A DNA stretch of 64,000 nucleotides from Xiphophorus maculatus (lineage: Eukaryota; Chordata; Actinopteri; Cyprinodontiformes; Poeciliidae), in NCBI RefSeq assembly GCF_002775205.1, contig NC_036456.1, positions 23,511,968 through 23,575,967 of the forward strand, read 5' to 3'. The translations under genes and the position numbers were made by a program. Each line of letters starts with the position of its first letter. Within the stretch, counting starts at the first letter, position 1. The notes beneath the pieces are model-generated. The model saw only the letters and a list, made by a program, of their open reading frames with translations. It was not told where the DNA came from and made no database searches. This document shows positions 1-64,000 of the stretch, piece by piece.

Positions 1-205
1 TTTACATCATATTTAACATTACTCCCTTGATTCTTTCATGACTGCTTGAGAAATCCTTCAACCTCCATGGCAACAAGTCAGCTGTGCTAAACGCCTGGGT
101 GGACGTAGCTTATAAAATGGCACAATGTGGCTGGAAAATACTAATTTTTGCCCCTTTAAATATTTGAATAGCAGATAATTTATGTGTGAATTTGTTCTTC
201 TTCAG

Positions 206-3762
<3,557 letters not shown>

Positions 3763-4029
3763 CCATCCAGGCTCCTCCTCATCCTTGCTGGAGACGCACC
3801 CTGCTGTCGTAACCTTTCTGACGGCTCTGTGGTGTATATATTTATATTTTAAAACCACAAACGGAAGGACAGCATTCTGCACAGTAACGCTGCTTAACGC
3901 GATGAAGCGTCGAGGAACCGACCACATCTGCTTATCAGCCGCTGAACCCGATTCAGGACGGCGAACAGGAACTGAGCGACGCTCGCCGACTGTGGAGGTT
4001 TAGCCAGGTGTCTCAACATGTTGGGTGGA

Positions 4030-4035
4030 AATAAA
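4030..4035 (+). terminator. Candidate poly(A) signal of the Tec-family gene
   Basis: AATAAA lies about 270 bases after the kinase stop codon. It is the first canonical hexamer found downstream, so it could end a short 3' UTR. This rests on motif and position only. Confidence 0.45.
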
Positions 4036-4275
4036 TAGTTTTTACTAAGCTTCCTTTCTTCTACTTGTTGGAGTTCTTACTGAAAGTAAAGAAACTCACA
4101 AGTCGAGGGTGTGGTTTAACCGCAGCACAGACTGATTTTTATATCACTTAAGTGAAACCTAAAAAAAATATCAAACTAATTTTTGCATTTTTAACTAAAT
4201 GAATTTTGTGGCCTCACAGTAGTTTAAACTCTTCAGTTTTTGACATTTTGTTTGGGATAAAAAAAGTTTAAACCT

Positions 4276-4724
4276 TTTAGACTTTTTTTTTTAAAGCGAC
4301 ATATTGTTGCTAATCACACATTGTTTCAACATATTGTGGTTTGTAGCATGTTTATAACACTGTTTACAACAGTGTTATAAACAATATATTAACGACAATA
4401 AGTTGTAAACCATCAATATGTTGCTTTACATTGTTGCTTTATAACATTTTTAACATAGTTACATTGTTTATAACAGGTTAAACTGCAACAATATTGCTGT
4501 TAACATTGTTTTACAATAACAGTATGTCGCTTTGTTACAATGTTGCTTTGTAATATATTGTTTATAACATTGTAACGACATACTGTTTATAACAATAGAT
4601 TGTTGCTATACAGCAGAATATCAACAATGTTTTGTTACAATATGTAAAAAAACTAACTTTTTAGACTTTTGTTAAAGTGACATGTTGCTAATCACAAATT
4701 GTTTCAATATATTGTTTATAAAGT
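4276..4724. repeat. AT-rich direct repeat with nested palindromes
   Basis: The sequence starting TTTTAGACTTT near 4276 recurs near 4660 (both continue to GTTGCTAATCACA and TTGTTTCAA), about 385 bases apart. The DNA between is dense in ACAATRT/AYATTGT words. It includes a 15-bp-arm palindrome at 4350-4382 (GTTTATAACACTGTT, spacer TAC, then its complement). Confidence 0.55.
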
Positions 4725-7609
4725 GGTTTTAACGGTATAACACAGTTATACTTTATAACAACAACTTTATCAAATATGTTGCTGATAACACGTTATTGTT
4801 CTCAACAATATGTAGTTACAAAGCAACATAATGTTGTCATAACGCGCCGTTTCCACAGTCAGTGATGCTTTGGGTCTCTTCTGCTGTTCATGCAGTAATT
4901 CATGCAAAGGAGCCCCAACCCAGTGCAGTTTCTTACTGCTCTACTTGCACTGAATGTGAAATAATGGTTTTTATTATCCTTACGCCATAAAACCTCAAAA
5001 CTAACGTATGAGTTTCAACTTTATGAATGTACTTAACTGAAATAAATTAACTTTTTTTAACAGACTCCCAAAGCATTTCAGTGTGTTTGTTTATCATCGT
5101 TGCCATGGTAACAGTGCCAGGTCGACCTCAGCGGTTAAACATGGGTTAAATCCAGACCGATGAACACATCCGTTACCCAGAGACTGCATATAAATACAAA
5201 CTTTATAGTTTCTCCTCTACGGAGTCTCATTTGGGACATTTCTTTGACATTTGGACCAACAACGTTTCACCAGACGGTCGGGGGGAAATTACAAACACGA
5301 GACATGCAGCGGGTTTCAGAGAAAACTAAAGTTAATTTCCAGTTATCTCAAACATCCGACCACTCACTCTGTCATGCGAGTGAGCCACGACTTCCTGTCA
5401 TGTTTTAGGAACTCAGATTTATTTCTTCATTAAAGGGAGCAGAGACATCGTGACACATTCTGGTAAAAAGCGGTGAGTTATGTGTTGCTTTTTCAACTAA
5501 AAACACGGTGAATATGATCAGATAATACGAATTTACCTATTTACAACTTTATAAATTCAATATTTCAATTCAAGATTTTCAGTTTGTAGTTTTAATTACT
5601 TTGTCATCCCAACATACTTTTGGAAACTAAGCTAAATAGTCTAGCTTTGTTTAAAGTATACTGCAGAAACATAAAATTCAACTTTTCAGCTAGATATAGA
5701 AGCTTGTTTAAGTCGGTAATTCTTTAAAAAAAATTTTTAAGTACTTCCGCTGGCAGATTATTTCACCTGTAACATGCGAAAAATGTATTATAGGGAAAAA
5801 CTCTGCCAGTGGAATTAATACTTTTTCAACAATATTAAGAAAATATTGACTTAAACAAGAGGGATTATTTGTTAGCTACTGCATAGCATACAGTAGCTAT
5901 GCTATGCGGTTAGCATAGCTACTGTCGGCCTCACTGGTTGCCATGGTTACCCGCGGTTATCTTGCTGTTTTGCAGTTAGCTAGCATGTTAGCAGCTGTTG
6001 AAATTAGCTACTCTACCATTATTAAAGCACATTTGTTCACGGTAAGATAAGATCATTAGCTCTCAGTGAAAAGTGCCGAGTATCACTGAATGAGACAAAC
6101 ACATCCATAGTGAGCAAAGACGCCGCAATAGGATTTTGTTAAAATGTACATTTTCACCTAAAACAAACAAACGGAATTCATATGAGCTTACAAAGGACAA
6201 ATTAAATATTATTTCTTCCTATTTTGGTCACAGCGGGAAATGAAGTTGTAGTTGCAGGCATTAAATCAAGAGTGCAGCAGGTTGAATCGGAGCTGCGGGA
6301 AGTTATAGAGTAAAATAATAACAGCAACAAATTGGTTTATTTAGCCTGTCAGAGAAAAGAATGTGGGCGTTTTCAAAGTCATATTTCACCATATTAGTTA
6401 TGCTATTAGAACTAAACATTTAATTTCCAAGCTAAATTAAATATTTAGTTAGGAAGCTAAATATTTAGTTTGCAACTAAATTTGTAAGTCTCAGCTAAAT
6501 AGTTAGTTTACAAATGAAAGATTTAGCCTGCGGATAAAATATTTAGTTTGGAACTTTGACAAAATATTTAGTTCGCAAACTAAATATTTGGGTTTCAAAT
6601 TAAATATTTATTTAGGAAACTAATTATCGACTCGTGATATCTCTGCTGCAAAGTTACTTGTAAGTTAATGCACTTGAAATGAGACAAAACTAAGATATTA
6701 TCACCAGAAACTAGACCAGAAATACTTGGTAAGTTTTGTTTGGTCGGTGTAGACGGGGTTCAGATCTGCCTCCGTTCTTCAGTTCAAGTTTCGTGACTTG
6801 ATGCTTTATCAGTAACAACATTCAGGAAGTTACTGTTGTTTGCCACACATTTTCATTCCAGTTTATCCTGGTTATCAACAGTAAATTGAGCTCAGTTTGT
6901 TAATCAAATTATTTCAAAAAGTTTTCTCTACTAAAACACAGCAGATTGTAAATCCTCAGAAAAATGATCAGAGTTGCTAACTGGTCTAATGCAACCAACC
7001 AACAATGTTATCTGTTTGTGATATTTGACTGTTGCAGAACAGATCTAGATCGACCCACTTTTGTCTCCTCTGATTGAAGGTCATGACGTCTCAGAAGGTT
7101 GGTGTTTCCTACCAACTACAGCTCTTCTCTTCTTCCTGTCCGTACAAACATTTGCTGAAGTGATGGAGTCGGTGTCGGACTGTGACCGCTTCTTTCTTGA
7201 CCAAACGCCACCGCATGTTCCTAGCATCCTGGAGGGCGGGAAGATCCTCGATCAGAACCAGTACAAGCTCATTTGCCAGACCTACGGGGAACAAAGGAGA
7301 TTTGTGACGCTTTACGATGTGCAGAACGGGATTCCGGTGTTTTCCGCTTTCAAGTTCACTGGAGAAGTTTCCAGAAGGAGACCCAAGAGCGTTTGGAAGA
7401 TAGAACCTCAGGTAGGCTTGTTTTCACACCTGAGAGTCCGGTAGACTCTGTTCGATTTGGGATCAAAGTTACATTTGTTATATTTTCAGATGGTGTGGTT
7501 GGCTTTCACGCTGCACTGAGTCAAACCAACCAAACCCTTTGAAAAACCTGTTGCCCTCCTCGCCTGTGGGGGCGCTATACCAAGAACCACTGAAGGGAAA
7601 ACGACACCA

Positions 7610-8170
7610 AAACCTCTGAAGAAGACACTGAGCATAACTTCCTCCTTCACAAAATGTAAACAAAAATGGAGTGGTGTCAGAATGTAGCAGTTGTAGTTTT
7701 TCACTTTTGTCATTGGCAAAAGACCACAATCCATTTCTTACACTGGACTAGTGCGTTTGTTTTGGTTGTATTTATGCAGAATGCGCAGCGCTATAGTCCA
7801 CTTCCTGCTTTTGGAGTGGTCTCCGGTCCACTTAGCACTCATGTATGCGAACCGCACCAGAGTATGTTTTGTTGGTCTGACTATGCATTCACACAACCCC
7901 AAACAAATCGGACTCTCTAGACCAGGGGTGCTCAAGTCCAGTCCTCCAGAGATACCGTCCTGCAACTTTCAGACGCTTCGCTGCTCCAACACACCTGAAT
8001 CAAATGAACGGCTCGTTAGCAGGTCTGTTCAGAGCTGATCCTGGTCTGTTGGAGTAAGGATGCATCTAAAAGTTGCAGGACAGTAGCTCTCCAGGACTGG
8101 ACTTGAGCACCCTGCTCTAGACAAACGAACTGGAGTTCAATTAAAACAGACCAAACAGGGCCGCTGTGAA
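7610..8170. repeat. Dispersed repeat, copy 2, split by a hAT-type MITE
   Basis: Second copy of the family at 1100-1505, within the intron of the ENDOD1-like pseudogene. Its right end (GTTCAATTAAAACAGACC, then GTGAATGCACCC) lies beyond the nested MITE at 7923-8114, so this repeat is the older of the two. Confidence 0.5.
7923..8114. mobile_element. hAT-type MITE, 192 bp, perfect 8-bp target duplication
   Basis: Starts CAGGGGTGCTCAAGTCC and ends GGACTTGAGCACCCTG, so the termini are inverted repeats of 20+ bp with one indel. It is flanked on both sides by CTCTAGAC (7915-7922 and 8115-8122). Eight-bp duplications and CAG-type ends are hAT hallmarks. It has no coding capacity and inserted into the older repeat around it. 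Confidence 0.85.
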
Positions 8171-8612
8171 TGCACCCTAGAAAAGGGAGGAAGACGTTCA
8201 TTTCACAATGAGAATAAACAAAAAGATGTTCGATGTCTTGAATTTATAATATCCAGTTTCCCTCCTCAACTACTCTTTCCCAGCTGGAGAATTGAAATAG
8301 AGTCAAGAGGATGATCCCCGGAGATACGAACAGAACCTACAACCACCAGGCCGGCGATGTGGATTACAGATCCAATAGAACATTTGACCGGGGTCACATA
8401 TTTCTAGTTCCTACGCCTCAACCAAAGCGGACAAAGAGTCGACTTTCACCCTGACGAATGTTGTTCCCCAAGCGGAGTCCTTCAACAAAGGCAGCTGGAA
8501 CAAAATGGAGAGGTGTGTAAACGTCTTTGTTCGCCTCAGGTCCAACATGGACGACTTCACAACAGACTCACTCAGGTTCACTAAATTTATCCTAACAAGA
8601 GAAAAAATCTAG

Positions 8613-10793
8613 TTAGTTAACATCAGTCCAGCAGCGTCTGCCTCTATACAGTAAATAAACTACAATAAATAACCCGAAACAAACTACAGACCAATAGCTC
8701 TCAAAGAGCAGTTAACAATTGTAAAATTAAAGACGCCGAAAACGCACATTACATACAAAGAACATATACAAACATGGCAAAATTACACACAAAAAAATGT
8801 TACTTGTAAAAAAAAAAGGTGGAGGAGAAGTCAGTTACTGGTTGCTATGGTAACCACCAACTGCCAACAGCAGCTTTACGAGCACCAATGAAAATAACTT
8901 TTGATAAAACAAAATTAATTTGAATAATAAATAAATTTAGATGAACTTCACATCTATACTATTGTTCAAAACAAACCCTGTTACATGTTTAACATTCAAA
9001 GACTATTATTACACAGTGGATAACAGACATTACTTTTTAAGATTAAAACATACCTAGCGAGAGAAAATCAAGTACAAAACATACACACATAGCACAGTTA
9101 CTACGGAGCCCCCTAGGGGGCATGGGGAATTTTTTTCTTTTGCGTTACCTCCCAATGGACCTTACCAAGCTCCGCCCACAACCGACCCACGTGACCGTAA
9201 GTCTCACAAACAAAGCCTCGCAGCGTGTTGTTTCTATGTAAACATGACTGGATTAGTGCATCATTTCTACCGGATTTTCACAATATATCAGCTACTACAA
9301 TGGACAGAGGAACTAACAAGTTCATGTCATCATCTGGGAGGAGGTTACTGGTTTCTCAGTCACAAGCTGGTTGCAAACCTGAGGCCAGCAGGTGTCAGTC
9401 AGTTATGGTAGATCTGAAATTTGGTTTGATGATGTCAATATGAGAAGCTACAGACTGATAGGAGGAACCAAAGAGCTCTGTAAAGGTAAAGGCAAATCTT
9501 CTGAAGTTGGGATATAATTAATTTAATTTCACATAATTACCGCGGTAGAAGCCATTTGTTTGTTAAAATTTTATGAAATGTATTTGTTCTATTTGATGTT
9601 TGTTGTGAATGACGTAAACTCACAAACGAACGAGGTAATTAGTCCAACGTTTAGAAACTACAGCGGCTGTAATGCGCCACAGTAAAGGTAAACAAAGTTT
9701 CCAGGCTTGATATTTATTTCTCAATTATTAATCAGCGCTTCCCTGAACACAGCGATGGTTGATTGACTAGCTGTACTTGGTGCTAACGTGGCTAACACGA
9801 GTAACAGTTTAGTCCAAAGCCTTTTCTGCTAAAATAAAATCTTTAGTGTATGTCAGAGTTTTTTCAACATAAGACAAATACTGTAATATTTGTCTTGCAA
9901 CTTTCTGGGTGCACTTTTGAGTGCACCCAGGAAGTAGTAACAAATTTGTTACATTACAGCCTTTTTCCAAATAGTATTAAATTTATTTCTTCCCTTGTGA
10001 TTCTACAAATACCTCATTATGACAATGTGGAAAAAAGATTGCTAATCTGACAAAAGTTAAAAAAAACAACAACTAATCTTCAAAAATATTTTTTTCTGCC
10101 AGGTTAAAAATCTGCAAACTGAATTTTACTTTGTTTAGATGGACTGAACAGCAAACAGTAATAAGCATAAACTTTATGTAACAATACTTCTATCAATCAT
10201 TACATCCAACAAATATAAAAAGTCCAAAAGTCCTGAAGGTGTCTCCACAACACTGTGTTATATCATGTTCATATCATCAAATCCAGCTCAACCACAAAAA
10301 CTGAGAAAAAAGATATTAAACTTTTGCTCCTGCTGTCTTGATGTCCAACCCGCAGCTTTTATTAAAAATACATGCCTATCATTGCATCTGACCTGATTCA
10401 GATAGTAAATCTCACCCCTCTGATCATTCTATAAATTTGCTTCAATTCAAACATATAAAAATAAACTTGACAAGACATGCAAGTAATAAAGACATTCAAA
10501 AAAGTTCTTCAGATCTGAAGATTATAGACAAACATGACATCAAAGTTGTTAAAAAACAAAAAGAAACCATGGAAAGTCCCTCCCTGTTTTCACAACAGTT
10601 CAGTTATGACATTTCCTGGTTCCTCCTCTCGCACTAGTCTGACCGGTTGAGTTTAGCGAAAAACTCTGCTTTGAAGAATGCGATTAGCAAAGTCTTACTG
10701 CAGAAGATAAAAGAGGAAGAAAACTGACTTTTTATAGGAAACTTTTACAAGAGAAAGTAACATAGACAGCAACAGTAGTTGTTTAGAGATGAA
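8613..10793. other. Intergenic; no gene recognised
   Basis: Contains a 14-bp palindrome at 9108-9121 (GCCCCCTAGGGGGC), a hairpin at 9905-9930, and a stretch at about 9110-9480 with a more mixed composition that resembles a degraded repeat. Short open frames here (72 and 66 codons) have no recognisable motifs. The last few hundred bases are the presumed 5' flank of finTRIM A. Confidence 0.4.
9905..9930. other. Perfect 11-bp stem hairpin
   Basis: CTGGGTGCACT, loop TTTG, AGTGCACCCAG. It may be a relic of a short inverted-repeat element; no function is indicated. Confidence 0.5.
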
Positions 10794-12551
10794 ATGGCAC
10801 AACCAGGAAGACTCGTGGATTCAATGAAATTCTTTTGTTCGATCTGTTTGGATCTACTGAAGGATCCGGTGACTATTCCCTGTGGACACAGTTACTGTAT
10901 GAACTGCATTAAAGACTGCTGGGATGGAGAAGATCAGAGAAGAATCCACAGCTGCCCTCAATGCAGGAAAGAGTTCATACCGAGACCTGAACTGGTGAAA
11001 AACATCATGCTAGCAGAGTTGGTGGAGGATCTGAGGAAGACTGGACTCCAAACTGCTCCCGTTGATCACTGCTATGCTGGACCTGATGATGTGGCCTGTG
11101 ATGTCTGTACTGGGAGGAAGATGAAAGCTGTCAAATCCTGTCTGGTCTGTTTGGCTTCTTATTGCAAAAATCACCTTCAACCTCACTATGAATCTCCTAC
11201 GTTTAAAAAACATAATCTGGTTGAAGCGTCTACTAAACTTCTGCAGAACATCTGCTCTCGTCATGATGAGGTGATGAAGATCTTCTGTCGTACTGATCAG
11301 CAGTGTATCTGTTATCTCTGCACTATGGATGAACATAAAGGCCATGAAACAGTCCCAGCTGCAACAGAAAGAGCTGAGAAGCAGAAGAAGCTCCAGGAGA
11401 GTCAACAACAAATCCATCAGAGAATCCAGGACCAAGAGAAAGATGTGAAGCTGCTTCAACAGGAGGTGGAGGCCATCAATGTCTCTGCTGATAAAGCAGT
11501 GGAGGACAGTGAGAAGATCTTCACTGATCTGATCCGTCTCCTCCAGGAAAGAAGCTCTGATGTGAAGCAGCAGATCAGATCCCAGCAGGAAACTGAAGTG
11601 AGTCGAGTCAAAGATGTTCAGGAGAAGCTGGAGCAGGAGATCACTGAGCTGAAGAGGAAAGACGCTGAGCTGGAGCAGCTCTCACACACAGAGGATCACA
11701 ACCAGTTTCTCCTCAACTACCCCTCACTGCCAGCACTCAGTGAGTCTACACACTCATCCAGCATCAACATCCGTCCTCTGAGACACTTTGAGGACGTGGC
11801 AGCAGCTGTGTCAGAGCTCAGAGACATAATGCAGGACGTCCTGAGAGACTCATGGACAAACATCTCACTGACAATCACTGCAGTGGATGTTCTACTGGTA
11901 GAACCAGAGCCAGAACCAAACAGCAGAGATGAATTCTTAAAATATTCACAAAAAATCACCCTGGACCCAAATACAGCATACAGGAAGCTGTTATTATCTG
12001 AGGGGAGCAGAAAAGTGTCTTGTCTGATTGAAGGCGAAGAAGAGTCGGAAGAGGAAGAAGAGTCGGAAGAGGAAGAAGAGTCAGAAGAGGAAGAGGAAGA
12101 AGAGTCGGAAGAGGAAGAAGAACTTTATCCTGGTCATCCAGACAGATTTAGTGATGTCCCTCAGGTCCTGAGTAGAGAGAGTCTGACTAAACGTTATTAC
12201 TGGGAGGTGGAGCGGACAGGAAAAGTTGATGTAGCAGTTTCATACAAGAATATCAGCAGAGGAGGGTCACAAGAATGTTTATTTGGATTCAATGACAAAT
12301 CCTGGTCATTATATTGTACCACAAACAGTTACAGATTTTATCACAACAAAGTTAAAACTTCAGTACCAGGTCCAGTTTCCTCCAGAATAGGAGTGTACCT
12401 GGATCACAGAGCAGGTATTCTGTCTTTCTACAGCGTCTCTGAAACCATGACTCTCCTCCACAGAGTCCAGACAAGATTCACTCAGCCTCTGCATGCTGGG
12501 GTTTATGTTTTCTCTCATGGAGCCTCTGCTGGGTTCATTAAGCTGAAATAG
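10794..12551 (+). CDS. finTRIM/TRIM25-like E3 ubiquitin ligase A (RING-B-box-coiled coil-PRY/SPRY)
   Basis: Single-exon gene of 585 residues. The start is the second in-frame ATG (10794): MAQ matches the MA starts of the paralogues and the upstream ATG lacks the conserved context. RING ligands C15, C18, C30, H32, C35, C38, C54, C57. B-box1-like cluster about 93-127 (CYAGPDDVACDVC). B-box2 C154, H157, C165, C173, C176, H181, H184. Coiled coil about 188-300. PRY about 383-409 (ITLDPNTA), SPRY about 445-585 (RYYWEVE, RIGVYLDHRAG). The family transfers ubiquitin through the RING, dimerises through the coiled coil and recognises targets with PRY/SPRY; fish members are tied to antiviral innate immunity. 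Odd: residues 413-443 are nearly all Glu/Ser, in the PRY-SPRY loop, a tract the other copies lack. A relative of TRIM16 or TRIM25 is the alternative name. Confidence 0.93.
   Translation: MAQPGRLVDSMKFFCSICLDLLKDPVTIPCGHSYCMNCIKDCWDGEDQRRIHSCPQCRKEFIPRPELVKNIMLAELVEDLRKTGLQTAPVDHCYAGPDDVACDVCTGRKMKAVKSCLVCLASYCKNHLQPHYESPTFKKHNLVEASTKLLQNICSRHDEVMKIFCRTDQQCICYLCTMDEHKGHETVPAATERAEKQKKLQESQQQIHQRIQDQEKDVKLLQQEVEAINVSADKAVEDSEKIFTDLIRLLQERSSDVKQQIRSQQETEVSRVKDVQEKLEQEITELKRKDAELEQLSHTEDHNQFLLNYPSLPALSESTHSSSINIRPLRHFEDVAAAVSELRDIMQDVLRDSWTNISLTITAVDVLLVEPEPEPNSRDEFLKYSQKITLDPNTAYRKLLLSEGSRKVSCLIEGEEESEEEEESEEEEESEEEEEEESEEEEELYPGHPDRFSDVPQVLSRESLTKRYYWEVERTGKVDVAVSYKNISRGGSQECLFGFNDKSWSLYCTTNSYRFYHNKVKTSVPGPVSSRIGVYLDHRAGILSFYSVSETMTLLHRVQTRFTQPLHAGVYVFSHGASAGFIKLK
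12036..12122 (+). repeat. Coding 18-bp minisatellite (Glu/Ser tract) in finTRIM A
   Basis: Four imperfect copies of GAAGAAGAGTCGGAAGAG, with one extra GAAGAG, encode repeats of EESEEE. All length steps are multiples of three, so the frame holds. The tract lies between the PRY strands and the YPGHPDRF segment that opens SPRY. Confidence 0.9.
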
Positions 12552-13305
12552 TCAGCAGTGATCTGAGGTTCAGTTGGATAAAATTTGTATTTATTTGTTT
12601 ATTTGGTCTTAATTGTTGTTGCTGAGAGATCATTGTCAGTTGGAGTTTGTTTGGGTGCTGCCCCTTCCTGTTTCTGTTCAGCTATGGCGTTTGTCACTGC
12701 CCAGGAGGATTTTTAATGCATCTCAACTAATTATTTACATTTATTCCATTTTCAGACCAAATGCTGATATTAAAATCTAGTACAGATGATTTATAATTGT
12801 CTGTTGACGGAAATTGTAATTGTCATAATCAATCAGAACAGTTGTCATATTATTGGATAAAGATCAGATCCTGATTATGCTTCAGGTTACAACAATCACA
12901 TGTTTTCTGCATTAGGAGGTGGAAATATCTTCACATGTTTTGGCCTGTGTTTAAATATATCAGTGCAACAACATTTTTCAACGTGTTTTATGATTTTTAA
13001 AACGGCACATCATATCTCTGAGATCCTGCACAAAAAGGTTGAAACAGCCACTTGATGTTGTCTGGACTTTGCAAAGAGAAGAGCTGAGATTTTGAATGTC
13101 GTTATTCTGTAAACTGCATTGATTATCATTAAGGTGATTCTTTGTGGGGTTTTTTTCATATGGGGGTTTATACAACTATCATAATTGATTGGTGTGTTTT
13201 TCTACTTTAATGATTAATCCGTGTGGTGTAAAAATCTGAATCTAGATTTGTGACATTTAATAGGTTATGATGAGTTAATCTTTCATCTTGGTGAACATTT
13301 ACATA
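12552..13305. other. 3' flank of finTRIM A, homologous to flanks of other copies
   Basis: The first 180 bases match the sequence after finTRIM B (shared TCAGCAGTGATCTGAGG and GGTGCTGCCCCTTCCTGTTT). The stretch 13080-13210 matches 56030-56165 downstream of finTRIM D (shared GTAAACTGCATTGATT). No gene seen. The repeat array begins abruptly at 13306. Confidence 0.6.
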
Positions 13306-13496
13306 ACTAGAAAATTTCGGAAGAAATTTAGCCGGGGCCTGCCAAGGCGCGCCCGTCGGGCATGGGCCCGGCGTCGTCGCGCCACAAATCGGCGTCGACG
13401 CCAAAGGACGCCGCGACGTGATCAGTGGCACGCGGAGAACCGCAAGAACGTTAAGCGAGGCGGACGTGCACCGTTCGGTACGATTTAAAATGTTGT
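13306..13496. repeat. Array unit start: CpG-rich block 0
   Basis: About 190 bases, very CpG-dense compared with the AT-rich repeats beside it. It contains GGCGCGCC, GGGCCCGGCG and the palindrome GGCGTCGACGCC. It starts ACTAGAAAATTTCGGAAG directly after unique finTRIM A flank, which defines the left edge of the array. Confidence 0.85.
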
Positions 13497-14980
13497 CAAG
13501 GCTTTTATTTTGGAAGTTTTGTTAACCTTCATTTCAAAGGGCCAAACTAATCCCATGCGTAATAGTCCTTGGGTTAAAATAGTTATATAATGCTCAAAAC
13601 ACAAGTAGCTGATGTAAAAATATTCAAGGCTTTTATTTTGAAATTTTCAGTATGCTTCATTTCAAAGGGCCAAACTAATACCACGTGTAACAGTGCTTTG
13701 GATGAAAAAGTCAAATAAAGCCAAAAAGAGCAATTACGTCATGTAAAATTATTCAAGGCTTTTATTTTGAAATTTTCAGAATGCTTCATTTCAAAGGGCC
13801 AAACTAATACCACGTGTAACAGTGCTTTGGATGAAAAAGTCAAATAAAGCCAAAAAGAGCAATTACCTGATGTAAAAATATTCAAGGCTTTTATTTTGAA
13901 ATTATTATTATGCTCCATTTTAAAGTTCCAAACTAATCCCATGTGTAACAGTGCTTTGGATGAAAAAGTCATATAAAGCCAAAAACAGCAATTACCTGAT
14001 GTAAAAATATTCAAGGCTTTTATTTTGAAATTTTCAGTATGCTTCATTTCAAAGTTCCAAAGTAATCCCATGTGTAACAGTGCTTTGGATGAAAACGTCA
14101 AATAAAGCCAAAAACAGCAATTACCTGATGTAAAAATATTCAAGGCTTTTATTTTGAAATTATTATTATGCTCCATTTTAAAGTTCCGAACTAATCCCAT
14201 GTGTAACATTGCTTTGGATGAAAAAGTCATATACGGCCAAAAAGAGCAATTACTTCATGTAAAATATTCAAGGCTTTTATTTTGAAATTTTCAGTATGCT
14301 TCATTTTAAAGTTCTGAACTAATACCACGTGTAAGAGTGCTTTGGATGAAAAAGTCAAATAAAGCCAAAAAGAGCAATTACGTCATGTAAAAATATTCAA
14401 GGCTTTTATTTTGAAACTTTTGTTAAGCTTCATTTCAAAGGGCCAAACTAATACCACGTGTAACAGTGCTTTGGATGAAAAAGTCAAATAAAGCCAAAAA
14501 GAGCAATTACATGATGTAAAAATATTCAAGGCTTTAATTTTGAAATTTTTGTTAATATTCATTTCAAAGGGCCAAACTAATACCATGTGTAACAGTGCTT
14601 TGGATGAAAAAGTCAAATAAAGCCAAAAAGAGCAATTACGTCATGTAAAAATATTCAAGGCTTTTATTTTGAAATTTGCAGGATGCTTCATTTCAAAGGG
14701 CCAAACTAATCCCATGCGTAATAGTCCTTCGGTTAAAATAGTTATATAATGCTCAAAACACAAGTAGCTGATGTAAAAATATTCAAGGCTTTTATTTTGA
14801 AATTTTTGTTAAGCTTCATTTTAAAGGGCCAAACTAATACCATGTGTAACAGTGCTTTGGATGAAAAAGTCAAATAAAGCCAAAAAAGAGCAATTACGTC
14901 ATGTAAAAATATTCAGGGCTTTTATTGTGAAATTTTCAATATGCTTAATTTTAAAGTGTAAAACTAATCCCATGTGTAAC
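13497..14980. repeat. 129-bp tandem block 1 (about 12 units)
   Basis: CAAGG landmarks fall at 13497, 13625, 13754, 13883, 14012, 14141, 14269, 14398, 14527, 14656, 14784 and (as CAGGG) 14914, giving spacings of 128-130. Variant segments (GTATGCTTCATTTC against TTATGCTCCATTTT) are shuffled between units. Confidence 0.9.
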
Positions 14981-15993
14981 AGTTACTGAGTTAAATCAGT
15001 TATATACAGCCCAAAGCAGCAAGTAGTTGTAAAGGCCAGTTCTCAGTCCTGATCTGTTTCAACTGAGGATAGATAGAACTACAACGATGCGTATTCGTAG
15101 TCCTAACCAGCAGCCAATAGCCTCTTGAGTTCCGTTGCTATGGCAAATAATGGTCTCAGCAGGTGTGAGCTCTGAGCTGTGAGCTCTCAAACACACAAGT
15201 GTGTTTGAGCAAACACACTTTACTGAAAAAAAGCATTGGAAACAAATCCTTCTTGTTCGGGAACCGTAATACATATTCGAAAAGCGTTTTAAGCGTATGA
15301 CAGTTCAATGTGTCTTCTGCGATAGTCCCGAGATTCATATCTGTACCTCACTCAGAGCATTTACAGTGATGAGAGAAAGAAATGTTGTGCCCAGATATGA
15401 ACCGAGGTCGGCTGTCACTCTAATATGAGCAAAAATGAGAAACTTTGGGTCGCTTAGAGGCAAATTGTGGACAAACCATAACTGGTATCGACGAGCCGTC
15501 TTCACTTTCGAAGAGATCACAGACGTATCTACAAAATGAAATTTGAATGGCATTTCTAGGTGAATTTGTGACGACACAGCAAATCCTCAAAAATAGGGTA
15601 TTTCTAGGATTTTTCCCATTGAGTTATAATGGGGTTTTTTTCGTAGTTTTTTGCGAATTATGTCGCCATGTTAATCCCGAATCCCACCAAAAGTAATAGC
15701 TGGAATGGCGTGAATTTTCTGCACGTTTTGATACCTCTTTTGTAGGTGTGCACGCAGCGGTATGAGCCGCATTAACGGTTACGGATGAAAAATAAAGAAT
15801 AACTAGAAAATTTCGGAAGAAATTTAGCCGGGGCCTGCCAAGGCGCGGCCGTGGGGTTCGGGCCCGGCGTCGTCGCGCCACAAATCGGCGTCGACGCCAA
15901 AGAACGCCGCGACGTAATCAGTGGCACGCGGAGAACCGCAAGAACGTTAAGCGAGGCGGACGTGCACCGTTCGGTACGATTTAAAATGTTGTC
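14981..15993. repeat. Array linker 1 (no hairpin module)
   Basis: Runs from GTTACTGAGTTAAATCAG to the end of the CpG-rich block. It contains the CTCAAACACAC palindrome and CCCATTGAGTTATAATGG; the hairpin with the TGGCAGGCCCC arm is absent and the CpG block follows AATAAAGAATA directly. Confidence 0.85.
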
Positions 15994-17219
15994 GAGGCTT
16001 TTATTTTGGAAGTTTTGTTAAACTTCATTTCAAAGGGCCAAACTAATCCCATGCGTAATAGTCCTTGGGTTAAAATAGTTATATAATGCTCAAAACACAA
16101 GTAGCTGATGTAAAAAAATGCAAGGCTTTTATTTTGAAATTTTCAGTATGCTTCATTTTTAAGTTCCGAACTAATACCACGTGTAAGAGTGCTTTGGATG
16201 AAAAAGTCAAAAAAAGCCAAAAAGAGCTATTACCTCATGTAAAAATATTCAAGGCTTTTATTTTGAAATTGTCAGTATGCTTCATTTTAAAGTTCTGAAC
16301 TAATACCACGTGTAAGAGTGCTTTGGATGAAAAAGTCAAATAAAGCCAAAAAGAGCTATTACGTCATGTAAAAATATTCAAGGCTTTTATTTTGAAATTT
16401 TCAGTATGCTTCCTTTCAAAGGGCCAAACTAATACCATGTGTAACAGTGCTTTGGATGAAAAAGTCAAATAAAGCCAAAAAGAGCAATTACATGATGTCA
16501 AAATATTCAAGGCTTTCATTTTGAAATTATTACTTTGCTCCATTTTAAAGTTCCAAACTAATCCCATGTGTAACAGTGCTGTGGATGAAAAAGTCATATA
16601 CGGCCAAAAAAAGCAATTACATGATGTAAAAATATTCAAGGCTTTTATTTTGAAATTTTCAGTATGCTTCATTTAAGAGGGCCAAACTAATACCACGTGT
16701 AACAGTGCTTTGGATGAAAAAGTCACATAAAGCCAAAAACAGCAATTACCTGATGTAAAAATATTCAAGGCTTTTATTTTGAAATTATTATTATGCTCCA
16801 TTTTAAAGTTCCGAACTAATCCCATGTGTAACATTGCTTTGGATGAAAAAGTCATATACGGCCAAAAAGAGCAATTACTTCATGTAAAAATATTCAAGGC
16901 TTTTATTTTGAAATTTGCAGGATGCTTCATTTCAAAGGGCCAAAGTAATCCCATGCGTAATAGTCCTTCGGTTAAAATAGTTATATAATGCTCAAAACAC
17001 AAGTAGCTGATGTAAAAATATTCAAGGCTTTTATTTAGAAATTTTTGTTAAGCTTCATTTTAAAGGGCCAAACTAATACCATGTGTAACAGTGCTTTGGA
17101 TGAAAAAGTCAAATAAAGCCAAAAAAGAGCAATTACGTCATGTAAAAATATTCAGGGCTTTTATTGTGAAATTTTCAATATGCTTAATTTTAAAGTGTAA
17201 AACTAATCCCATGTGTAAC
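15994..17219. repeat. 129-bp tandem block 2 (about 10 units)
   Basis: Same unit as block 1. An extra copy of the start-type unit (GCGTAATAGTCCTTCGG) occurs near 16955, close to the block end, as also in blocks 1 and 4. Confidence 0.9.
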
Positions 17220-18313
17220 AGTTACTGAGTTAAATCAGTTATATACAGCCCATAGCAGCAGTAGTTCTAAAGGCCAGTTCTCAGTCCTGATCTGTTTCAA
17301 CTGAGGATAGATAGAACTACAGCGATGCGTATCTGTAGTCCAAATCAGCAGCCAATAGCCTCTTGAGATCCGTTGCTATGGCAAATAATGGTCTCAGCAG
17401 GTGTGAGCTGTGAGCGCTGAGCTCTCAAACACACAAGTGTGTTTGAGCAAACACACTTTACTGAAAAAAAGCATTGGAAACAAATCCTTCTTGTTCGGGA
17501 ACCGTAATACATATTCGAAAAGCGTTTTAAGCGTATGACAGTTCAATGTGTCTTCTGCGATAGTCCCGAGATTCATATCTGTACCTCACTCAGAGCATTT
17601 ACAGTGATGAGAGAAAGAAATGTTGTGCCCAGATCTGATCCGAGGTCGGCTGTCACTCTAATATGAGCAAAAATGAGGAACTTTGGGTCGCTTAGAGGCA
17701 AATTGTGGACAAACCGTAACTGGTATCGACGAGCCGTCTTCACTTTCGAAGAGATCACAGACGTATCTACAAAATGAAATTTGAATGGCATTTCTAGGTG
17801 AATTTGTGACGACACAGCAAATCCTCAAAAATAGGGTATTTCTAGGATTTTTCCCATTGAGTTATAATGGGGTTTTTTTCGTAGTTTTTTGCGAATTATG
17901 TCGCCACGTTAAGCCCAAATCCCACCAGAAGTAATAGCTCCAATGGCGTGAATTTTCTGCACGTTTTGATACCTCATTTGTAGGTGTGCACCCAGCGGTA
18001 CGAGCCGCATTAACGGTTACGGAAGAAAAATAAAGTTCTATAATAATAATAATATTAAAGAGACGCTTCTCTCCGACAATAGTAATAGGTTCCTGCCATT
18101 GCTTTGCATGGCAGGCCCCAACTAGAAAATTTCGGAAGAAATTTAGCCGGGGCCTGCCAAGGCGCGCCCGTGGGGTTTGGGCCCGGCGTCGTCACGCCAC
18201 AAATTGGCATCGACGCTAAAGAACGCCGCAACGTAATCAATGGCACGCGGAGAACCGCAAGAACGTTAAGTGAGGCGGACGTGCACCGTTCGGTACGATT
18301 TAAAATTTTTGTC
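17220..18313. repeat. Array linker 2 (with hairpin module)
   Basis: Complete linker with palindrome, Y-rich ATTATAATGGGG segment, an (ATA)n stretch, hairpin (CCTGCCAT, loop, ATGGCAGG) at about 18092-18115 and CpG block. Several CpGs in this block have decayed to CpA/TpG. Confidence 0.85.
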
Positions 18314-19673
18314 GAGGCTTTTATTTTGGAAGTTTTGTTAAACTTCATTTCAAAGGGCCAACCTAATCCCATGAATAACAGTCATTGGATAAAATCAGTT
18401 ATATAGTGCTCAAAACAGCAATAATCTCATGTAAAAATTCTCAAGGCTTTTATTTTGAAATTTTCAGTATGCTCCATTTTAAAGTTCCGAACGAATCCCA
18501 TGTGTAACAGTGCTTTGGATAAAAAAGTCACATAAAGCCAAAAAGCGCAATTACCTGATGTAAAAATATGCAAGGCTTTTATTTTGAAATTATTATTATG
18601 CTCCATTTTAAAGTTCCGAACTAATCCCATGTGTAACAGTGCTTTGGATGAAAAAGTCACATAAAGCCAAAAAGCGCAATTACCTGATGTAAAAATATTC
18701 AAGGCTTTTATTTTGAAATTATTATTATGCTCCATTTTAAAGTTCCGAACAAATCCCATGTGTAACAGTGCTTTGGATGAAAAAGTCATATACGGCCAAA
18801 AAGAGCAATTACATGACGTAAAAATATTCAAGGCTTTTATTTTGAAATTTTCAGTATGCTTCATTTCAGAGGGCCAAACTATTCCATTGTGTAACAGTGC
18901 TTTGGATAAAAAAGTCACATAAAGCCAAAAAGCGCAATTACCTGATGTAAAAATATTCAAGGCTTTTATTTTGAAATTATTATTATGCTCCATTTTAAAG
19001 TTCCGAACTAATCCCATGTGTAACATTGCTTTGGATGAAAAAGTCAAATAAAGCCAAAAAGAGCAATTACCTGATGTAAAAATATTCAAGGCTTTTATTT
19101 TGAAATTATTATTATGCTCCATTTTAAAGTTCCAAACTAATCCCATGTGTAACAGTGCTTTGGATGAAAAAGTCATATAAAGCCAAAAACAGCAATTACC
19201 TGATGTAAAAATATTCAAGGCTTTTATTTTGAAATTATTATTATTCTCCATTTTAAAGTTCCAAAGTAATCCCATGTGTAACAGTGATTTGGATGAAAAC
19301 GTCAAATAAAGCCAAAAACAGCAATTACCTGATGTAAAAATATTCAAGGCTTTTATTTTGAAATTATTATTCTCCATTTTAAAGTTCCAAACTAATCCAA
19401 TGTATAACATTGCTTTGGATGAAAAAGTCATATACGGCCAAAAAAAGCAATTACCTGATGTGAAAATATTCAAGGCTTTTATTTTGAAATTATTATTCTC
19501 CATTTTAAAGTTCCAAAGTAATCCCATGTGTAACAGTGCTTTGGATGAAAACGTCAAATAAAGCCAAAAAAAGCAATTACCTGATGTGAAAATATTCAAG
19601 GCTTTTATTTTGAAATTATTATTATGCTCCATTTTAAAGTTCCAAACTAATCCCATGTGTAACAGTTACTGAG
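18314..19673. repeat. 129-bp tandem block 3 (about 11 units); minus-strand open frame of 409 codons
   Basis: Units of 129 and 126 bp, all in-frame lengths, so the minus strand is open from 19656 to 18427 as repeated 42-43-residue segments (MTFSSKALLHMG, NFKIKALNIFTS). There is no recognisable domain, and AATAAA occurs in every unit on the same strand. I treat it as a repeat and not as a gene. Confidence 0.85.
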
Positions 19674-20765
19674 TTAAATCAGTTATATACAGCCCATAGC
19701 AGCAGTAGTTCTAAAGGCCAGTTCTCAGTCCTGATCTGTTTCAACTGAGGATAGATAGAACTACAGTGATGCGTATTCGTAGTCCTAACCAGCAGCCAAT
19801 AGCCTCTTGAGTTCCGTTGCTATGGCAAATAATGGTCTCAGCAGGTGTGAGCTCTGAGCTGTGAGCTCTCAAACACACAAGTGTGTTTGAGCAAACACAT
19901 TTTACTGAAAAAAAGCATTGGAAACAAATCCTTCTTGTTCGGGAACCGTAATACATATTCGAAAAGCGTTTCGAGCGTATGACAGTTCAATGTGTCTTCT
20001 GCGATAGTCCCGAGATTCATATCTGTACCTCACTCAGAGCATTTACAGCGATGAGAGAAAGAAATGTTGTGCCCAGATATGAACCGAGATGGGCTGTCAC
20101 TGTAATTTCAGCAAAAATGAGAAAGTTTGGGTCGCTTAGAGGCAAATTGTGGACAAACCGTAACTGGTATCGACGAGCCGTCTTCACTTTCGAAGAGATC
20201 ACAGACGTATCTACAAAATGAACTTTGAATGGCATTTCTACGTGAATTTGTGACGACACAGCAAATCCTCAAAAATAGGGTATTTCTAGGATTTTTCCCA
20301 TTGAGTTATAATGGGGTTTTTTTCGTAGTTTTTTGCGAATTATGTCGCCACGTTAAGCCCAAATCCCACCAGAAGTAATAGCTCCAATGGCGTGAATTTT
20401 CTGCACGTTTTGATACCTCATTTGTAGGTGTGCACCCAGCGGTACGAGCCGCATTAACGGTTACGGAAGAAAAATAAAGTTCTATAATAATAATAATAAT
20501 ATTAAAGAGACGCTTCTCTCCGACAATAGTAATAGGTTCCTGCCATTGCTTTGCATGGCAGGCCCCAACTAGAAAAACAAAATTTCTGAAGAAATTTAGC
20601 CGGGGCCTGCCAAGGCGCGCCCGTCGGGCTTGGGCCCGGCGTCGTCACGCCACAAATTGGCGTCGACGCTAAAGAACGCCGCAACGTAATCAGTGGCACG
20701 CGGAGAACCACAAGAACGTTAAGCGAGGCGGACGTGCACCATTCAGTACGATTTAAAATGTTGTC
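19674..20765. repeat. Array linker 3 (hairpin; ACAAAATTTCTG subfamily)
   Basis: Complete linker. The CpG block starts ACTAGAAAAACAAAATTTCTG, an alternative start with six extra bases shared with linkers 4, 5 and 8. The plus strand is open for 80 codons (19979-20221), but this frame is broken in most other linkers. Confidence 0.85.
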
Positions 20766-21733
20766 AAGGCTTTTATTTTGGAAGTTTTGTTAAACTTCAT
20801 TTCAAAGGGCCAAACTAATCCCATGCGTAATAGTCCTTGGGTTAAAATAGTTATATAATGCTCAAAACACAAGTAGCTGATGTAAAAATATTCAAGGCTT
20901 TTATTTTGAAATTTTCAGTATGCTCCATTTTAAAGTTCCGAACTAATCCCATGTGTAACAGTGCTTTGGATGAAAAAGTCATATACGGCCAAAAAAAGCA
21001 ATTACGTCATGTAAAATATTCAAGGCTTTTATTTTGAAATTTTTGTTAAGCTTCATTTCAAAGGGCCAAACTAATACCATGTGTAACAGTGCTTTCAATG
21101 AAAAAGTCAAATAAAGCCAAAAAGAGCAATTACATGATGTAAAAAATATTCAAGGCTTTTATTTAGAAACTTTTGTTAAGCTTCATTTCAAAGGGCCAAA
21201 CTAATACCACGTGTAACAGTGCTTTGGATGAAAAAGTCAAATAAAGCCAAAAAGAGCAATTACATGATGTAAAAATATTCAAGGCTTTTATTTTGAAATT
21301 TTTGTTAATATTCATTTCAAAGGGCCAAACTAATACCATGTGTAACAGTGCTTTGGATGAAAAAGTCAAATAAAGCCAAAAAGAGCAATTACGTCATGTA
21401 AAAATATTCAAGGCTTTTATTTTGAAATTTGCAGGATGCTTCATTTCAAAGGGCCAAACTAATCCCATGCGTAATAGTCCTTCGGTTAAAATAGTTATAT
21501 AATGCTCAAAACACAAGTAGCTGATGTAAAAATATTCAAGGCTTTTATTTTGAAATTTTTGTTAAGCTTCATTTTAAAGGGCCAAACTAATACCATGTGT
21601 AACAGTGCTTTGGATGAAAAAGTCAAATAAAGCCAAAAAAGAGCAATTACGTCATGTAAAAATATTCAGGGCTTTTATTGTGAAATTTTCAATATGCTTA
21701 ATTTTAAAGTGTAAAACTAATCCCATGTGTAAC
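20766..21733. repeat. 129-bp tandem block 4 (about 8 units)
   Basis: Same unit family as its neighbours. Single-A length changes in the GTAAAAATATTC segment shift the frame between units. Confidence 0.9.
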
Positions 21734-22820
21734 AGTTACTGAGTTAAATCAGTTATATACAGCCCAAAGCAGCAATTAGTTCTAAAGGCCAGTTCAGTCC
21801 TGATCTGTTTCAACTGAGTATTCCACTATAGATAGAACTACAGTGATGCGTATTCGTAGTCCTAACCAGCAGCCAATAGCCTCTTGAGTTCCGTTGCTAT
21901 GGTAAATAATGGTCTCAGCAGGTGTGAGCTCTGAGCTCTGAGCTCTCAAACACACAAGTGTGTTTGAGCAAACACACTTTACTGAAAAAAAGCATTGGAA
22001 ACAAATCCTTCTTGTTCGGGAACCGTAATACATATTCGAAAAGCGTTTTAAGCGTATGACAGTTCAATGTGTCTTCTGCGATAGTCCCGAGATTCATATC
22101 TGTACCTCACTCAGAGCATTTACAGTGATGAGAGAAAGAAATGTTGTGCCCAGATATGAACCGAGATGGGCTGTCACTCTAATTTGAAGAAAAATGAGAA
22201 ACTTTGGGTCGCTTAGAGGCAAATTGTGGACAAACCGTAACTGGTATCGACGAGCCGTCTTCACTTTCGAAGAAATCACAGACGTATCTACAAAATGAAA
22301 TTTGAATGGCATTTCTAGGTGAATTTGTGACGACACAGCAAATCCTCAAAAATAGGGTATTTCTAGGATTTTTCCCATTGAGTTATAATGGGGTTTTTTT
22401 CGTAGTTTTTTGCGAATTATGTCGCCACGTTAAGCCCAAATCCCACCAGAAGTAATAGCTGGAATGGCGTGAATTTTCTGCATGTTTTGATACCTCATTT
22501 GTAGGTGTGCACCCAGCGGTACGAGCCGCATTAACGGTTACGGAAGAAAAATAAAGAATAAAGAAACACTTTCTCCGACAATAGCAATAGGTTCCTGCCA
22601 TTGCTTTGCATGGCAGGCCCCAACTAGAAAAACAAAATTTCTGAAGAAATTTAGCCGGGGCCTGCCAAGGCGCGCCCGTCGGGCTTGGGCCCGGCGTCGT
22701 CACGCCACAAATTGGCGTCGACGCTAAAGAACGCCGCGACGTAATCAGTGGCACGCGGAGAACCGCAAGAACGTTAAGCGAGGCGGACGTGCACCATTCG
22801 GTACGATTTAAAATGTTGTC
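21734..22820. repeat. Array linker 4 (hairpin; ACAAAATTTCTG subfamily)
   Basis: Complete linker, with a 10-base addition (ATTCCACTAT) at about 21819 next to GATAGATAGAAC that other linkers lack. Confidence 0.85.
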
Positions 22821-23654
22821 AAGGCTTTTATTTTGGAAGTTTTGTTAAACTTCATTTCAAAGGGCCAAACTAATCCCATGCGTAATAGTCCTTGGGTTAA
22901 AATAGTTATATAATGCTCAAAACACAAGTAGCTGATGTAAAAATATTCAAGGCTTTTATTTTGAAATTTTCAGTATGCTCCATTTTAAATTTCCGAACTA
23001 ATCCCATGTGTAACAGTGCTTTGGATGAAAAAGTCATATACGGCCAAAAAAAGCAATTACGTCATGTAAAATATTCAAGGCTTTTATTTTGAAATTTTTA
23101 GTATGCTTAATTTTAAAGTTCCAAACTAATCCCATGTGTAACATTGCTTTGGATGAAAAAGTCATATACGGCCAATAAGAGCAATTACGTCATGTAAAAT
23201 ATTCAAGGCTTTTATTTTGAAATTTTTAGTATGCTTAATTTTAAAGTTCCAAACTAATCCCATGTGTAACATTGCTTTGGATGAAAAAGTCATATACGGC
23301 CAATAAGAGCAATTACGTCATGTAAAATATTCAAGGCTTTTATTTTGAAATTATTATTATGCTCCATTTTAAAGTTCCGAACTAATCCCATGTGTAACAT
23401 TGCTTTGGATGAAAAAGTCATATACGGCCAATAAGAGCAATTACGTCATGTAAAATATTCAAGGCTTTTATTTTGAAATTATTATTATGCTCCATTTTAA
23501 AGTTCCAAACTAATCCCATGTGTAACATTGCTTTGGATGAAAAAGTCATATACGGCCAAAAAGAGCAATTACGTCATGTAAAATATTCAAGGCTTTTATT
23601 TTGAAATTTTCAGTATGCTTAATTTTAAAGTTCCAAACTAATCCCATGTGTAAC
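22821..23654. repeat. 128-bp-period tandem block 5 (about 7 units)
   Basis: Most units here are 128 bp because one A is missing in GTAAAATATTC, and four consecutive units share CATATACGGCCAATAAGAG. The local expansion of a 128-bp variant destroys any long reading frame, which argues against coding selection on the array. Confidence 0.85.
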
Positions 23655-24917
23655 AGTTACTGAGTTAAATCAGTTATATACAGCCCATAGCAGCAGGTAG
23701 TTCTAAAGGCCAGTTCTCAGTCCTGATCTGTTTCAACTGAGGATAGATAGAACTACAGCGATGCGTATCTGTAGTCCAAATCAGCAGCCAATAGCCTCTT
23801 GAGTTCCGTTGCTATGGTAAATAATGGTCTCAGCAGGGTGTGAGCTCTGAGCGCTGAGCTCTCAAACACACAATTGTGTGTTTGAGCAAACACATTTTAC
23901 TGACAAAAAAGCATTGGAAACAAATCCTTCTTGTTCGGGAACCGTAATACATATTCGAAAAGCGTTTGCAGCGTATGACAGTTCAATGTGTCTTCTGCGA
24001 TAGTCCCGAGATTCATATCTGTACCTCACTCAGAACATTTACAGCGATGAGAGAAAGAAATGTTGTGCCCAGATCTGAAATTCTATTCAAATACATGGGA
24101 GAGAGCCTCAGACAGCCTCAGAAAATCCTGTCGCATGACTTTGCTCTGAAGCACCGTGACAGAAAACCGTACGGTCTAGATAAATTTCGAAAACATTTTA
24201 CCGGAGCAGACAGGCGTATCAATGTCAGGACCGATTTTGATACTAATCGTGCGATATTTGTGGGCGTGATGGCGATTTCAAAAATGATTTGGGTTGAAAA
24301 AGTTGTCTTCATCTCTCACTCTAAGCAGCCAGAAACGCACTCTAACTTGAGCAAAAATGAGAAACTTTGGGTCGCTTAGAGGCAAATTGTGGACAAACCG
24401 TAACTGGTATCGACGAGCCGTCTTCACTTTCGAAGAGATCACAGACGTATCTACAAAATGAAATTTGAATGGCATTTCTAGGTGAATTTGTGACGACACA
24501 GCAAATCCTCAAAAATAGGGTATTTCTAGGATTTTTCCCATTGAGTTATAATGGGGTTTTTTTCGCAGTTTTTTGCGAATTATGTCGCCACGTTAAGCCC
24601 AAATCCCACCAAAAATAATAGCTCCAATGGCGTGAATTTTCTGCACGTTTTGATACCTCATTTGTAGGTGTGCACCCAGCGGTATGAGCCGCATTAACGG
24701 TGACGGAAGAAAAATAAAGAATTATAATAAAGAGACACTTTGTTGGGTGTAGAGTAATAGGTTCCTGCCATTGCTTTGCATGGCAGGCCCCAACTAGAAA
24801 AACAAAATTTCTGAAGAAATTTAGCCGGGGCCTGCCAAGGCGCGCCCGTCTGGTTTGTGCCCGGCGTCGTCACGCTACAAATTGGCATCGACGCTAAAGG
24901 ATGCTGCAATGTAATCA
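23655..24917. repeat. Array linker 5, long form (extra ~260 bp), truncated at its right end
   Basis: Between 24077 and about 24337 this linker has roughly 260 bases where all others have about 25. The plus strand is open here for 137 codons (23966-24379) with no recognisable motif. Its palindrome is a perfect 26-mer (two arms of CTCAAACACACAA). The CpG block stops mid-way at GTAATCA (24917), where foreign sequence begins. Confidence 0.8.
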
Positions 24918-25714
24918 AGTTCAGATTTCTTTAGCCGAAATCTCTTTGCTTCCTTGTCTTTCGTTAGGCGATGAAATACGTTCATGTTTGGTTCGGTTCA
25001 GTTCTACTCTAGTGGGCAGACTGTACCGCAGCTGCTGCGCTACAGATATTTCTCCGCTGATTTTCAGTAAAACTCTACAACGGAGAACCTGGAGGTTCTG
25101 GTTCGGATGAACAAAATAAACCCAGATATTTTATGTTTTATTATTTGAAATTATTGATAGGCCAAGCATAATGAAAAAAAACTCAGATCATGAAGTTATT
25201 TTATGTAATTCAAACAAAAATTATAATTTACATCATACCAAGCTAATATTATGTAGTTCTGCTGTTTTTCACTGTCGGCACAAGACGGCAGCTGAGAGTA
25301 TCTGTATCCGAAGCAACTGATTCAGTGAAGTAGCTTAATATGCTAGTTCCGGTTATTTGTGGCAATTTCTGCAAGTCACAATAGCTCTAGGTTGAGGTAA
25401 AACAAAATTGCCTTATTTCAGCTGATCAGATTGATGTTAACAGAGATTTTGTAGCCTAACTGGTTTCACGAAAGCCAGTTAGCAAAGTGCTAACATGTGA
25501 ACAAATTGCGGTTCCATCAAGCTAGCAGCTACGCTATCAGAGCCACAACAAAATATCCCACAGCAGTCAAACTTTTAAAATCGATCACATTTCTTAAAGA
25601 ACACATTACATTTAACAACTGTAAGCAGTTCTAATAATATAGTAATGAAATTAAATAGTATATTTTATGGACATAACACAAACACTTCTTACCTTAACCA
25701 AACAGTCGGAAGCA

Positions 25715-26222
25715 GAAAGCTCTTCTTCTTCTTTTTGTTTTTAATGGCGGTTGGCAAGCAACTTAATGGTGTGCATTACCGCCACCTACTGGTATGGAGT
25801 GTGGATCAGGGCGCAACTTAAAAAAAAAAAACACTAAATCCTTTCTATCAGTTTAGTTTTCTTAAGAAATTTTATGAAATAACATAAATATTCATGGGGC
25901 GTGCTGTGGTGGCGCAGGGGGTTAGCACGCCCCACGTTTCAGTTAACCGCTCCCCAATCTAAAGTCTTACATATAATCCTGTTACCTTCAAACATGTAAT
26001 AACCGCTTTATTTATTTTGTGTTTAATTAATATCTTATTAAGTTTAAATGTCTCTATATCATATTTCCTAATTTATTGTACTTGCTTTATATTTTCCACA
26101 ATTAATTATTACATGTTCTACTGTTTCCATATCCATACCACACTCACATCTACCTGTTGGATGTTTACCAATCAAATTTAAAGTTTTGTTTAATCCAGTA
26201 TATCCAAGGCACAATCTTTTTT
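25715..26222 (-). mobile_element. LINE 3' fragment (I/Nimb-like), minus strand
   Basis: Translating the complement of 26222 to about 26070 gives LCLGYTGLNKTLNLIGKHP, CECG, ETVEHVIINC and GKY, then a stop. This GxTGLN plus CxC...H...C pattern is typical of the C-terminus of I-clade fish LINE ORF2. Further along the same strand is the 3' tail CCAGTAGGTGGCGGTAATGC ending in an A/G-rich run (about 25715-25830). It is 5'-truncated and split by unrelated sequence at about 25870-25970. Confidence 0.75.
25895..25934. repeat. GC-rich inverted repeat inside the LINE fragment
   Basis: GGGGCGTGCT and AGCACGCCCC are 10-bp inverted arms around GTGGTGGCGCAGGGGGTT. The middle looks like part of a fish SINE or MITE head, but too little is present to classify. 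Confidence 0.5.
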
Positions 26223-26309
26223 TTTTTCATACTTGCTCTTTTCGCTTTTCAGACTTACAATACTTCATTTGAGCCAGCTGGGGGAGACAATTCTCTGTTT
26301 TAGCCAGTA

Positions 26310-26724
26310 GGGTATTAGGGTTTTCAATGGATTTTCCCCATTGAATTATAATGGGGTTTTTTTCGTAGTTTTTTGCGAATTATGTCGCCATGTTCATCCC
26401 GAATCCCACCAAAAGTAATAGCTGGAATGGCGTGAATTTTCTGCAGGTTTTGATACCTCTTTTGTAGGTGTGCACGCAGCGGTATGAGCCGCATTAACGG
26501 TTACGGATGAAAAATAAAGAATTATAATAATAACTAGAAAATTTCGGAAGAAATTTAGACGGGGCCTGCCAAGGCGCGCCCGTGGGGTTCGGGCCCGGCG
26601 TCGTCGCGCCACAAATCGGCGTCGACGCCAAAGAACGCCGCGACGTAAGCAGTGGCACGCGGAGAACCGCAAGAACGTTAAGCGAGGCGGACGTGCACCG
26701 TTCGGTACGATTTAAAATGTTGTC
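26310..26724. repeat. Array linker 6 (right part only)
   Basis: Starts at the ATTATAATGGGG segment, lacks the hairpin module, and ends with a CpG block of the AAAATTTCGG subfamily in which most CpGs are kept. Confidence 0.8.
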
Positions 26725-28462
26725 GAGGCTTTTATTTTGGAAGTTTCAGTATGCTTCATTTCAAAGGGCCAAACTAATCCCATGCGTAATAGTCCTTGGG
26801 TTAAAATAGTTATATAATGCTCAAAACACAAGTAGCTGATGTAAAAGTATTCAAGGCTTTTATTTTGAAATTTTCAGTATGCTTCATTTTAAAGTTCTGA
26901 ACTAATACCACGTGTAAGAGTGCTTTGGATGAAAAAGTCAAATAAAGCCAAAAAGAGCAATTACGTCATGTAAAAATATTCAAGGCTTTTATTTTGAAAT
27001 TTTCAGTATGCTTCATTTCAAAGGGCCAAACTAATACCATGTGTAACAGTGCTTTGGATGAAAAAGTCAAATAAAGCCAAAACAGAGCAATTACATGATG
27101 TCAAAATATTCAAGGCTTTTATTTTGAAATTTTTGTTAATCTTCATTTCAAAGGGCCAAACTAATCCCATGTGTAACAGTGCTGTGGATGAAAAATTAAT
27201 ATACGGCCAAAAAAAGCAATTACATGATGTAAAAATATTCAAGGCTTTTATTTTGAAATTATTATTATGCTCCATTTTAAAGTTCCGAACTAATCCCATG
27301 TGTAACATTGCTTTGGATGAAAAAGTCATATACGGCCAATAAGAGCAATTACGTCATGTAAAATATTCAAGGCTTTTATTTTGAAATTTTCAGTATGCTT
27401 AATTTTAAAGTTCCGAACTAATCCCATGTGTAACATTGCTTTGGATGAAAAAGTCATATACGGCCAAAAAGACCAATTACTTCATGTAAAATATTCAAGG
27501 CTTTTATTTTGAAATTTTCAGTATGCTTCATTTTAAAGTTCTGAACTAATACCACCTGTAAGAGTGCTTTGGATGAAAAAGTCAAATAAAGCCAAAAAGA
27601 GCAATTACGTCATGTAAAAATATTCAAGGCTTTTATTTTGAAACTTTTGTTAAGCTTCATTTCAAAGGGCCAAACTAATACCACGTGTAACAGTGCTTTG
27701 GATGAAAAAGTCAAATAAAGCCAAAAAGAGCAATTACATGATGTAAAAATATTCAAGGCTTTTATTTTGAAATTTTTGTTAATATTCATTTCAAAGGGCC
27801 AAACTAATACCATGTGTAACAGTGCTTTGGATGAAAAAGTCAAATAAAGCCAAAAAGAGCAATTACGTCATGTAAAAATATTCAAGGCTTTTATTTTGAA
27901 ATTTTTGTTAAGCTTCATTTTAAAGGGCCAAACTACTACCACGTGTAACAGTGCTTTGGATGAAAAAGTCACATAAAGCCAAAAACAGCAATTACCTGAT
28001 GTAAAAATATTCAAGGCTTTTATTTTGAAATTATTATTATGCTCCATTTTAAAGTTCCGAACTAATCCCATGTGTAACATTGCTTTGGATGAAAAAGTCA
28101 TACGGCCAAAAAGAGCAATGACGTCATGTAAAATATTCAAGGCTTTTATTTTGAAATTATTATTAAGCTCCATTTTAAAGTTCCGAACTAATCCCATGTG
28201 TAACATTGCTTCGGATGAAAAAGTCATATACGGCCAAAAAGAGCAATTACGTCATGTAAAATATTCAAGGCTTTTATTTTGAAATTTTTGTTAAGCTTCA
28301 TTTTAAAGGGCCAAACTAATACCATGTGTAACAGTGCTTTGGATGAAAAAGTCAAATAAAGCCAAAAAAGAGCAATTACGTCATGTAAAAATATTCAGGG
28401 CTTTTATTGTGAAATTTTCAATATGCTTAATTTTAAAGTTCCAAACTAATCCCATGTGTAAC
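26725..28462. repeat. 129-bp tandem block 6 (about 14 units)
   Basis: One of the two longest blocks. It mixes 128- and 129-bp units and both middle-segment types. Confidence 0.9.
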
Positions 28463-29535
28463 AGTTACTGAGTTAAATCAGTTATATACAGCCCAAAGCA
28501 ACAAGTAGTTGTAAAGGCCAGTTCTCAGTCCTGATCTGTTTCAACTGAGGATAGATAGAACTACAGTGATGCGTTTTTGTAGTCCAAATCACCAGCCAAT
28601 AGCCTCTTGAGTTCCGTTGCTATGGCAAATAATGGTCTCAGCAGGTGTGAGCTCTGAGCTGTGAGCTCTCAAACACACAAGTGTGTTTGAGCAAACACAC
28701 TTTACTGAAAAAAAGCATTGGAAACAAATCCTTCTTGTTCGGGAACCGTAATACATATTCGAAAAGCGTTTTAAGCGTATGACAGTTCAATGTGTCTTCT
28801 GCGATAGTCCCGAGATTCATATCTGTACCTCACTCAGAGCATTTACAGTGATGAGAGAAAGAAATGTTGTGCCCATATCTGATCCGAGGTCGGCTGTCAC
28901 TCTAATATGACCAAAAATGAGAAACTTTGGGTCGCTTAGAGGCAAATTGTGGACAAACCGTAACTGGTATCGACGAGCCGTCTTCACTTTCGAAGAGATC
29001 ACAGACGTATCTACAAAATGAAATTTGAATGGCATTTCTAGGTGAATTTGTGACGACACAGCAAATCCTCAAAAATAGGGTATTTCTAGGATTTTTCCCA
29101 TTGACTTATAATGGGATTTTTTTCGTAGTTTTTTGCGAATTATGTCGCCACGTTAAGCCCAAATCCCACCAAAAGTAATAGCAATCATGGCGTGAATTTT
29201 CTGCACGTTTTGATACCTCATTTGTAGGTGTGCACCCAGCGGTATGAGCCGCATTAACGGTTACGGAAGAAAAATAAATAAAGAGACGCTTCTCTCCGAC
29301 AATAGTAATAGGTTCCTGCCATTGCTTTGCATGGCAGGCCCCAACTAGAAAATTTCGGAAGAAATTTAGCCGGGGCCTGCCAAGGAGCGGCCGTGGGGCT
29401 TGGGCCCGGCGTCGTCACGCCACAAATCGGCGTCGACGCCAAAGAACGCCGCGAAGTAATCAGTGGCACGCGGTGAACCGCAAGAACGTTAAGCGAGGCG
29501 GACGTGCACCGTTCGGTACGATTTAAAATGTTGTC
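28463..29535. repeat. Array linker 7 (with hairpin)
   Basis: Complete linker; AAAATTTCGG subfamily; hairpin module at about 29310-29342. Confidence 0.85.
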
Positions 29536-30760
29536 AAGGCTTTTATTTTGGAAGTTTTGTTAAACTTTATTTCAAAGGGCCAAACTAATCCCATGCGTAA
29601 TAGTCCTTGGGTTAAAATAGTTATATAATGCTCAAAACACAAGTAGCTGATGTAAAAAAATGCAAGGCTTTTATTTTGAAATTTTCAGTATGCTTCATTT
29701 TTAAGTTCCGAACTAATACCACGTGTAAGAGTGCTTTGGATGAAAAAGTCAAAAAAAGCCAAAAAGAGCTATTACCTCATGTAAAAATATTCAAGGCTTT
29801 TATTTTGAAATTATTATTATGCTCCATTTTAAAGTTCCAAACTAATCCCATGTGTAACAGTGCTTTGGATGAAAAAGTCATATACGGCCAAAAAAAGCAA
29901 TTACATGATGTAAAAATATTCAAGGCTTTTATTTTGAAATTTTCAGTATGCTTCATTTCAGAGGGCCAAACTAATACCACGTGTAACAGTGCTTTGGATG
30001 AAAAAGTCATATACGGCCAAAAAGAGCAATTACGTCATGTAAAATATTCAAGGCTTTTATTTTGAAATTTTCAGTATGCTTAATTTTAAAGTTCCAAACT
30101 AATCCCATGTGTAACAGTGCTTTGGATGGAAAAGTCAGATAAAGCCAAAAAGAGCAATTACATGATGTAAAAATATTCAGGGCTTTTATTTTGAAATTAT
30201 TATTATGCTCCATTTTAAAGTTCCAAACTAATCCCATGTGTAACAGTGCTTTGGATGAAAAAGTCATATACGGCCAAAAAGAGCAATTACGTCATGTAAA
30301 AATATTGAGGGCTTTTATTTTGAAATTATTATTATGCTTAATTTTAAAGTTCCGAACTAATCCCATGTGTAACAGTGCTTTGGATGAAAAAGTCATACAA
30401 AGCCAAAAACAGCAATTGCATGATGTAAAAATATTCAAGGCTTTTATTTTGAAATTATTATTATGCTCCATTTTAAAGTTCCGAACTAATACCATGTGTA
30501 ACAGTGGTTTGGATGAAAAAGTCATATACGGCCAAAAAGAGCAATTACATGATGTAAAAATATTCAAGGCTTTTATTTTGAAATTATTATTATGCTCCAT
30601 TTTAAAGTTCCAAAGTAATCCCATGTGTAACAGTGCTTTGGATGGAAAAGTCAAATAAAGCCAAAAAGAGCAATTACGTCATGTAAAAATATTCAGGGCT
30701 TTTATTTTGAAATTTTCAATATGCTTAATTTTAAAGTTCCAAACTAATCCCATGTGTAAC
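29536..30760. repeat. 129-bp tandem block 7 (about 10 units); both strands partly open
   Basis: Units ending in CATATACGG instead of AAATAAAG keep the plus strand open too (29628-30065 and 30191-30658), while the minus strand is open over the same bases. Overlapping openness on both strands marks period, not coding. Confidence 0.85.
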
Positions 30761-31782
30761 AGTTACTGAGTTAAATCAGTTATATACAGCCCATAGCAGC
30801 AGGTAGTTCTAAAGGCCAGTTCTCAGTCCTGATCTGTTTCAACTGAGGATAGATAGAACTACAGTGATGCGTATTCGTAGTCCTAACCAGCAGCCAATAG
30901 CCTCTTGAGTTCCGTTGCTATGGCAAATAATGGTCTCAGCAGGTGTGAGCTGTGAGCTCTGAGCTCTCAAACACACAAGTGTGTTTGAGCAAACACACTT
31001 TACTGAAAAAAAGCATTGGAAACAAATCCTTCTTGTTCGGGAACCGTAATACATATTCGAAAAGCGTTTTAAGCGTATGACAGTTCAATGTGTCTTCTGC
31101 GATAGTCCCGAGATTCATATCTGTACCTCACTCAGAGCATTTACAGCGATGAGAGAAAGAAATGTTGTGCCCATATCTGATCCGAGAGCGGCTGTCACTG
31201 TAATTTCAGCAAAAATGAGAAAGTTTGGGTCGCTTAGAGGCAAATTGTGGACAAACCGTAACTGGTATCGACGAGCCGTCTTCACTTTCGAAGAGATCAC
31301 AGACGTATCTACAAAATGAAATTTGAATGGCATTTCTAGGTGAATTTGTGACGACACAGCAAATCCTCAAAAATAGGGTATTTCTAGGATTTTTCCCATT
31401 GAGTTATAATGGGGTTTTTTTCGTAGTTTTTTGCGAATTATGTCGCCACGTTAAGCCCAAATCCCACCAGAAGTAATAGCTCCAATGGCGTGAATTTTCT
31501 GCACGTTTTGATACCTCATTTGTAGGTGTGCACCCAGCGGTACGAGCCGCATTAACGGTTACGGAAGAAAAATAAAGTTCTATAACTAGAAAAACAAAAT
31601 TTCTGAAGAAATTTAGCCGGGGCCTGCCAAGGCGCGCCCGTCGGGCTTGGGCCCGGCGTCGTCACGCCACAAATCGGCGTCGACGCTAAAGAACGCCGCA
31701 ACGTAATCAGTGGCACGCGGAGAACCACAAGAACGTTAAGCGAGGCGGACGTGCACCATTCAGTACGATTTAAAATGTTGTC
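30761..31782. repeat. Array linker 8 (no hairpin module)
   Basis: The CpG block of the ACAAAATTTCTG subfamily follows AATAAAGTTCTATA directly. The 80-codon plus-strand frame is intact (31077-31319). Confidence 0.85.
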
Positions 31783-33263
31783 AAGGCTTTTATTTTGGAA
31801 GTTTTGTTAAACTTCATTTCAAAGGGCCAAACTAATCCCATGCGTAATAGTCCTTGGGTTAAAATAGTTATATAATGCTCAAAACACAAGTAGCTGATGT
31901 AAAAATATTCAAGGCTTTTATTTTGAAATTTTCAGTATGCTCCATTTTAAAGTTCCGAACTAATCCCATGTGTAACAGTGCTTTGGATGAAAAAGTCATA
32001 TACGGCCAAAAAAAAGCAATTACGTCATGTAAAATATTCAAGGCTTTTATTTTGAAATTTTCAGTATGCTCCATTTTAAAGTTCTGAACTAATCCCATGT
32101 GTAACAGTGCTTTGGATGAAAAAGTCACATAAAGCCACAAACAGCAATTACGTCATGTAAAAATATTCAAGGCTTTTATTTTGAAATTTTGAGTATGCTT
32201 CATTTCAAAGGGCCAAACTAATCCCATGTGTAACAGTGCTTTGGATGAAAAAGTCAAATAAAGCCAAAAAGAGCAATTACATGATGTAAAAATATTCAAG
32301 GCTTTTATTTTGAAATTGTCAGTATGTTTCATTTTAAAGTTCCGAACTAATCCCATGTGTAACAGTGCTTTGGATGAAAAAGTCATACAAAGCCAAAAAC
32401 AGCAATTACATGATGTAAAAATATTCAAGGCTTTTATTTTGAAATTATTATTATGCTTCATTTTAAAGTTCCAAACTAATACCATGTGTAACAGTGCTTT
32501 GGATGAAAAAGTCAAATAAAGCCAAAAAGAGCAATTACATGATGTAAAAATATTCAAGGCTTTTATTTTGAAATTTTCAGTATGCTTCATTTTAAAGTTC
32601 CAAACTAATCCCATGTGTAACAGTGCTTTGGATGAAAAAGTCAAATAAAGCCAAAAAGAGCAATTACCTGATGTAAAAATATTCAAGGCTTTTATTTTGA
32701 AATTATTATTATGCTCCATTTTAAAGTTCCAAACTAATCCCATGTGTAACAGTGCTTTGGATGAAAAAGTCATACAAAGCCAAAAACAGCAATTGCATGA
32801 TGTAAAAATATTCAAGGCTTTTATTTTGAAATTATTATTATGCTTCATTTTAAAGTTCCAAACTAATACCATGTGTAACAGTGCTTTGGATGAAAAAGTC
32901 AAATAAAGCCAAAAAGAGCAATTACATGATGTAAAAATATTCAAGGCTTTTATTTTGAAATTTTCAGTATGCTTCATTTTAAAGTTCCAAACTAATCCCA
33001 TGTGTAACAGTGCTTTGGATGAAAAAGTCAAATAAAGCCAAAAACAGCAATTACCTGATGTAAAAATATTCAAGGCTTTTATTTTGAAATTATTATTCTC
33101 CATTTTAAAGTTCCAAACTAATCCCATGTGTAACATTGCTTTGGATGAAAAAGTCATATACGGCCAAAAAAAGCAATTACCTGATGTAAAACTATTCAAG
33201 GCTTTTATTTTGAAATTATTATTATGCTCCATTTTAAAGTTCCAAACTAATCCCATGTGTAAC
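31783..33263. repeat. 129-bp tandem block 8 (about 12 units); minus-strand open frame of 367 codons
   Basis: A three-unit segment (387 bp) is duplicated within the block, around 32300-32690 and 32690-33070, as shown by the repeated succession of CATACAAAGCC and AAATAAAGCC unit types. Confidence 0.85.
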
Positions 33264-34338
33264 AGTTACTGAGTTAAATCAGTTATATACAGCCCATAGC
33301 AGCAGTAGTTCTAAAGGCCAGTTCTCAGTCCTGATCTGTTTCAACTGAGGATAGATAGAACTACAGCGATGCGTATTCGTAGTCCAAATCAGCAGCCAAT
33401 AGCCTCTTGAGTTCCGTTGCTATGGCAAATAATGGTCTCAGCAGGTGTGAGCTCTGAGCTGTGAGCTCTCAAACACACAAGTGTGTTTGAGCAAACACAC
33501 TTTACTGAAAAAAAGCATTGGAAACAAATCCTTCTTGTTCGGGAACCGTAATACATATTCGAAAAGCGTTTCGAGCGTATGACAGTTCAATGTGTCTTCT
33601 GCGATAGTCCCGAGATTCATATCTGTACCTCACTCAGAGCATTTACAGTGATGAGAGAAAGAAATGTTGTGCCCAGATATGAACCGAGATGGGCTGTCAC
33701 TCTAATTTGAAGAAAAATGAGAAACTTTGGGTCGCTTAGAGGCAAATTGTGGACAAACCGTAACTGGTATCGACGAGCCGTCTTCACTTTCGAAGAGATC
33801 ACAGACGTATCTACAAAATGAAATTTGAATGGCATTTCTAGGTGAATTTGTGACGACACAGCAAATCCTCAAAAATAGGGTATTTCCAGGATTTTTCCCA
33901 TTGACTTATAATGGGGGTTTTTTCGTAGTTTTTTGCGAATTATGTCGCCACGTTAAGCCCAAATCCCACCAAAAATAATAGCTCCAATGGCGTGAATTTT
34001 CTGCACGTTTTGATACCTCATTTGTAGGTGTGCACCCAGCGGTACGAGCCGCATTAACGGTTACGGAAGAATAAAGAATATTAAAGAGACGCTTCTCTCC
34101 GACAATAGTAATAGGTTCCTGCCATTGCTTTGCATGGCAGGCCCCAACTAGAAAATTTCGGAAGAAATTTAGCCGGGGCCTGCCAAGGCGCGGCCGTGGG
34201 GTTCGGGCCCGGCGTCGTCGCGCCACAAATCGGCGTCGACGCCAAAGAACGCCGCGACGTAAGCAGTGGCACGCGGAGAACCGCAAGAATGTTAAGCGAG
34301 GCGGACGTGCACCGTTCGGTACGATTTCAAATGTTGTC
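33264..34338. repeat. Array linker 9 (with hairpin)
   Basis: Complete linker with hairpin and CpG block (AAAATTTCGG subfamily). Confidence 0.85.
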
Positions 34339-36073
34339 AAGGCTTTTATTTTGGAAGTTTTGTTAAACTTCATTTCAAAGGGCCAAACTAATCCCATGCG
34401 CAATAGTCCTTGGGTTAAAATAGTTATATAATGCTCAAAACACAAGTAGCTGATGTAAAAATATTCAAGGCTTTTATTTTGAAATTTTCAGAATGCTTCA
34501 TTTCAAAGGGCCAAACTAATACCACGTGTAACAGTGCTTTGGATGAAAAAGTCAAATAAAGCCAAAAAGAGCAATTACCTGATGTAAAAATATTCAAGGC
34601 TTTTATTTTGAAATTATTATTATGCTCCATTTTAAAGTTCCAAACTAATCCCATGTGTAACAGTGCTTTGGATGAAAAAGTCATATAAAGCCAAAAACAG
34701 CAATTACCTGATGTAAAAATATTCAAGGCTTTTATTTTGAAATTATTATTATTCTCCATTTTAAAGTTCCAAAGTAATCCCATGTGTAACAGTGCTTTGG
34801 ATGAAAACGTCAAATAAAGCCAAAAACAGCAATTACCTGATGTAAAAATATTCAAGGCTTTTATTTTGAAATTATTATTCTCCATTTTAAAGTTCCAAAC
34901 TAATCCCATGTGTAACATTGCTTTGGATGAAAAAGTCATATACGGCCAAAAAAAGCAATTACCTGATGTAAAAATATTCAAGGCTTTTATTTTGAAATTA
35001 TTATTATTCTCCATTTTAAAGTTCCAAAGTAATCCCATGTGTAACAGTGCTTTGGATGAAAACGTCAAATAAAGCCAAAAACAGCAATTACCTGATGTAA
35101 AACTATTCAAGGCTTTTATTTTGAAATTATTATTATGCTCCATTTTAAAGTTCCAAACCAATCCCATGTGTAACAGTGCTTTGGATGAAAAAGTCATATA
35201 CGGCCAAAAAAAGCAATTACATGATGTAAAAATATTCAAGGCTTTTATTTTGAAATTTTCAGAATGCTTCATTTCAAAGGGCCAAACTAATCCCATGCGT
35301 AATAGTCCTTGGGTTAAAATAGTTATATAATGCTCAAAACACAAGTAGCTGATGTAAAAATATTCAAGGCTTTTATTTTGAAATTTTCAGTATGCTTCAT
35401 TTCAAAGGGCCAAACTAATACCACGTGTAACAGTGCTTTGGATGAAAAAGTCAAATAAAGCCAAAAAGAGCAATTACGTCATGTAAAATTATTCAAGGCT
35501 TTTATTTTGAAATTTTCAGAATGCTTCATTTCAAAGGGCCAAACTAATACCACGTGTAACAGTGCTTTGGATGAAAAAGTCAAATAAAGCCAAAAAGAGC
35601 AATTACCTGATGTAAAAATATTCAAGGCTTTTATTTTGAAATTATTATTATGCTCCATTTTAAAGTTCCAAACTAATCCCATGTGTAACAGTGCTTTGGA
35701 TGAAAAAGTCAAATAAAGCCAAAAACAGCAATTACCTGATGTAAAAATATTCAAGGCTTTTATTTTGAAATTATTATTCTCCATTTTAAAGTTCCAAACT
35801 AATCCCATGTGTAACATTGCTTTGGATGAAAAAGTCATATACGGCCAAAAAAAGCAATTACCTGATGTAAAAATATTCAAGGCTTTTATTTTGAAATTAT
35901 TATTATTCTCCATTTTAAAGTTCCAAAGTAATCCCATGTGTAACAGTGCTTTGGATGAAAACGTCAAATAAAGCCAAAAACAGCAATTACCTGATGTAAA
36001 ACTATTCAAGGCTTTTATTTTGAAATTATTATTATGCTCCATTTTAAAGTTCCAAACTAATCCCATGTGTAAC
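34339..36073. repeat. 129-bp tandem block 9 (about 14 units), apparently two fused blocks
   Basis: A start-type unit (GCGTAATAGTCCTTGGG, then TAATGCTCAAAACACAAG) occurs again at about 35293-35350 in mid-block, and the units after it repeat the order seen after 34440. This fits a fusion or duplication of half a block that lost its linker. Confidence 0.8.
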
Positions 36074-37084
36074 AGTTACTGAGTTAAATCAGTTATATAC
36101 AGCCCATAGCAGCAGTAGTTCTAAAGGCCAGTTCTCAGTCCTGATCTGTTTCAACTGAGGATAGATAGAACTACAGCGATGCGTATTCGTAGTCCAAATC
36201 AGCAGCCAATAGCCTCTTGAGTTCCGTTGCTATGGCAAATAATGGTCTCAGCAGGTGTGAGCTCTGAGCTGTGAGCTCTCAAACACACAATTGTGTTTGA
36301 GCAAACACACTTTACTGACAAAAAGCATTGGAAACAAATCCTTCTTGTTCGGGAACCGTAATACATATTCGAAAAGCGTTTTAAGCGTATGACAGTTCAA
36401 TGTGTCTTCTGCGATAGTCCCGAGATTCATATCTGTACCTCACTCAGAGCATTTACAGTGATGAGAGAAAGAAATGTTGTGCCCAGATATGAACCGAGAT
36501 GGGCTGTCACTCTAATTTGAAGAAAAATGAGAAAGTTTGGGTCGCTTAGAGGCAAATTGTGGACAAACCGTAACTGGTATCGACGAGCCGTCTTCACTTT
36601 CGAAGAGATCACAGACGTATCTACAAAATGAAATTTGAATGGCATTTCTAGGTGAATTTGTGACGACACAGCAAATCCTCAAAAATAGGGTATTTCTAGG
36701 ATTTTTCCCATTGAGTTATAATGGGGTTTTTTTCGTAGTTTTTTGCGAATTATGTCGCCACGTTAAGCCCAAATCCCACCAGAAGTAATAGCTCCAATGG
36801 CGTGAATTTTCTGCACGTTTTGATACCTCATTTGTAGGTGTGCACCCAGCGGTACGAGCCGCATTAACGGTGACGGAAGAAAAATAAAGAAGACTAGAAA
36901 ATTTCGGAAGAAATTTAGCCGGGGCCTGCCGAGGCGCGCCCGTCGGGCATGGGCCCGGCGTCGTCGCGCCACAAATCGGCGTCGACGCCAAAGAACGCCG
37001 CGACGTAAGCAGTGGCACGCGGAGAACCGCAAGAACGTTAAGCGAGGCGGACGTGCACCGTTCGGTACGATTTAAAATGTTGTC
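36074..37084. repeat. Array linker 10 (no hairpin module)
   Basis: The CpG block begins after AATAAAGAAG. The palindrome is the short CACACAATTGTG form. Confidence 0.85.
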
Positions 37085-38307
37085 GAGGCTTTTATTTTGG
37101 AAGTTTTGTTAAACTTCATTTCAAAGGGCCAAACTAATCCCATGCGTAATAGTCCTTGGGTTAAAATAGTTATATAATGCTCAAAACACAAGTAGCTGAT
37201 GTAAAAATATTCAAGGCTTTTATTTTGAAATTTTCAGTATGCTTCATTTCAAAGGGCCGAACTAATACCACGTGTAACAGTGCTTTGGATGAAAAAGTCA
37301 AATAAAGCCAAAAAGAGCAATTACCTGATGTAAAATTATTCAAGGCTTTTATTTTGAAATTTTCAGAATGCTTCATTTCAAAGGGCCAAACTAATACCAC
37401 GTGTAACAGTGCTTTGGATGAAAAAGTCAAATAAAGCCAAAAAGAGCAATTACCTGATGTAAAAATATTCAAGGCTTTTATTTTGAAATTATTATTATGC
37501 TCCATTTTAAAGTTCCAAACTAATCCCATGTGTAACAGTGCTTTGGATGAAAAAGTCATATAAAGCCAAAAACAGCAATTACCTGATGTAAAAATATTCA
37601 AGGCTTTTATTTTGAAATTATTATTATTCTCCATTTTAAAGTTCCAAAGTAATCCCATGTGTAACAGTGCTTTGGATGAAAACGTCAAATAAAGCCAAAA
37701 ACAGCAATTACCTGATGTAAAAATATTCAAGGCTTTTATTTTGAAATTATTATTCTCCATTTTAAAGTTCCAAACTAATCCCATGTGTAACATTGCTTTG
37801 GATGAAAAAGTCATATACGGCCAAAAAAAGCAATTACCTGATGTAAAAATATTCAAGGCTTTTATTTTGAAATTATTATTATTTTCCATTTTAAAGTTCC
37901 AAAGTAATCCCATGTGTAACAGTGCTTTGGATGAAAACGTCAAATAAAGCCAAAAACAGCAATTACCTGATGTAAAACTATTCAAGGCTTTTATTTTGAA
38001 ATTATTATTATGCTCCATTTTAAAGTTCCAAACTAATCCCATGTGTAACATTGCTTTGGATGAAAAAGTCATATACGGCCAAAAAAAGCAATTACCTGAT
38101 GTAAAAATATTCAAGGCTTTTATTTTGAAATTATCATTATTCTCCATTTTAAAGTTCCAAAGTAATCCCATGTGTAACAGTGCTTTGGATGAAAACGTCA
38201 AATAAAGCCAAAAACAGCAATTACCTGATGTAAAACTATTCAAGGCTTTTATTTTGAAATTATTATTATGCTCCATTTTAAAGTTCCAAACTAATCCCAT
38301 GTGTAAC
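37085..38307. repeat. 129-bp tandem block 10 (about 10 units); minus-strand open frame of 376 codons
   Basis: Units of 126 and 129 bp only. The unit order matches the second half of block 9 closely, which suggests a recent shared duplication. Confidence 0.85.
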
Positions 38308-39210
38308 AGTTACTGAGTTAAATCAGTTATATGCAGCCCATAGCAGCAGTAGTTCTAAAGGCCAGTTCTCAGTCCTGATCTGTTTGAACTGAGGATAGAT
38401 AGAACTACAGTGATGCGTATTCGTAGTCCAAATCAGCAGCCAATAGCCTCTTGAGTTCCGTTGCTATGGCAAATAATGGTCTCAGCAGGTGTGAGCTCTG
38501 AGCTGTGAGCTCTCAAACACACAAGTGTGTTTGAGCAAACACACTTTACTGAAAAAAAGCATTGGAAACAAATCCTTCTTGTTCGGGAACCGTAATACAT
38601 ATTCGAAAAGCGTTTCGAGCGTATGACAGTTCAATGTGTCTTCTGCGATAGTCCCGAGATTCATATCTGTACCTCACTCAGAGCATTTACAGCGATGAGA
38701 GAAAGAAATGTTGTGCCCATATCTGATCCGAGAGCGGCTGTCACTGTAATTTCAGCAAAAATGAGAAAGTTTGGGTCGCTTAGAGGCAAATTGTGGACAA
38801 ACCGTAACTGGTATCGACGAGCCGTCTTCACTTTCGAAGAGATCACAGACGTATCTACAAAATGAAATTTGAATGGCATTTCTAGGTGAATTTGTGACGA
38901 CACAGCAAATCCTCAAAAATAGGGTATTTCTAGGATTTTTCCCATTGAGTTATAATGGGGTTTTTTTCGTAGTTTTTTGCGAATTATGTCGCCACGTTAA
39001 GCCCAAATCCCACCACAAGTAATAGCTCCAATGGCGTGAATTTTCTGCACGTTTTGATACTTCATTTGTAGGTGTGCACCCAGCGGTACGAGCCGCATTA
39101 ACGGTTACGGAAGAAAAATAAAGTTCTATAATAATAATATTAAAGAGACGCTTCTCTCCGACAATAGTAATAGGTTCCTGCCATTGCTTTGCATGGCAGG
39201 CCCCAATAAT
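38308..39210. repeat. Array linker 11, terminal, ends in hairpin
   Basis: Complete linker up to the hairpin (about 39179-39202) followed by AATAATAATAAAG. No CpG block follows, so the array ends at the 3' end of the unit. Confidence 0.85.
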
Positions 39211-39286
39211 AATAAAGAAACTTTTCTTGGGAGAATAGCAATAGGTTCCTGCCATTGCTTTGCATGGCAGGCCCCAATAATAAAGA
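39211..39286. repeat. Second copy of the terminal hairpin module
   Basis: Repeats the last ~70 bases of the linker (AATAGCAATAGGTTCCTGCC, hairpin, GGCAGGCCCC, AATAATAAAG), then unique sequence. It is slightly diverged from the preceding copy. Confidence 0.8.
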
Positions 39287-39339
39287 TGACCAAGGATTAA
39301 ATCTTTTTGTAAAATCTTTCATTTCACATTTTACTCTTA

Positions 39340-40200
39340 CACTGTTATCCTTTGCTGTATTTTCTACAGCTAAATACCACAAAATGCCCAGTAAAACTAC
39401 CATAAGACGTCTTTACAAGTAGTTACTGTAATTTGCATTGCATTATGGGTAAAGTACATAGTATTACAGTAACTTACTGTATGTTTTGAATTTGCAGTAA
39501 TTTACTGTTTACACATTACAGTAGTGGTACTGTACTTATAATATACAGTAAGAATTATATTTGATTCCCAACGGTCATCATACACTGTTAGCCTTTGCTG
39601 TATTTTTTACAGTTAAATACCACAAAATGCCCAGTAAAACTACCATAAATAGGGTGACCATATTTTCAGTTGGGAAAACCAGGACACGTTGTAGCGAGGG
39701 GGGGGTGGGGGGTCTGAAAGCGGGGAAACTCTTTTGTAAATAGTAGGTAAACATACATTTGCGCTTTCGTATGTTGTTGGCTACTGACAGCCACGCTATC
39801 TATCTTCTGATTAAGAACAGGGCTGCCCGCACTGACGCGGCTCAGGGATTACGTCACACGCAGCGCCGTGCGCAGTGCCCTAGTGCCTGTAAATATAATG
39901 GTCCAATGAAGGTAATTTAAAAAACAGGACATTTCCTCACTTTCTAAAAAAACCCCGGGACGCCCGGGACAGGACGTGAAATACGGACATGTCCCGGGAA
40001 ATACGGACGTTTGGTCACCCTATAAGACATCTTTACAAGTAGTTACTGTAGTTTGCATTGCATTATGGGTATAGTACATAGTATTACAGTAACTTACTGT
40101 ATGTTTTGAATTTGCAGTAATTTACTGTTTACACATTACAGTAGTGGTACTGTACTTATAATATACAGTAAGAATTATATTTGATTTCCAACGGTCATCA
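39340..40200. repeat. Tandemly duplicated left end of the CACTA-like element
   Basis: The ~243 bases from 39340 to 39582 recur from 39583 to about 40200 (apart from an inserted MITE). Both copies begin CACTGTTA and run to CCAACGGTCATCATA. Similarity is very high, so the duplication is recent. Confidence 0.8.
39651..40021. mobile_element. Short TIR element (~371 bp) inside the second left-end copy
   Basis: Begins AGGGTGACCA and ends TGGTCACCCT. The uninterrupted first copy of the host repeat (CCATAAGAC) gives the empty site, so the insertion is certain. The duplication is short (two to four bases) and ambiguous, so the superfamily is not assigned. It contains GTCCCGGGAAATACGGAC. Confidence 0.75.
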
Positions 40201-40369
40201 TAGCTGCTTCATCGTGGTTCCCTGTTTCTGTATTTTTACTCCTTTAGTGGTTAACATATTTTTAAGGCAGAAAGAGAGAATGTACTTTTGTTTTTTTCAC
40301 ATCCTAGCTAACATTAACATGCAGTTTATCTAGCTACGTCATCAAGCGTGGCTTCCAACTGTTTTCTGA

Positions 40370-41145
40370 TGACGTTTGTTTTAAACTCCGAAGCTTTTCT
40401 CTCCAAGTGCAAGTGCAGCTCTGTCTCCGTGCTGTGGGCTCACACTGCTTCAGCTCCTCAAGACAGGTAAGAAAACACTTCTTAGAAAACTGTTTGAAGC
40501 CAAAGCCTAGTCTGGAAATGTACATTTTAGATGGAGTTAACGTAGCTTATAGCATCATGCTATAACTTAGCATTATAGCATGAGCTGGTTTGTGCTGGTT
40601 AGCCTGGTAACATAACGTTACCTTTACTAACTCTGGTGTTTTATATAACTGGCATATTGCAACCTTATAAGTTACGTGTCTGTAAATGAGGTGAAAGATA
40701 GGAAAATATGATGGTTATTTTTTGAGCTGGTTCGGAATTAACATTAGCTAAGGTGCTAATTTTACCGTTGAAGGTTTTAGCTTGACTTTTGCCGCTTAAT
40801 CTTCTTCGGGCGGCTTTGGGTTGAGATGAGCTCAGTGCTGAGTGTCTGTTAGCATTGTTGCTACATCCTTTGTCGAACAATATAACCTTAACTCATAATT
40901 GATCCCCTTCTCTTTTTTTTTTACATCTAATGACTGTTCATTTGTTTAAACTATGATCTTGCAAATGTTAAAAGTGCAGATTAGCTACGTAGGTCAGGAT
41001 GAATTTCTAACTTTGTTCTTTTTTTCTTTTCTTCAGATGACCTTTTTTTTTAACTCCTAAGCTTTTTCCCTCCAAGTGGCTGTGCAGTTCTGTCCTGCTG
41101 ACTGCTAACATAGCTTCATCTCTTCAAAAGACAAGACAACAGGTA
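40370..41145 (+). repeat. Duplicated 5' non-coding exon-like segment in the cargo
   Basis: About 40370-40570 and 41037-41225 are related (CTCCAAGTG, CTTCAKCTC, CAGGTAAR, TAGTCTGGAAATGTA). Each copy has a donor-like CAG/GTAAG or CAG/GTAAA, so they may be alternative first exons of the cargo gene or simply a tandem duplication of about 670 bp. Confidence 0.5.
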
Positions 41146-41341
41146 AAAAGCTCTTCAAACATATTTGAAGCCACAAAATAGTCTGGAAATGTAGAGGAGC
41201 AGCTAACCTAATCTATAACTTTGAGCTTGCTACAGCTGGTTAGCCTGCTAAAGTACCATTACATCTCCAACATAGTGTATGAGAGTCTGTAAATGAGGAC
41301 AAAGGTGAAAAACATTAAAGTGGTTTCTGTTATTTTTTGAG

Positions 41342-43260
41342 TTGGTTCAGTCACAGTGGCAGGTGGACAAAAAAGTTAATTTCCAACCCTGGTTACATAT
41401 AAGGATTGTTCACATGTTTAAACCATGCTCCTGCAAATTTAAAGTTAAGTCAGTACTAACAGGTGCAATTATGTACAGGTGTAAATTCTGCAGCATTTGT
41501 ACTTCAGAATTTACAGAATTTTGTAGTCATGTGAAGAAACATCAACACACAGCTAATTATCGGTTTGCATGTGGAATAGAGCAATGTCCTGCTTCCTTCA
41601 GAACATTTTCTGCATTCAGGTCCCACATGCACAGGAGTCACCGCCATTGCAGACGTCAGACTGAACACTTGTGGAATGTAATGCTTTAAAAAATGCATTT
41701 AGCCCCACAAACTGTCATTCACATCCGCTGTTTCAGAGTGGTAGCAGGATGTAGGGGTAAAATCTAGTCTAGTCTCCGGGATGAGGTTCTCAAAAACCTG
41801 TTGTAATCTGGGTGAACTGGCCCTTTAAATATAAATTACTACCAGTAATTCATATTTAAGAGAGTTTTCCTTTTATGTTTTAAAGGTATCTTCCACCAAG
41901 ATGTCTGTTGAAATGGAAATGACCTTACCCACTACACCAAGGGTAATCATGCTTGGTAAGAGGAATATTTTCTATCACTATAATTTTTTCGTAGCAATGT
42001 ATGTAATTGTTACGGTAGTCTGTACTTTTACTCACTAGCGTTAGCCTGACAAGGGTTTGTCTATTTTAGGAAATAGCTTGATGTCTGCAACCCGGTGGAT
42101 GGTCAGTATGGAGGAGAAGGTATTTTTCCAGCCTGAGCAACTACATGACTTTGCCAGCGTCCTTGCTGTCTTTTTTGGGTCATATTATGTCTTCAATCTG
42201 GAGTATCAGGAGTCAGCATCCACCACGCTGGAGATGATACAATGGCAAGTACTCTACACCAAGCCATTTATGAATTAAATTTAATGACAGTTTGACTGAT
42301 GATGAAGAACCATAGCTGATTGCTGTATTGTACGTCTTCATTAAAAAATACAATTAATATATTTTATTTCTGTTAAAAGATTCTTTGTGAGGATCAATCC
42401 AGATGTTGGTACCAAATGCACAGCCAAAGTCGGTACAAGCCGCAAGACGGGAAGTCTTGTCAAGAGGAAAGTAGTCAGTGTCAACTCCCAGATCACCACC
42501 TTCTTCCAACAACTTGCTGAATTTGAATGGAGGACTTCCAACTAGGTAAGTATTTTACCAAATGTAAATGTTTATTATTTTGTTGTCTTTTCCTCCTATC
42601 TTGCATGCTCTGACTTTACTTTAGCCTTTTTAATATGATTTTAATGATTATTTATAAATGGCATGTGATTCCTACACAATAGCCCTTTAGAGTAGCCTGC
42701 ATCTTTTCTGTGTCTGTGGTAAAAAGTGGATGTCGCTGCATCTCTTAATAAATCACAGAAATGTATAAGTGTGTAGTCGTTTAAGTGTGGTGTATTTTTA
42801 TACTATGCAGTTTTCAGTTTATTAGGCACACCTTTGCAGTAATCCGTCAGCACCAACAAAATGACTAAAAAGATTGTTGTACTTCATCGTCCCCTTGGGG
42901 ACATTTGTAGTACGCAATCTTTTGAATTACTGAAGACTGACTGACTGCTTTTGCCATAAACAATCCAAAAACCTGAAGTGAAGCCAGTCCTGCTCATTCT
43001 TTATGCAGCTTCTATTATCACTTCAGTCCAATTGATTTTTTTTAAAACAAATTATCAACTTAATGCTGCTTTATGACAAAGATTTTATGCATTTGAACAT
43101 TGTCACTTCAGCTTAATTTGTCAACTTCCTGTCGATTTGAAAATGTAGATAACTTCCTGACCATCTCACGGCCTCCCACATTGTCTGTCTTATTCTTTAC
43201 AGTTCAGCTTCCACAAGATGGATCCCACTGATTTTGTTTGACGAATGGAATAAAAGTTCT
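41342..43260 (+). pseudogene. Cargo gene remnant: C2H2 fingers plus SAMD3-like C-terminal exons
   Basis: An open segment at 41342-41689 has finger-like spacing (CSIC...HVKKHQH and CGIEQCPASF...HMHRSHRH). Then AG/GT-bounded exons follow: 41886-41955 (MSVEMEMTLPTTPRVIMLG), 42070 to about 42243 (MSATRWMVSMEEKV, SYYVFNLEY) and 42380-42545 (FFVRINPDVGTK, ending FEWRTSN and TAG). A possible 3' UTR exon begins at 43203 with AATAAA near 43248. These parts resemble, from memory, the N-terminal finger and C-terminus of multi-copy fish proteins annotated as SAMD3-like. The middle (SAM-domain) part is missing, and the donor near 42243 reads GCAAGT, where joining to the next exon gives TGA. It is probably non-functional; the function of the family is unknown to me. 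Confidence 0.5.
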
Positions 43261-43639
43261 TCTGATGTAGGAAATGTGTTCTATGGTTTTGTTGTTTTAT
43301 AGCACATTATATTGTATTGTGACATTGTTTTTTATGACATTGCGAATATGTAAATGGATTTTATTTCTACAAATCTGCTGAAAATAAATACCTGTTATTC
43401 ACAGTACTTGGACTAAAATTTCTTTTATGAAATTTTTCGGTTTATGGTAAAATATTCTTATCTTAAAGAAATGTAAACTTTAATTTACAGTAAAACTCTG
43501 ACATTATGTTGTGAAACAAGTTTACAGTAGACCAGCTTTACTATAAAATACAATTACTGTATTATACTAGAAACTACATTTACAGTAATGCAGTTATAAC
43601 TGTAAAGCACACTCACAGTAAAAATTAACTGTGAAATAT

Positions 43640-43970
43640 CATAACAGTAAAGGTACTGTAGAATGGTAATTACAGTAACTTACTGGCAACACTGTTGCCA
43701 GTAAGAGTACTGTTGCCTTACTGGCAACACTGTTGCCAGTAAGAGTACTGTAGAATGGTAATTACAGTAACTTACTGGCAACAGTGTTGCCAGTAAGACT
43801 ACTGTAGAATGGTAATTACAGTAACTTACTGGCAACACTGTTGCCAGTAAGAGTACTGTAGAATGGTAATTACAGTAACTTACTGGCAACACTGTTGCCA
43901 GTAAGGGTACTGTAGAATGGTAATTACAGTAACTTGCTGGCAACAGTGTTGCCAGTAAGTTACTGTAAAA
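43640..43970. repeat. 54-bp minisatellite built on a 25-bp palindrome
   Basis: About five units with starts 54 bases apart (43743, 43797 and so on). Each has GTAGAATGGTAATTACAG and TTACTGGCAACA, one central C or G, then the complementary arm. The central base alternates, so some units contain ACACTGT and others ACAGTGT. Confidence 0.85.
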
Positions 43971-43993
43971 TTACAATAAAAGGTCTAACAGTG

Positions 43994-45415
43994 TATTTCT
44001 CTGTATTTATTTTTGGGGAAACAGATGACCTTTGCCATCTCTGTTAAGCCAACCCTTCCTCCACAGTTTTGTAAAGGTTTACAGCTTTTCTGTCAGAAGA
44101 GTCGTTTGGTGTCAGAGGCTCAGTAGTTCAGTCATTTATTGCAGAAACATGTTTGTAATTCAGACACGTATAGAGACGGTCAACAGCAGACACGGTCCTC
44201 ATTCAAGCAAAAATGCAATCTGTAAATATTAACCAGCAAACACACACACTTCACATGAGAAGGTAAACAATGTCTGGACATAAATACAGGTAGAAACAGG
44301 GAGTGTTTATCCAGGTCCGTAGAGTTTGCTTTGCCTTCCTGCAGCCGTTTCTTTACGCATACTGCAGCACCGAGACGCAGAGATCAGCAGTCGGACAAAA
44401 ACATCCTGTATAAAAACAAATCCTCCTCCAGCATGGATACAATTTTACACACGTTTTTTCAAACCCATGTCACATTATTAAACAAAAGCCACATTTTTAA
44501 CAAAGTTAAAAACAGTTTATGACCAGTTTTCATTTTACCAGAAAGTTTCATGTATTAAGCAGCATTAAAACCACCCTGTACATAAGTAAAATATAATTAA
44601 TTGATGTCTTAAGATAATACTAAAATTTCTCTCCTTGTGAAATTAACACAGATTCAGGTCATACACAGACTTTACAAACAGGAAGCAGTGATATACATAT
44701 ATAAGGCTGCATTTAATCATTTCAGCAACAGAAATCTTTGACCTGTTTCAAGTAAACTCAGTACATACAATTTGTCCACTTGGTGGCATCAAAACTCAAC
44801 AAAAACATCAAAAACCAACCAACAATCCTGTGAGAATGAATACAAATTAGGTTTAAAAAAAACCCAATAATTTTCTTTTTGAGATTTTGTTTTGCCCTCT
44901 GGAGGATTCAGTAGTTCTGAAAAAAATCAAAGAATGACCCAGACATGTATTCTAAAGGCAGGACACTGGTTTCTTTCAGCTGTAATGTTTTCTGTATTTT
45001 CCCTGCTTAATTAAATTTAAACAACAGTCAGAATCTACTCCTTCAAATTTTACTCTCTTACTGATGAGGTAGAATCTCCAGGATGAGAATAATGACACGA
45101 TCTCCTTATTTTGACGTAGAAAGGTTACTTCCAATAAATTGAGCTCAGAGCTTTAATTCAGGGACTTTAGAGTATGTCAACAATTAAAAAGCAGCAGAAA
45201 GGCGAGTTGAATAAAACCAAAACTTTCTGTTCACTTGAACTACCTACCTGTCTGGACTTGAAAGAACATACTTTCTTGTTCCCTCCTCATGTTTAATAAG
45301 GCAGTGGGTGTAACCATAAACATTCGCTGCAGAGACATGTTGTGTTGATCAGACTTTAAGCCAACTTTACTAGTGAACAGTTGAAATTCAAACATCCCAG
45401 GAACTGAGAGGGAAA
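43994..45415. other. Intergenic; 5' flank of finTRIM B
   Basis: No gene seen. The stretch about 44705-44850 matches 56365-56510 downstream of finTRIM D (shared TTTCAGCAACAGAAATCTT and CCACTTGGTGGCA), so it belongs to the duplicated TRIM flanks. Bases just before the start share CTGAGAGGNAAAATGG with the other copies. Confidence 0.5.
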
Positions 45416-47077
45416 ATGGCTGAGAGAGGAGATCATCTGAACAAAGAAAAATTCTCCTGTTGCATCTGTTTGGATCTACTGACGGATCCGGTAACTATTC
45501 CCTGTGGACACAGCTACTGTATGAACTGTATTAAACACCACTGGGATGAAGAAGATCAGAGGAGAATCCACAGCTGCCCTCAGTGCAGGAAAGAGTTCAT
45601 ACCGAGACCTAACCTGGAGAAAAACATCATGCTATCAGAGTTGGTGGAGGAACTGAAGAAGACTGGACTCCAATCTCCTCCAGATGATCACTGCTATGCT
45701 GGACCTGATGATGTTTCCTGCGATGTCTGTACTGGGAGGAAGAGGAAAGCTGTCAGGTCCTGTTTATCATGTCCAGCTTCCTACTGTAGAGATCACCTCC
45801 AACCTCATTATGATGTTCCTGGATTAAAGAAACACAAGCTGGTGGATCCCTCCAAGAACCTCCAGCAGAGGATCTGCTCCCGTCATGATGAGGTGATGAA
45901 GATCTTCTGTCGTACTGATCAGCAGTGTATCTGTTATCTCTGCACTATGGATGAACATAAAGGACATGAAACAGTCCCAGCTGCAGCAGTAAGAGCTGAG
46001 AAGCAGAAGGAGCTCCAGGAGAGTCGACAACAAATCCAGCAGAGAATCCAGGACCAAGAGAAAGATGTGAAGCTGCTTCAACAGGAGGTAATAATCATCA
46101 ATGTCTCTGCTGATAAAGCAGTGGAGGACAGTGAGAAGATCTTCACTGAGCTGATCCGTCTCCTCCAGGAAAGAAGCTCTGATGTGAAGCAGCAGATCAG
46201 ATCCCAGCAGGAAACTGAAGTGAGTCGAGTCAAAGATGTTCAGGAGAAGCTGCAGCAGGAGATCACTGAGCTGAAGAGGAAAGACGCTGAGCTGGAGCAG
46301 CTCTCACACACAGAGGATCACAACCAGTTTCTCCTCAACTACCCCTCACTGCCAGCACTCAGTGAGTCTACACACTCATCCAGCATCAACATCTGTCCTC
46401 TAAGACACTTTGAGGACGTGGCAGCAGCTGTGTCAGAGCTCAGAGATAAACTACAGGATGTCCTGAGAGACACATGGAGAAACGTTGAACTGGCAATCAC
46501 TGAAGCTCTTTCAGAACCAGAACCAAAGACCAGAGCTGGATTTTTAAAATATTCACAGGAAATGACTCTGAATCCAAACACAGCAAACAGATTTCTGTTA
46601 TTGTCAGAGGGGAACAGAAAGGTAGAATCAAATCATGAACTACAACCTTATTCTATTAATCCAGACAGATTCAGTGATTTTTTTTCTCAGATCTTGAGTA
46701 CAGAGAGTCTGACTGGACGTTGTTACTGGGAGGCGGAGCTGAGAGGCAGAGGAGTTGCTGTAGCCGTTTCAAACAGGAACATCAGCAGAACCGAAGCATT
46801 TGGTTCCAATGACAAATCTTGGTCATTATATTGTGACTTAGACGGTTACATATTTCACCACAATCACATTTTAACTCCAGTATCAGGTCCAGTTTCCTCC
46901 AGAATAGGAGTGTACCTGGATCACAGAGCAGGTATTCTGTGTTTCTACAGCATCTCTGAAACCATGACTCTCCTCCACAGAGTCCAGACCAGATTCACTC
47001 AGCCTCTACATGCTGGAGTTGGGATTTACTATTATGGATCCTCTGCTGAGTTCATTAACCTGGATAGTCAGCAGTGA
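45416..47077 (+). CDS. finTRIM/TRIM25-like E3 ubiquitin ligase B
   Basis: Single exon, 553 residues, with the conserved leader CTGAGAGGGAAAATGG at the start. RING C15, C18, C30, H32, C35, C38, C54, C57; B-box1-like 93-127; B-box2 154-184; coiled coil about 188-300; PRY (MTLNPNTA) about 390; SPRY (RCYWEAE, RIGVYLDHRAG) to the end. All zinc ligands are present. The PRY-SPRY loop is short and has no acidic tract. Relative to the ends of A, D and E (AARTAGTCAGCA), B lacks one base in the last codons, so the ancestral stop is out of frame and the protein runs four residues further (DSQQ, TGA). The effect is probably slight. It is the first gene on the right side of the array and transposon. Confidence 0.93.
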   Translation: MAERGDHLNKEKFSCCICLDLLTDPVTIPCGHSYCMNCIKHHWDEEDQRRIHSCPQCRKEFIPRPNLEKNIMLSELVEELKKTGLQSPPDDHCYAGPDDVSCDVCTGRKRKAVRSCLSCPASYCRDHLQPHYDVPGLKKHKLVDPSKNLQQRICSRHDEVMKIFCRTDQQCICYLCTMDEHKGHETVPAAAVRAEKQKELQESRQQIQQRIQDQEKDVKLLQQEVIIINVSADKAVEDSEKIFTELIRLLQERSSDVKQQIRSQQETEVSRVKDVQEKLQQEITELKRKDAELEQLSHTEDHNQFLLNYPSLPALSESTHSSSINICPLRHFEDVAAAVSELRDKLQDVLRDTWRNVELAITEALSEPEPKTRAGFLKYSQEMTLNPNTANRFLLLSEGNRKVESNHELQPYSINPDRFSDFFSQILSTESLTGRCYWEAELRGRGVAVAVSNRNISRTEAFGSNDKSWSLYCDLDGYIFHHNHILTPVSGPVSSRIGVYLDHRAGILCFYSISETMTLLHRVQTRFTQPLHAGVGIYYYGSSAEFINLDSQQ

Positions 47078-50000
47078 TCTGAGGTCCAATTGGTTAAAAA
47101 CAGTGTTTTAGTTTCAGTTTCTGTAGTTTCTATCATTGTTGCTGAGAGCTTCTCTGCTCAGAGATCAGCTGTCTCTATGGAGATACGTTATCATCTTGTT
47201 TGTTGTTTTGTTGATGTTGGAGTTTGTCTGGGTGCTGCCCCTTCCTGTTTCTGTTCAGCCATGGAGACAGTCACTGCTCAGGAGGATTTTGTCCACCTAA
47301 ACTAATTATATTCATATTTGTTTTGTCAAATCAAATGTTGCATATTCAGGTCTGCAGATAGAAACTAATTATCCTCATCAATCAAGAGAATTTTACAGCA
47401 CAGATCAGATTCTGGGTCAAACTGGTTGTTGAAATGAAAAAGCAGATATGTGGACAAAATATAATCTTAAAGTTTTTGTGGTTTATATTTTATTTTGTGT
47501 TGGCAAGTAATAATATTCTTAAAGTGAATTGTTGTATGCAATGGTGTTTGGCTGCAAATGTTGATGTAATTAGGAACTTAAGATCTCTAGAGATCATTTA
47601 AATCTGTTCTGCTTTGGCTGAAATGGAATTATTCTCTTTACTATATTTTTATGATTATATATTTATATATATATAGCTGCATTTGTTTTGTTTGTTTTTT
47701 TATTCTGCTTTTATCTTAAAAACACAGCAGGATTTTTGTGTCGACCTCTATTATCGCCTCATCATCACCGTGAACATGATTGTTTCCTCAGTCCTAGAAA
47801 CCAGTAATATCTTTAATAGTTCCACTTTTTCATGTTTTTCTGTTTGTTTCTTTTTTTTCTTCGTTTTGGTTTTGCTGTTTGCTGGTTTTTCTTTTCTTCC
47901 TGTTTTTATCTCTTGGTGGGAGACGTCTGTGTTTGTGGGGCTAGTGTTGACCTTTGACCTAAATATGGATTCTGATATTGTTGAAAAGGAAACATGTTTG
48001 AGATTTGTACTCCAGTTGACATAAATCTACACATTTGTGATGCAAATGTTACCTGGAATATTTTAGATAACACTTTGAACTGCAAGGGTTTACAGAACAA
48101 TGCGTGTTTGTAGATTTAACATGTAAGATTATAATTACATGATTTTAATAATGGATTACTTTGAATAGGCCGGTCTGAGCCACTCCGGCCACTACTGACC
48201 TTTTATGATGAAAGTATCAGCCTGAAGGTTTTTAACTATTTCTTTTGGCCGTGCTACAGGACAGATATCGACGGACAACTAAACAATCTCATCAAATTTA
48301 AAGTAAGATTACATTTTTTTAAATAAAGGATGCAATTTTAATAGGTTCCTAAGAGTTACATTTTCTAAACTGACATTAAAATATGTTTTTTATACCTCTG
48401 ATGGTTTTTCTGATTGAAAGGATTTGTTTATGCTTCGTAGAAGGTTTTGTCTGGAGTTTTTAGTGAGTTAGCAGTTAATAAGCAGCACAGGTGATATTTT
48501 ATTTGAACTATTTTGAATGCCTGTCTGGACTTGAGAGCTGCTGGGCTGCACATTTCAAATTCAGTTTCCCTCAAGTCTTTGGTGTGTAATTTACTGTGTG
48601 AATGTTGTTTATTCTCACAGTTTCATGTTTATATCTAAGCAATTATTTTTATAACCATATTTAGAAGAACAGAGTAATACACTTTAAGCACTAATCTGGT
48701 ACTAAAATTCAGAAAACGTTAATTTCTAAGTTTAAAGAATAAATATCTCTAATGAGCTGACTGGTTGTTTATGGTGCTGTTAAGTAAACCAGAGATTGTC
48801 ACCAGGAATAAGGATTAGGGCGATGGCATTGAGGCCTTCCAACCTCAATCAGGACTTGGAGCTGATCACCAGATTTTATTCCACCAAAATACCAGAGAAA
48901 ACATCCAAAATGCTGGTCAGTGATTACAAGAAGGGCTTCCTGCTGCCATGCCAATAAAGATATTACTGCTGATAACTGAGGAGCTGGTAAAGACATAGAA
49001 ATAAAATGTTATAATTCCTTGACTCCCATAAAGACTCTCTATCCCCCCTCACTCTGCTGAACCAGGTTTAATTTCATTTATTGATTCATTCCAGACATGA
49101 CCATTGTGTCAAGCATGTCCACATTAACAATAACATAAATATGTGCATCTATATATGTATACATACATGTGTGCAAACACACACATTTGAACATATAAAA
49201 AAGAAAATCCCTTATAAAATGTATATCAATCAATACATCTACTTTAACAGAATGCATACAAGAATAAATCTATAAAGTATATACCCAAGGTGCACACATC
49301 TGTCCACCCCTACATACCTGTCTACACACACAGTATAAATGATACATAAATCTGACTTTTCCTTTATTTGTTCATTGTTAGAAAACACTGGTGAAGCAAC
49401 CAGTCAAGAGACACTGAGGGACATGTCCATGTGTGGGGATGAGAGGAAGGCTTTAGTCAGGATGGGAGAAACATCATGATAACATGTAATCTCTGAGCTA
49501 CATAATCAACCTGCGGAGCCAGAATCTCGTCTCCAGCACCTTCCTGCTGAAAGGCAGAAGACATCAGAAATACTTACACTGAGGCTGAGGTCAAAGACTC
49601 AGGGTGTGTTGAAGTGATGGATGGGCTACTGAAGCTGCCTGGTGTCGGAATATTACCGGAACAACTGTGACAGTCTATTGTAGTCTGTTTGGGTTAATTA
49701 AAGAAACATAGTTTGTTTAGCTATTGTTTGTACAGTTTCAGGAGTCTGAGTTGCTCAGGAGTTGTTTTTGTTAGTTTGCTTTAATGTGAATTCAGTCCAC
49801 TCAGTTTACTGCATCATTCACAAAACTGTGAAAAGGTTTTCATTGGCAAATTTCATTTTTGAATATTTGATATGTGAGCTCTTACTTTAACTTTATATAG
49901 AACTTAAAAAGTGACTGGTAGGTGGGAACAACTAAGGATCAGAACCTAGAATCGTTCCTCTTTATCACGTATGCGGAAAAAGGCACCAGAAAGGGTTAAT

Positions 50001-50158
50001 GTACCTTCAGGAAATCAGTCCGTCTGAAAATATATCGTCTTCCTGCTATGAAATAGTGATTCCAGTTTATCCACATATTTTTTAAGTGGGTGTAGCTTGC
50101 ACCTGTTGACAGTCAAGGTTGTCTGAGTCAAACATTTTCATTGTAGCTGAGAGGCAAA
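47078..50158. other. Intergenic between finTRIM B and C
   Basis: Starts with a 3' flank shared with finTRIM A. The stretch 48800-48995 (GGCATTGAGGCCTTCCAACC, then CCAATAAAGATATTACTGC) resembles a degraded Tc1-like fragment, weakly. 49080-49340 is rich in ACACA/ATACAT simple repeats. 49500-49620 matches 62820-62900 upstream of finTRIM F (CCAGCACC, CCTGCTGAAA, GCAGAAGAC). No gene seen. Confidence 0.45.
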
Positions 50159-51832
50159 ATGGCTTGGAGAGGAGTTCAGATAGACTTAGAATCTATGTCC
50201 TGCTACATCTGTTTGGATCTACTGACGGATCCGGTGACTATTCCCTGTGGACACAGTTACTGTATGGACTGTATTAATGACGACTGGGATGGAGAAGATC
50301 AGAGGAGAATCTACAACTGCCCTCAATGCAGGAAAGCCTTCATACCGAGGCCTTTCCCAAAGAAGAACATCATGATAGCTTCTGTAGTCGATATGAAGAA
50401 GACTGAATCCCAAGCTGCTGTATCGGATCACTGCTATGCTGGACCTGAATATGTGGCCTGTGATGTTTGCACTGGGAGGAAGAGGAAAGCTGTCAAGTCC
50501 TGCTTATCCTGTTCAGTTTCTTACTGTGGGAATCACCTCCAACCTCACTATGATGCTCCACCTTTACAGAGGCACAAACTGGTGAATCCCACCAATAAGC
50601 TTCAGCAGAACATCTGCTCTCGTCATGATGAGCTGATGAAGATCTTCTGTCGTACTGATCAGCAGTGTATCTGTTATCTCTGCAATATTGAGGAACATAA
50701 AGGCCATGAAACAGTTCCAGCTGTAGCAGAAAGGGCTGAGAAGCAGAAGAAGCTCCAGGAGAGTCGACAACAAATCCATCAGAGAATCCAGGACCAAGAG
50801 AAAGATGTGAAGCTGCTTCAACAGGAGGTGGAGGCCATCAATGTCTCTGCTGATAAAGCAGTGGAGGACAGTGGGAAGATCTTCACTGAGCTGATCCGTC
50901 TCCTCCAGGAAAGAAGCTCTAATGTGAAGCAGCAGATCAGATCCCAGCAGGAAACTGAAGTGAGTCGAGTCAAAGATGTTCAGGAGAAGCTGGAGCAGGA
51001 GATCACTGAGCTGAAGAGGAAAGACACTGAGCTGGAGCAGCTCTCACACACAGAGGATCACATCCAGTTTCTCCTCAACTACCCCTCACTGCCAGCACTC
51101 AGTGAGTCTACACACTCATCCAGCATCAACATCCGTCCTCTGAGACACTTTGAGGACGTGGCACCAGCTGTGTCAGAGCTCAGAGACAAACTAGTGGACA
51201 TCATGAGAGACACATGGACAAACATCGAACTGAAGGTCACTGAGGTGGATGTTTTATTGGCAGAACCAGAAGAAAGTAACAGAGCTAGATGTTTAAAATA
51301 TTCACAAGAAATCACTCTGGATCCAAACACAGTACACAAAAATTTAGTTTTATCTGAGGGGAACAGAAAAGTAATATTTGTGTACCAAGAACAATCTTAT
51401 CCCCATCATTCAGACAGATTCAGTGATTATTATTATCAGGTTCTTAGTAGAGAGAGTCTGACTGGACGTTGTTACTGGGAGGTGGAGATGAGAGGTGGAG
51501 CTGGAGTTGGAGTAGCAGTTTCATACAAAAACATCAACAGAGCAGGAAGATCAGATAAGTGTTTATTTGGATTTAATAACAAATCTTGGTCATTATATTG
51601 TGACGGAAACAATTACACTTTTCATCACAACAACATTGTAACTCCAGTATCAGGTCCAGTTTCCTCCAGAATAGGAGTGTACCTGGATCACAGAGCAGGT
51701 GTTCTGTCTTTCTACAGCGTCTCTGAAACCATGACTCTCCTCCACAGAGTCCAGACCAGATTCACTCGGCCTCTGCATGCTGGAGTTTATGTTCATGCCG
51801 ACTCCATTTCAAAGTTCATTAAACCGAAATAG
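50159..51832 (+). CDS. finTRIM/TRIM25-like E3 ubiquitin ligase C
   Basis: Single exon, 557 residues; start at ATGGCTTGG after the conserved GCTGAGAGGCAAA. RING C15 (CYIC), C18, C30, H32, C35, C38, C54, C57; a one-residue deletion follows (VVDMKKTES). B-box1-like about 92-126, B-box2 about 153-183 with NIEEHKGH instead of TMDEHKGH, coiled coil about 187-299, PRY (ITLDPNTV) and SPRY (RCYWEVEMRGG, RIGVYLDHRAGVLSFYS). Its coiled-coil DNA is nearly identical to A, B and D, whereas the RING-to-B-box link and the SPRY loops differ. It is intact, with all zinc ligands. Its upstream region matches that of F, which suggests the two were copied with their promoters. Confidence 0.93.
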   Translation: MAWRGVQIDLESMSCYICLDLLTDPVTIPCGHSYCMDCINDDWDGEDQRRIYNCPQCRKAFIPRPFPKKNIMIASVVDMKKTESQAAVSDHCYAGPEYVACDVCTGRKRKAVKSCLSCSVSYCGNHLQPHYDAPPLQRHKLVNPTNKLQQNICSRHDELMKIFCRTDQQCICYLCNIEEHKGHETVPAVAERAEKQKKLQESRQQIHQRIQDQEKDVKLLQQEVEAINVSADKAVEDSGKIFTELIRLLQERSSNVKQQIRSQQETEVSRVKDVQEKLEQEITELKRKDTELEQLSHTEDHIQFLLNYPSLPALSESTHSSSINIRPLRHFEDVAPAVSELRDKLVDIMRDTWTNIELKVTEVDVLLAEPEESNRARCLKYSQEITLDPNTVHKNLVLSEGNRKVIFVYQEQSYPHHSDRFSDYYYQVLSRESLTGRCYWEVEMRGGAGVGVAVSYKNINRAGRSDKCLFGFNNKSWSLYCDGNNYTFHHNNIVTPVSGPVSSRIGVYLDHRAGVLSFYSVSETMTLLHRVQTRFTRPLHAGVYVHADSISKFIKPK

Positions 51833-54281
51833 TCAGCAGAGATCTGAAATTTAGTTGAAGGTGTGTATTTTAGTTTCAGCTTCTTTAGTCTCTGGCATTG
51901 ATGAAGAAACATCACGACTGCCATTTCTTCACTGCTCAGAGAATCACCTTTCTTTATGTAGCTACTTTGTGATCCTGTTTGGGGTTTTATTGATGGTGGG
52001 GTTGGTTTCAGTGGTGCCTCTTCCTGCCATGGAGGCTATCAATGCTCATTTTGATTCTCCTTAAATAATTACATTTGGTCTGACAAAGTAAGACATGTAA
52101 ATGTTGTTCTAATCCACATGATCATTAATCAGGATATCAGTCATTGTTTTACTGGACAAATTCTGGCTGAACCTGATTGTAGAAATTAATTTAAAAGTAG
52201 AAATGTACAGAACAAGACTCACTGTCTGCTTTATTCAGACACAAATATTGTTACTGAGCATTTTGAGCAGACAAGTGGTCACGTTCTTAAAATGTTTATG
52301 CACATCGATTTGGGGCTGTAAATGTGTTCATTGGGAAATATTTTAAAATAAAAAACTCTGTAAATCCCTAAAATCAGCTTAGGTTATTAAAAAGTGATGT
52401 TCATTTTCCTCTCTGTATTAATGTGTTTTTAGGCGTTTTTATTTCTAAATCTTTATGTTTTTTTCTGCTCTTAGTTTTAAAAGTCCTAATAAATTTAGAA
52501 TCTAATGCTCTTAGATATTTGTATAACAAATATCAATTTCACATGACTCATCGTCCTTAGTTCCTGGAATTAATGTTCCAGAAATCTTTATTGTAGTTAT
52601 TTAATCAACAAATATTTAATTCAATAAAATTAACCAACATGGCTGACACAACATACCTCATGGTATTTCAAGTGCATCAATCTTCTTGCAATACATAACT
52701 TCATTTGAACCAATCCTTGGAAAAGGCACCCTCTGCTTTGTAACGCTGCCATCTTGTGGACAAAAATGTGCAACTACCAGTTTTGGGCTAGAACAAGCTG
52801 ACTAAAGTCAGGACCTGTGAAGGAAAGCACGAATGGGTCGTGATTGAAAATCAGTTAAACTTCATCATTAGGAACATTTATTTCTGAGTTGTATTTAGAT
52901 CCAAACAAAACCAACATCTACTAAATGGACTTCCTGACGTGTGGAAACTTTTCCTCTGAGAGAATAAAACTCGACTAGAGAGAGACATGCTGTAAATGGT
53001 CCGACGTGGGAATGAGCATAGAAATGTATACTTTTGAACAAGATTTAATACCAAAGTAATTGTTTCTCTTTTAGCATCTAAACATCCTGGCTGTTCTTTT
53101 TCTCTCTTTGGGGTTTAACTCACAGCTGATGAGGAAGACAGAGTCTGGGGACGACCCAGCTGAGAGCAGCACCACTTCCCATCTAATTCAGATGTGAATT
53201 ATAGAGCTGAAGCAGCTTTCCCTGGTTCTGTACCTGTTGTTGCACACATAGACCGTAGCTCTGTAAACAAGATCATCAACTTGTAAATGGATGATAGCAA
53301 TGGCTGCCTGACCTAAATTTCAGTCAGACGTGACGCTACAGGTTCAAAAGTCACATTAATTGAGGTTAAGTGCTTAGTTACAGGTGTGGCTTTACAGACT
53401 GTTGTTTGAATAGCTCCTTTATGCAGTTGTTGGTCTAATTTGAAGAGCAGTTTGTTTTTAATGTTAAGAATTACCTTTTTATCTGGGGATTACTTGGTTT
53501 TTTATAACTGACAAACTGCTGCCAGAATAAGAGAAAGTGATCATGAAATCTGGATCTACATTTTAAACTAATTTAGGACTAATCCCAGCTGAGGATCCTC
53601 TCTGAACTGGACCCTGAGCTAAATGCATCTCGCTGTCCGGTAGCTGACAGCATGTTGAGCTGTGGAGGCTTTGGAGCGTGTCTGACGCAGAAGAAGAGCA
53701 TCCTCCTTCACTCATACAATCTTGCTGACTTCTGATCACTTCAATTTGAAAAATGTTCCCTGATTTCAAAACTTTAGCTCCCGTTTGTAATTCCAGAGTC
53801 CAGTGGGGCTGCAGGGTGCAGATTCAGCCTCCAGATCAATATCAAAACCCTGAGACATTTGATTACGCACGAGTGGGTGAACTGTTCATGTTCATAATAT
53901 AACTGTGTTGCATGTATTTATCTGCTTGATTGTGTAATGACACAATGTGGACTCTCTGTTCAACTTGTTGAATATTGATTAAACTGAATGGCACAACCTC
54001 TCGGTTGGGTTTGTGCCTTATTAGAGGCACAAAACAAGGAAACGTTTCATGCGACAAAATTACAGTTTGCCTGTTTGATTTGCTTCAAACCAGTGAGACC
54101 CACTTTTGTTCAGCCTTATGTTTATTGCCCAACCCTTTAGATATCACAGGGCAAAACAATAATGGCAGAGCTCAAAGTTTAACTGAATGAATCACATGAC
54201 TGGACTAAAGTTCAAACTAATTAAACCTAACACTAACCCTATGACATAAAACTCACACAGTCATTGTTGCTGAGAAGCAAA
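51833..54281. other. Intergenic between finTRIM C and D
   Basis: The 3' flank of C is a diverged version of that after A and B (GTTTCAGTGGTGCCTCTTCCT). The stretch 53100-53470 and the last 200 bases align with the upstream region of finTRIM E (shared AACAGGTGTGGCTTTA-like, ATCATCARCTTGTAAAT, TTGCCCAACC). No gene seen. Confidence 0.5.
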
Positions 54282-55949
54282 ATGGCGCAGAGAACAACGC
54301 AGCTGGAGAAGATCACCTGTTCCATCTGTCTGGATCTACTGAAGGATCCGGTGACTATTCCCTGTGGACACAGCTACTGCATGAACTGTATTAGACGATA
54401 CTGGGATGGAGATCAGAGGAGAATCTACAGCTGCCCTCAGTGCAGAGAGAACTTCAGAAGAAGACCTGCATTGAGAAAAAGTACAATTTTATCAGAGTTG
54501 GTGGAGGATCTGAAGAAGACTGGACTCCACGTTGCTCCAGCTGATCACTGCTATGCTGGACCTGAAGATGTGGCCTGTGATGTCTGCACTGGGAGGAAGA
54601 GGAAAGCTGTCAAGTCATGTCTGGTTTGTTTTGTTAATTACTGTGAGAAACATATTCAGCTTCATTATGAATTTCCAGCTTTGGCAAAACATAAGCTGGT
54701 GAATCCCACAAAGAAGTTCCAACGAAACATCTGCTCTCGTCATGATGAGGTGATGAAGATCTTCTGTCGTACTGATCAGCAGTGTATCTGTTATCTCTGC
54801 ACTATGGATGAACATAAAGGACATGAAACAGTCCCAGCTGCAACAGAAAGAGCTGAGAAGCAGAAGAAGCTCCAGGAGAGTCGACAACAAATCCATCAGA
54901 GAATCCAGAACCAAGAGAAAGATGTGAAGCTGCTTCAACAGGAGGTGGAGGCCATCAATGTCTCTGCTGATAAAGCAGTGGAGGACAGTGAGAAGATCTT
55001 CACTGAGCTGATCTGTCTCCTCCAGAAAAGAAGCTCTAATGTGAAGCAGCAGATCAGATCCCAGCAGGAAACTGAAGTAAGTCAAGTTAAAGATGTTCAG
55101 GAGAAGCTGGAGCAGGAGATCACTGAGCTGAAGAGGAAAGACGCTGAGCTGGAGCAGCTCTCACACACAGAGGATCACAACCAGTTTCTCCTCAACTACC
55201 CCTCACTGCCAGCACTCAGTGAGTCTACACACTCATCCAGCATCAACATCCATCCTCTGAGATACTTTGAGGACGTGACACCAGCTGTGTCAGAGCTCAG
55301 AGACAAACTACAGGACATCCTGAGAGACTCATGGACAAACATCTCACTTAAGATTGCTAATGTGCATGTTTTACTGACTGAACCAGAACCAAAGACCAGA
55401 GATGAATCCTTAAAATATTCACAAAAAATTACTCTGGATCCAAACACGGCAAACATGAATCTGTTATTATCTGAGGGGAACAGAAAAGTAACATCAATTG
55501 ACCAACAACAGTCTTATCCTGGTCATCCAGACAGATTCACTGTTTTTCTTCAGGTCCTCAGTAGAGAGAGTCTGAGAGGACGTTGTTACTGGGAGGTGGA
55601 GTGGAAAGATGGAGGCGTTTACGTTGCAGTTTCATACAAGAATATCAGTAGATCAAAATTGTCAGATGAATGTAGGTTTGGATCCAATGAAAAATCTTGG
55701 TCTTTAGAATGTCACTGTTCCAGAAATAGTTACATATTTCATCATAACAACATTAAAACTCCAGTACCAGGTCCAGTTTCCTCCAGACTAGGAGTGTACC
55801 TGGATCATATAGCAGGTATTCTGTGTTTCTACAGCATCTCTGAAACCCCGACTCTCCTCCACAGAGTCCAGACCAGATTCACTCAGCCTCTGTATGCTGG
55901 GATTAGACTTTACTATGGATCTTCAGCTAAGTTTATTAAGCTGAAATAG
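54282..55949 (+). CDS. finTRIM/TRIM25-like E3 ubiquitin ligase D
   Basis: Single exon, 555 residues from ATGGCGCAG; an in-frame ATG 18 bases upstream is not used by homology, and GCTGAGAAGCAAAATGG is the shared leader. RING C13, C16, C28, H30, C33, C36, C51, C54 (one residue shorter than A before CPQC, and a basic FRRRP follows). B-box1-like and B-box2 ligands all present; coiled coil conserved; PRY (ITLDPNTA); SPRY (RCYWEVEWKDGG, RLGVYLDHIAG). The SPRY loop has a two-residue insertion (LECHCSRNSY) relative to A-C. D and E share the RLGVYLDH variant and upstream DNA, so they are sister copies in those parts, although the D coiled coil is like A-C. Confidence 0.93.
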   Translation: MAQRTTQLEKITCSICLDLLKDPVTIPCGHSYCMNCIRRYWDGDQRRIYSCPQCRENFRRRPALRKSTILSELVEDLKKTGLHVAPADHCYAGPEDVACDVCTGRKRKAVKSCLVCFVNYCEKHIQLHYEFPALAKHKLVNPTKKFQRNICSRHDEVMKIFCRTDQQCICYLCTMDEHKGHETVPAATERAEKQKKLQESRQQIHQRIQNQEKDVKLLQQEVEAINVSADKAVEDSEKIFTELICLLQKRSSNVKQQIRSQQETEVSQVKDVQEKLEQEITELKRKDAELEQLSHTEDHNQFLLNYPSLPALSESTHSSSINIHPLRYFEDVTPAVSELRDKLQDILRDSWTNISLKIANVHVLLTEPEPKTRDESLKYSQKITLDPNTANMNLLLSEGNRKVTSIDQQQSYPGHPDRFTVFLQVLSRESLRGRCYWEVEWKDGGVYVAVSYKNISRSKLSDECRFGSNEKSWSLECHCSRNSYIFHHNNIKTPVPGPVSSRLGVYLDHIAGILCFYSISETPTLLHRVQTRFTQPLYAGIRLYYGSSAKFIKLK

Positions 55950-56639
55950 TCATCTGAGGAAGATGGCCCTACATTTCTAGAGTTAGCTGAGAAGCGAAAT
56001 TTCTCCTGATTATGTAGAGAAAACCTGGTAATGAATTGAGTTATTCAGTAAACTGCATTGATTGGATTCATTAAGATGATGCTTTGTATTTTCTCCATAT
56101 GAGACTTTATGCAACTGTCATGATTGACCTTTTGTTTTACTTTCATGATTATATCAATGTGATATTTTGTTGTTAAATATGTGCATTACCTGAATTTATC
56201 TGACATTTAGCATATTTTAATAAATCTTTCATACCAGTAAACAGTAGCACAATAAAAACAGAGATGACACCTTTCTAAATGGTTTTATATTGCTTTTATT
56301 TCTCATTTTATTTGTGGAGAAACGGACTTTTGTAATATCTGTTACTAAAAGCAATTGACCCGTTGAGCTACATTTAATCCTTTCAGCAACAGAAATCTTG
56401 ACCATGAATCAAATCAACTAAACTCAATTTGGCCACTTGGTGGCAGCAAAACTCAACATAAAAGGGTAAAAAGAATCAATCAACAAACCTGTCAGAAAGA
56501 AAACAATAACTGAGTGGATAAATGAGCAGTTATACTTTACCTTAAAGACATTAACCTTAAGCAAAGGGACTCACTGAAGGGACTTTATTTCTCAGCCAGA
56601 GGGTTGACCTTTCTTGTCACCCTCTGTCATTACAGGGTC

Positions 56640-57460
56640 AGAGGTCATAAAGACCTAACAATGAACTTATTCTTCTCGTCCTGATCTGACAGCCGGCCCT
56701 GTACGACCAAGTTTACATGCAAACCCTCTCCAGGGCCAGATGATCTCAATAAACCCTTTGGGGTCGTCATACCCCAGCCCCGAGTCCCTGAATTCCCCCC
56801 AGAGTTGTGTGGAAAATTGGCCTCAAATGGTAGCAGAGGCCGATGTTCCACACTCTGCATTGAAAACCAAAGTTCTGGAGCCTTTTAGCCGTCTGCTTTG
56901 GCTGGAGTGTCCCACGTGGTCATGCCGGGTTTGATTTTAAAGAACGGGATTGCATGATCAAAACAAGACCACCTTTTTCTTTGCAGCCCCAGAAATCACC
57001 CCAGATACTTCAGGGAAAGTATCATTAAGGGTTAGTAGGCAGTCACTAAGAATAGGCCTGAAGTGTGGCTGATCCCTCTGCTTCAGTTTTCCCAGGCATT
57101 CACTCTGGATACAGGTTTGAAGAGCAGGATTGCCCGATTAAAAAGAGCCCACCCGTGCCTCGGTAGCCCACTCCTATCCCCTCCAAGAACCCTAAAGGGA
57201 CCCCAAAGTAGTTTTGGAAAGATAATGGGTCACCAGCAATACTTTGTATTGAGACTGGGAGGCCGCAACTGGTTTTTTCACTTGGACTTCGGGGAGGTGG
57301 GGCCGATTCATGCTTACTGCGTGATTTTTTTTTTTTAAGAATGGGAATGGCCGATCAAAAAGGATAAATGTTTCACAGATTAGGCCCTGCAACCAGTCTC
57401 CCATTTCATTTGGGTGGAATATTCTCTTTAAGACTGAAAATGTCTTCGCAGAATCCAGCA
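56640..57460. repeat. Degenerate ~200-bp repeat, three copies, unclassified
   Basis: The word pattern AAGARYGGGATTGCMTGATCAAAA recurs diverged at about 56938, 57118 and 57338, each after a T-rich run and followed by an A/G-rich stretch. Between the copies are CCCC-rich segments ending in RGGGT. Composition (C-rich, few TRIM words) differs from both flanks. Origin unknown. Confidence 0.45.
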
Positions 57461-57772
57461 AATAAGTTTTGTGGCCACTCTAGGAGGGGTCTTTATTTCT
57501 GATGAAGGTCTAGGATCCTCGACAGGTTTGGGTGGCAGAATTTAGGAAAACAAAACGAGTAAATATCTTCCTATGCTCCATAGAACTTTACTGAATCCTA
57601 ATTCCTGTGGTTTTAAACATAAACAATACCTACTGTTAAAGGTATTTTAGCTTTTACCTTTGTCAATACACAATTTCTTTAACAGAAAGTCTTGCAGGTA
57701 TCTTGTACAAATACCGTTTGCAAATGTATGGCCAATCTATTCCTCAAAGGGAAAGGTTTATTGGATCCTTTA

Positions 57773-57801
57773 TTGTTTTATATCCTAAGGATATAAAACA
57801 A
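57773..57801. other. Perfect palindrome, 14-bp arms
   Basis: TTGTTTTATATCCT, a single A, and its complement. Followed at once by two tandem TTTGATCAATTAA units (57813-57840). No function is indicated. Confidence 0.6.
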
Positions 57802-58611
57802 AATAAAATAATTTGATCAATTAATTTGATCAATTAATTTATTACCGTAAGTGAGTGACTCTCCAGATAACAGTATATTGAGTTCTTTGATTCCAACATT
57901 GGAGCAAAACCTTTTAATAGAAACCGTGGGATCCAGAAAAATAATAAGGATAATAATAATGAGTGAGACTGTCTGGATCTTTATTTCTCCTGAGAAAACC
58001 TTCAGTGTGTTGGCTAAGACACATTTATCAAAGACAAAACATGATAGCATGACACGAAGACCAGATTAATAATAAACTACCTGATAAACTCTTCCACCAC
58101 CGTCATTTATGACATTCTGCAGCCGTCGTCATCCACCCAGTCCAAATGAACTGCAGCAATTTCAACACTAAAGAGCTGATTAGCTATTTATATAAGTAGA
58201 TTAGATAAAACTTTGAAAAAAGGTTCATAATCAAACATAAGTGCTCCACAAAAATCCCTCTTTGATCCAGTTTATTTTCTTTGACCTTTATTTTACCAAG
58301 TTAGTTGGCTGAGAACAAATTCTCATTTTCAACACCAAGCTCTTCAGGAAGCATCAAATTACAAAACAGAACATCACAAAGCAGGAAACAAATGAAAAGC
58401 AAATTCTAGTCTATGTATCTAAAAGTCAAGTACTAAACTTCCTCATTACTGGCAATGAGGAAGTTTTCCCTGATACTGTGGCTGATTGTTGCTCACATGG
58501 AGACCAAAGCTCTGCAAACTGGATCATCAGCTTGTAAATCAAAGATGTTAAAGTTCTGCTGCAGGTTCAAAGGTTCCTTTATTTAAGGTTTTAGTAACAG
58601 GTGTGGCTTTA

Positions 58612-58690
58612 GAATAGAATATAAATATAATTTATTGTCCCACAATGGAAACAAATCCTGTGCAAGAGCAGCAAAGTGGCAGGTAAATGT
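58612..58690. mobile_element. LINE-tail-like insertion upstream of finTRIM E
   Basis: TTTATTGTCCCACAATGG reads on the minus strand like the TGGGACAATAAA tail of fish L2/CR1-type LINEs. The homologous upstream region of finTRIM D (about 53395) lacks it, so it entered after the D/E duplication. Short; class uncertain. Confidence 0.4.
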
Positions 58691-59060
58691 TCTGTAGTTG
58701 CTGATCTAATAGGATCTGCAGTTTGTTTCTTTTTAGTTAAAAAATTAATTAAACATTAAAAATTAAAAAAAACACAAAACATGGGACAAAAGCTGCTACT
58801 GTTAAAGAAATAAGCATTCAGTTTCTGGTATGAAATACTGTACCTCTCTTCCTATAACTAAAGTCATGCGAGTCTATCTTCTTCCTGTTATAAAACACCA
58901 CAAGCTCCACTTTGTTCACTTTGATTTATATTGCCCAACCAATAAACAATAGTGGCAGAACTCAAAGTCTGACTGAAAGAAACACAAGTTCAGATTAAAG
59001 TTCAGTCATTAAACCTTTAAGACAGAGAAACTCACTCAGTCGCTGTTACTGAGAGGTGAA

Positions 59061-60725
59061 ATGGCTCACAGAGGAGGTCGGCTGGAGAAAATCTCCTGCT
59101 CCATCTGTCTGGATTTCCTGACGGATCCTGTGACTATTGCGTGTGGACACAGCTACTGCATGATCTGTATTAAACAATCCTGGGACACAGATGAGAAGAA
59201 AGTCTATAAATGCCCTCAGTGCAGGAAAACATTCACACCGAGGCCTGTCCTGGTGAAAAACGTCATATTAGCAGAGTTGGTGGAAGATCTGAAGAAGACT
59301 GGATTCCACTCTGCTCCAGCTGATCACTGCTATGCTGGACATGAAAATGTGGTCTGTGATGTTTGTAGTGGTAGGAAGATGAAAGCTGTCAAGTCCTGCC
59401 TGGTTTGTTTGAATTCCTTTTGTGAGAATCACCTTGAAACTCACAATGACGACCCTGAATTAAAGAAGCACAAGTTGGTGAATCCACCCAAAGAGCCGCT
59501 ACACAGCATCTGCTCTCGTCATGATGAGGTGATGAAGATCTTCTGTCGCACTGATCAGCAGTGTATCTGTTACCTCTGCTTAATGGATGACCATAAAGGT
59601 CATGAAACAGTTCCAGCTGCAGCAGAAATGGCTGAGAAAAAGAAGAAGCTCCAGGAGAGTCGACAACAAATCCAGCGGAATATAGAGGACCAAGAGAAAG
59701 AAGTGGAGCTGCTTCAACTGGAGGTGGAGGCCATCAATGTCTCTGCTGATAAAACAGTGGAGGACAGTGAGAAGATCTTCACTGAGATGATCCGTCTCCT
59801 CCAGGAAAGAAGCTCTGATGTGAAGCAGCAGATCAGATCCCAGCAGGAAACTGAAGTGAGCCAAATTAAAGATCTTCAGGAGAAGCTGAAGGAGGAGATC
59901 GCCGACCTAAAGTGGAAAGACGCTGAGCTGGAGCAGCTCTCAAACACAGAGGATCACAACCAGTTTCTCCTCAACTACACTTCCCTGCCAGACCTAAGTG
60001 AGTTTATACACTCACAGGGCATCTATATGCATCCTTGGAAAAACTTCAAGGATGTGATAGCAGCTGTGTCAAAGCTCAGAGATCAACTGCAGGATCTTCT
60101 GGCAAAGACTCGTACAAACAGGTCCGTTAAAGTCAGCAAGGTGGAGGTTTTAAAGTCAGAACCAGAACCAAAAACCAGAAATGAGTTCTTAAAATATTCA
60201 CAAGAAATCAGTCTGGATCCAAACACGGTGAACACAAAGCTGCTATTATCTGAGGGGAACAGAAAAGTAACGAGAAAGAATAAAAAACAGTTTTATCCAG
60301 ATCATCCAGACAGATTCACTGGTCACTTTCAGGTCCTGAGCAGAGAGAGTCTGACTGGACGTTGTTACTGGGAGGTGGACTGGAGAGGAGACAGAGTTGG
60401 AGTAGCAGTTTCATACAAGAACATCAGCAGAGCAGGATTGTCAGAGAAATGTGAGTTTGGAATGAATGACATGTCTTGGTCATTTGACTGCCGAACAAAG
60501 AGTTACACAATTTATCACAACAGAGTTGAAACTCCAGTACCAGGTCCAGTTTCCTCCAGACTAGGAGTGTACCTGGATCACAGAGCAGGTATTCTGTGTT
60601 TCTACAGCGTCTCTAAAACCATGACTCTCCTCCACAGAGTCCAGACCAGATTCACTCAGCCGCTATATGTTGGGATCTGGCTGTTTTATGTTGACTCTTC
60701 TGCTGAGTTCATTAAGGTTAAATAG
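59061..60725 (+). CDS. finTRIM/TRIM25-like E3 ubiquitin ligase E (most divergent copy)
   Basis: Single exon, 554 residues; start ATGGCTCAC after ACTGAGAGGTGAA. RING C13, C16, C28, H30, C33, C36, C51, C54, with TIACGHSYC in place of [10 protein letters not shown]-box1-like (HENVVCDVCSG) and B-box2 (LMDDHKGH) keep their ligands. The coiled coil (about 185-298) differs most from the others (IEDQEKEVELLQLEVEA, KEEIADLKWKD), as does the segment before PRY (FIHSQGIYMHPWKNF). PRY ISLDPNTV; SPRY RCYWEVDWRGD and RLGVYLDHRAG. It is intact. It seems to have escaped the homogenisation of the coiled-coil region seen in A-D. Confidence 0.93.
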   Translation: MAHRGGRLEKISCSICLDFLTDPVTIACGHSYCMICIKQSWDTDEKKVYKCPQCRKTFTPRPVLVKNVILAELVEDLKKTGFHSAPADHCYAGHENVVCDVCSGRKMKAVKSCLVCLNSFCENHLETHNDDPELKKHKLVNPPKEPLHSICSRHDEVMKIFCRTDQQCICYLCLMDDHKGHETVPAAAEMAEKKKKLQESRQQIQRNIEDQEKEVELLQLEVEAINVSADKTVEDSEKIFTEMIRLLQERSSDVKQQIRSQQETEVSQIKDLQEKLKEEIADLKWKDAELEQLSNTEDHNQFLLNYTSLPDLSEFIHSQGIYMHPWKNFKDVIAAVSKLRDQLQDLLAKTRTNRSVKVSKVEVLKSEPEPKTRNEFLKYSQEISLDPNTVNTKLLLSEGNRKVTRKNKKQFYPDHPDRFTGHFQVLSRESLTGRCYWEVDWRGDRVGVAVSYKNISRAGLSEKCEFGMNDMSWSFDCRTKSYTIYHNRVETPVPGPVSSRLGVYLDHRAGILCFYSVSKTMTLLHRVQTRFTQPLYVGIWLFYVDSSAEFIKVK

Positions 60726-63700
60726 TCAGCAATGATCTGAGGTTAAAATCTGTACTTTAGTCTCATTCACCGTAAACTCAATGTCATTTCTTCACTGCTC
60801 AGATCAGCTGTCTTTATGGAGCCACTTCGTCATTGTTTTTTGTTGATGTTGGGTCTTGTCCCGTCTCTCAAATTAAACTTTATCATAGCGAGTTATTTTT
60901 GACAGTCCAGACTGTTCTGTGGTTCTGTTAGTATGAAGCCAACTTCTGCTCCATTAGACTCTGTTTTTAGGCAAAAAACAATCATGAAGGTTAATCACTT
61001 TTTTCTTTTTTAGTAATCAGTGGTTAATTGCATTGTTTAGTTCTGATTGTTATATTGTGTGAAGACTGAGACTGAAACTGTGTTTATCCTGTTAATGATT
61101 AAATCTATGACGTGTCGGGAAACTGAGCCGACTGCATGCGGCGTCACATGGAGTCTTACATCTGTCTGAATAGAATCCTTCTGATGTAGAAAAACCAACG
61201 ATCAGATCGACTGTGGTCACGGACACGTGGCCGGACCCTGGAGTCAGATTATGATAAATGTAGTTTTTCTAAAAATGCTTTGCAGATTCAGTGTTTTGAG
61301 TGAATCTCTGCTGAATCTTATTTGGTTTTTCCTGCCATGTGTGATTCAGGCTTTAATATTTCAAAGTGAAGAATATTAAATTGTCAGTAATGCAGACTTG
61401 GTGTCTAAATGCGCAGACACTGGTCAGTTTTAGATGTGATTTATTTTTTTATATGACTTTTAATAAACTATCACTCACTGGGAAAAGTGTAAATGATGTA
61501 AATGAGAATTTAGATTCAATTGAATTTACTCATAAGTGATCGAATTACGTTTTATTTTGGTAAGCTGTGAAATTGATTGATATATGAAAATGTTCTGTGT
61601 AAATTAAGTAAATTTTGATCAAATTCATTTGTACCTTCAATGAAATGAAGCTTAAAATCAATAAGTACACTTAAGATTTTCAATCAAGTTTATCATCTTT
61701 AGTGGCTGCAGACCCTTGGCAAAAACAAATCTGTCTTTGTTTTTTTTTTAAAAAGTCACAAAACATTATTTTCCAGCATTTGTTTATCTATGCAAATCAA
61801 AAACCTGAAATGGAATAAAAAATGTTAAGATCTACTTTGATTTGTTTAAACATTAAGCTGTAACTAAGAATTGTTTTTAGACACAAAGTGTAAATTTTAT
61901 TGAAATCTTAATTCTTAGTTTAGTTTGTTTAAAAGAAAACTTATTTGAATAAACTCTTACCAAAAACACGTCTAGTTGATTATTGAACCATCTTCTTTTA
62001 CTTATTTATATTCCAATGACATGACATTTCAGGATTAATAAATAAATGAGCTGGTTGCCTACATGCAAAAAGGCGCAAAAACAAAACCTGTAACCAGAAT
62101 CCTGCTTGCATGACCAGGGAAAAGGCACGTATGTGGAAATGAGTGAGTTTTTGTTGAATGGATGTATGTGAGCGAGTTGTCATGACTCTGGGAGAACATT
62201 GGTCCAGACAACAAACAGGAAGTAAAGAATAAAAACTGGTAACACTTTATTTGACAGGGTGTGAATAAACCTGACATGAAACGAACATGAAGGAGACTTT
62301 ATGAATAACTGACTGTTGTTATGAAGTGTCATTTGGTAAATAATGACACTTTAATGCAAAGTTGCCACTTTTAATGGACTTTTAATGCAACTTTTAAAGC
62401 AACTTTTTGTTAAAAGTGTCATTTTTTACTGAATGACGCTTCATGACATCAGTCATAGACATTCATAAAGACTCCTTCATGTTCATGACAGGGTCATGTC
62501 AGGCGTATCCACACCCTGTCAAACAAAGTGTTGCATAAAAACCATAAGCAAACTGCTCTGGTTAACAGTAAAGAGATTTTTCATTGGGATTCATTACCAC
62601 ACCCACCTCACATATTCACAAAAGAATCGGAGTCCCAATGAAACAAGAGACTTCCCATCGATACAGAAAGCGGACTTTCATTGGACACATTCGCTCACAA
62701 ACACAGACAGGAAGTTTAGATCTCACCCGAAGTGATTCTTAGGACAAATGTGCTTCACATGTGAAACATGGAGGTTGGGAGAAGCTGTGAAAATGACCAA
62801 ACTGTGGGAGAAACTGATCTGTTTCCAGCACCATCCTGCTGAAAAGCAGAAGACTTCAGACATACTTAAAGTCTCTCTGAGTGACACAAAGTTCAAACGC
62901 TGAGTGTTGATTCTGTTGGATCGGTCCTGCTGGACTTGTTTGACCAGAAACAAGAAACATAATGTTGTAATGTAACTTATACAAAAGTGACGATCTATTA
63001 AAGTTTGTTTAAATTAAACGTGGAGACTTACCTTGTTTACTTGCTTCAGAAGATTTCTTACCCTTTGAGTTGTTCAGTTGGAGGTTCAGAGGTCACCTTT
63101 TATTCAGAAGTTGATTTTAATTGTATTTCCTGAGTGTTTCTTTTTCTCAGGAACCTGTAATGTTCCTGGGCTTTTTATTAATGTTTCTGTTGCTGCGTCT
63201 GAAACCCAGGATGTTTATTCGGATCATGTTGCTTGGTGCTGAACGGGCCCTCGGAGTGAGCAGCGGTTTGGGGATGTAGATCTTTGGCCACCATTATAGC
63301 AAATTAGAAATGCTTTTAAAAGACACATGAATACAGCATTTAATGTGAGATTCTTTTATGGTTGAAAAGAAATGATCTGTGTAGTCGTCACAGTGAATAT
63401 TAAATGGTTTATCCTGTTCCAAAAGAAAGCTTTGATAAGTTTCTATGTTTCATATCAGAAACAAACTGTTTTGTTGAATAAAATATTTTTATTCTAAATT
63501 TCCTAGGGGTATGAATATGTTTAGGCTAAACTCTTTCAGGAAATATACTCAAGAGTTAAACACACCTTTTGGAAATGAGTCAGTCTTAAAACACGTCTTC
63601 TTCCTGCTTTGAGAGAGATATTCCAGATTTTCAACATTTCTTTACTCATCTATAAAGCCTGTGAGTAATTAAGACCTGCTGAGAGTCAACAGTCGTCTGA

Positions 63701-63729
63701 TTTAAACGTCGTTGCTGCTGAGAGGTCAA
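60726..63729. other. Intergenic between finTRIM E and F
   Basis: Begins with a TRIM-type 3' flank (TCAGCARTGATCTGAGG). Holds a hAT-type MITE (62237-62534) and a block at 62750-62900 matching 49500-49620 upstream of C. The last 200 bases (CTTCTTCCTGCTTTGAG, ACCTGCTGAGAGTCAACAG) match the C promoter. No gene seen. Confidence 0.5.
62237..62534. mobile_element. hAT-type MITE, 298 bp, 8-bp target duplication
   Basis: The left end GGTAACACTTTATTTGACAG and the complement of the right end GCAACACTTTGTTTGACAGG form inverted termini of about 24 bp. It is flanked by ATAAAAAC on both sides (62229-62236 and 62535-62542). The interior has further inverted AAGTGTCATT words. No coding capacity. Confidence 0.8.
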
Positions 63730-64000
63730 ATGGCTCAGAGAGGAGTTTGTCGGGAGGAAATCTCCTGCTCCATTTGCTTGGATCTACTAAAGAATCCGGT
63801 GACTATTCCGTGTGGACACAGCTACTGTAAGAACTGTATTAAAACATACTGGGATGAAGAACATCAGAGGAGAATCCACAGCTGCCCTCAGTGCAGGAAA
63901 ATGTTCAGATTTAGGCCTATCCTTGTGAAAAACATCATGCTAGCAGGACTAGTGGAGGATCTGAAAAGGACTGGACTACAAGCTACTCCAGCTGACCACT
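63730..64000 (+). CDS. finTRIM/TRIM25-like E3 ubiquitin ligase F, cut by the window end
   Basis: The first 90 codons of a further copy, starting at ATGGCTCAG after GCTGAGAGGTCAA. A complete RING is present: C13, C16, C28, H30, C33, C36, C52, C55 (SYCKNC where the others have a hydrophobic residue at that Lys). It runs on through [10 protein letters not shown] towards the B-box and leaves the window in frame. The upstream region is homologous to that of C. Whether the rest of the gene is intact cannot be seen. Confidence 0.88.

What the first reader, a model, noticed from the sequence alone, without database searches (positions are those of the whole stretch)
13306..39286. A 26-kb two-level tandem array: ~108 copies of a 129-bp unit in ten blocks separated by ~1-kb linkers
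Block length varies (7-14 units) but the block ends are fixed: every block opens with the same diverged start unit and most close with the same diverged end unit. The linker is present once per period. I do not recognise this family. It looks like a complete element with an internal minisatellite that has itself been amplified head to tail, inside an immune-gene cluster.
Basis: partly seen in the sequence, partly recalled or inferred. Interest (0 to 1): 0.75.

Follow-up and report, generated by a model that had tools for sequence, protein, structure and literature searches.

The report
Self-nesting rolling-circle transposon array
The 26-kb repeat in this fish-like genome is a stack of eleven copies of a mobile DNA element that seems to insert again and again into the front end of its own copies, so that the order of the pieces still records the nesting.

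Summary
There are eleven periods; one (24793-26532) has no block. The array is not a locally amplified satellite. It is eleven head-to-tail copies of a non-autonomous Helentron family (HINE), sense strand minus: 5' cap with a palindromic subterminal inverted repeat, (ATT)n tract, ~0.8-kb 5' region, 129-bp repeats, 3' end with hairpin and CTAG beside T. The family is dispersed: 1,868 exact body-start and 1,727 exact cap matches genome-wide. Copy e1 is 100% identical over 2,493 bp at seven other loci. A Helentron with an open Rep-helicase-endonuclease frame ends in the same sequence in the same sense, 91% over 175 bp. The blockless copy is its internal-deletion derivative. A probable empty site lies beside a TRIM paralogue. 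In 15 other arrays caps and bodies follow nearly well-formed bracket order: 82 bodies, 81 caps, 8 arrays perfect. This points to recursive insertion into the copies' own 5' tract. The window array lacks three expected caps. The parts are known; the bracket-ordered nesting is the new aspect.

The parts
13306..15801 (-). e1: HINE, 12 units; uncapped, its cap probably the one at 39205-39275
   Evidence: 2,493 bp 100% identical at 7 other loci; body ends AATAAAGAAT, then the next element's AACTAG
15802..18120 (-). e2: HINE, 10 units, one cap
18121..20567 (-). e3: HINE, 11 units, one cap
20568..22622 (-). e4: HINE, 8 units, one cap; variant 3' end
22623..24792 (-). e5: HINE, 7 units, one cap; variant 3' end; 268-bp alternative segment at 24078-24345
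24793..26532 (-). e6: internal-deletion derivative of the autonomous Helentron, no 129-bp block, uncapped; variant 3' end
   Evidence: 90-93% to the Helentron 5' region (L047), 88.6% to its 3' end (L046), 99.9% over 1,740 bp to L022 878-2616
26533..29343 (-). e7: HINE, 14 units, one cap
29344..31584 (-). e8: HINE, 10 units, uncapped
31585..34146 (-). e9: HINE, 12 units, one cap; variant 3' end
34147..36892 (-). e10: HINE, 14 units, uncapped
36893..39204 (-). e11: HINE, 10 units, cap at 39133-39204
39205..39275 (-). Displaced cap of the class that single e1-type copies carry
   Evidence: same class as the caps of single copies L018, L020, L026
13306..13350 (-). 3' end of e1: subTIR TGGCAGGCCCC, hairpin AAATTTCttccGAAATTT, CTAG, T
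   Evidence: hairpin in the predicted fold, though not beyond shuffles; same end on the autonomous Helentron
39246..39275 (-). 5' terminus: palindromic subTIR GGGGCCTGCCA...TGGCAGG, next to flanking TT
   Evidence: fold z -2.5, 1 of 200 shuffles as good; inverted match to the 3' end, shuffle p 0.002
13041..13305 (.). Left genomic flank of the insertion
   Evidence: aligns with the probable empty site
39276..39450 (.). Right genomic flank of the insertion
   Evidence: continues the alignment to the probable empty site
56016..56371 (.). Probable paralogous empty site, 3' of the TRIM gene at 54264-55949
   Evidence: aligns through the joined flanks (score 195, against 159 for the left flank alone)
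10779..12551 (+). TRIM (RBCC-PRY-SPRY) gene upstream of the array
   Evidence: Pfam
45416..47077 (+). Next TRIM gene downstream
   Evidence: Pfam

Best explanation
The array is eleven copies of one non-autonomous Helentron family (ten HINEs with central 129-bp repeats and one deletion derivative of the Helentron) at a single insertion site behind a TRIM gene. The copies are moved by an autonomous Helentron of the same genome (shown: shared 3' end and sense, open coding frame with the expected domains; inferred: that this protein moves them). Helentrons prefer T-rich targets, and each copy carries one itself, the (ATT)n tract between its 5' cap and its body. New copies insert there or at the outer edge of the cap. 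Each insertion into the tract leaves the host body uncapped and pushes the host's cap outward, so that arrays read like nested brackets (shown by order and counts at other loci; the insertion events are inferred). In the window the cap class typical of e1 stands at the far right end, so e2-e11 probably lie within e1's tract. Composites may later move as units (inferred). Caps can be lost afterwards; three are missing here.
For: Dispersed copies, including singles with both ends. e1 is identical over 2,493 bp at 7 other loci; left flanks differ at the five of these eight sites where a unique left flank is in hand: window, L010, L011, L013, L029. ACTAG starts the copy at 12 of 12 unique left flanks, preceded by A (second T in the minus sense) in 9 of 12. 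AA follows the cap in 4 of 4 unique right flanks read: L018, L020, L026, window. Probable empty site. Helentron: 24 PF14214 matches; the one copy read has PF14214, PIF1 and Exo_endo_phos; 175 bp at its 3' end are 91% identical to the HINE 3' end in the same sense; a second copy has an identical 798-bp 3' end and a different flank. e6 is a Helentron deletion derivative. Bracket order: 15 arrays, 82 bodies, 81 caps, 44 uncapped against 43 extra caps, 8 of 15 perfect; order violations 8, against means of 26 (across arrays) and 22 (within arrays) in shuffles, with 0 and 1 of 100,000 as low; 38 if read backwards. Cap class: 9 of 10 testable displaced caps match the nearest open body; shuffles match 36% of tests on average, p 5e-5.
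Against: The window array is itself unbalanced: 11 bodies, 8 caps; e6, e8 and e10 have no displaced cap, and it is the one miss in the cap-class test. Seven of 15 arrays are unbalanced and 8 order violations remain. The autonomous element's own cap was not seen: both copies read have a HINE joined at that place. The 20 loci were chosen by an e1-linker query and are biased to e1-type copies. The empty site is a diverged paralogue, and the first 65 bp of the right flank alone score only 38 in the region behind that gene, against 25-32 in four other parts of the window. Distances at the 3' end (subTIR about 27 nt, hairpin about 5 nt from the end) are shorter than the 38-60 and 8-35 nt given for mite HINEs. 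Same-sense insertion is not a rule of the genome: on C1 a + and a - array lie cap to cap near 19858.2-19858.4 kb. Transposition was not observed.
Confidence: 0.85

Rival explanations
1. A higher-order satellite: one element (or dimer) was amplified in place by unequal crossing over, with the short blocks changing length the same way.
For: Head-to-tail order and shared runs of unit variants between blocks, e.g. blocks 1 and 4, 9 and 10. 3' ends and linkers of the same element are not correlated (r -0.19), so some exchange inside blocks is likely.
Against: Junctions differ in kind; position does not go with similarity; linkers do not go with the next element's 3' end as crossing over within blocks would give (r 0.16, p 0.20, 8 pairs; weak power); single copies are dispersed; crossing over does not predict cap counts near equal to uncapped bodies.
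Confidence: 0.06
2. A rolling-circle concatemer: a multimer was made in one replication event and inserted whole, as proposed for plant centromeric Helitron arrays.
For: Helentrons are rolling-circle elements; arrays with several 5' ends and one 3' end are described in plants (PMC12628747, passages). A HINE-Helentron junction shared at 97.9% over 1,747 bp by two loci suggests that composites move.
Against: Linkers in the window differ by 1.2-4.7% between copies, unit strings differ from block to block, and each of the eleven copies has its own 3' end; a single event would give near-identical units and equal junctions.
Confidence: 0.06
3. Cap stacks and uncapped bodies are unrelated: caps multiply as a ~71-bp tandem repeat at the outer end, and internal copies lose caps by deletion.
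For: Cap spacing inside runs on C1 is 63-84 bp, most often 71, and short direct repeats can slip; caps and bodies are not equal in 7 of 15 arrays.
Against: Does not predict near-equal totals (44 uncapped, 43 extra), perfect order in 8 of 15, or class matching in 9 of 10.
Confidence: 0.06
4. Assembly artefact.
For: No reads could be examined; unit number inside blocks may be wrong.
Against: 83 distinct units of 108, several junction types, different genomic flanks, and the same structure on other contigs.
Confidence: 0.03

Closest known systems
HINEs / DINE-1, non-autonomous Helentrons (Thomas et al. 2014, PMC4067079; passages seen)
   Same: Non-coding; subTIRs, 3' palindrome, T-rich or TT target, microsatellite or tandem repeats in some copies, Helentron partner with endonuclease
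   Different: Mites, mosquito and flies in the passages seen; distances at the 3' end shorter here; long nested arrays here
Cg_HINE elements of Pacific oyster (PMC7492417; abstract and second half of Results read)
   Same: subTIR plus inverted repeat, microsatellite, satDNA-like central repeats in fixed orientation, subTIR plus palindrome, TT target, no TSD
   Different: The parts read describe dispersed elements, not bracket-ordered arrays
FoHeli elements of Fusarium oxysporum (PMC5148889; passages seen)
   Same: Multiple 5' termini with one 3' terminus, for which self-insertion is proposed there; one tandem triple in Metarhizium acridum
   Different: The passages give few cases; here 15 arrays were tested by cap/body counting
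Truncated Helitron arrays of plant centromeres (Xiong et al. 2016, as described in PMC12628747, passages)
   Same: Tandem Helitron-derived arrays
   Different: There many arrays with multiple 5' ends and a single 3' end; here each body in the window keeps its 3' end
CHeX-Sat, Rex-Helitron4 composite satellite of Xiphophorus (preprint PMC13277934; passages seen)
   Same: About 2-kb Helitron-satellite composite in tandem in a fish
   Different: Described there as truncated, chimeric and not interspersed; no sequence could be compared here
Platyfish Helitrons with texim (PMC4021074, passages seen; Zhou et al. 2006, seen only in a reference list)
   Same: Fish autonomous Helitrons/Helentrons
   Different: HINEs or arrays are not described in the passages seen; a search of that text for 'tandem' and 'non-autonomous' found nothing. 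Whether this genome is a platyfish is unknown

Membership tests
HINE (non-autonomous Helentron) | subTIRs, at least 11 bp identical | tested here: met
   11 bp GGGGCCTGCCA with the 3' end of e1, 10 bp with that of e11; shuffle p 0.002 for 10 or more
HINE (non-autonomous Helentron) | 5' subTIR within a few nt of the 5' end, with a complementary inverted repeat | tested here: met
   TT then GGGGCCTGCCA...TGGCAGG; fold z -2.5
HINE (non-autonomous Helentron) | 3' subTIR 38-60 nt and palindrome 8-35 nt from the 3' end (values for mites) | tested here: inconclusive
   Order met, distances about 27 and 5 nt; 3' fold energies not beyond shuffles, z -1.1 to -1.9
HINE (non-autonomous Helentron) | T-rich/TT target, no target-site duplication | tested here: met
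   CTAG then T in 12 of 12, TT in 9 of 12 left flanks; TT before GGGG in 4 of 4 right flanks read; no obvious duplication at the probable empty site, though the paralogue is diverged
HINE (non-autonomous Helentron) | Partner Helentron in the genome sharing the ends | tested here: met
   3' end 91% over 175 bp; part of the 5' region 90% over 208 bp
HINE (non-autonomous Helentron) | Partner encodes Rep/helicase with C-terminal endonuclease | tested here: met
   PF14214, PF05970, PF03372 in one copy read; the N-terminal 387 aa have no Pfam match
HINE (non-autonomous Helentron) | Partner carries the same 5' cap | tested here: inconclusive
   Both copies read have a HINE joined where the cap would be
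HINE (non-autonomous Helentron) | Mobilised by the partner protein | not testable with these tools
   Needs a transposition assay
Canonical Helitron | 5' TC, 3' CTRR, insertion between A and T, no endonuclease (features recalled, except that the endonuclease is named as a Helentron feature and 81 passages) | tested here: not met
   3' CTAG fits, but 5' is GGGGCC, target mostly TT, endonuclease present in the partner
Satellite DNA | Tandem occurrence only, no defined single-copy ends | tested here: not met
   Single copies with both ends at L018, L020, L026; 16 single-body groups among the listed places on C1/C2

The most novel reading that the evidence does not exclude
The element carries its own landing pad: a T-rich microsatellite between 5' cap and body makes each copy a preferred target for the next one. 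Arrays therefore grow recursively, mostly in one sense and away from other sequence, and the nested caps are a readable insertion history. This would be a self-nesting 'safe-haven' strategy and a direct route from transposon to higher-order satellite.
Probability: 0.4. Interest if true: 0.75.

Novelty: new variant of a known kind. Interest (0 to 1): 0.57.

Why it matters
How transposons turn into satellite arrays is debated (unequal exchange, rolling-circle multimers, or repeated insertion). Here the cap/body order separates these routes by simple counting and favours repeated self-insertion. The same count could be made in other genomes with Helentrons. The genome also holds Helentron copies with long open frames, and HINE copies identical over 2.5 kb, so recent activity is likely.

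Tried and rejected
Coding potential of the units: the minus frame is open through many units (ORFs up to 409 aa), but diversity by codon position is not significantly uneven (p 0.09) and does not show the two-low-one-high pattern. Three Pfam families reach E 0.001 for the 409-aa frame, but no single stretch passes on its own, so I treat them as repeat noise. Rfam: no match. Scans for the cap and the unit in viral contigs gave 0 and 1, and for a linker motif in GTDB contigs 0; the one hit (L001) shares only the 20-nt word as far as I read it by eye. I first took the 1.4 kb in e6 for a foreign insertion; it matches the Helentron 5' region. I first read the element in the plus sense; the Helentron's sense and the HINE anatomy show it is minus. 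A search of the Helentron hits' own 3.6-kb stretches (L030-L044, 15 of 24 matches) with the HINE found nothing, because the shared ends lie further out. Mantel tests: 3' end against linker of the same element uncorrelated (r -0.19), linker against next 3' end r 0.16, p 0.20. A count of 3' ends genome-wide was tried several times and never answered, so it is missing.
Full report
Observation. The 129-bp unit occurs 108 times in ten blocks, all in one orientation; opening and closing units are conserved and distinct from interior ones. The array runs 13306-39275. It has eleven periods of 1.74-2.81 kb, one without a block (24793-26532). A search with the 3' end, unit, linker and caps found them nowhere else in the window at E 1e-3. 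Rfam gives nothing.

Anatomy. Read on the minus strand, a period is: flanking TT; a cap with GGGGCCTGCCA and its inverted partner; an (ATT)n tract of variable length; a ~0.8-kb 5' region; 7-14 units; and a ~190-bp GC-rich 3' end with TGGCAGGCCCC, hairpin AAATTTCttccGAAATTT, CTAG, then T. Four of the eleven copies have no cap directly before their 5' region and one has two. The order matches HINEs as described for mite, Drosophila and oyster (PMC4067079 passages; PMC7492417, second half of Results). The distances at the 3' end are shorter, and the 3' hairpin, though present in the predicted folds, is not stronger than shuffles.

The genome. The window lies in a held genome of 704 Mb, unnamed, on contig C14. 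The e1 linker has 2,157 first-look candidates; the 40 scored are all 100% identical over 816 bp and lie on C1-C6. I fetched 9 kb around 20 of these 40. All 20 hold elements of this family. Three are single elements with both ends (L018, L020, L026), one is a two-element array seen complete (L019), and the other 16 run off the fetched stretch on at least one side or hold several copies. e1, from its 3' end to the end of its 5' region (2,493 bp), is 100% identical at L010, L011, L013, L015, L022, L023 and L029. At the window, L010, L011, L013 and L029 the left flank is unique and different each time. Genome-wide exact matches: 1,727 caps (control 0) and 1,868 body starts (control 0); the latter pattern also fits the Helentron and its derivatives, so not all are HINEs.

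The partner. PF14214 finds 24 matches, all over the cut-off: 14 at 1e-34 or better, nine near 1e-29 and one fragment. In the copy at C4:2.86 Mb the frame runs from about 2858739 to 2865656. It holds DUF6570 and Helitron_like_N, then PIF1 helicase and Exo_endo_phos (PDB sequence matches include PIF1 and Helraiser); its first 387 aa have no Pfam match. Downstream, in the same sense, 175 bp are 91% identical to the HINE 3' end and finish with the same CTAG. Three caps and HINE copies follow at once. A second copy on C19 has the identical last 798 bp and then other DNA. Upstream in both, a HINE 3' end is joined to a stretch 90% identical to the HINE's 5' region over 208 bp, then to sequence matching e6. 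So e6 consists of the Helentron's 5' part and 3' end with the middle missing. A near-identical e6 stands at L022 (99.9% over 1,740 bp), so this derivative has spread too. The two Helentron loci share the HINE-Helentron junction at 97.9% over 1,747 bp, which suggests that a composite moved as one; a segmental duplication is not excluded.

The empty site. The left and right flanks, joined, align without interruption to 56016-56371 behind the TRIM gene at 54264-55949 (score 195 joined, 159 left alone). The right flank's first 65 bp alone score 38 there, against 25-32 in four other parts of the window, so the right half of this evidence is modest and the exact target letters are uncertain.

How the array grew. 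Junctions are of two kinds: a cap directly followed by the next copy's 3' end, or a body broken inside its (ATT)n tract by the next copy's 3' end, without cap. Some caps are followed by another cap preceded by the rest of an (ATT)n tract. In L016 the two halves fit: a body ends in TTCTATAATAAT, then comes one complete copy, then AATAATAATAATATTAAAGAGACGC and the matching cap class. This is what insertion into the tract would leave. I sorted caps into classes by the letters before the palindrome and copied the classes by hand into a test. Of 10 displaced caps that have an uncapped body to their left in the same stretch (eight stretches, the window included), 9 match the nearest open one; shuffles match 36% of tests on average, p 5e-5. 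The window is the one miss: it needs a match four bodies deep.

Counting brackets. The listed positions of caps and bodies cover C1 and the start of C2 (100 rows each; 99 caps and 98 bodies used). Same-strand groups within 5.5 kb, the one distance tried, give 15 arrays with more than one body, 16 single bodies (13 with one cap, 2 with none, 1 with three) and 2 caps without body. The 15 arrays hold 82 bodies and 81 caps, with 44 uncapped bodies and 43 extra caps. Eight are perfect bracket sequences, five of them simple pairs and one [0,0,1,0,3,0,1,3]. Violations of bracket order number 8. Shuffling cap counts across arrays gives 26 on average (0 of 100,000 as low); shuffling within arrays gives 22 (1 of 100,000); reading backwards gives 38. 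Summed imbalance is 17, against 37 across shuffles (137 of 100,000 as low). Without the five pairs the order result stays (2 and 5 of 100,000). Joining the two C2 arrays across the Helentron between them lowers violations to 5. The window array has no violation but lacks three caps. Exact matching misses mutated caps, so some imbalance is expected.

Other histories. In the window, nearby copies are not more alike than distant ones, and 3' ends and linkers of the same copy are uncorrelated. Together with shared runs of unit variants, this points to exchange inside the blocks as well. L021 and L022 share e1 followed by a nearly identical second copy, again consistent with composites moving. On C1 a + and a - array lie cap to cap near 19858.2-19858.4 kb, so insertion is not always in one sense.

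What is known and what is new. Helentrons, HINEs with satellite-like central repeats, tandem Helitrons and self-insertion with multiple 5' ends are all described (PMC4067079, PMC7492417, PMC12628747, PMC5148889, PMC5876387; passages or sections). The listings of my eight paper searches showed no title or abstract on bracket-ordered HINE arrays or on a fish HINE family; the library is open-access only and I read few of the papers. A 2026 preprint reports a Helitron-containing 2-kb composite satellite in Xiphophorus (PMC13277934, passages); it could not be compared here. I file this as a new variant of a known kind.

Noticed in passing
L047:1224-1286 (C4, autonomous Helentron 5' region): A 63-bp stretch, 95% identical to part of the last unit plus the linker start, lies inside the autonomous Helentron; the 129-bp repeat may have grown from this partial unit.
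   Followed up: no
24078-24345: 268-bp alternative segment in e5; eight fetched loci show a gap of about 285 bp between the two linker halves (L012, L013, L015, L017, L023, L025, L027, L028), so it may mark a common subfamily. The letters in those gaps were not compared.
   Followed up: partly
G000 C17, C6, C14, C18 and others: A second Helitron_like_N group of nine matches with open frames up to 2,885 aa, distinct by score from the partner described here.
   Followed up: no
C1:19858446-19884627: An array with eight caps in a row followed by eight bodies, seven of them uncapped, then three more bodies with one cap; a long example of the nesting. A + array lies cap to cap with it.
   Followed up: partly
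39335-40202: Two pairs of direct repeats (71 bp at 94%, 181 bp at 98%) around other sequence in the right flank, perhaps another nested mobile element.
   Followed up: no
43645-43971: 54-bp tandem repeat containing palindromic CTTACTGGCAACACTGTTGCCAGTAAG.
   Followed up: no
12036-12121: Glu-rich repeat inside the TRIM reading frame at 10779-12551.
   Followed up: no
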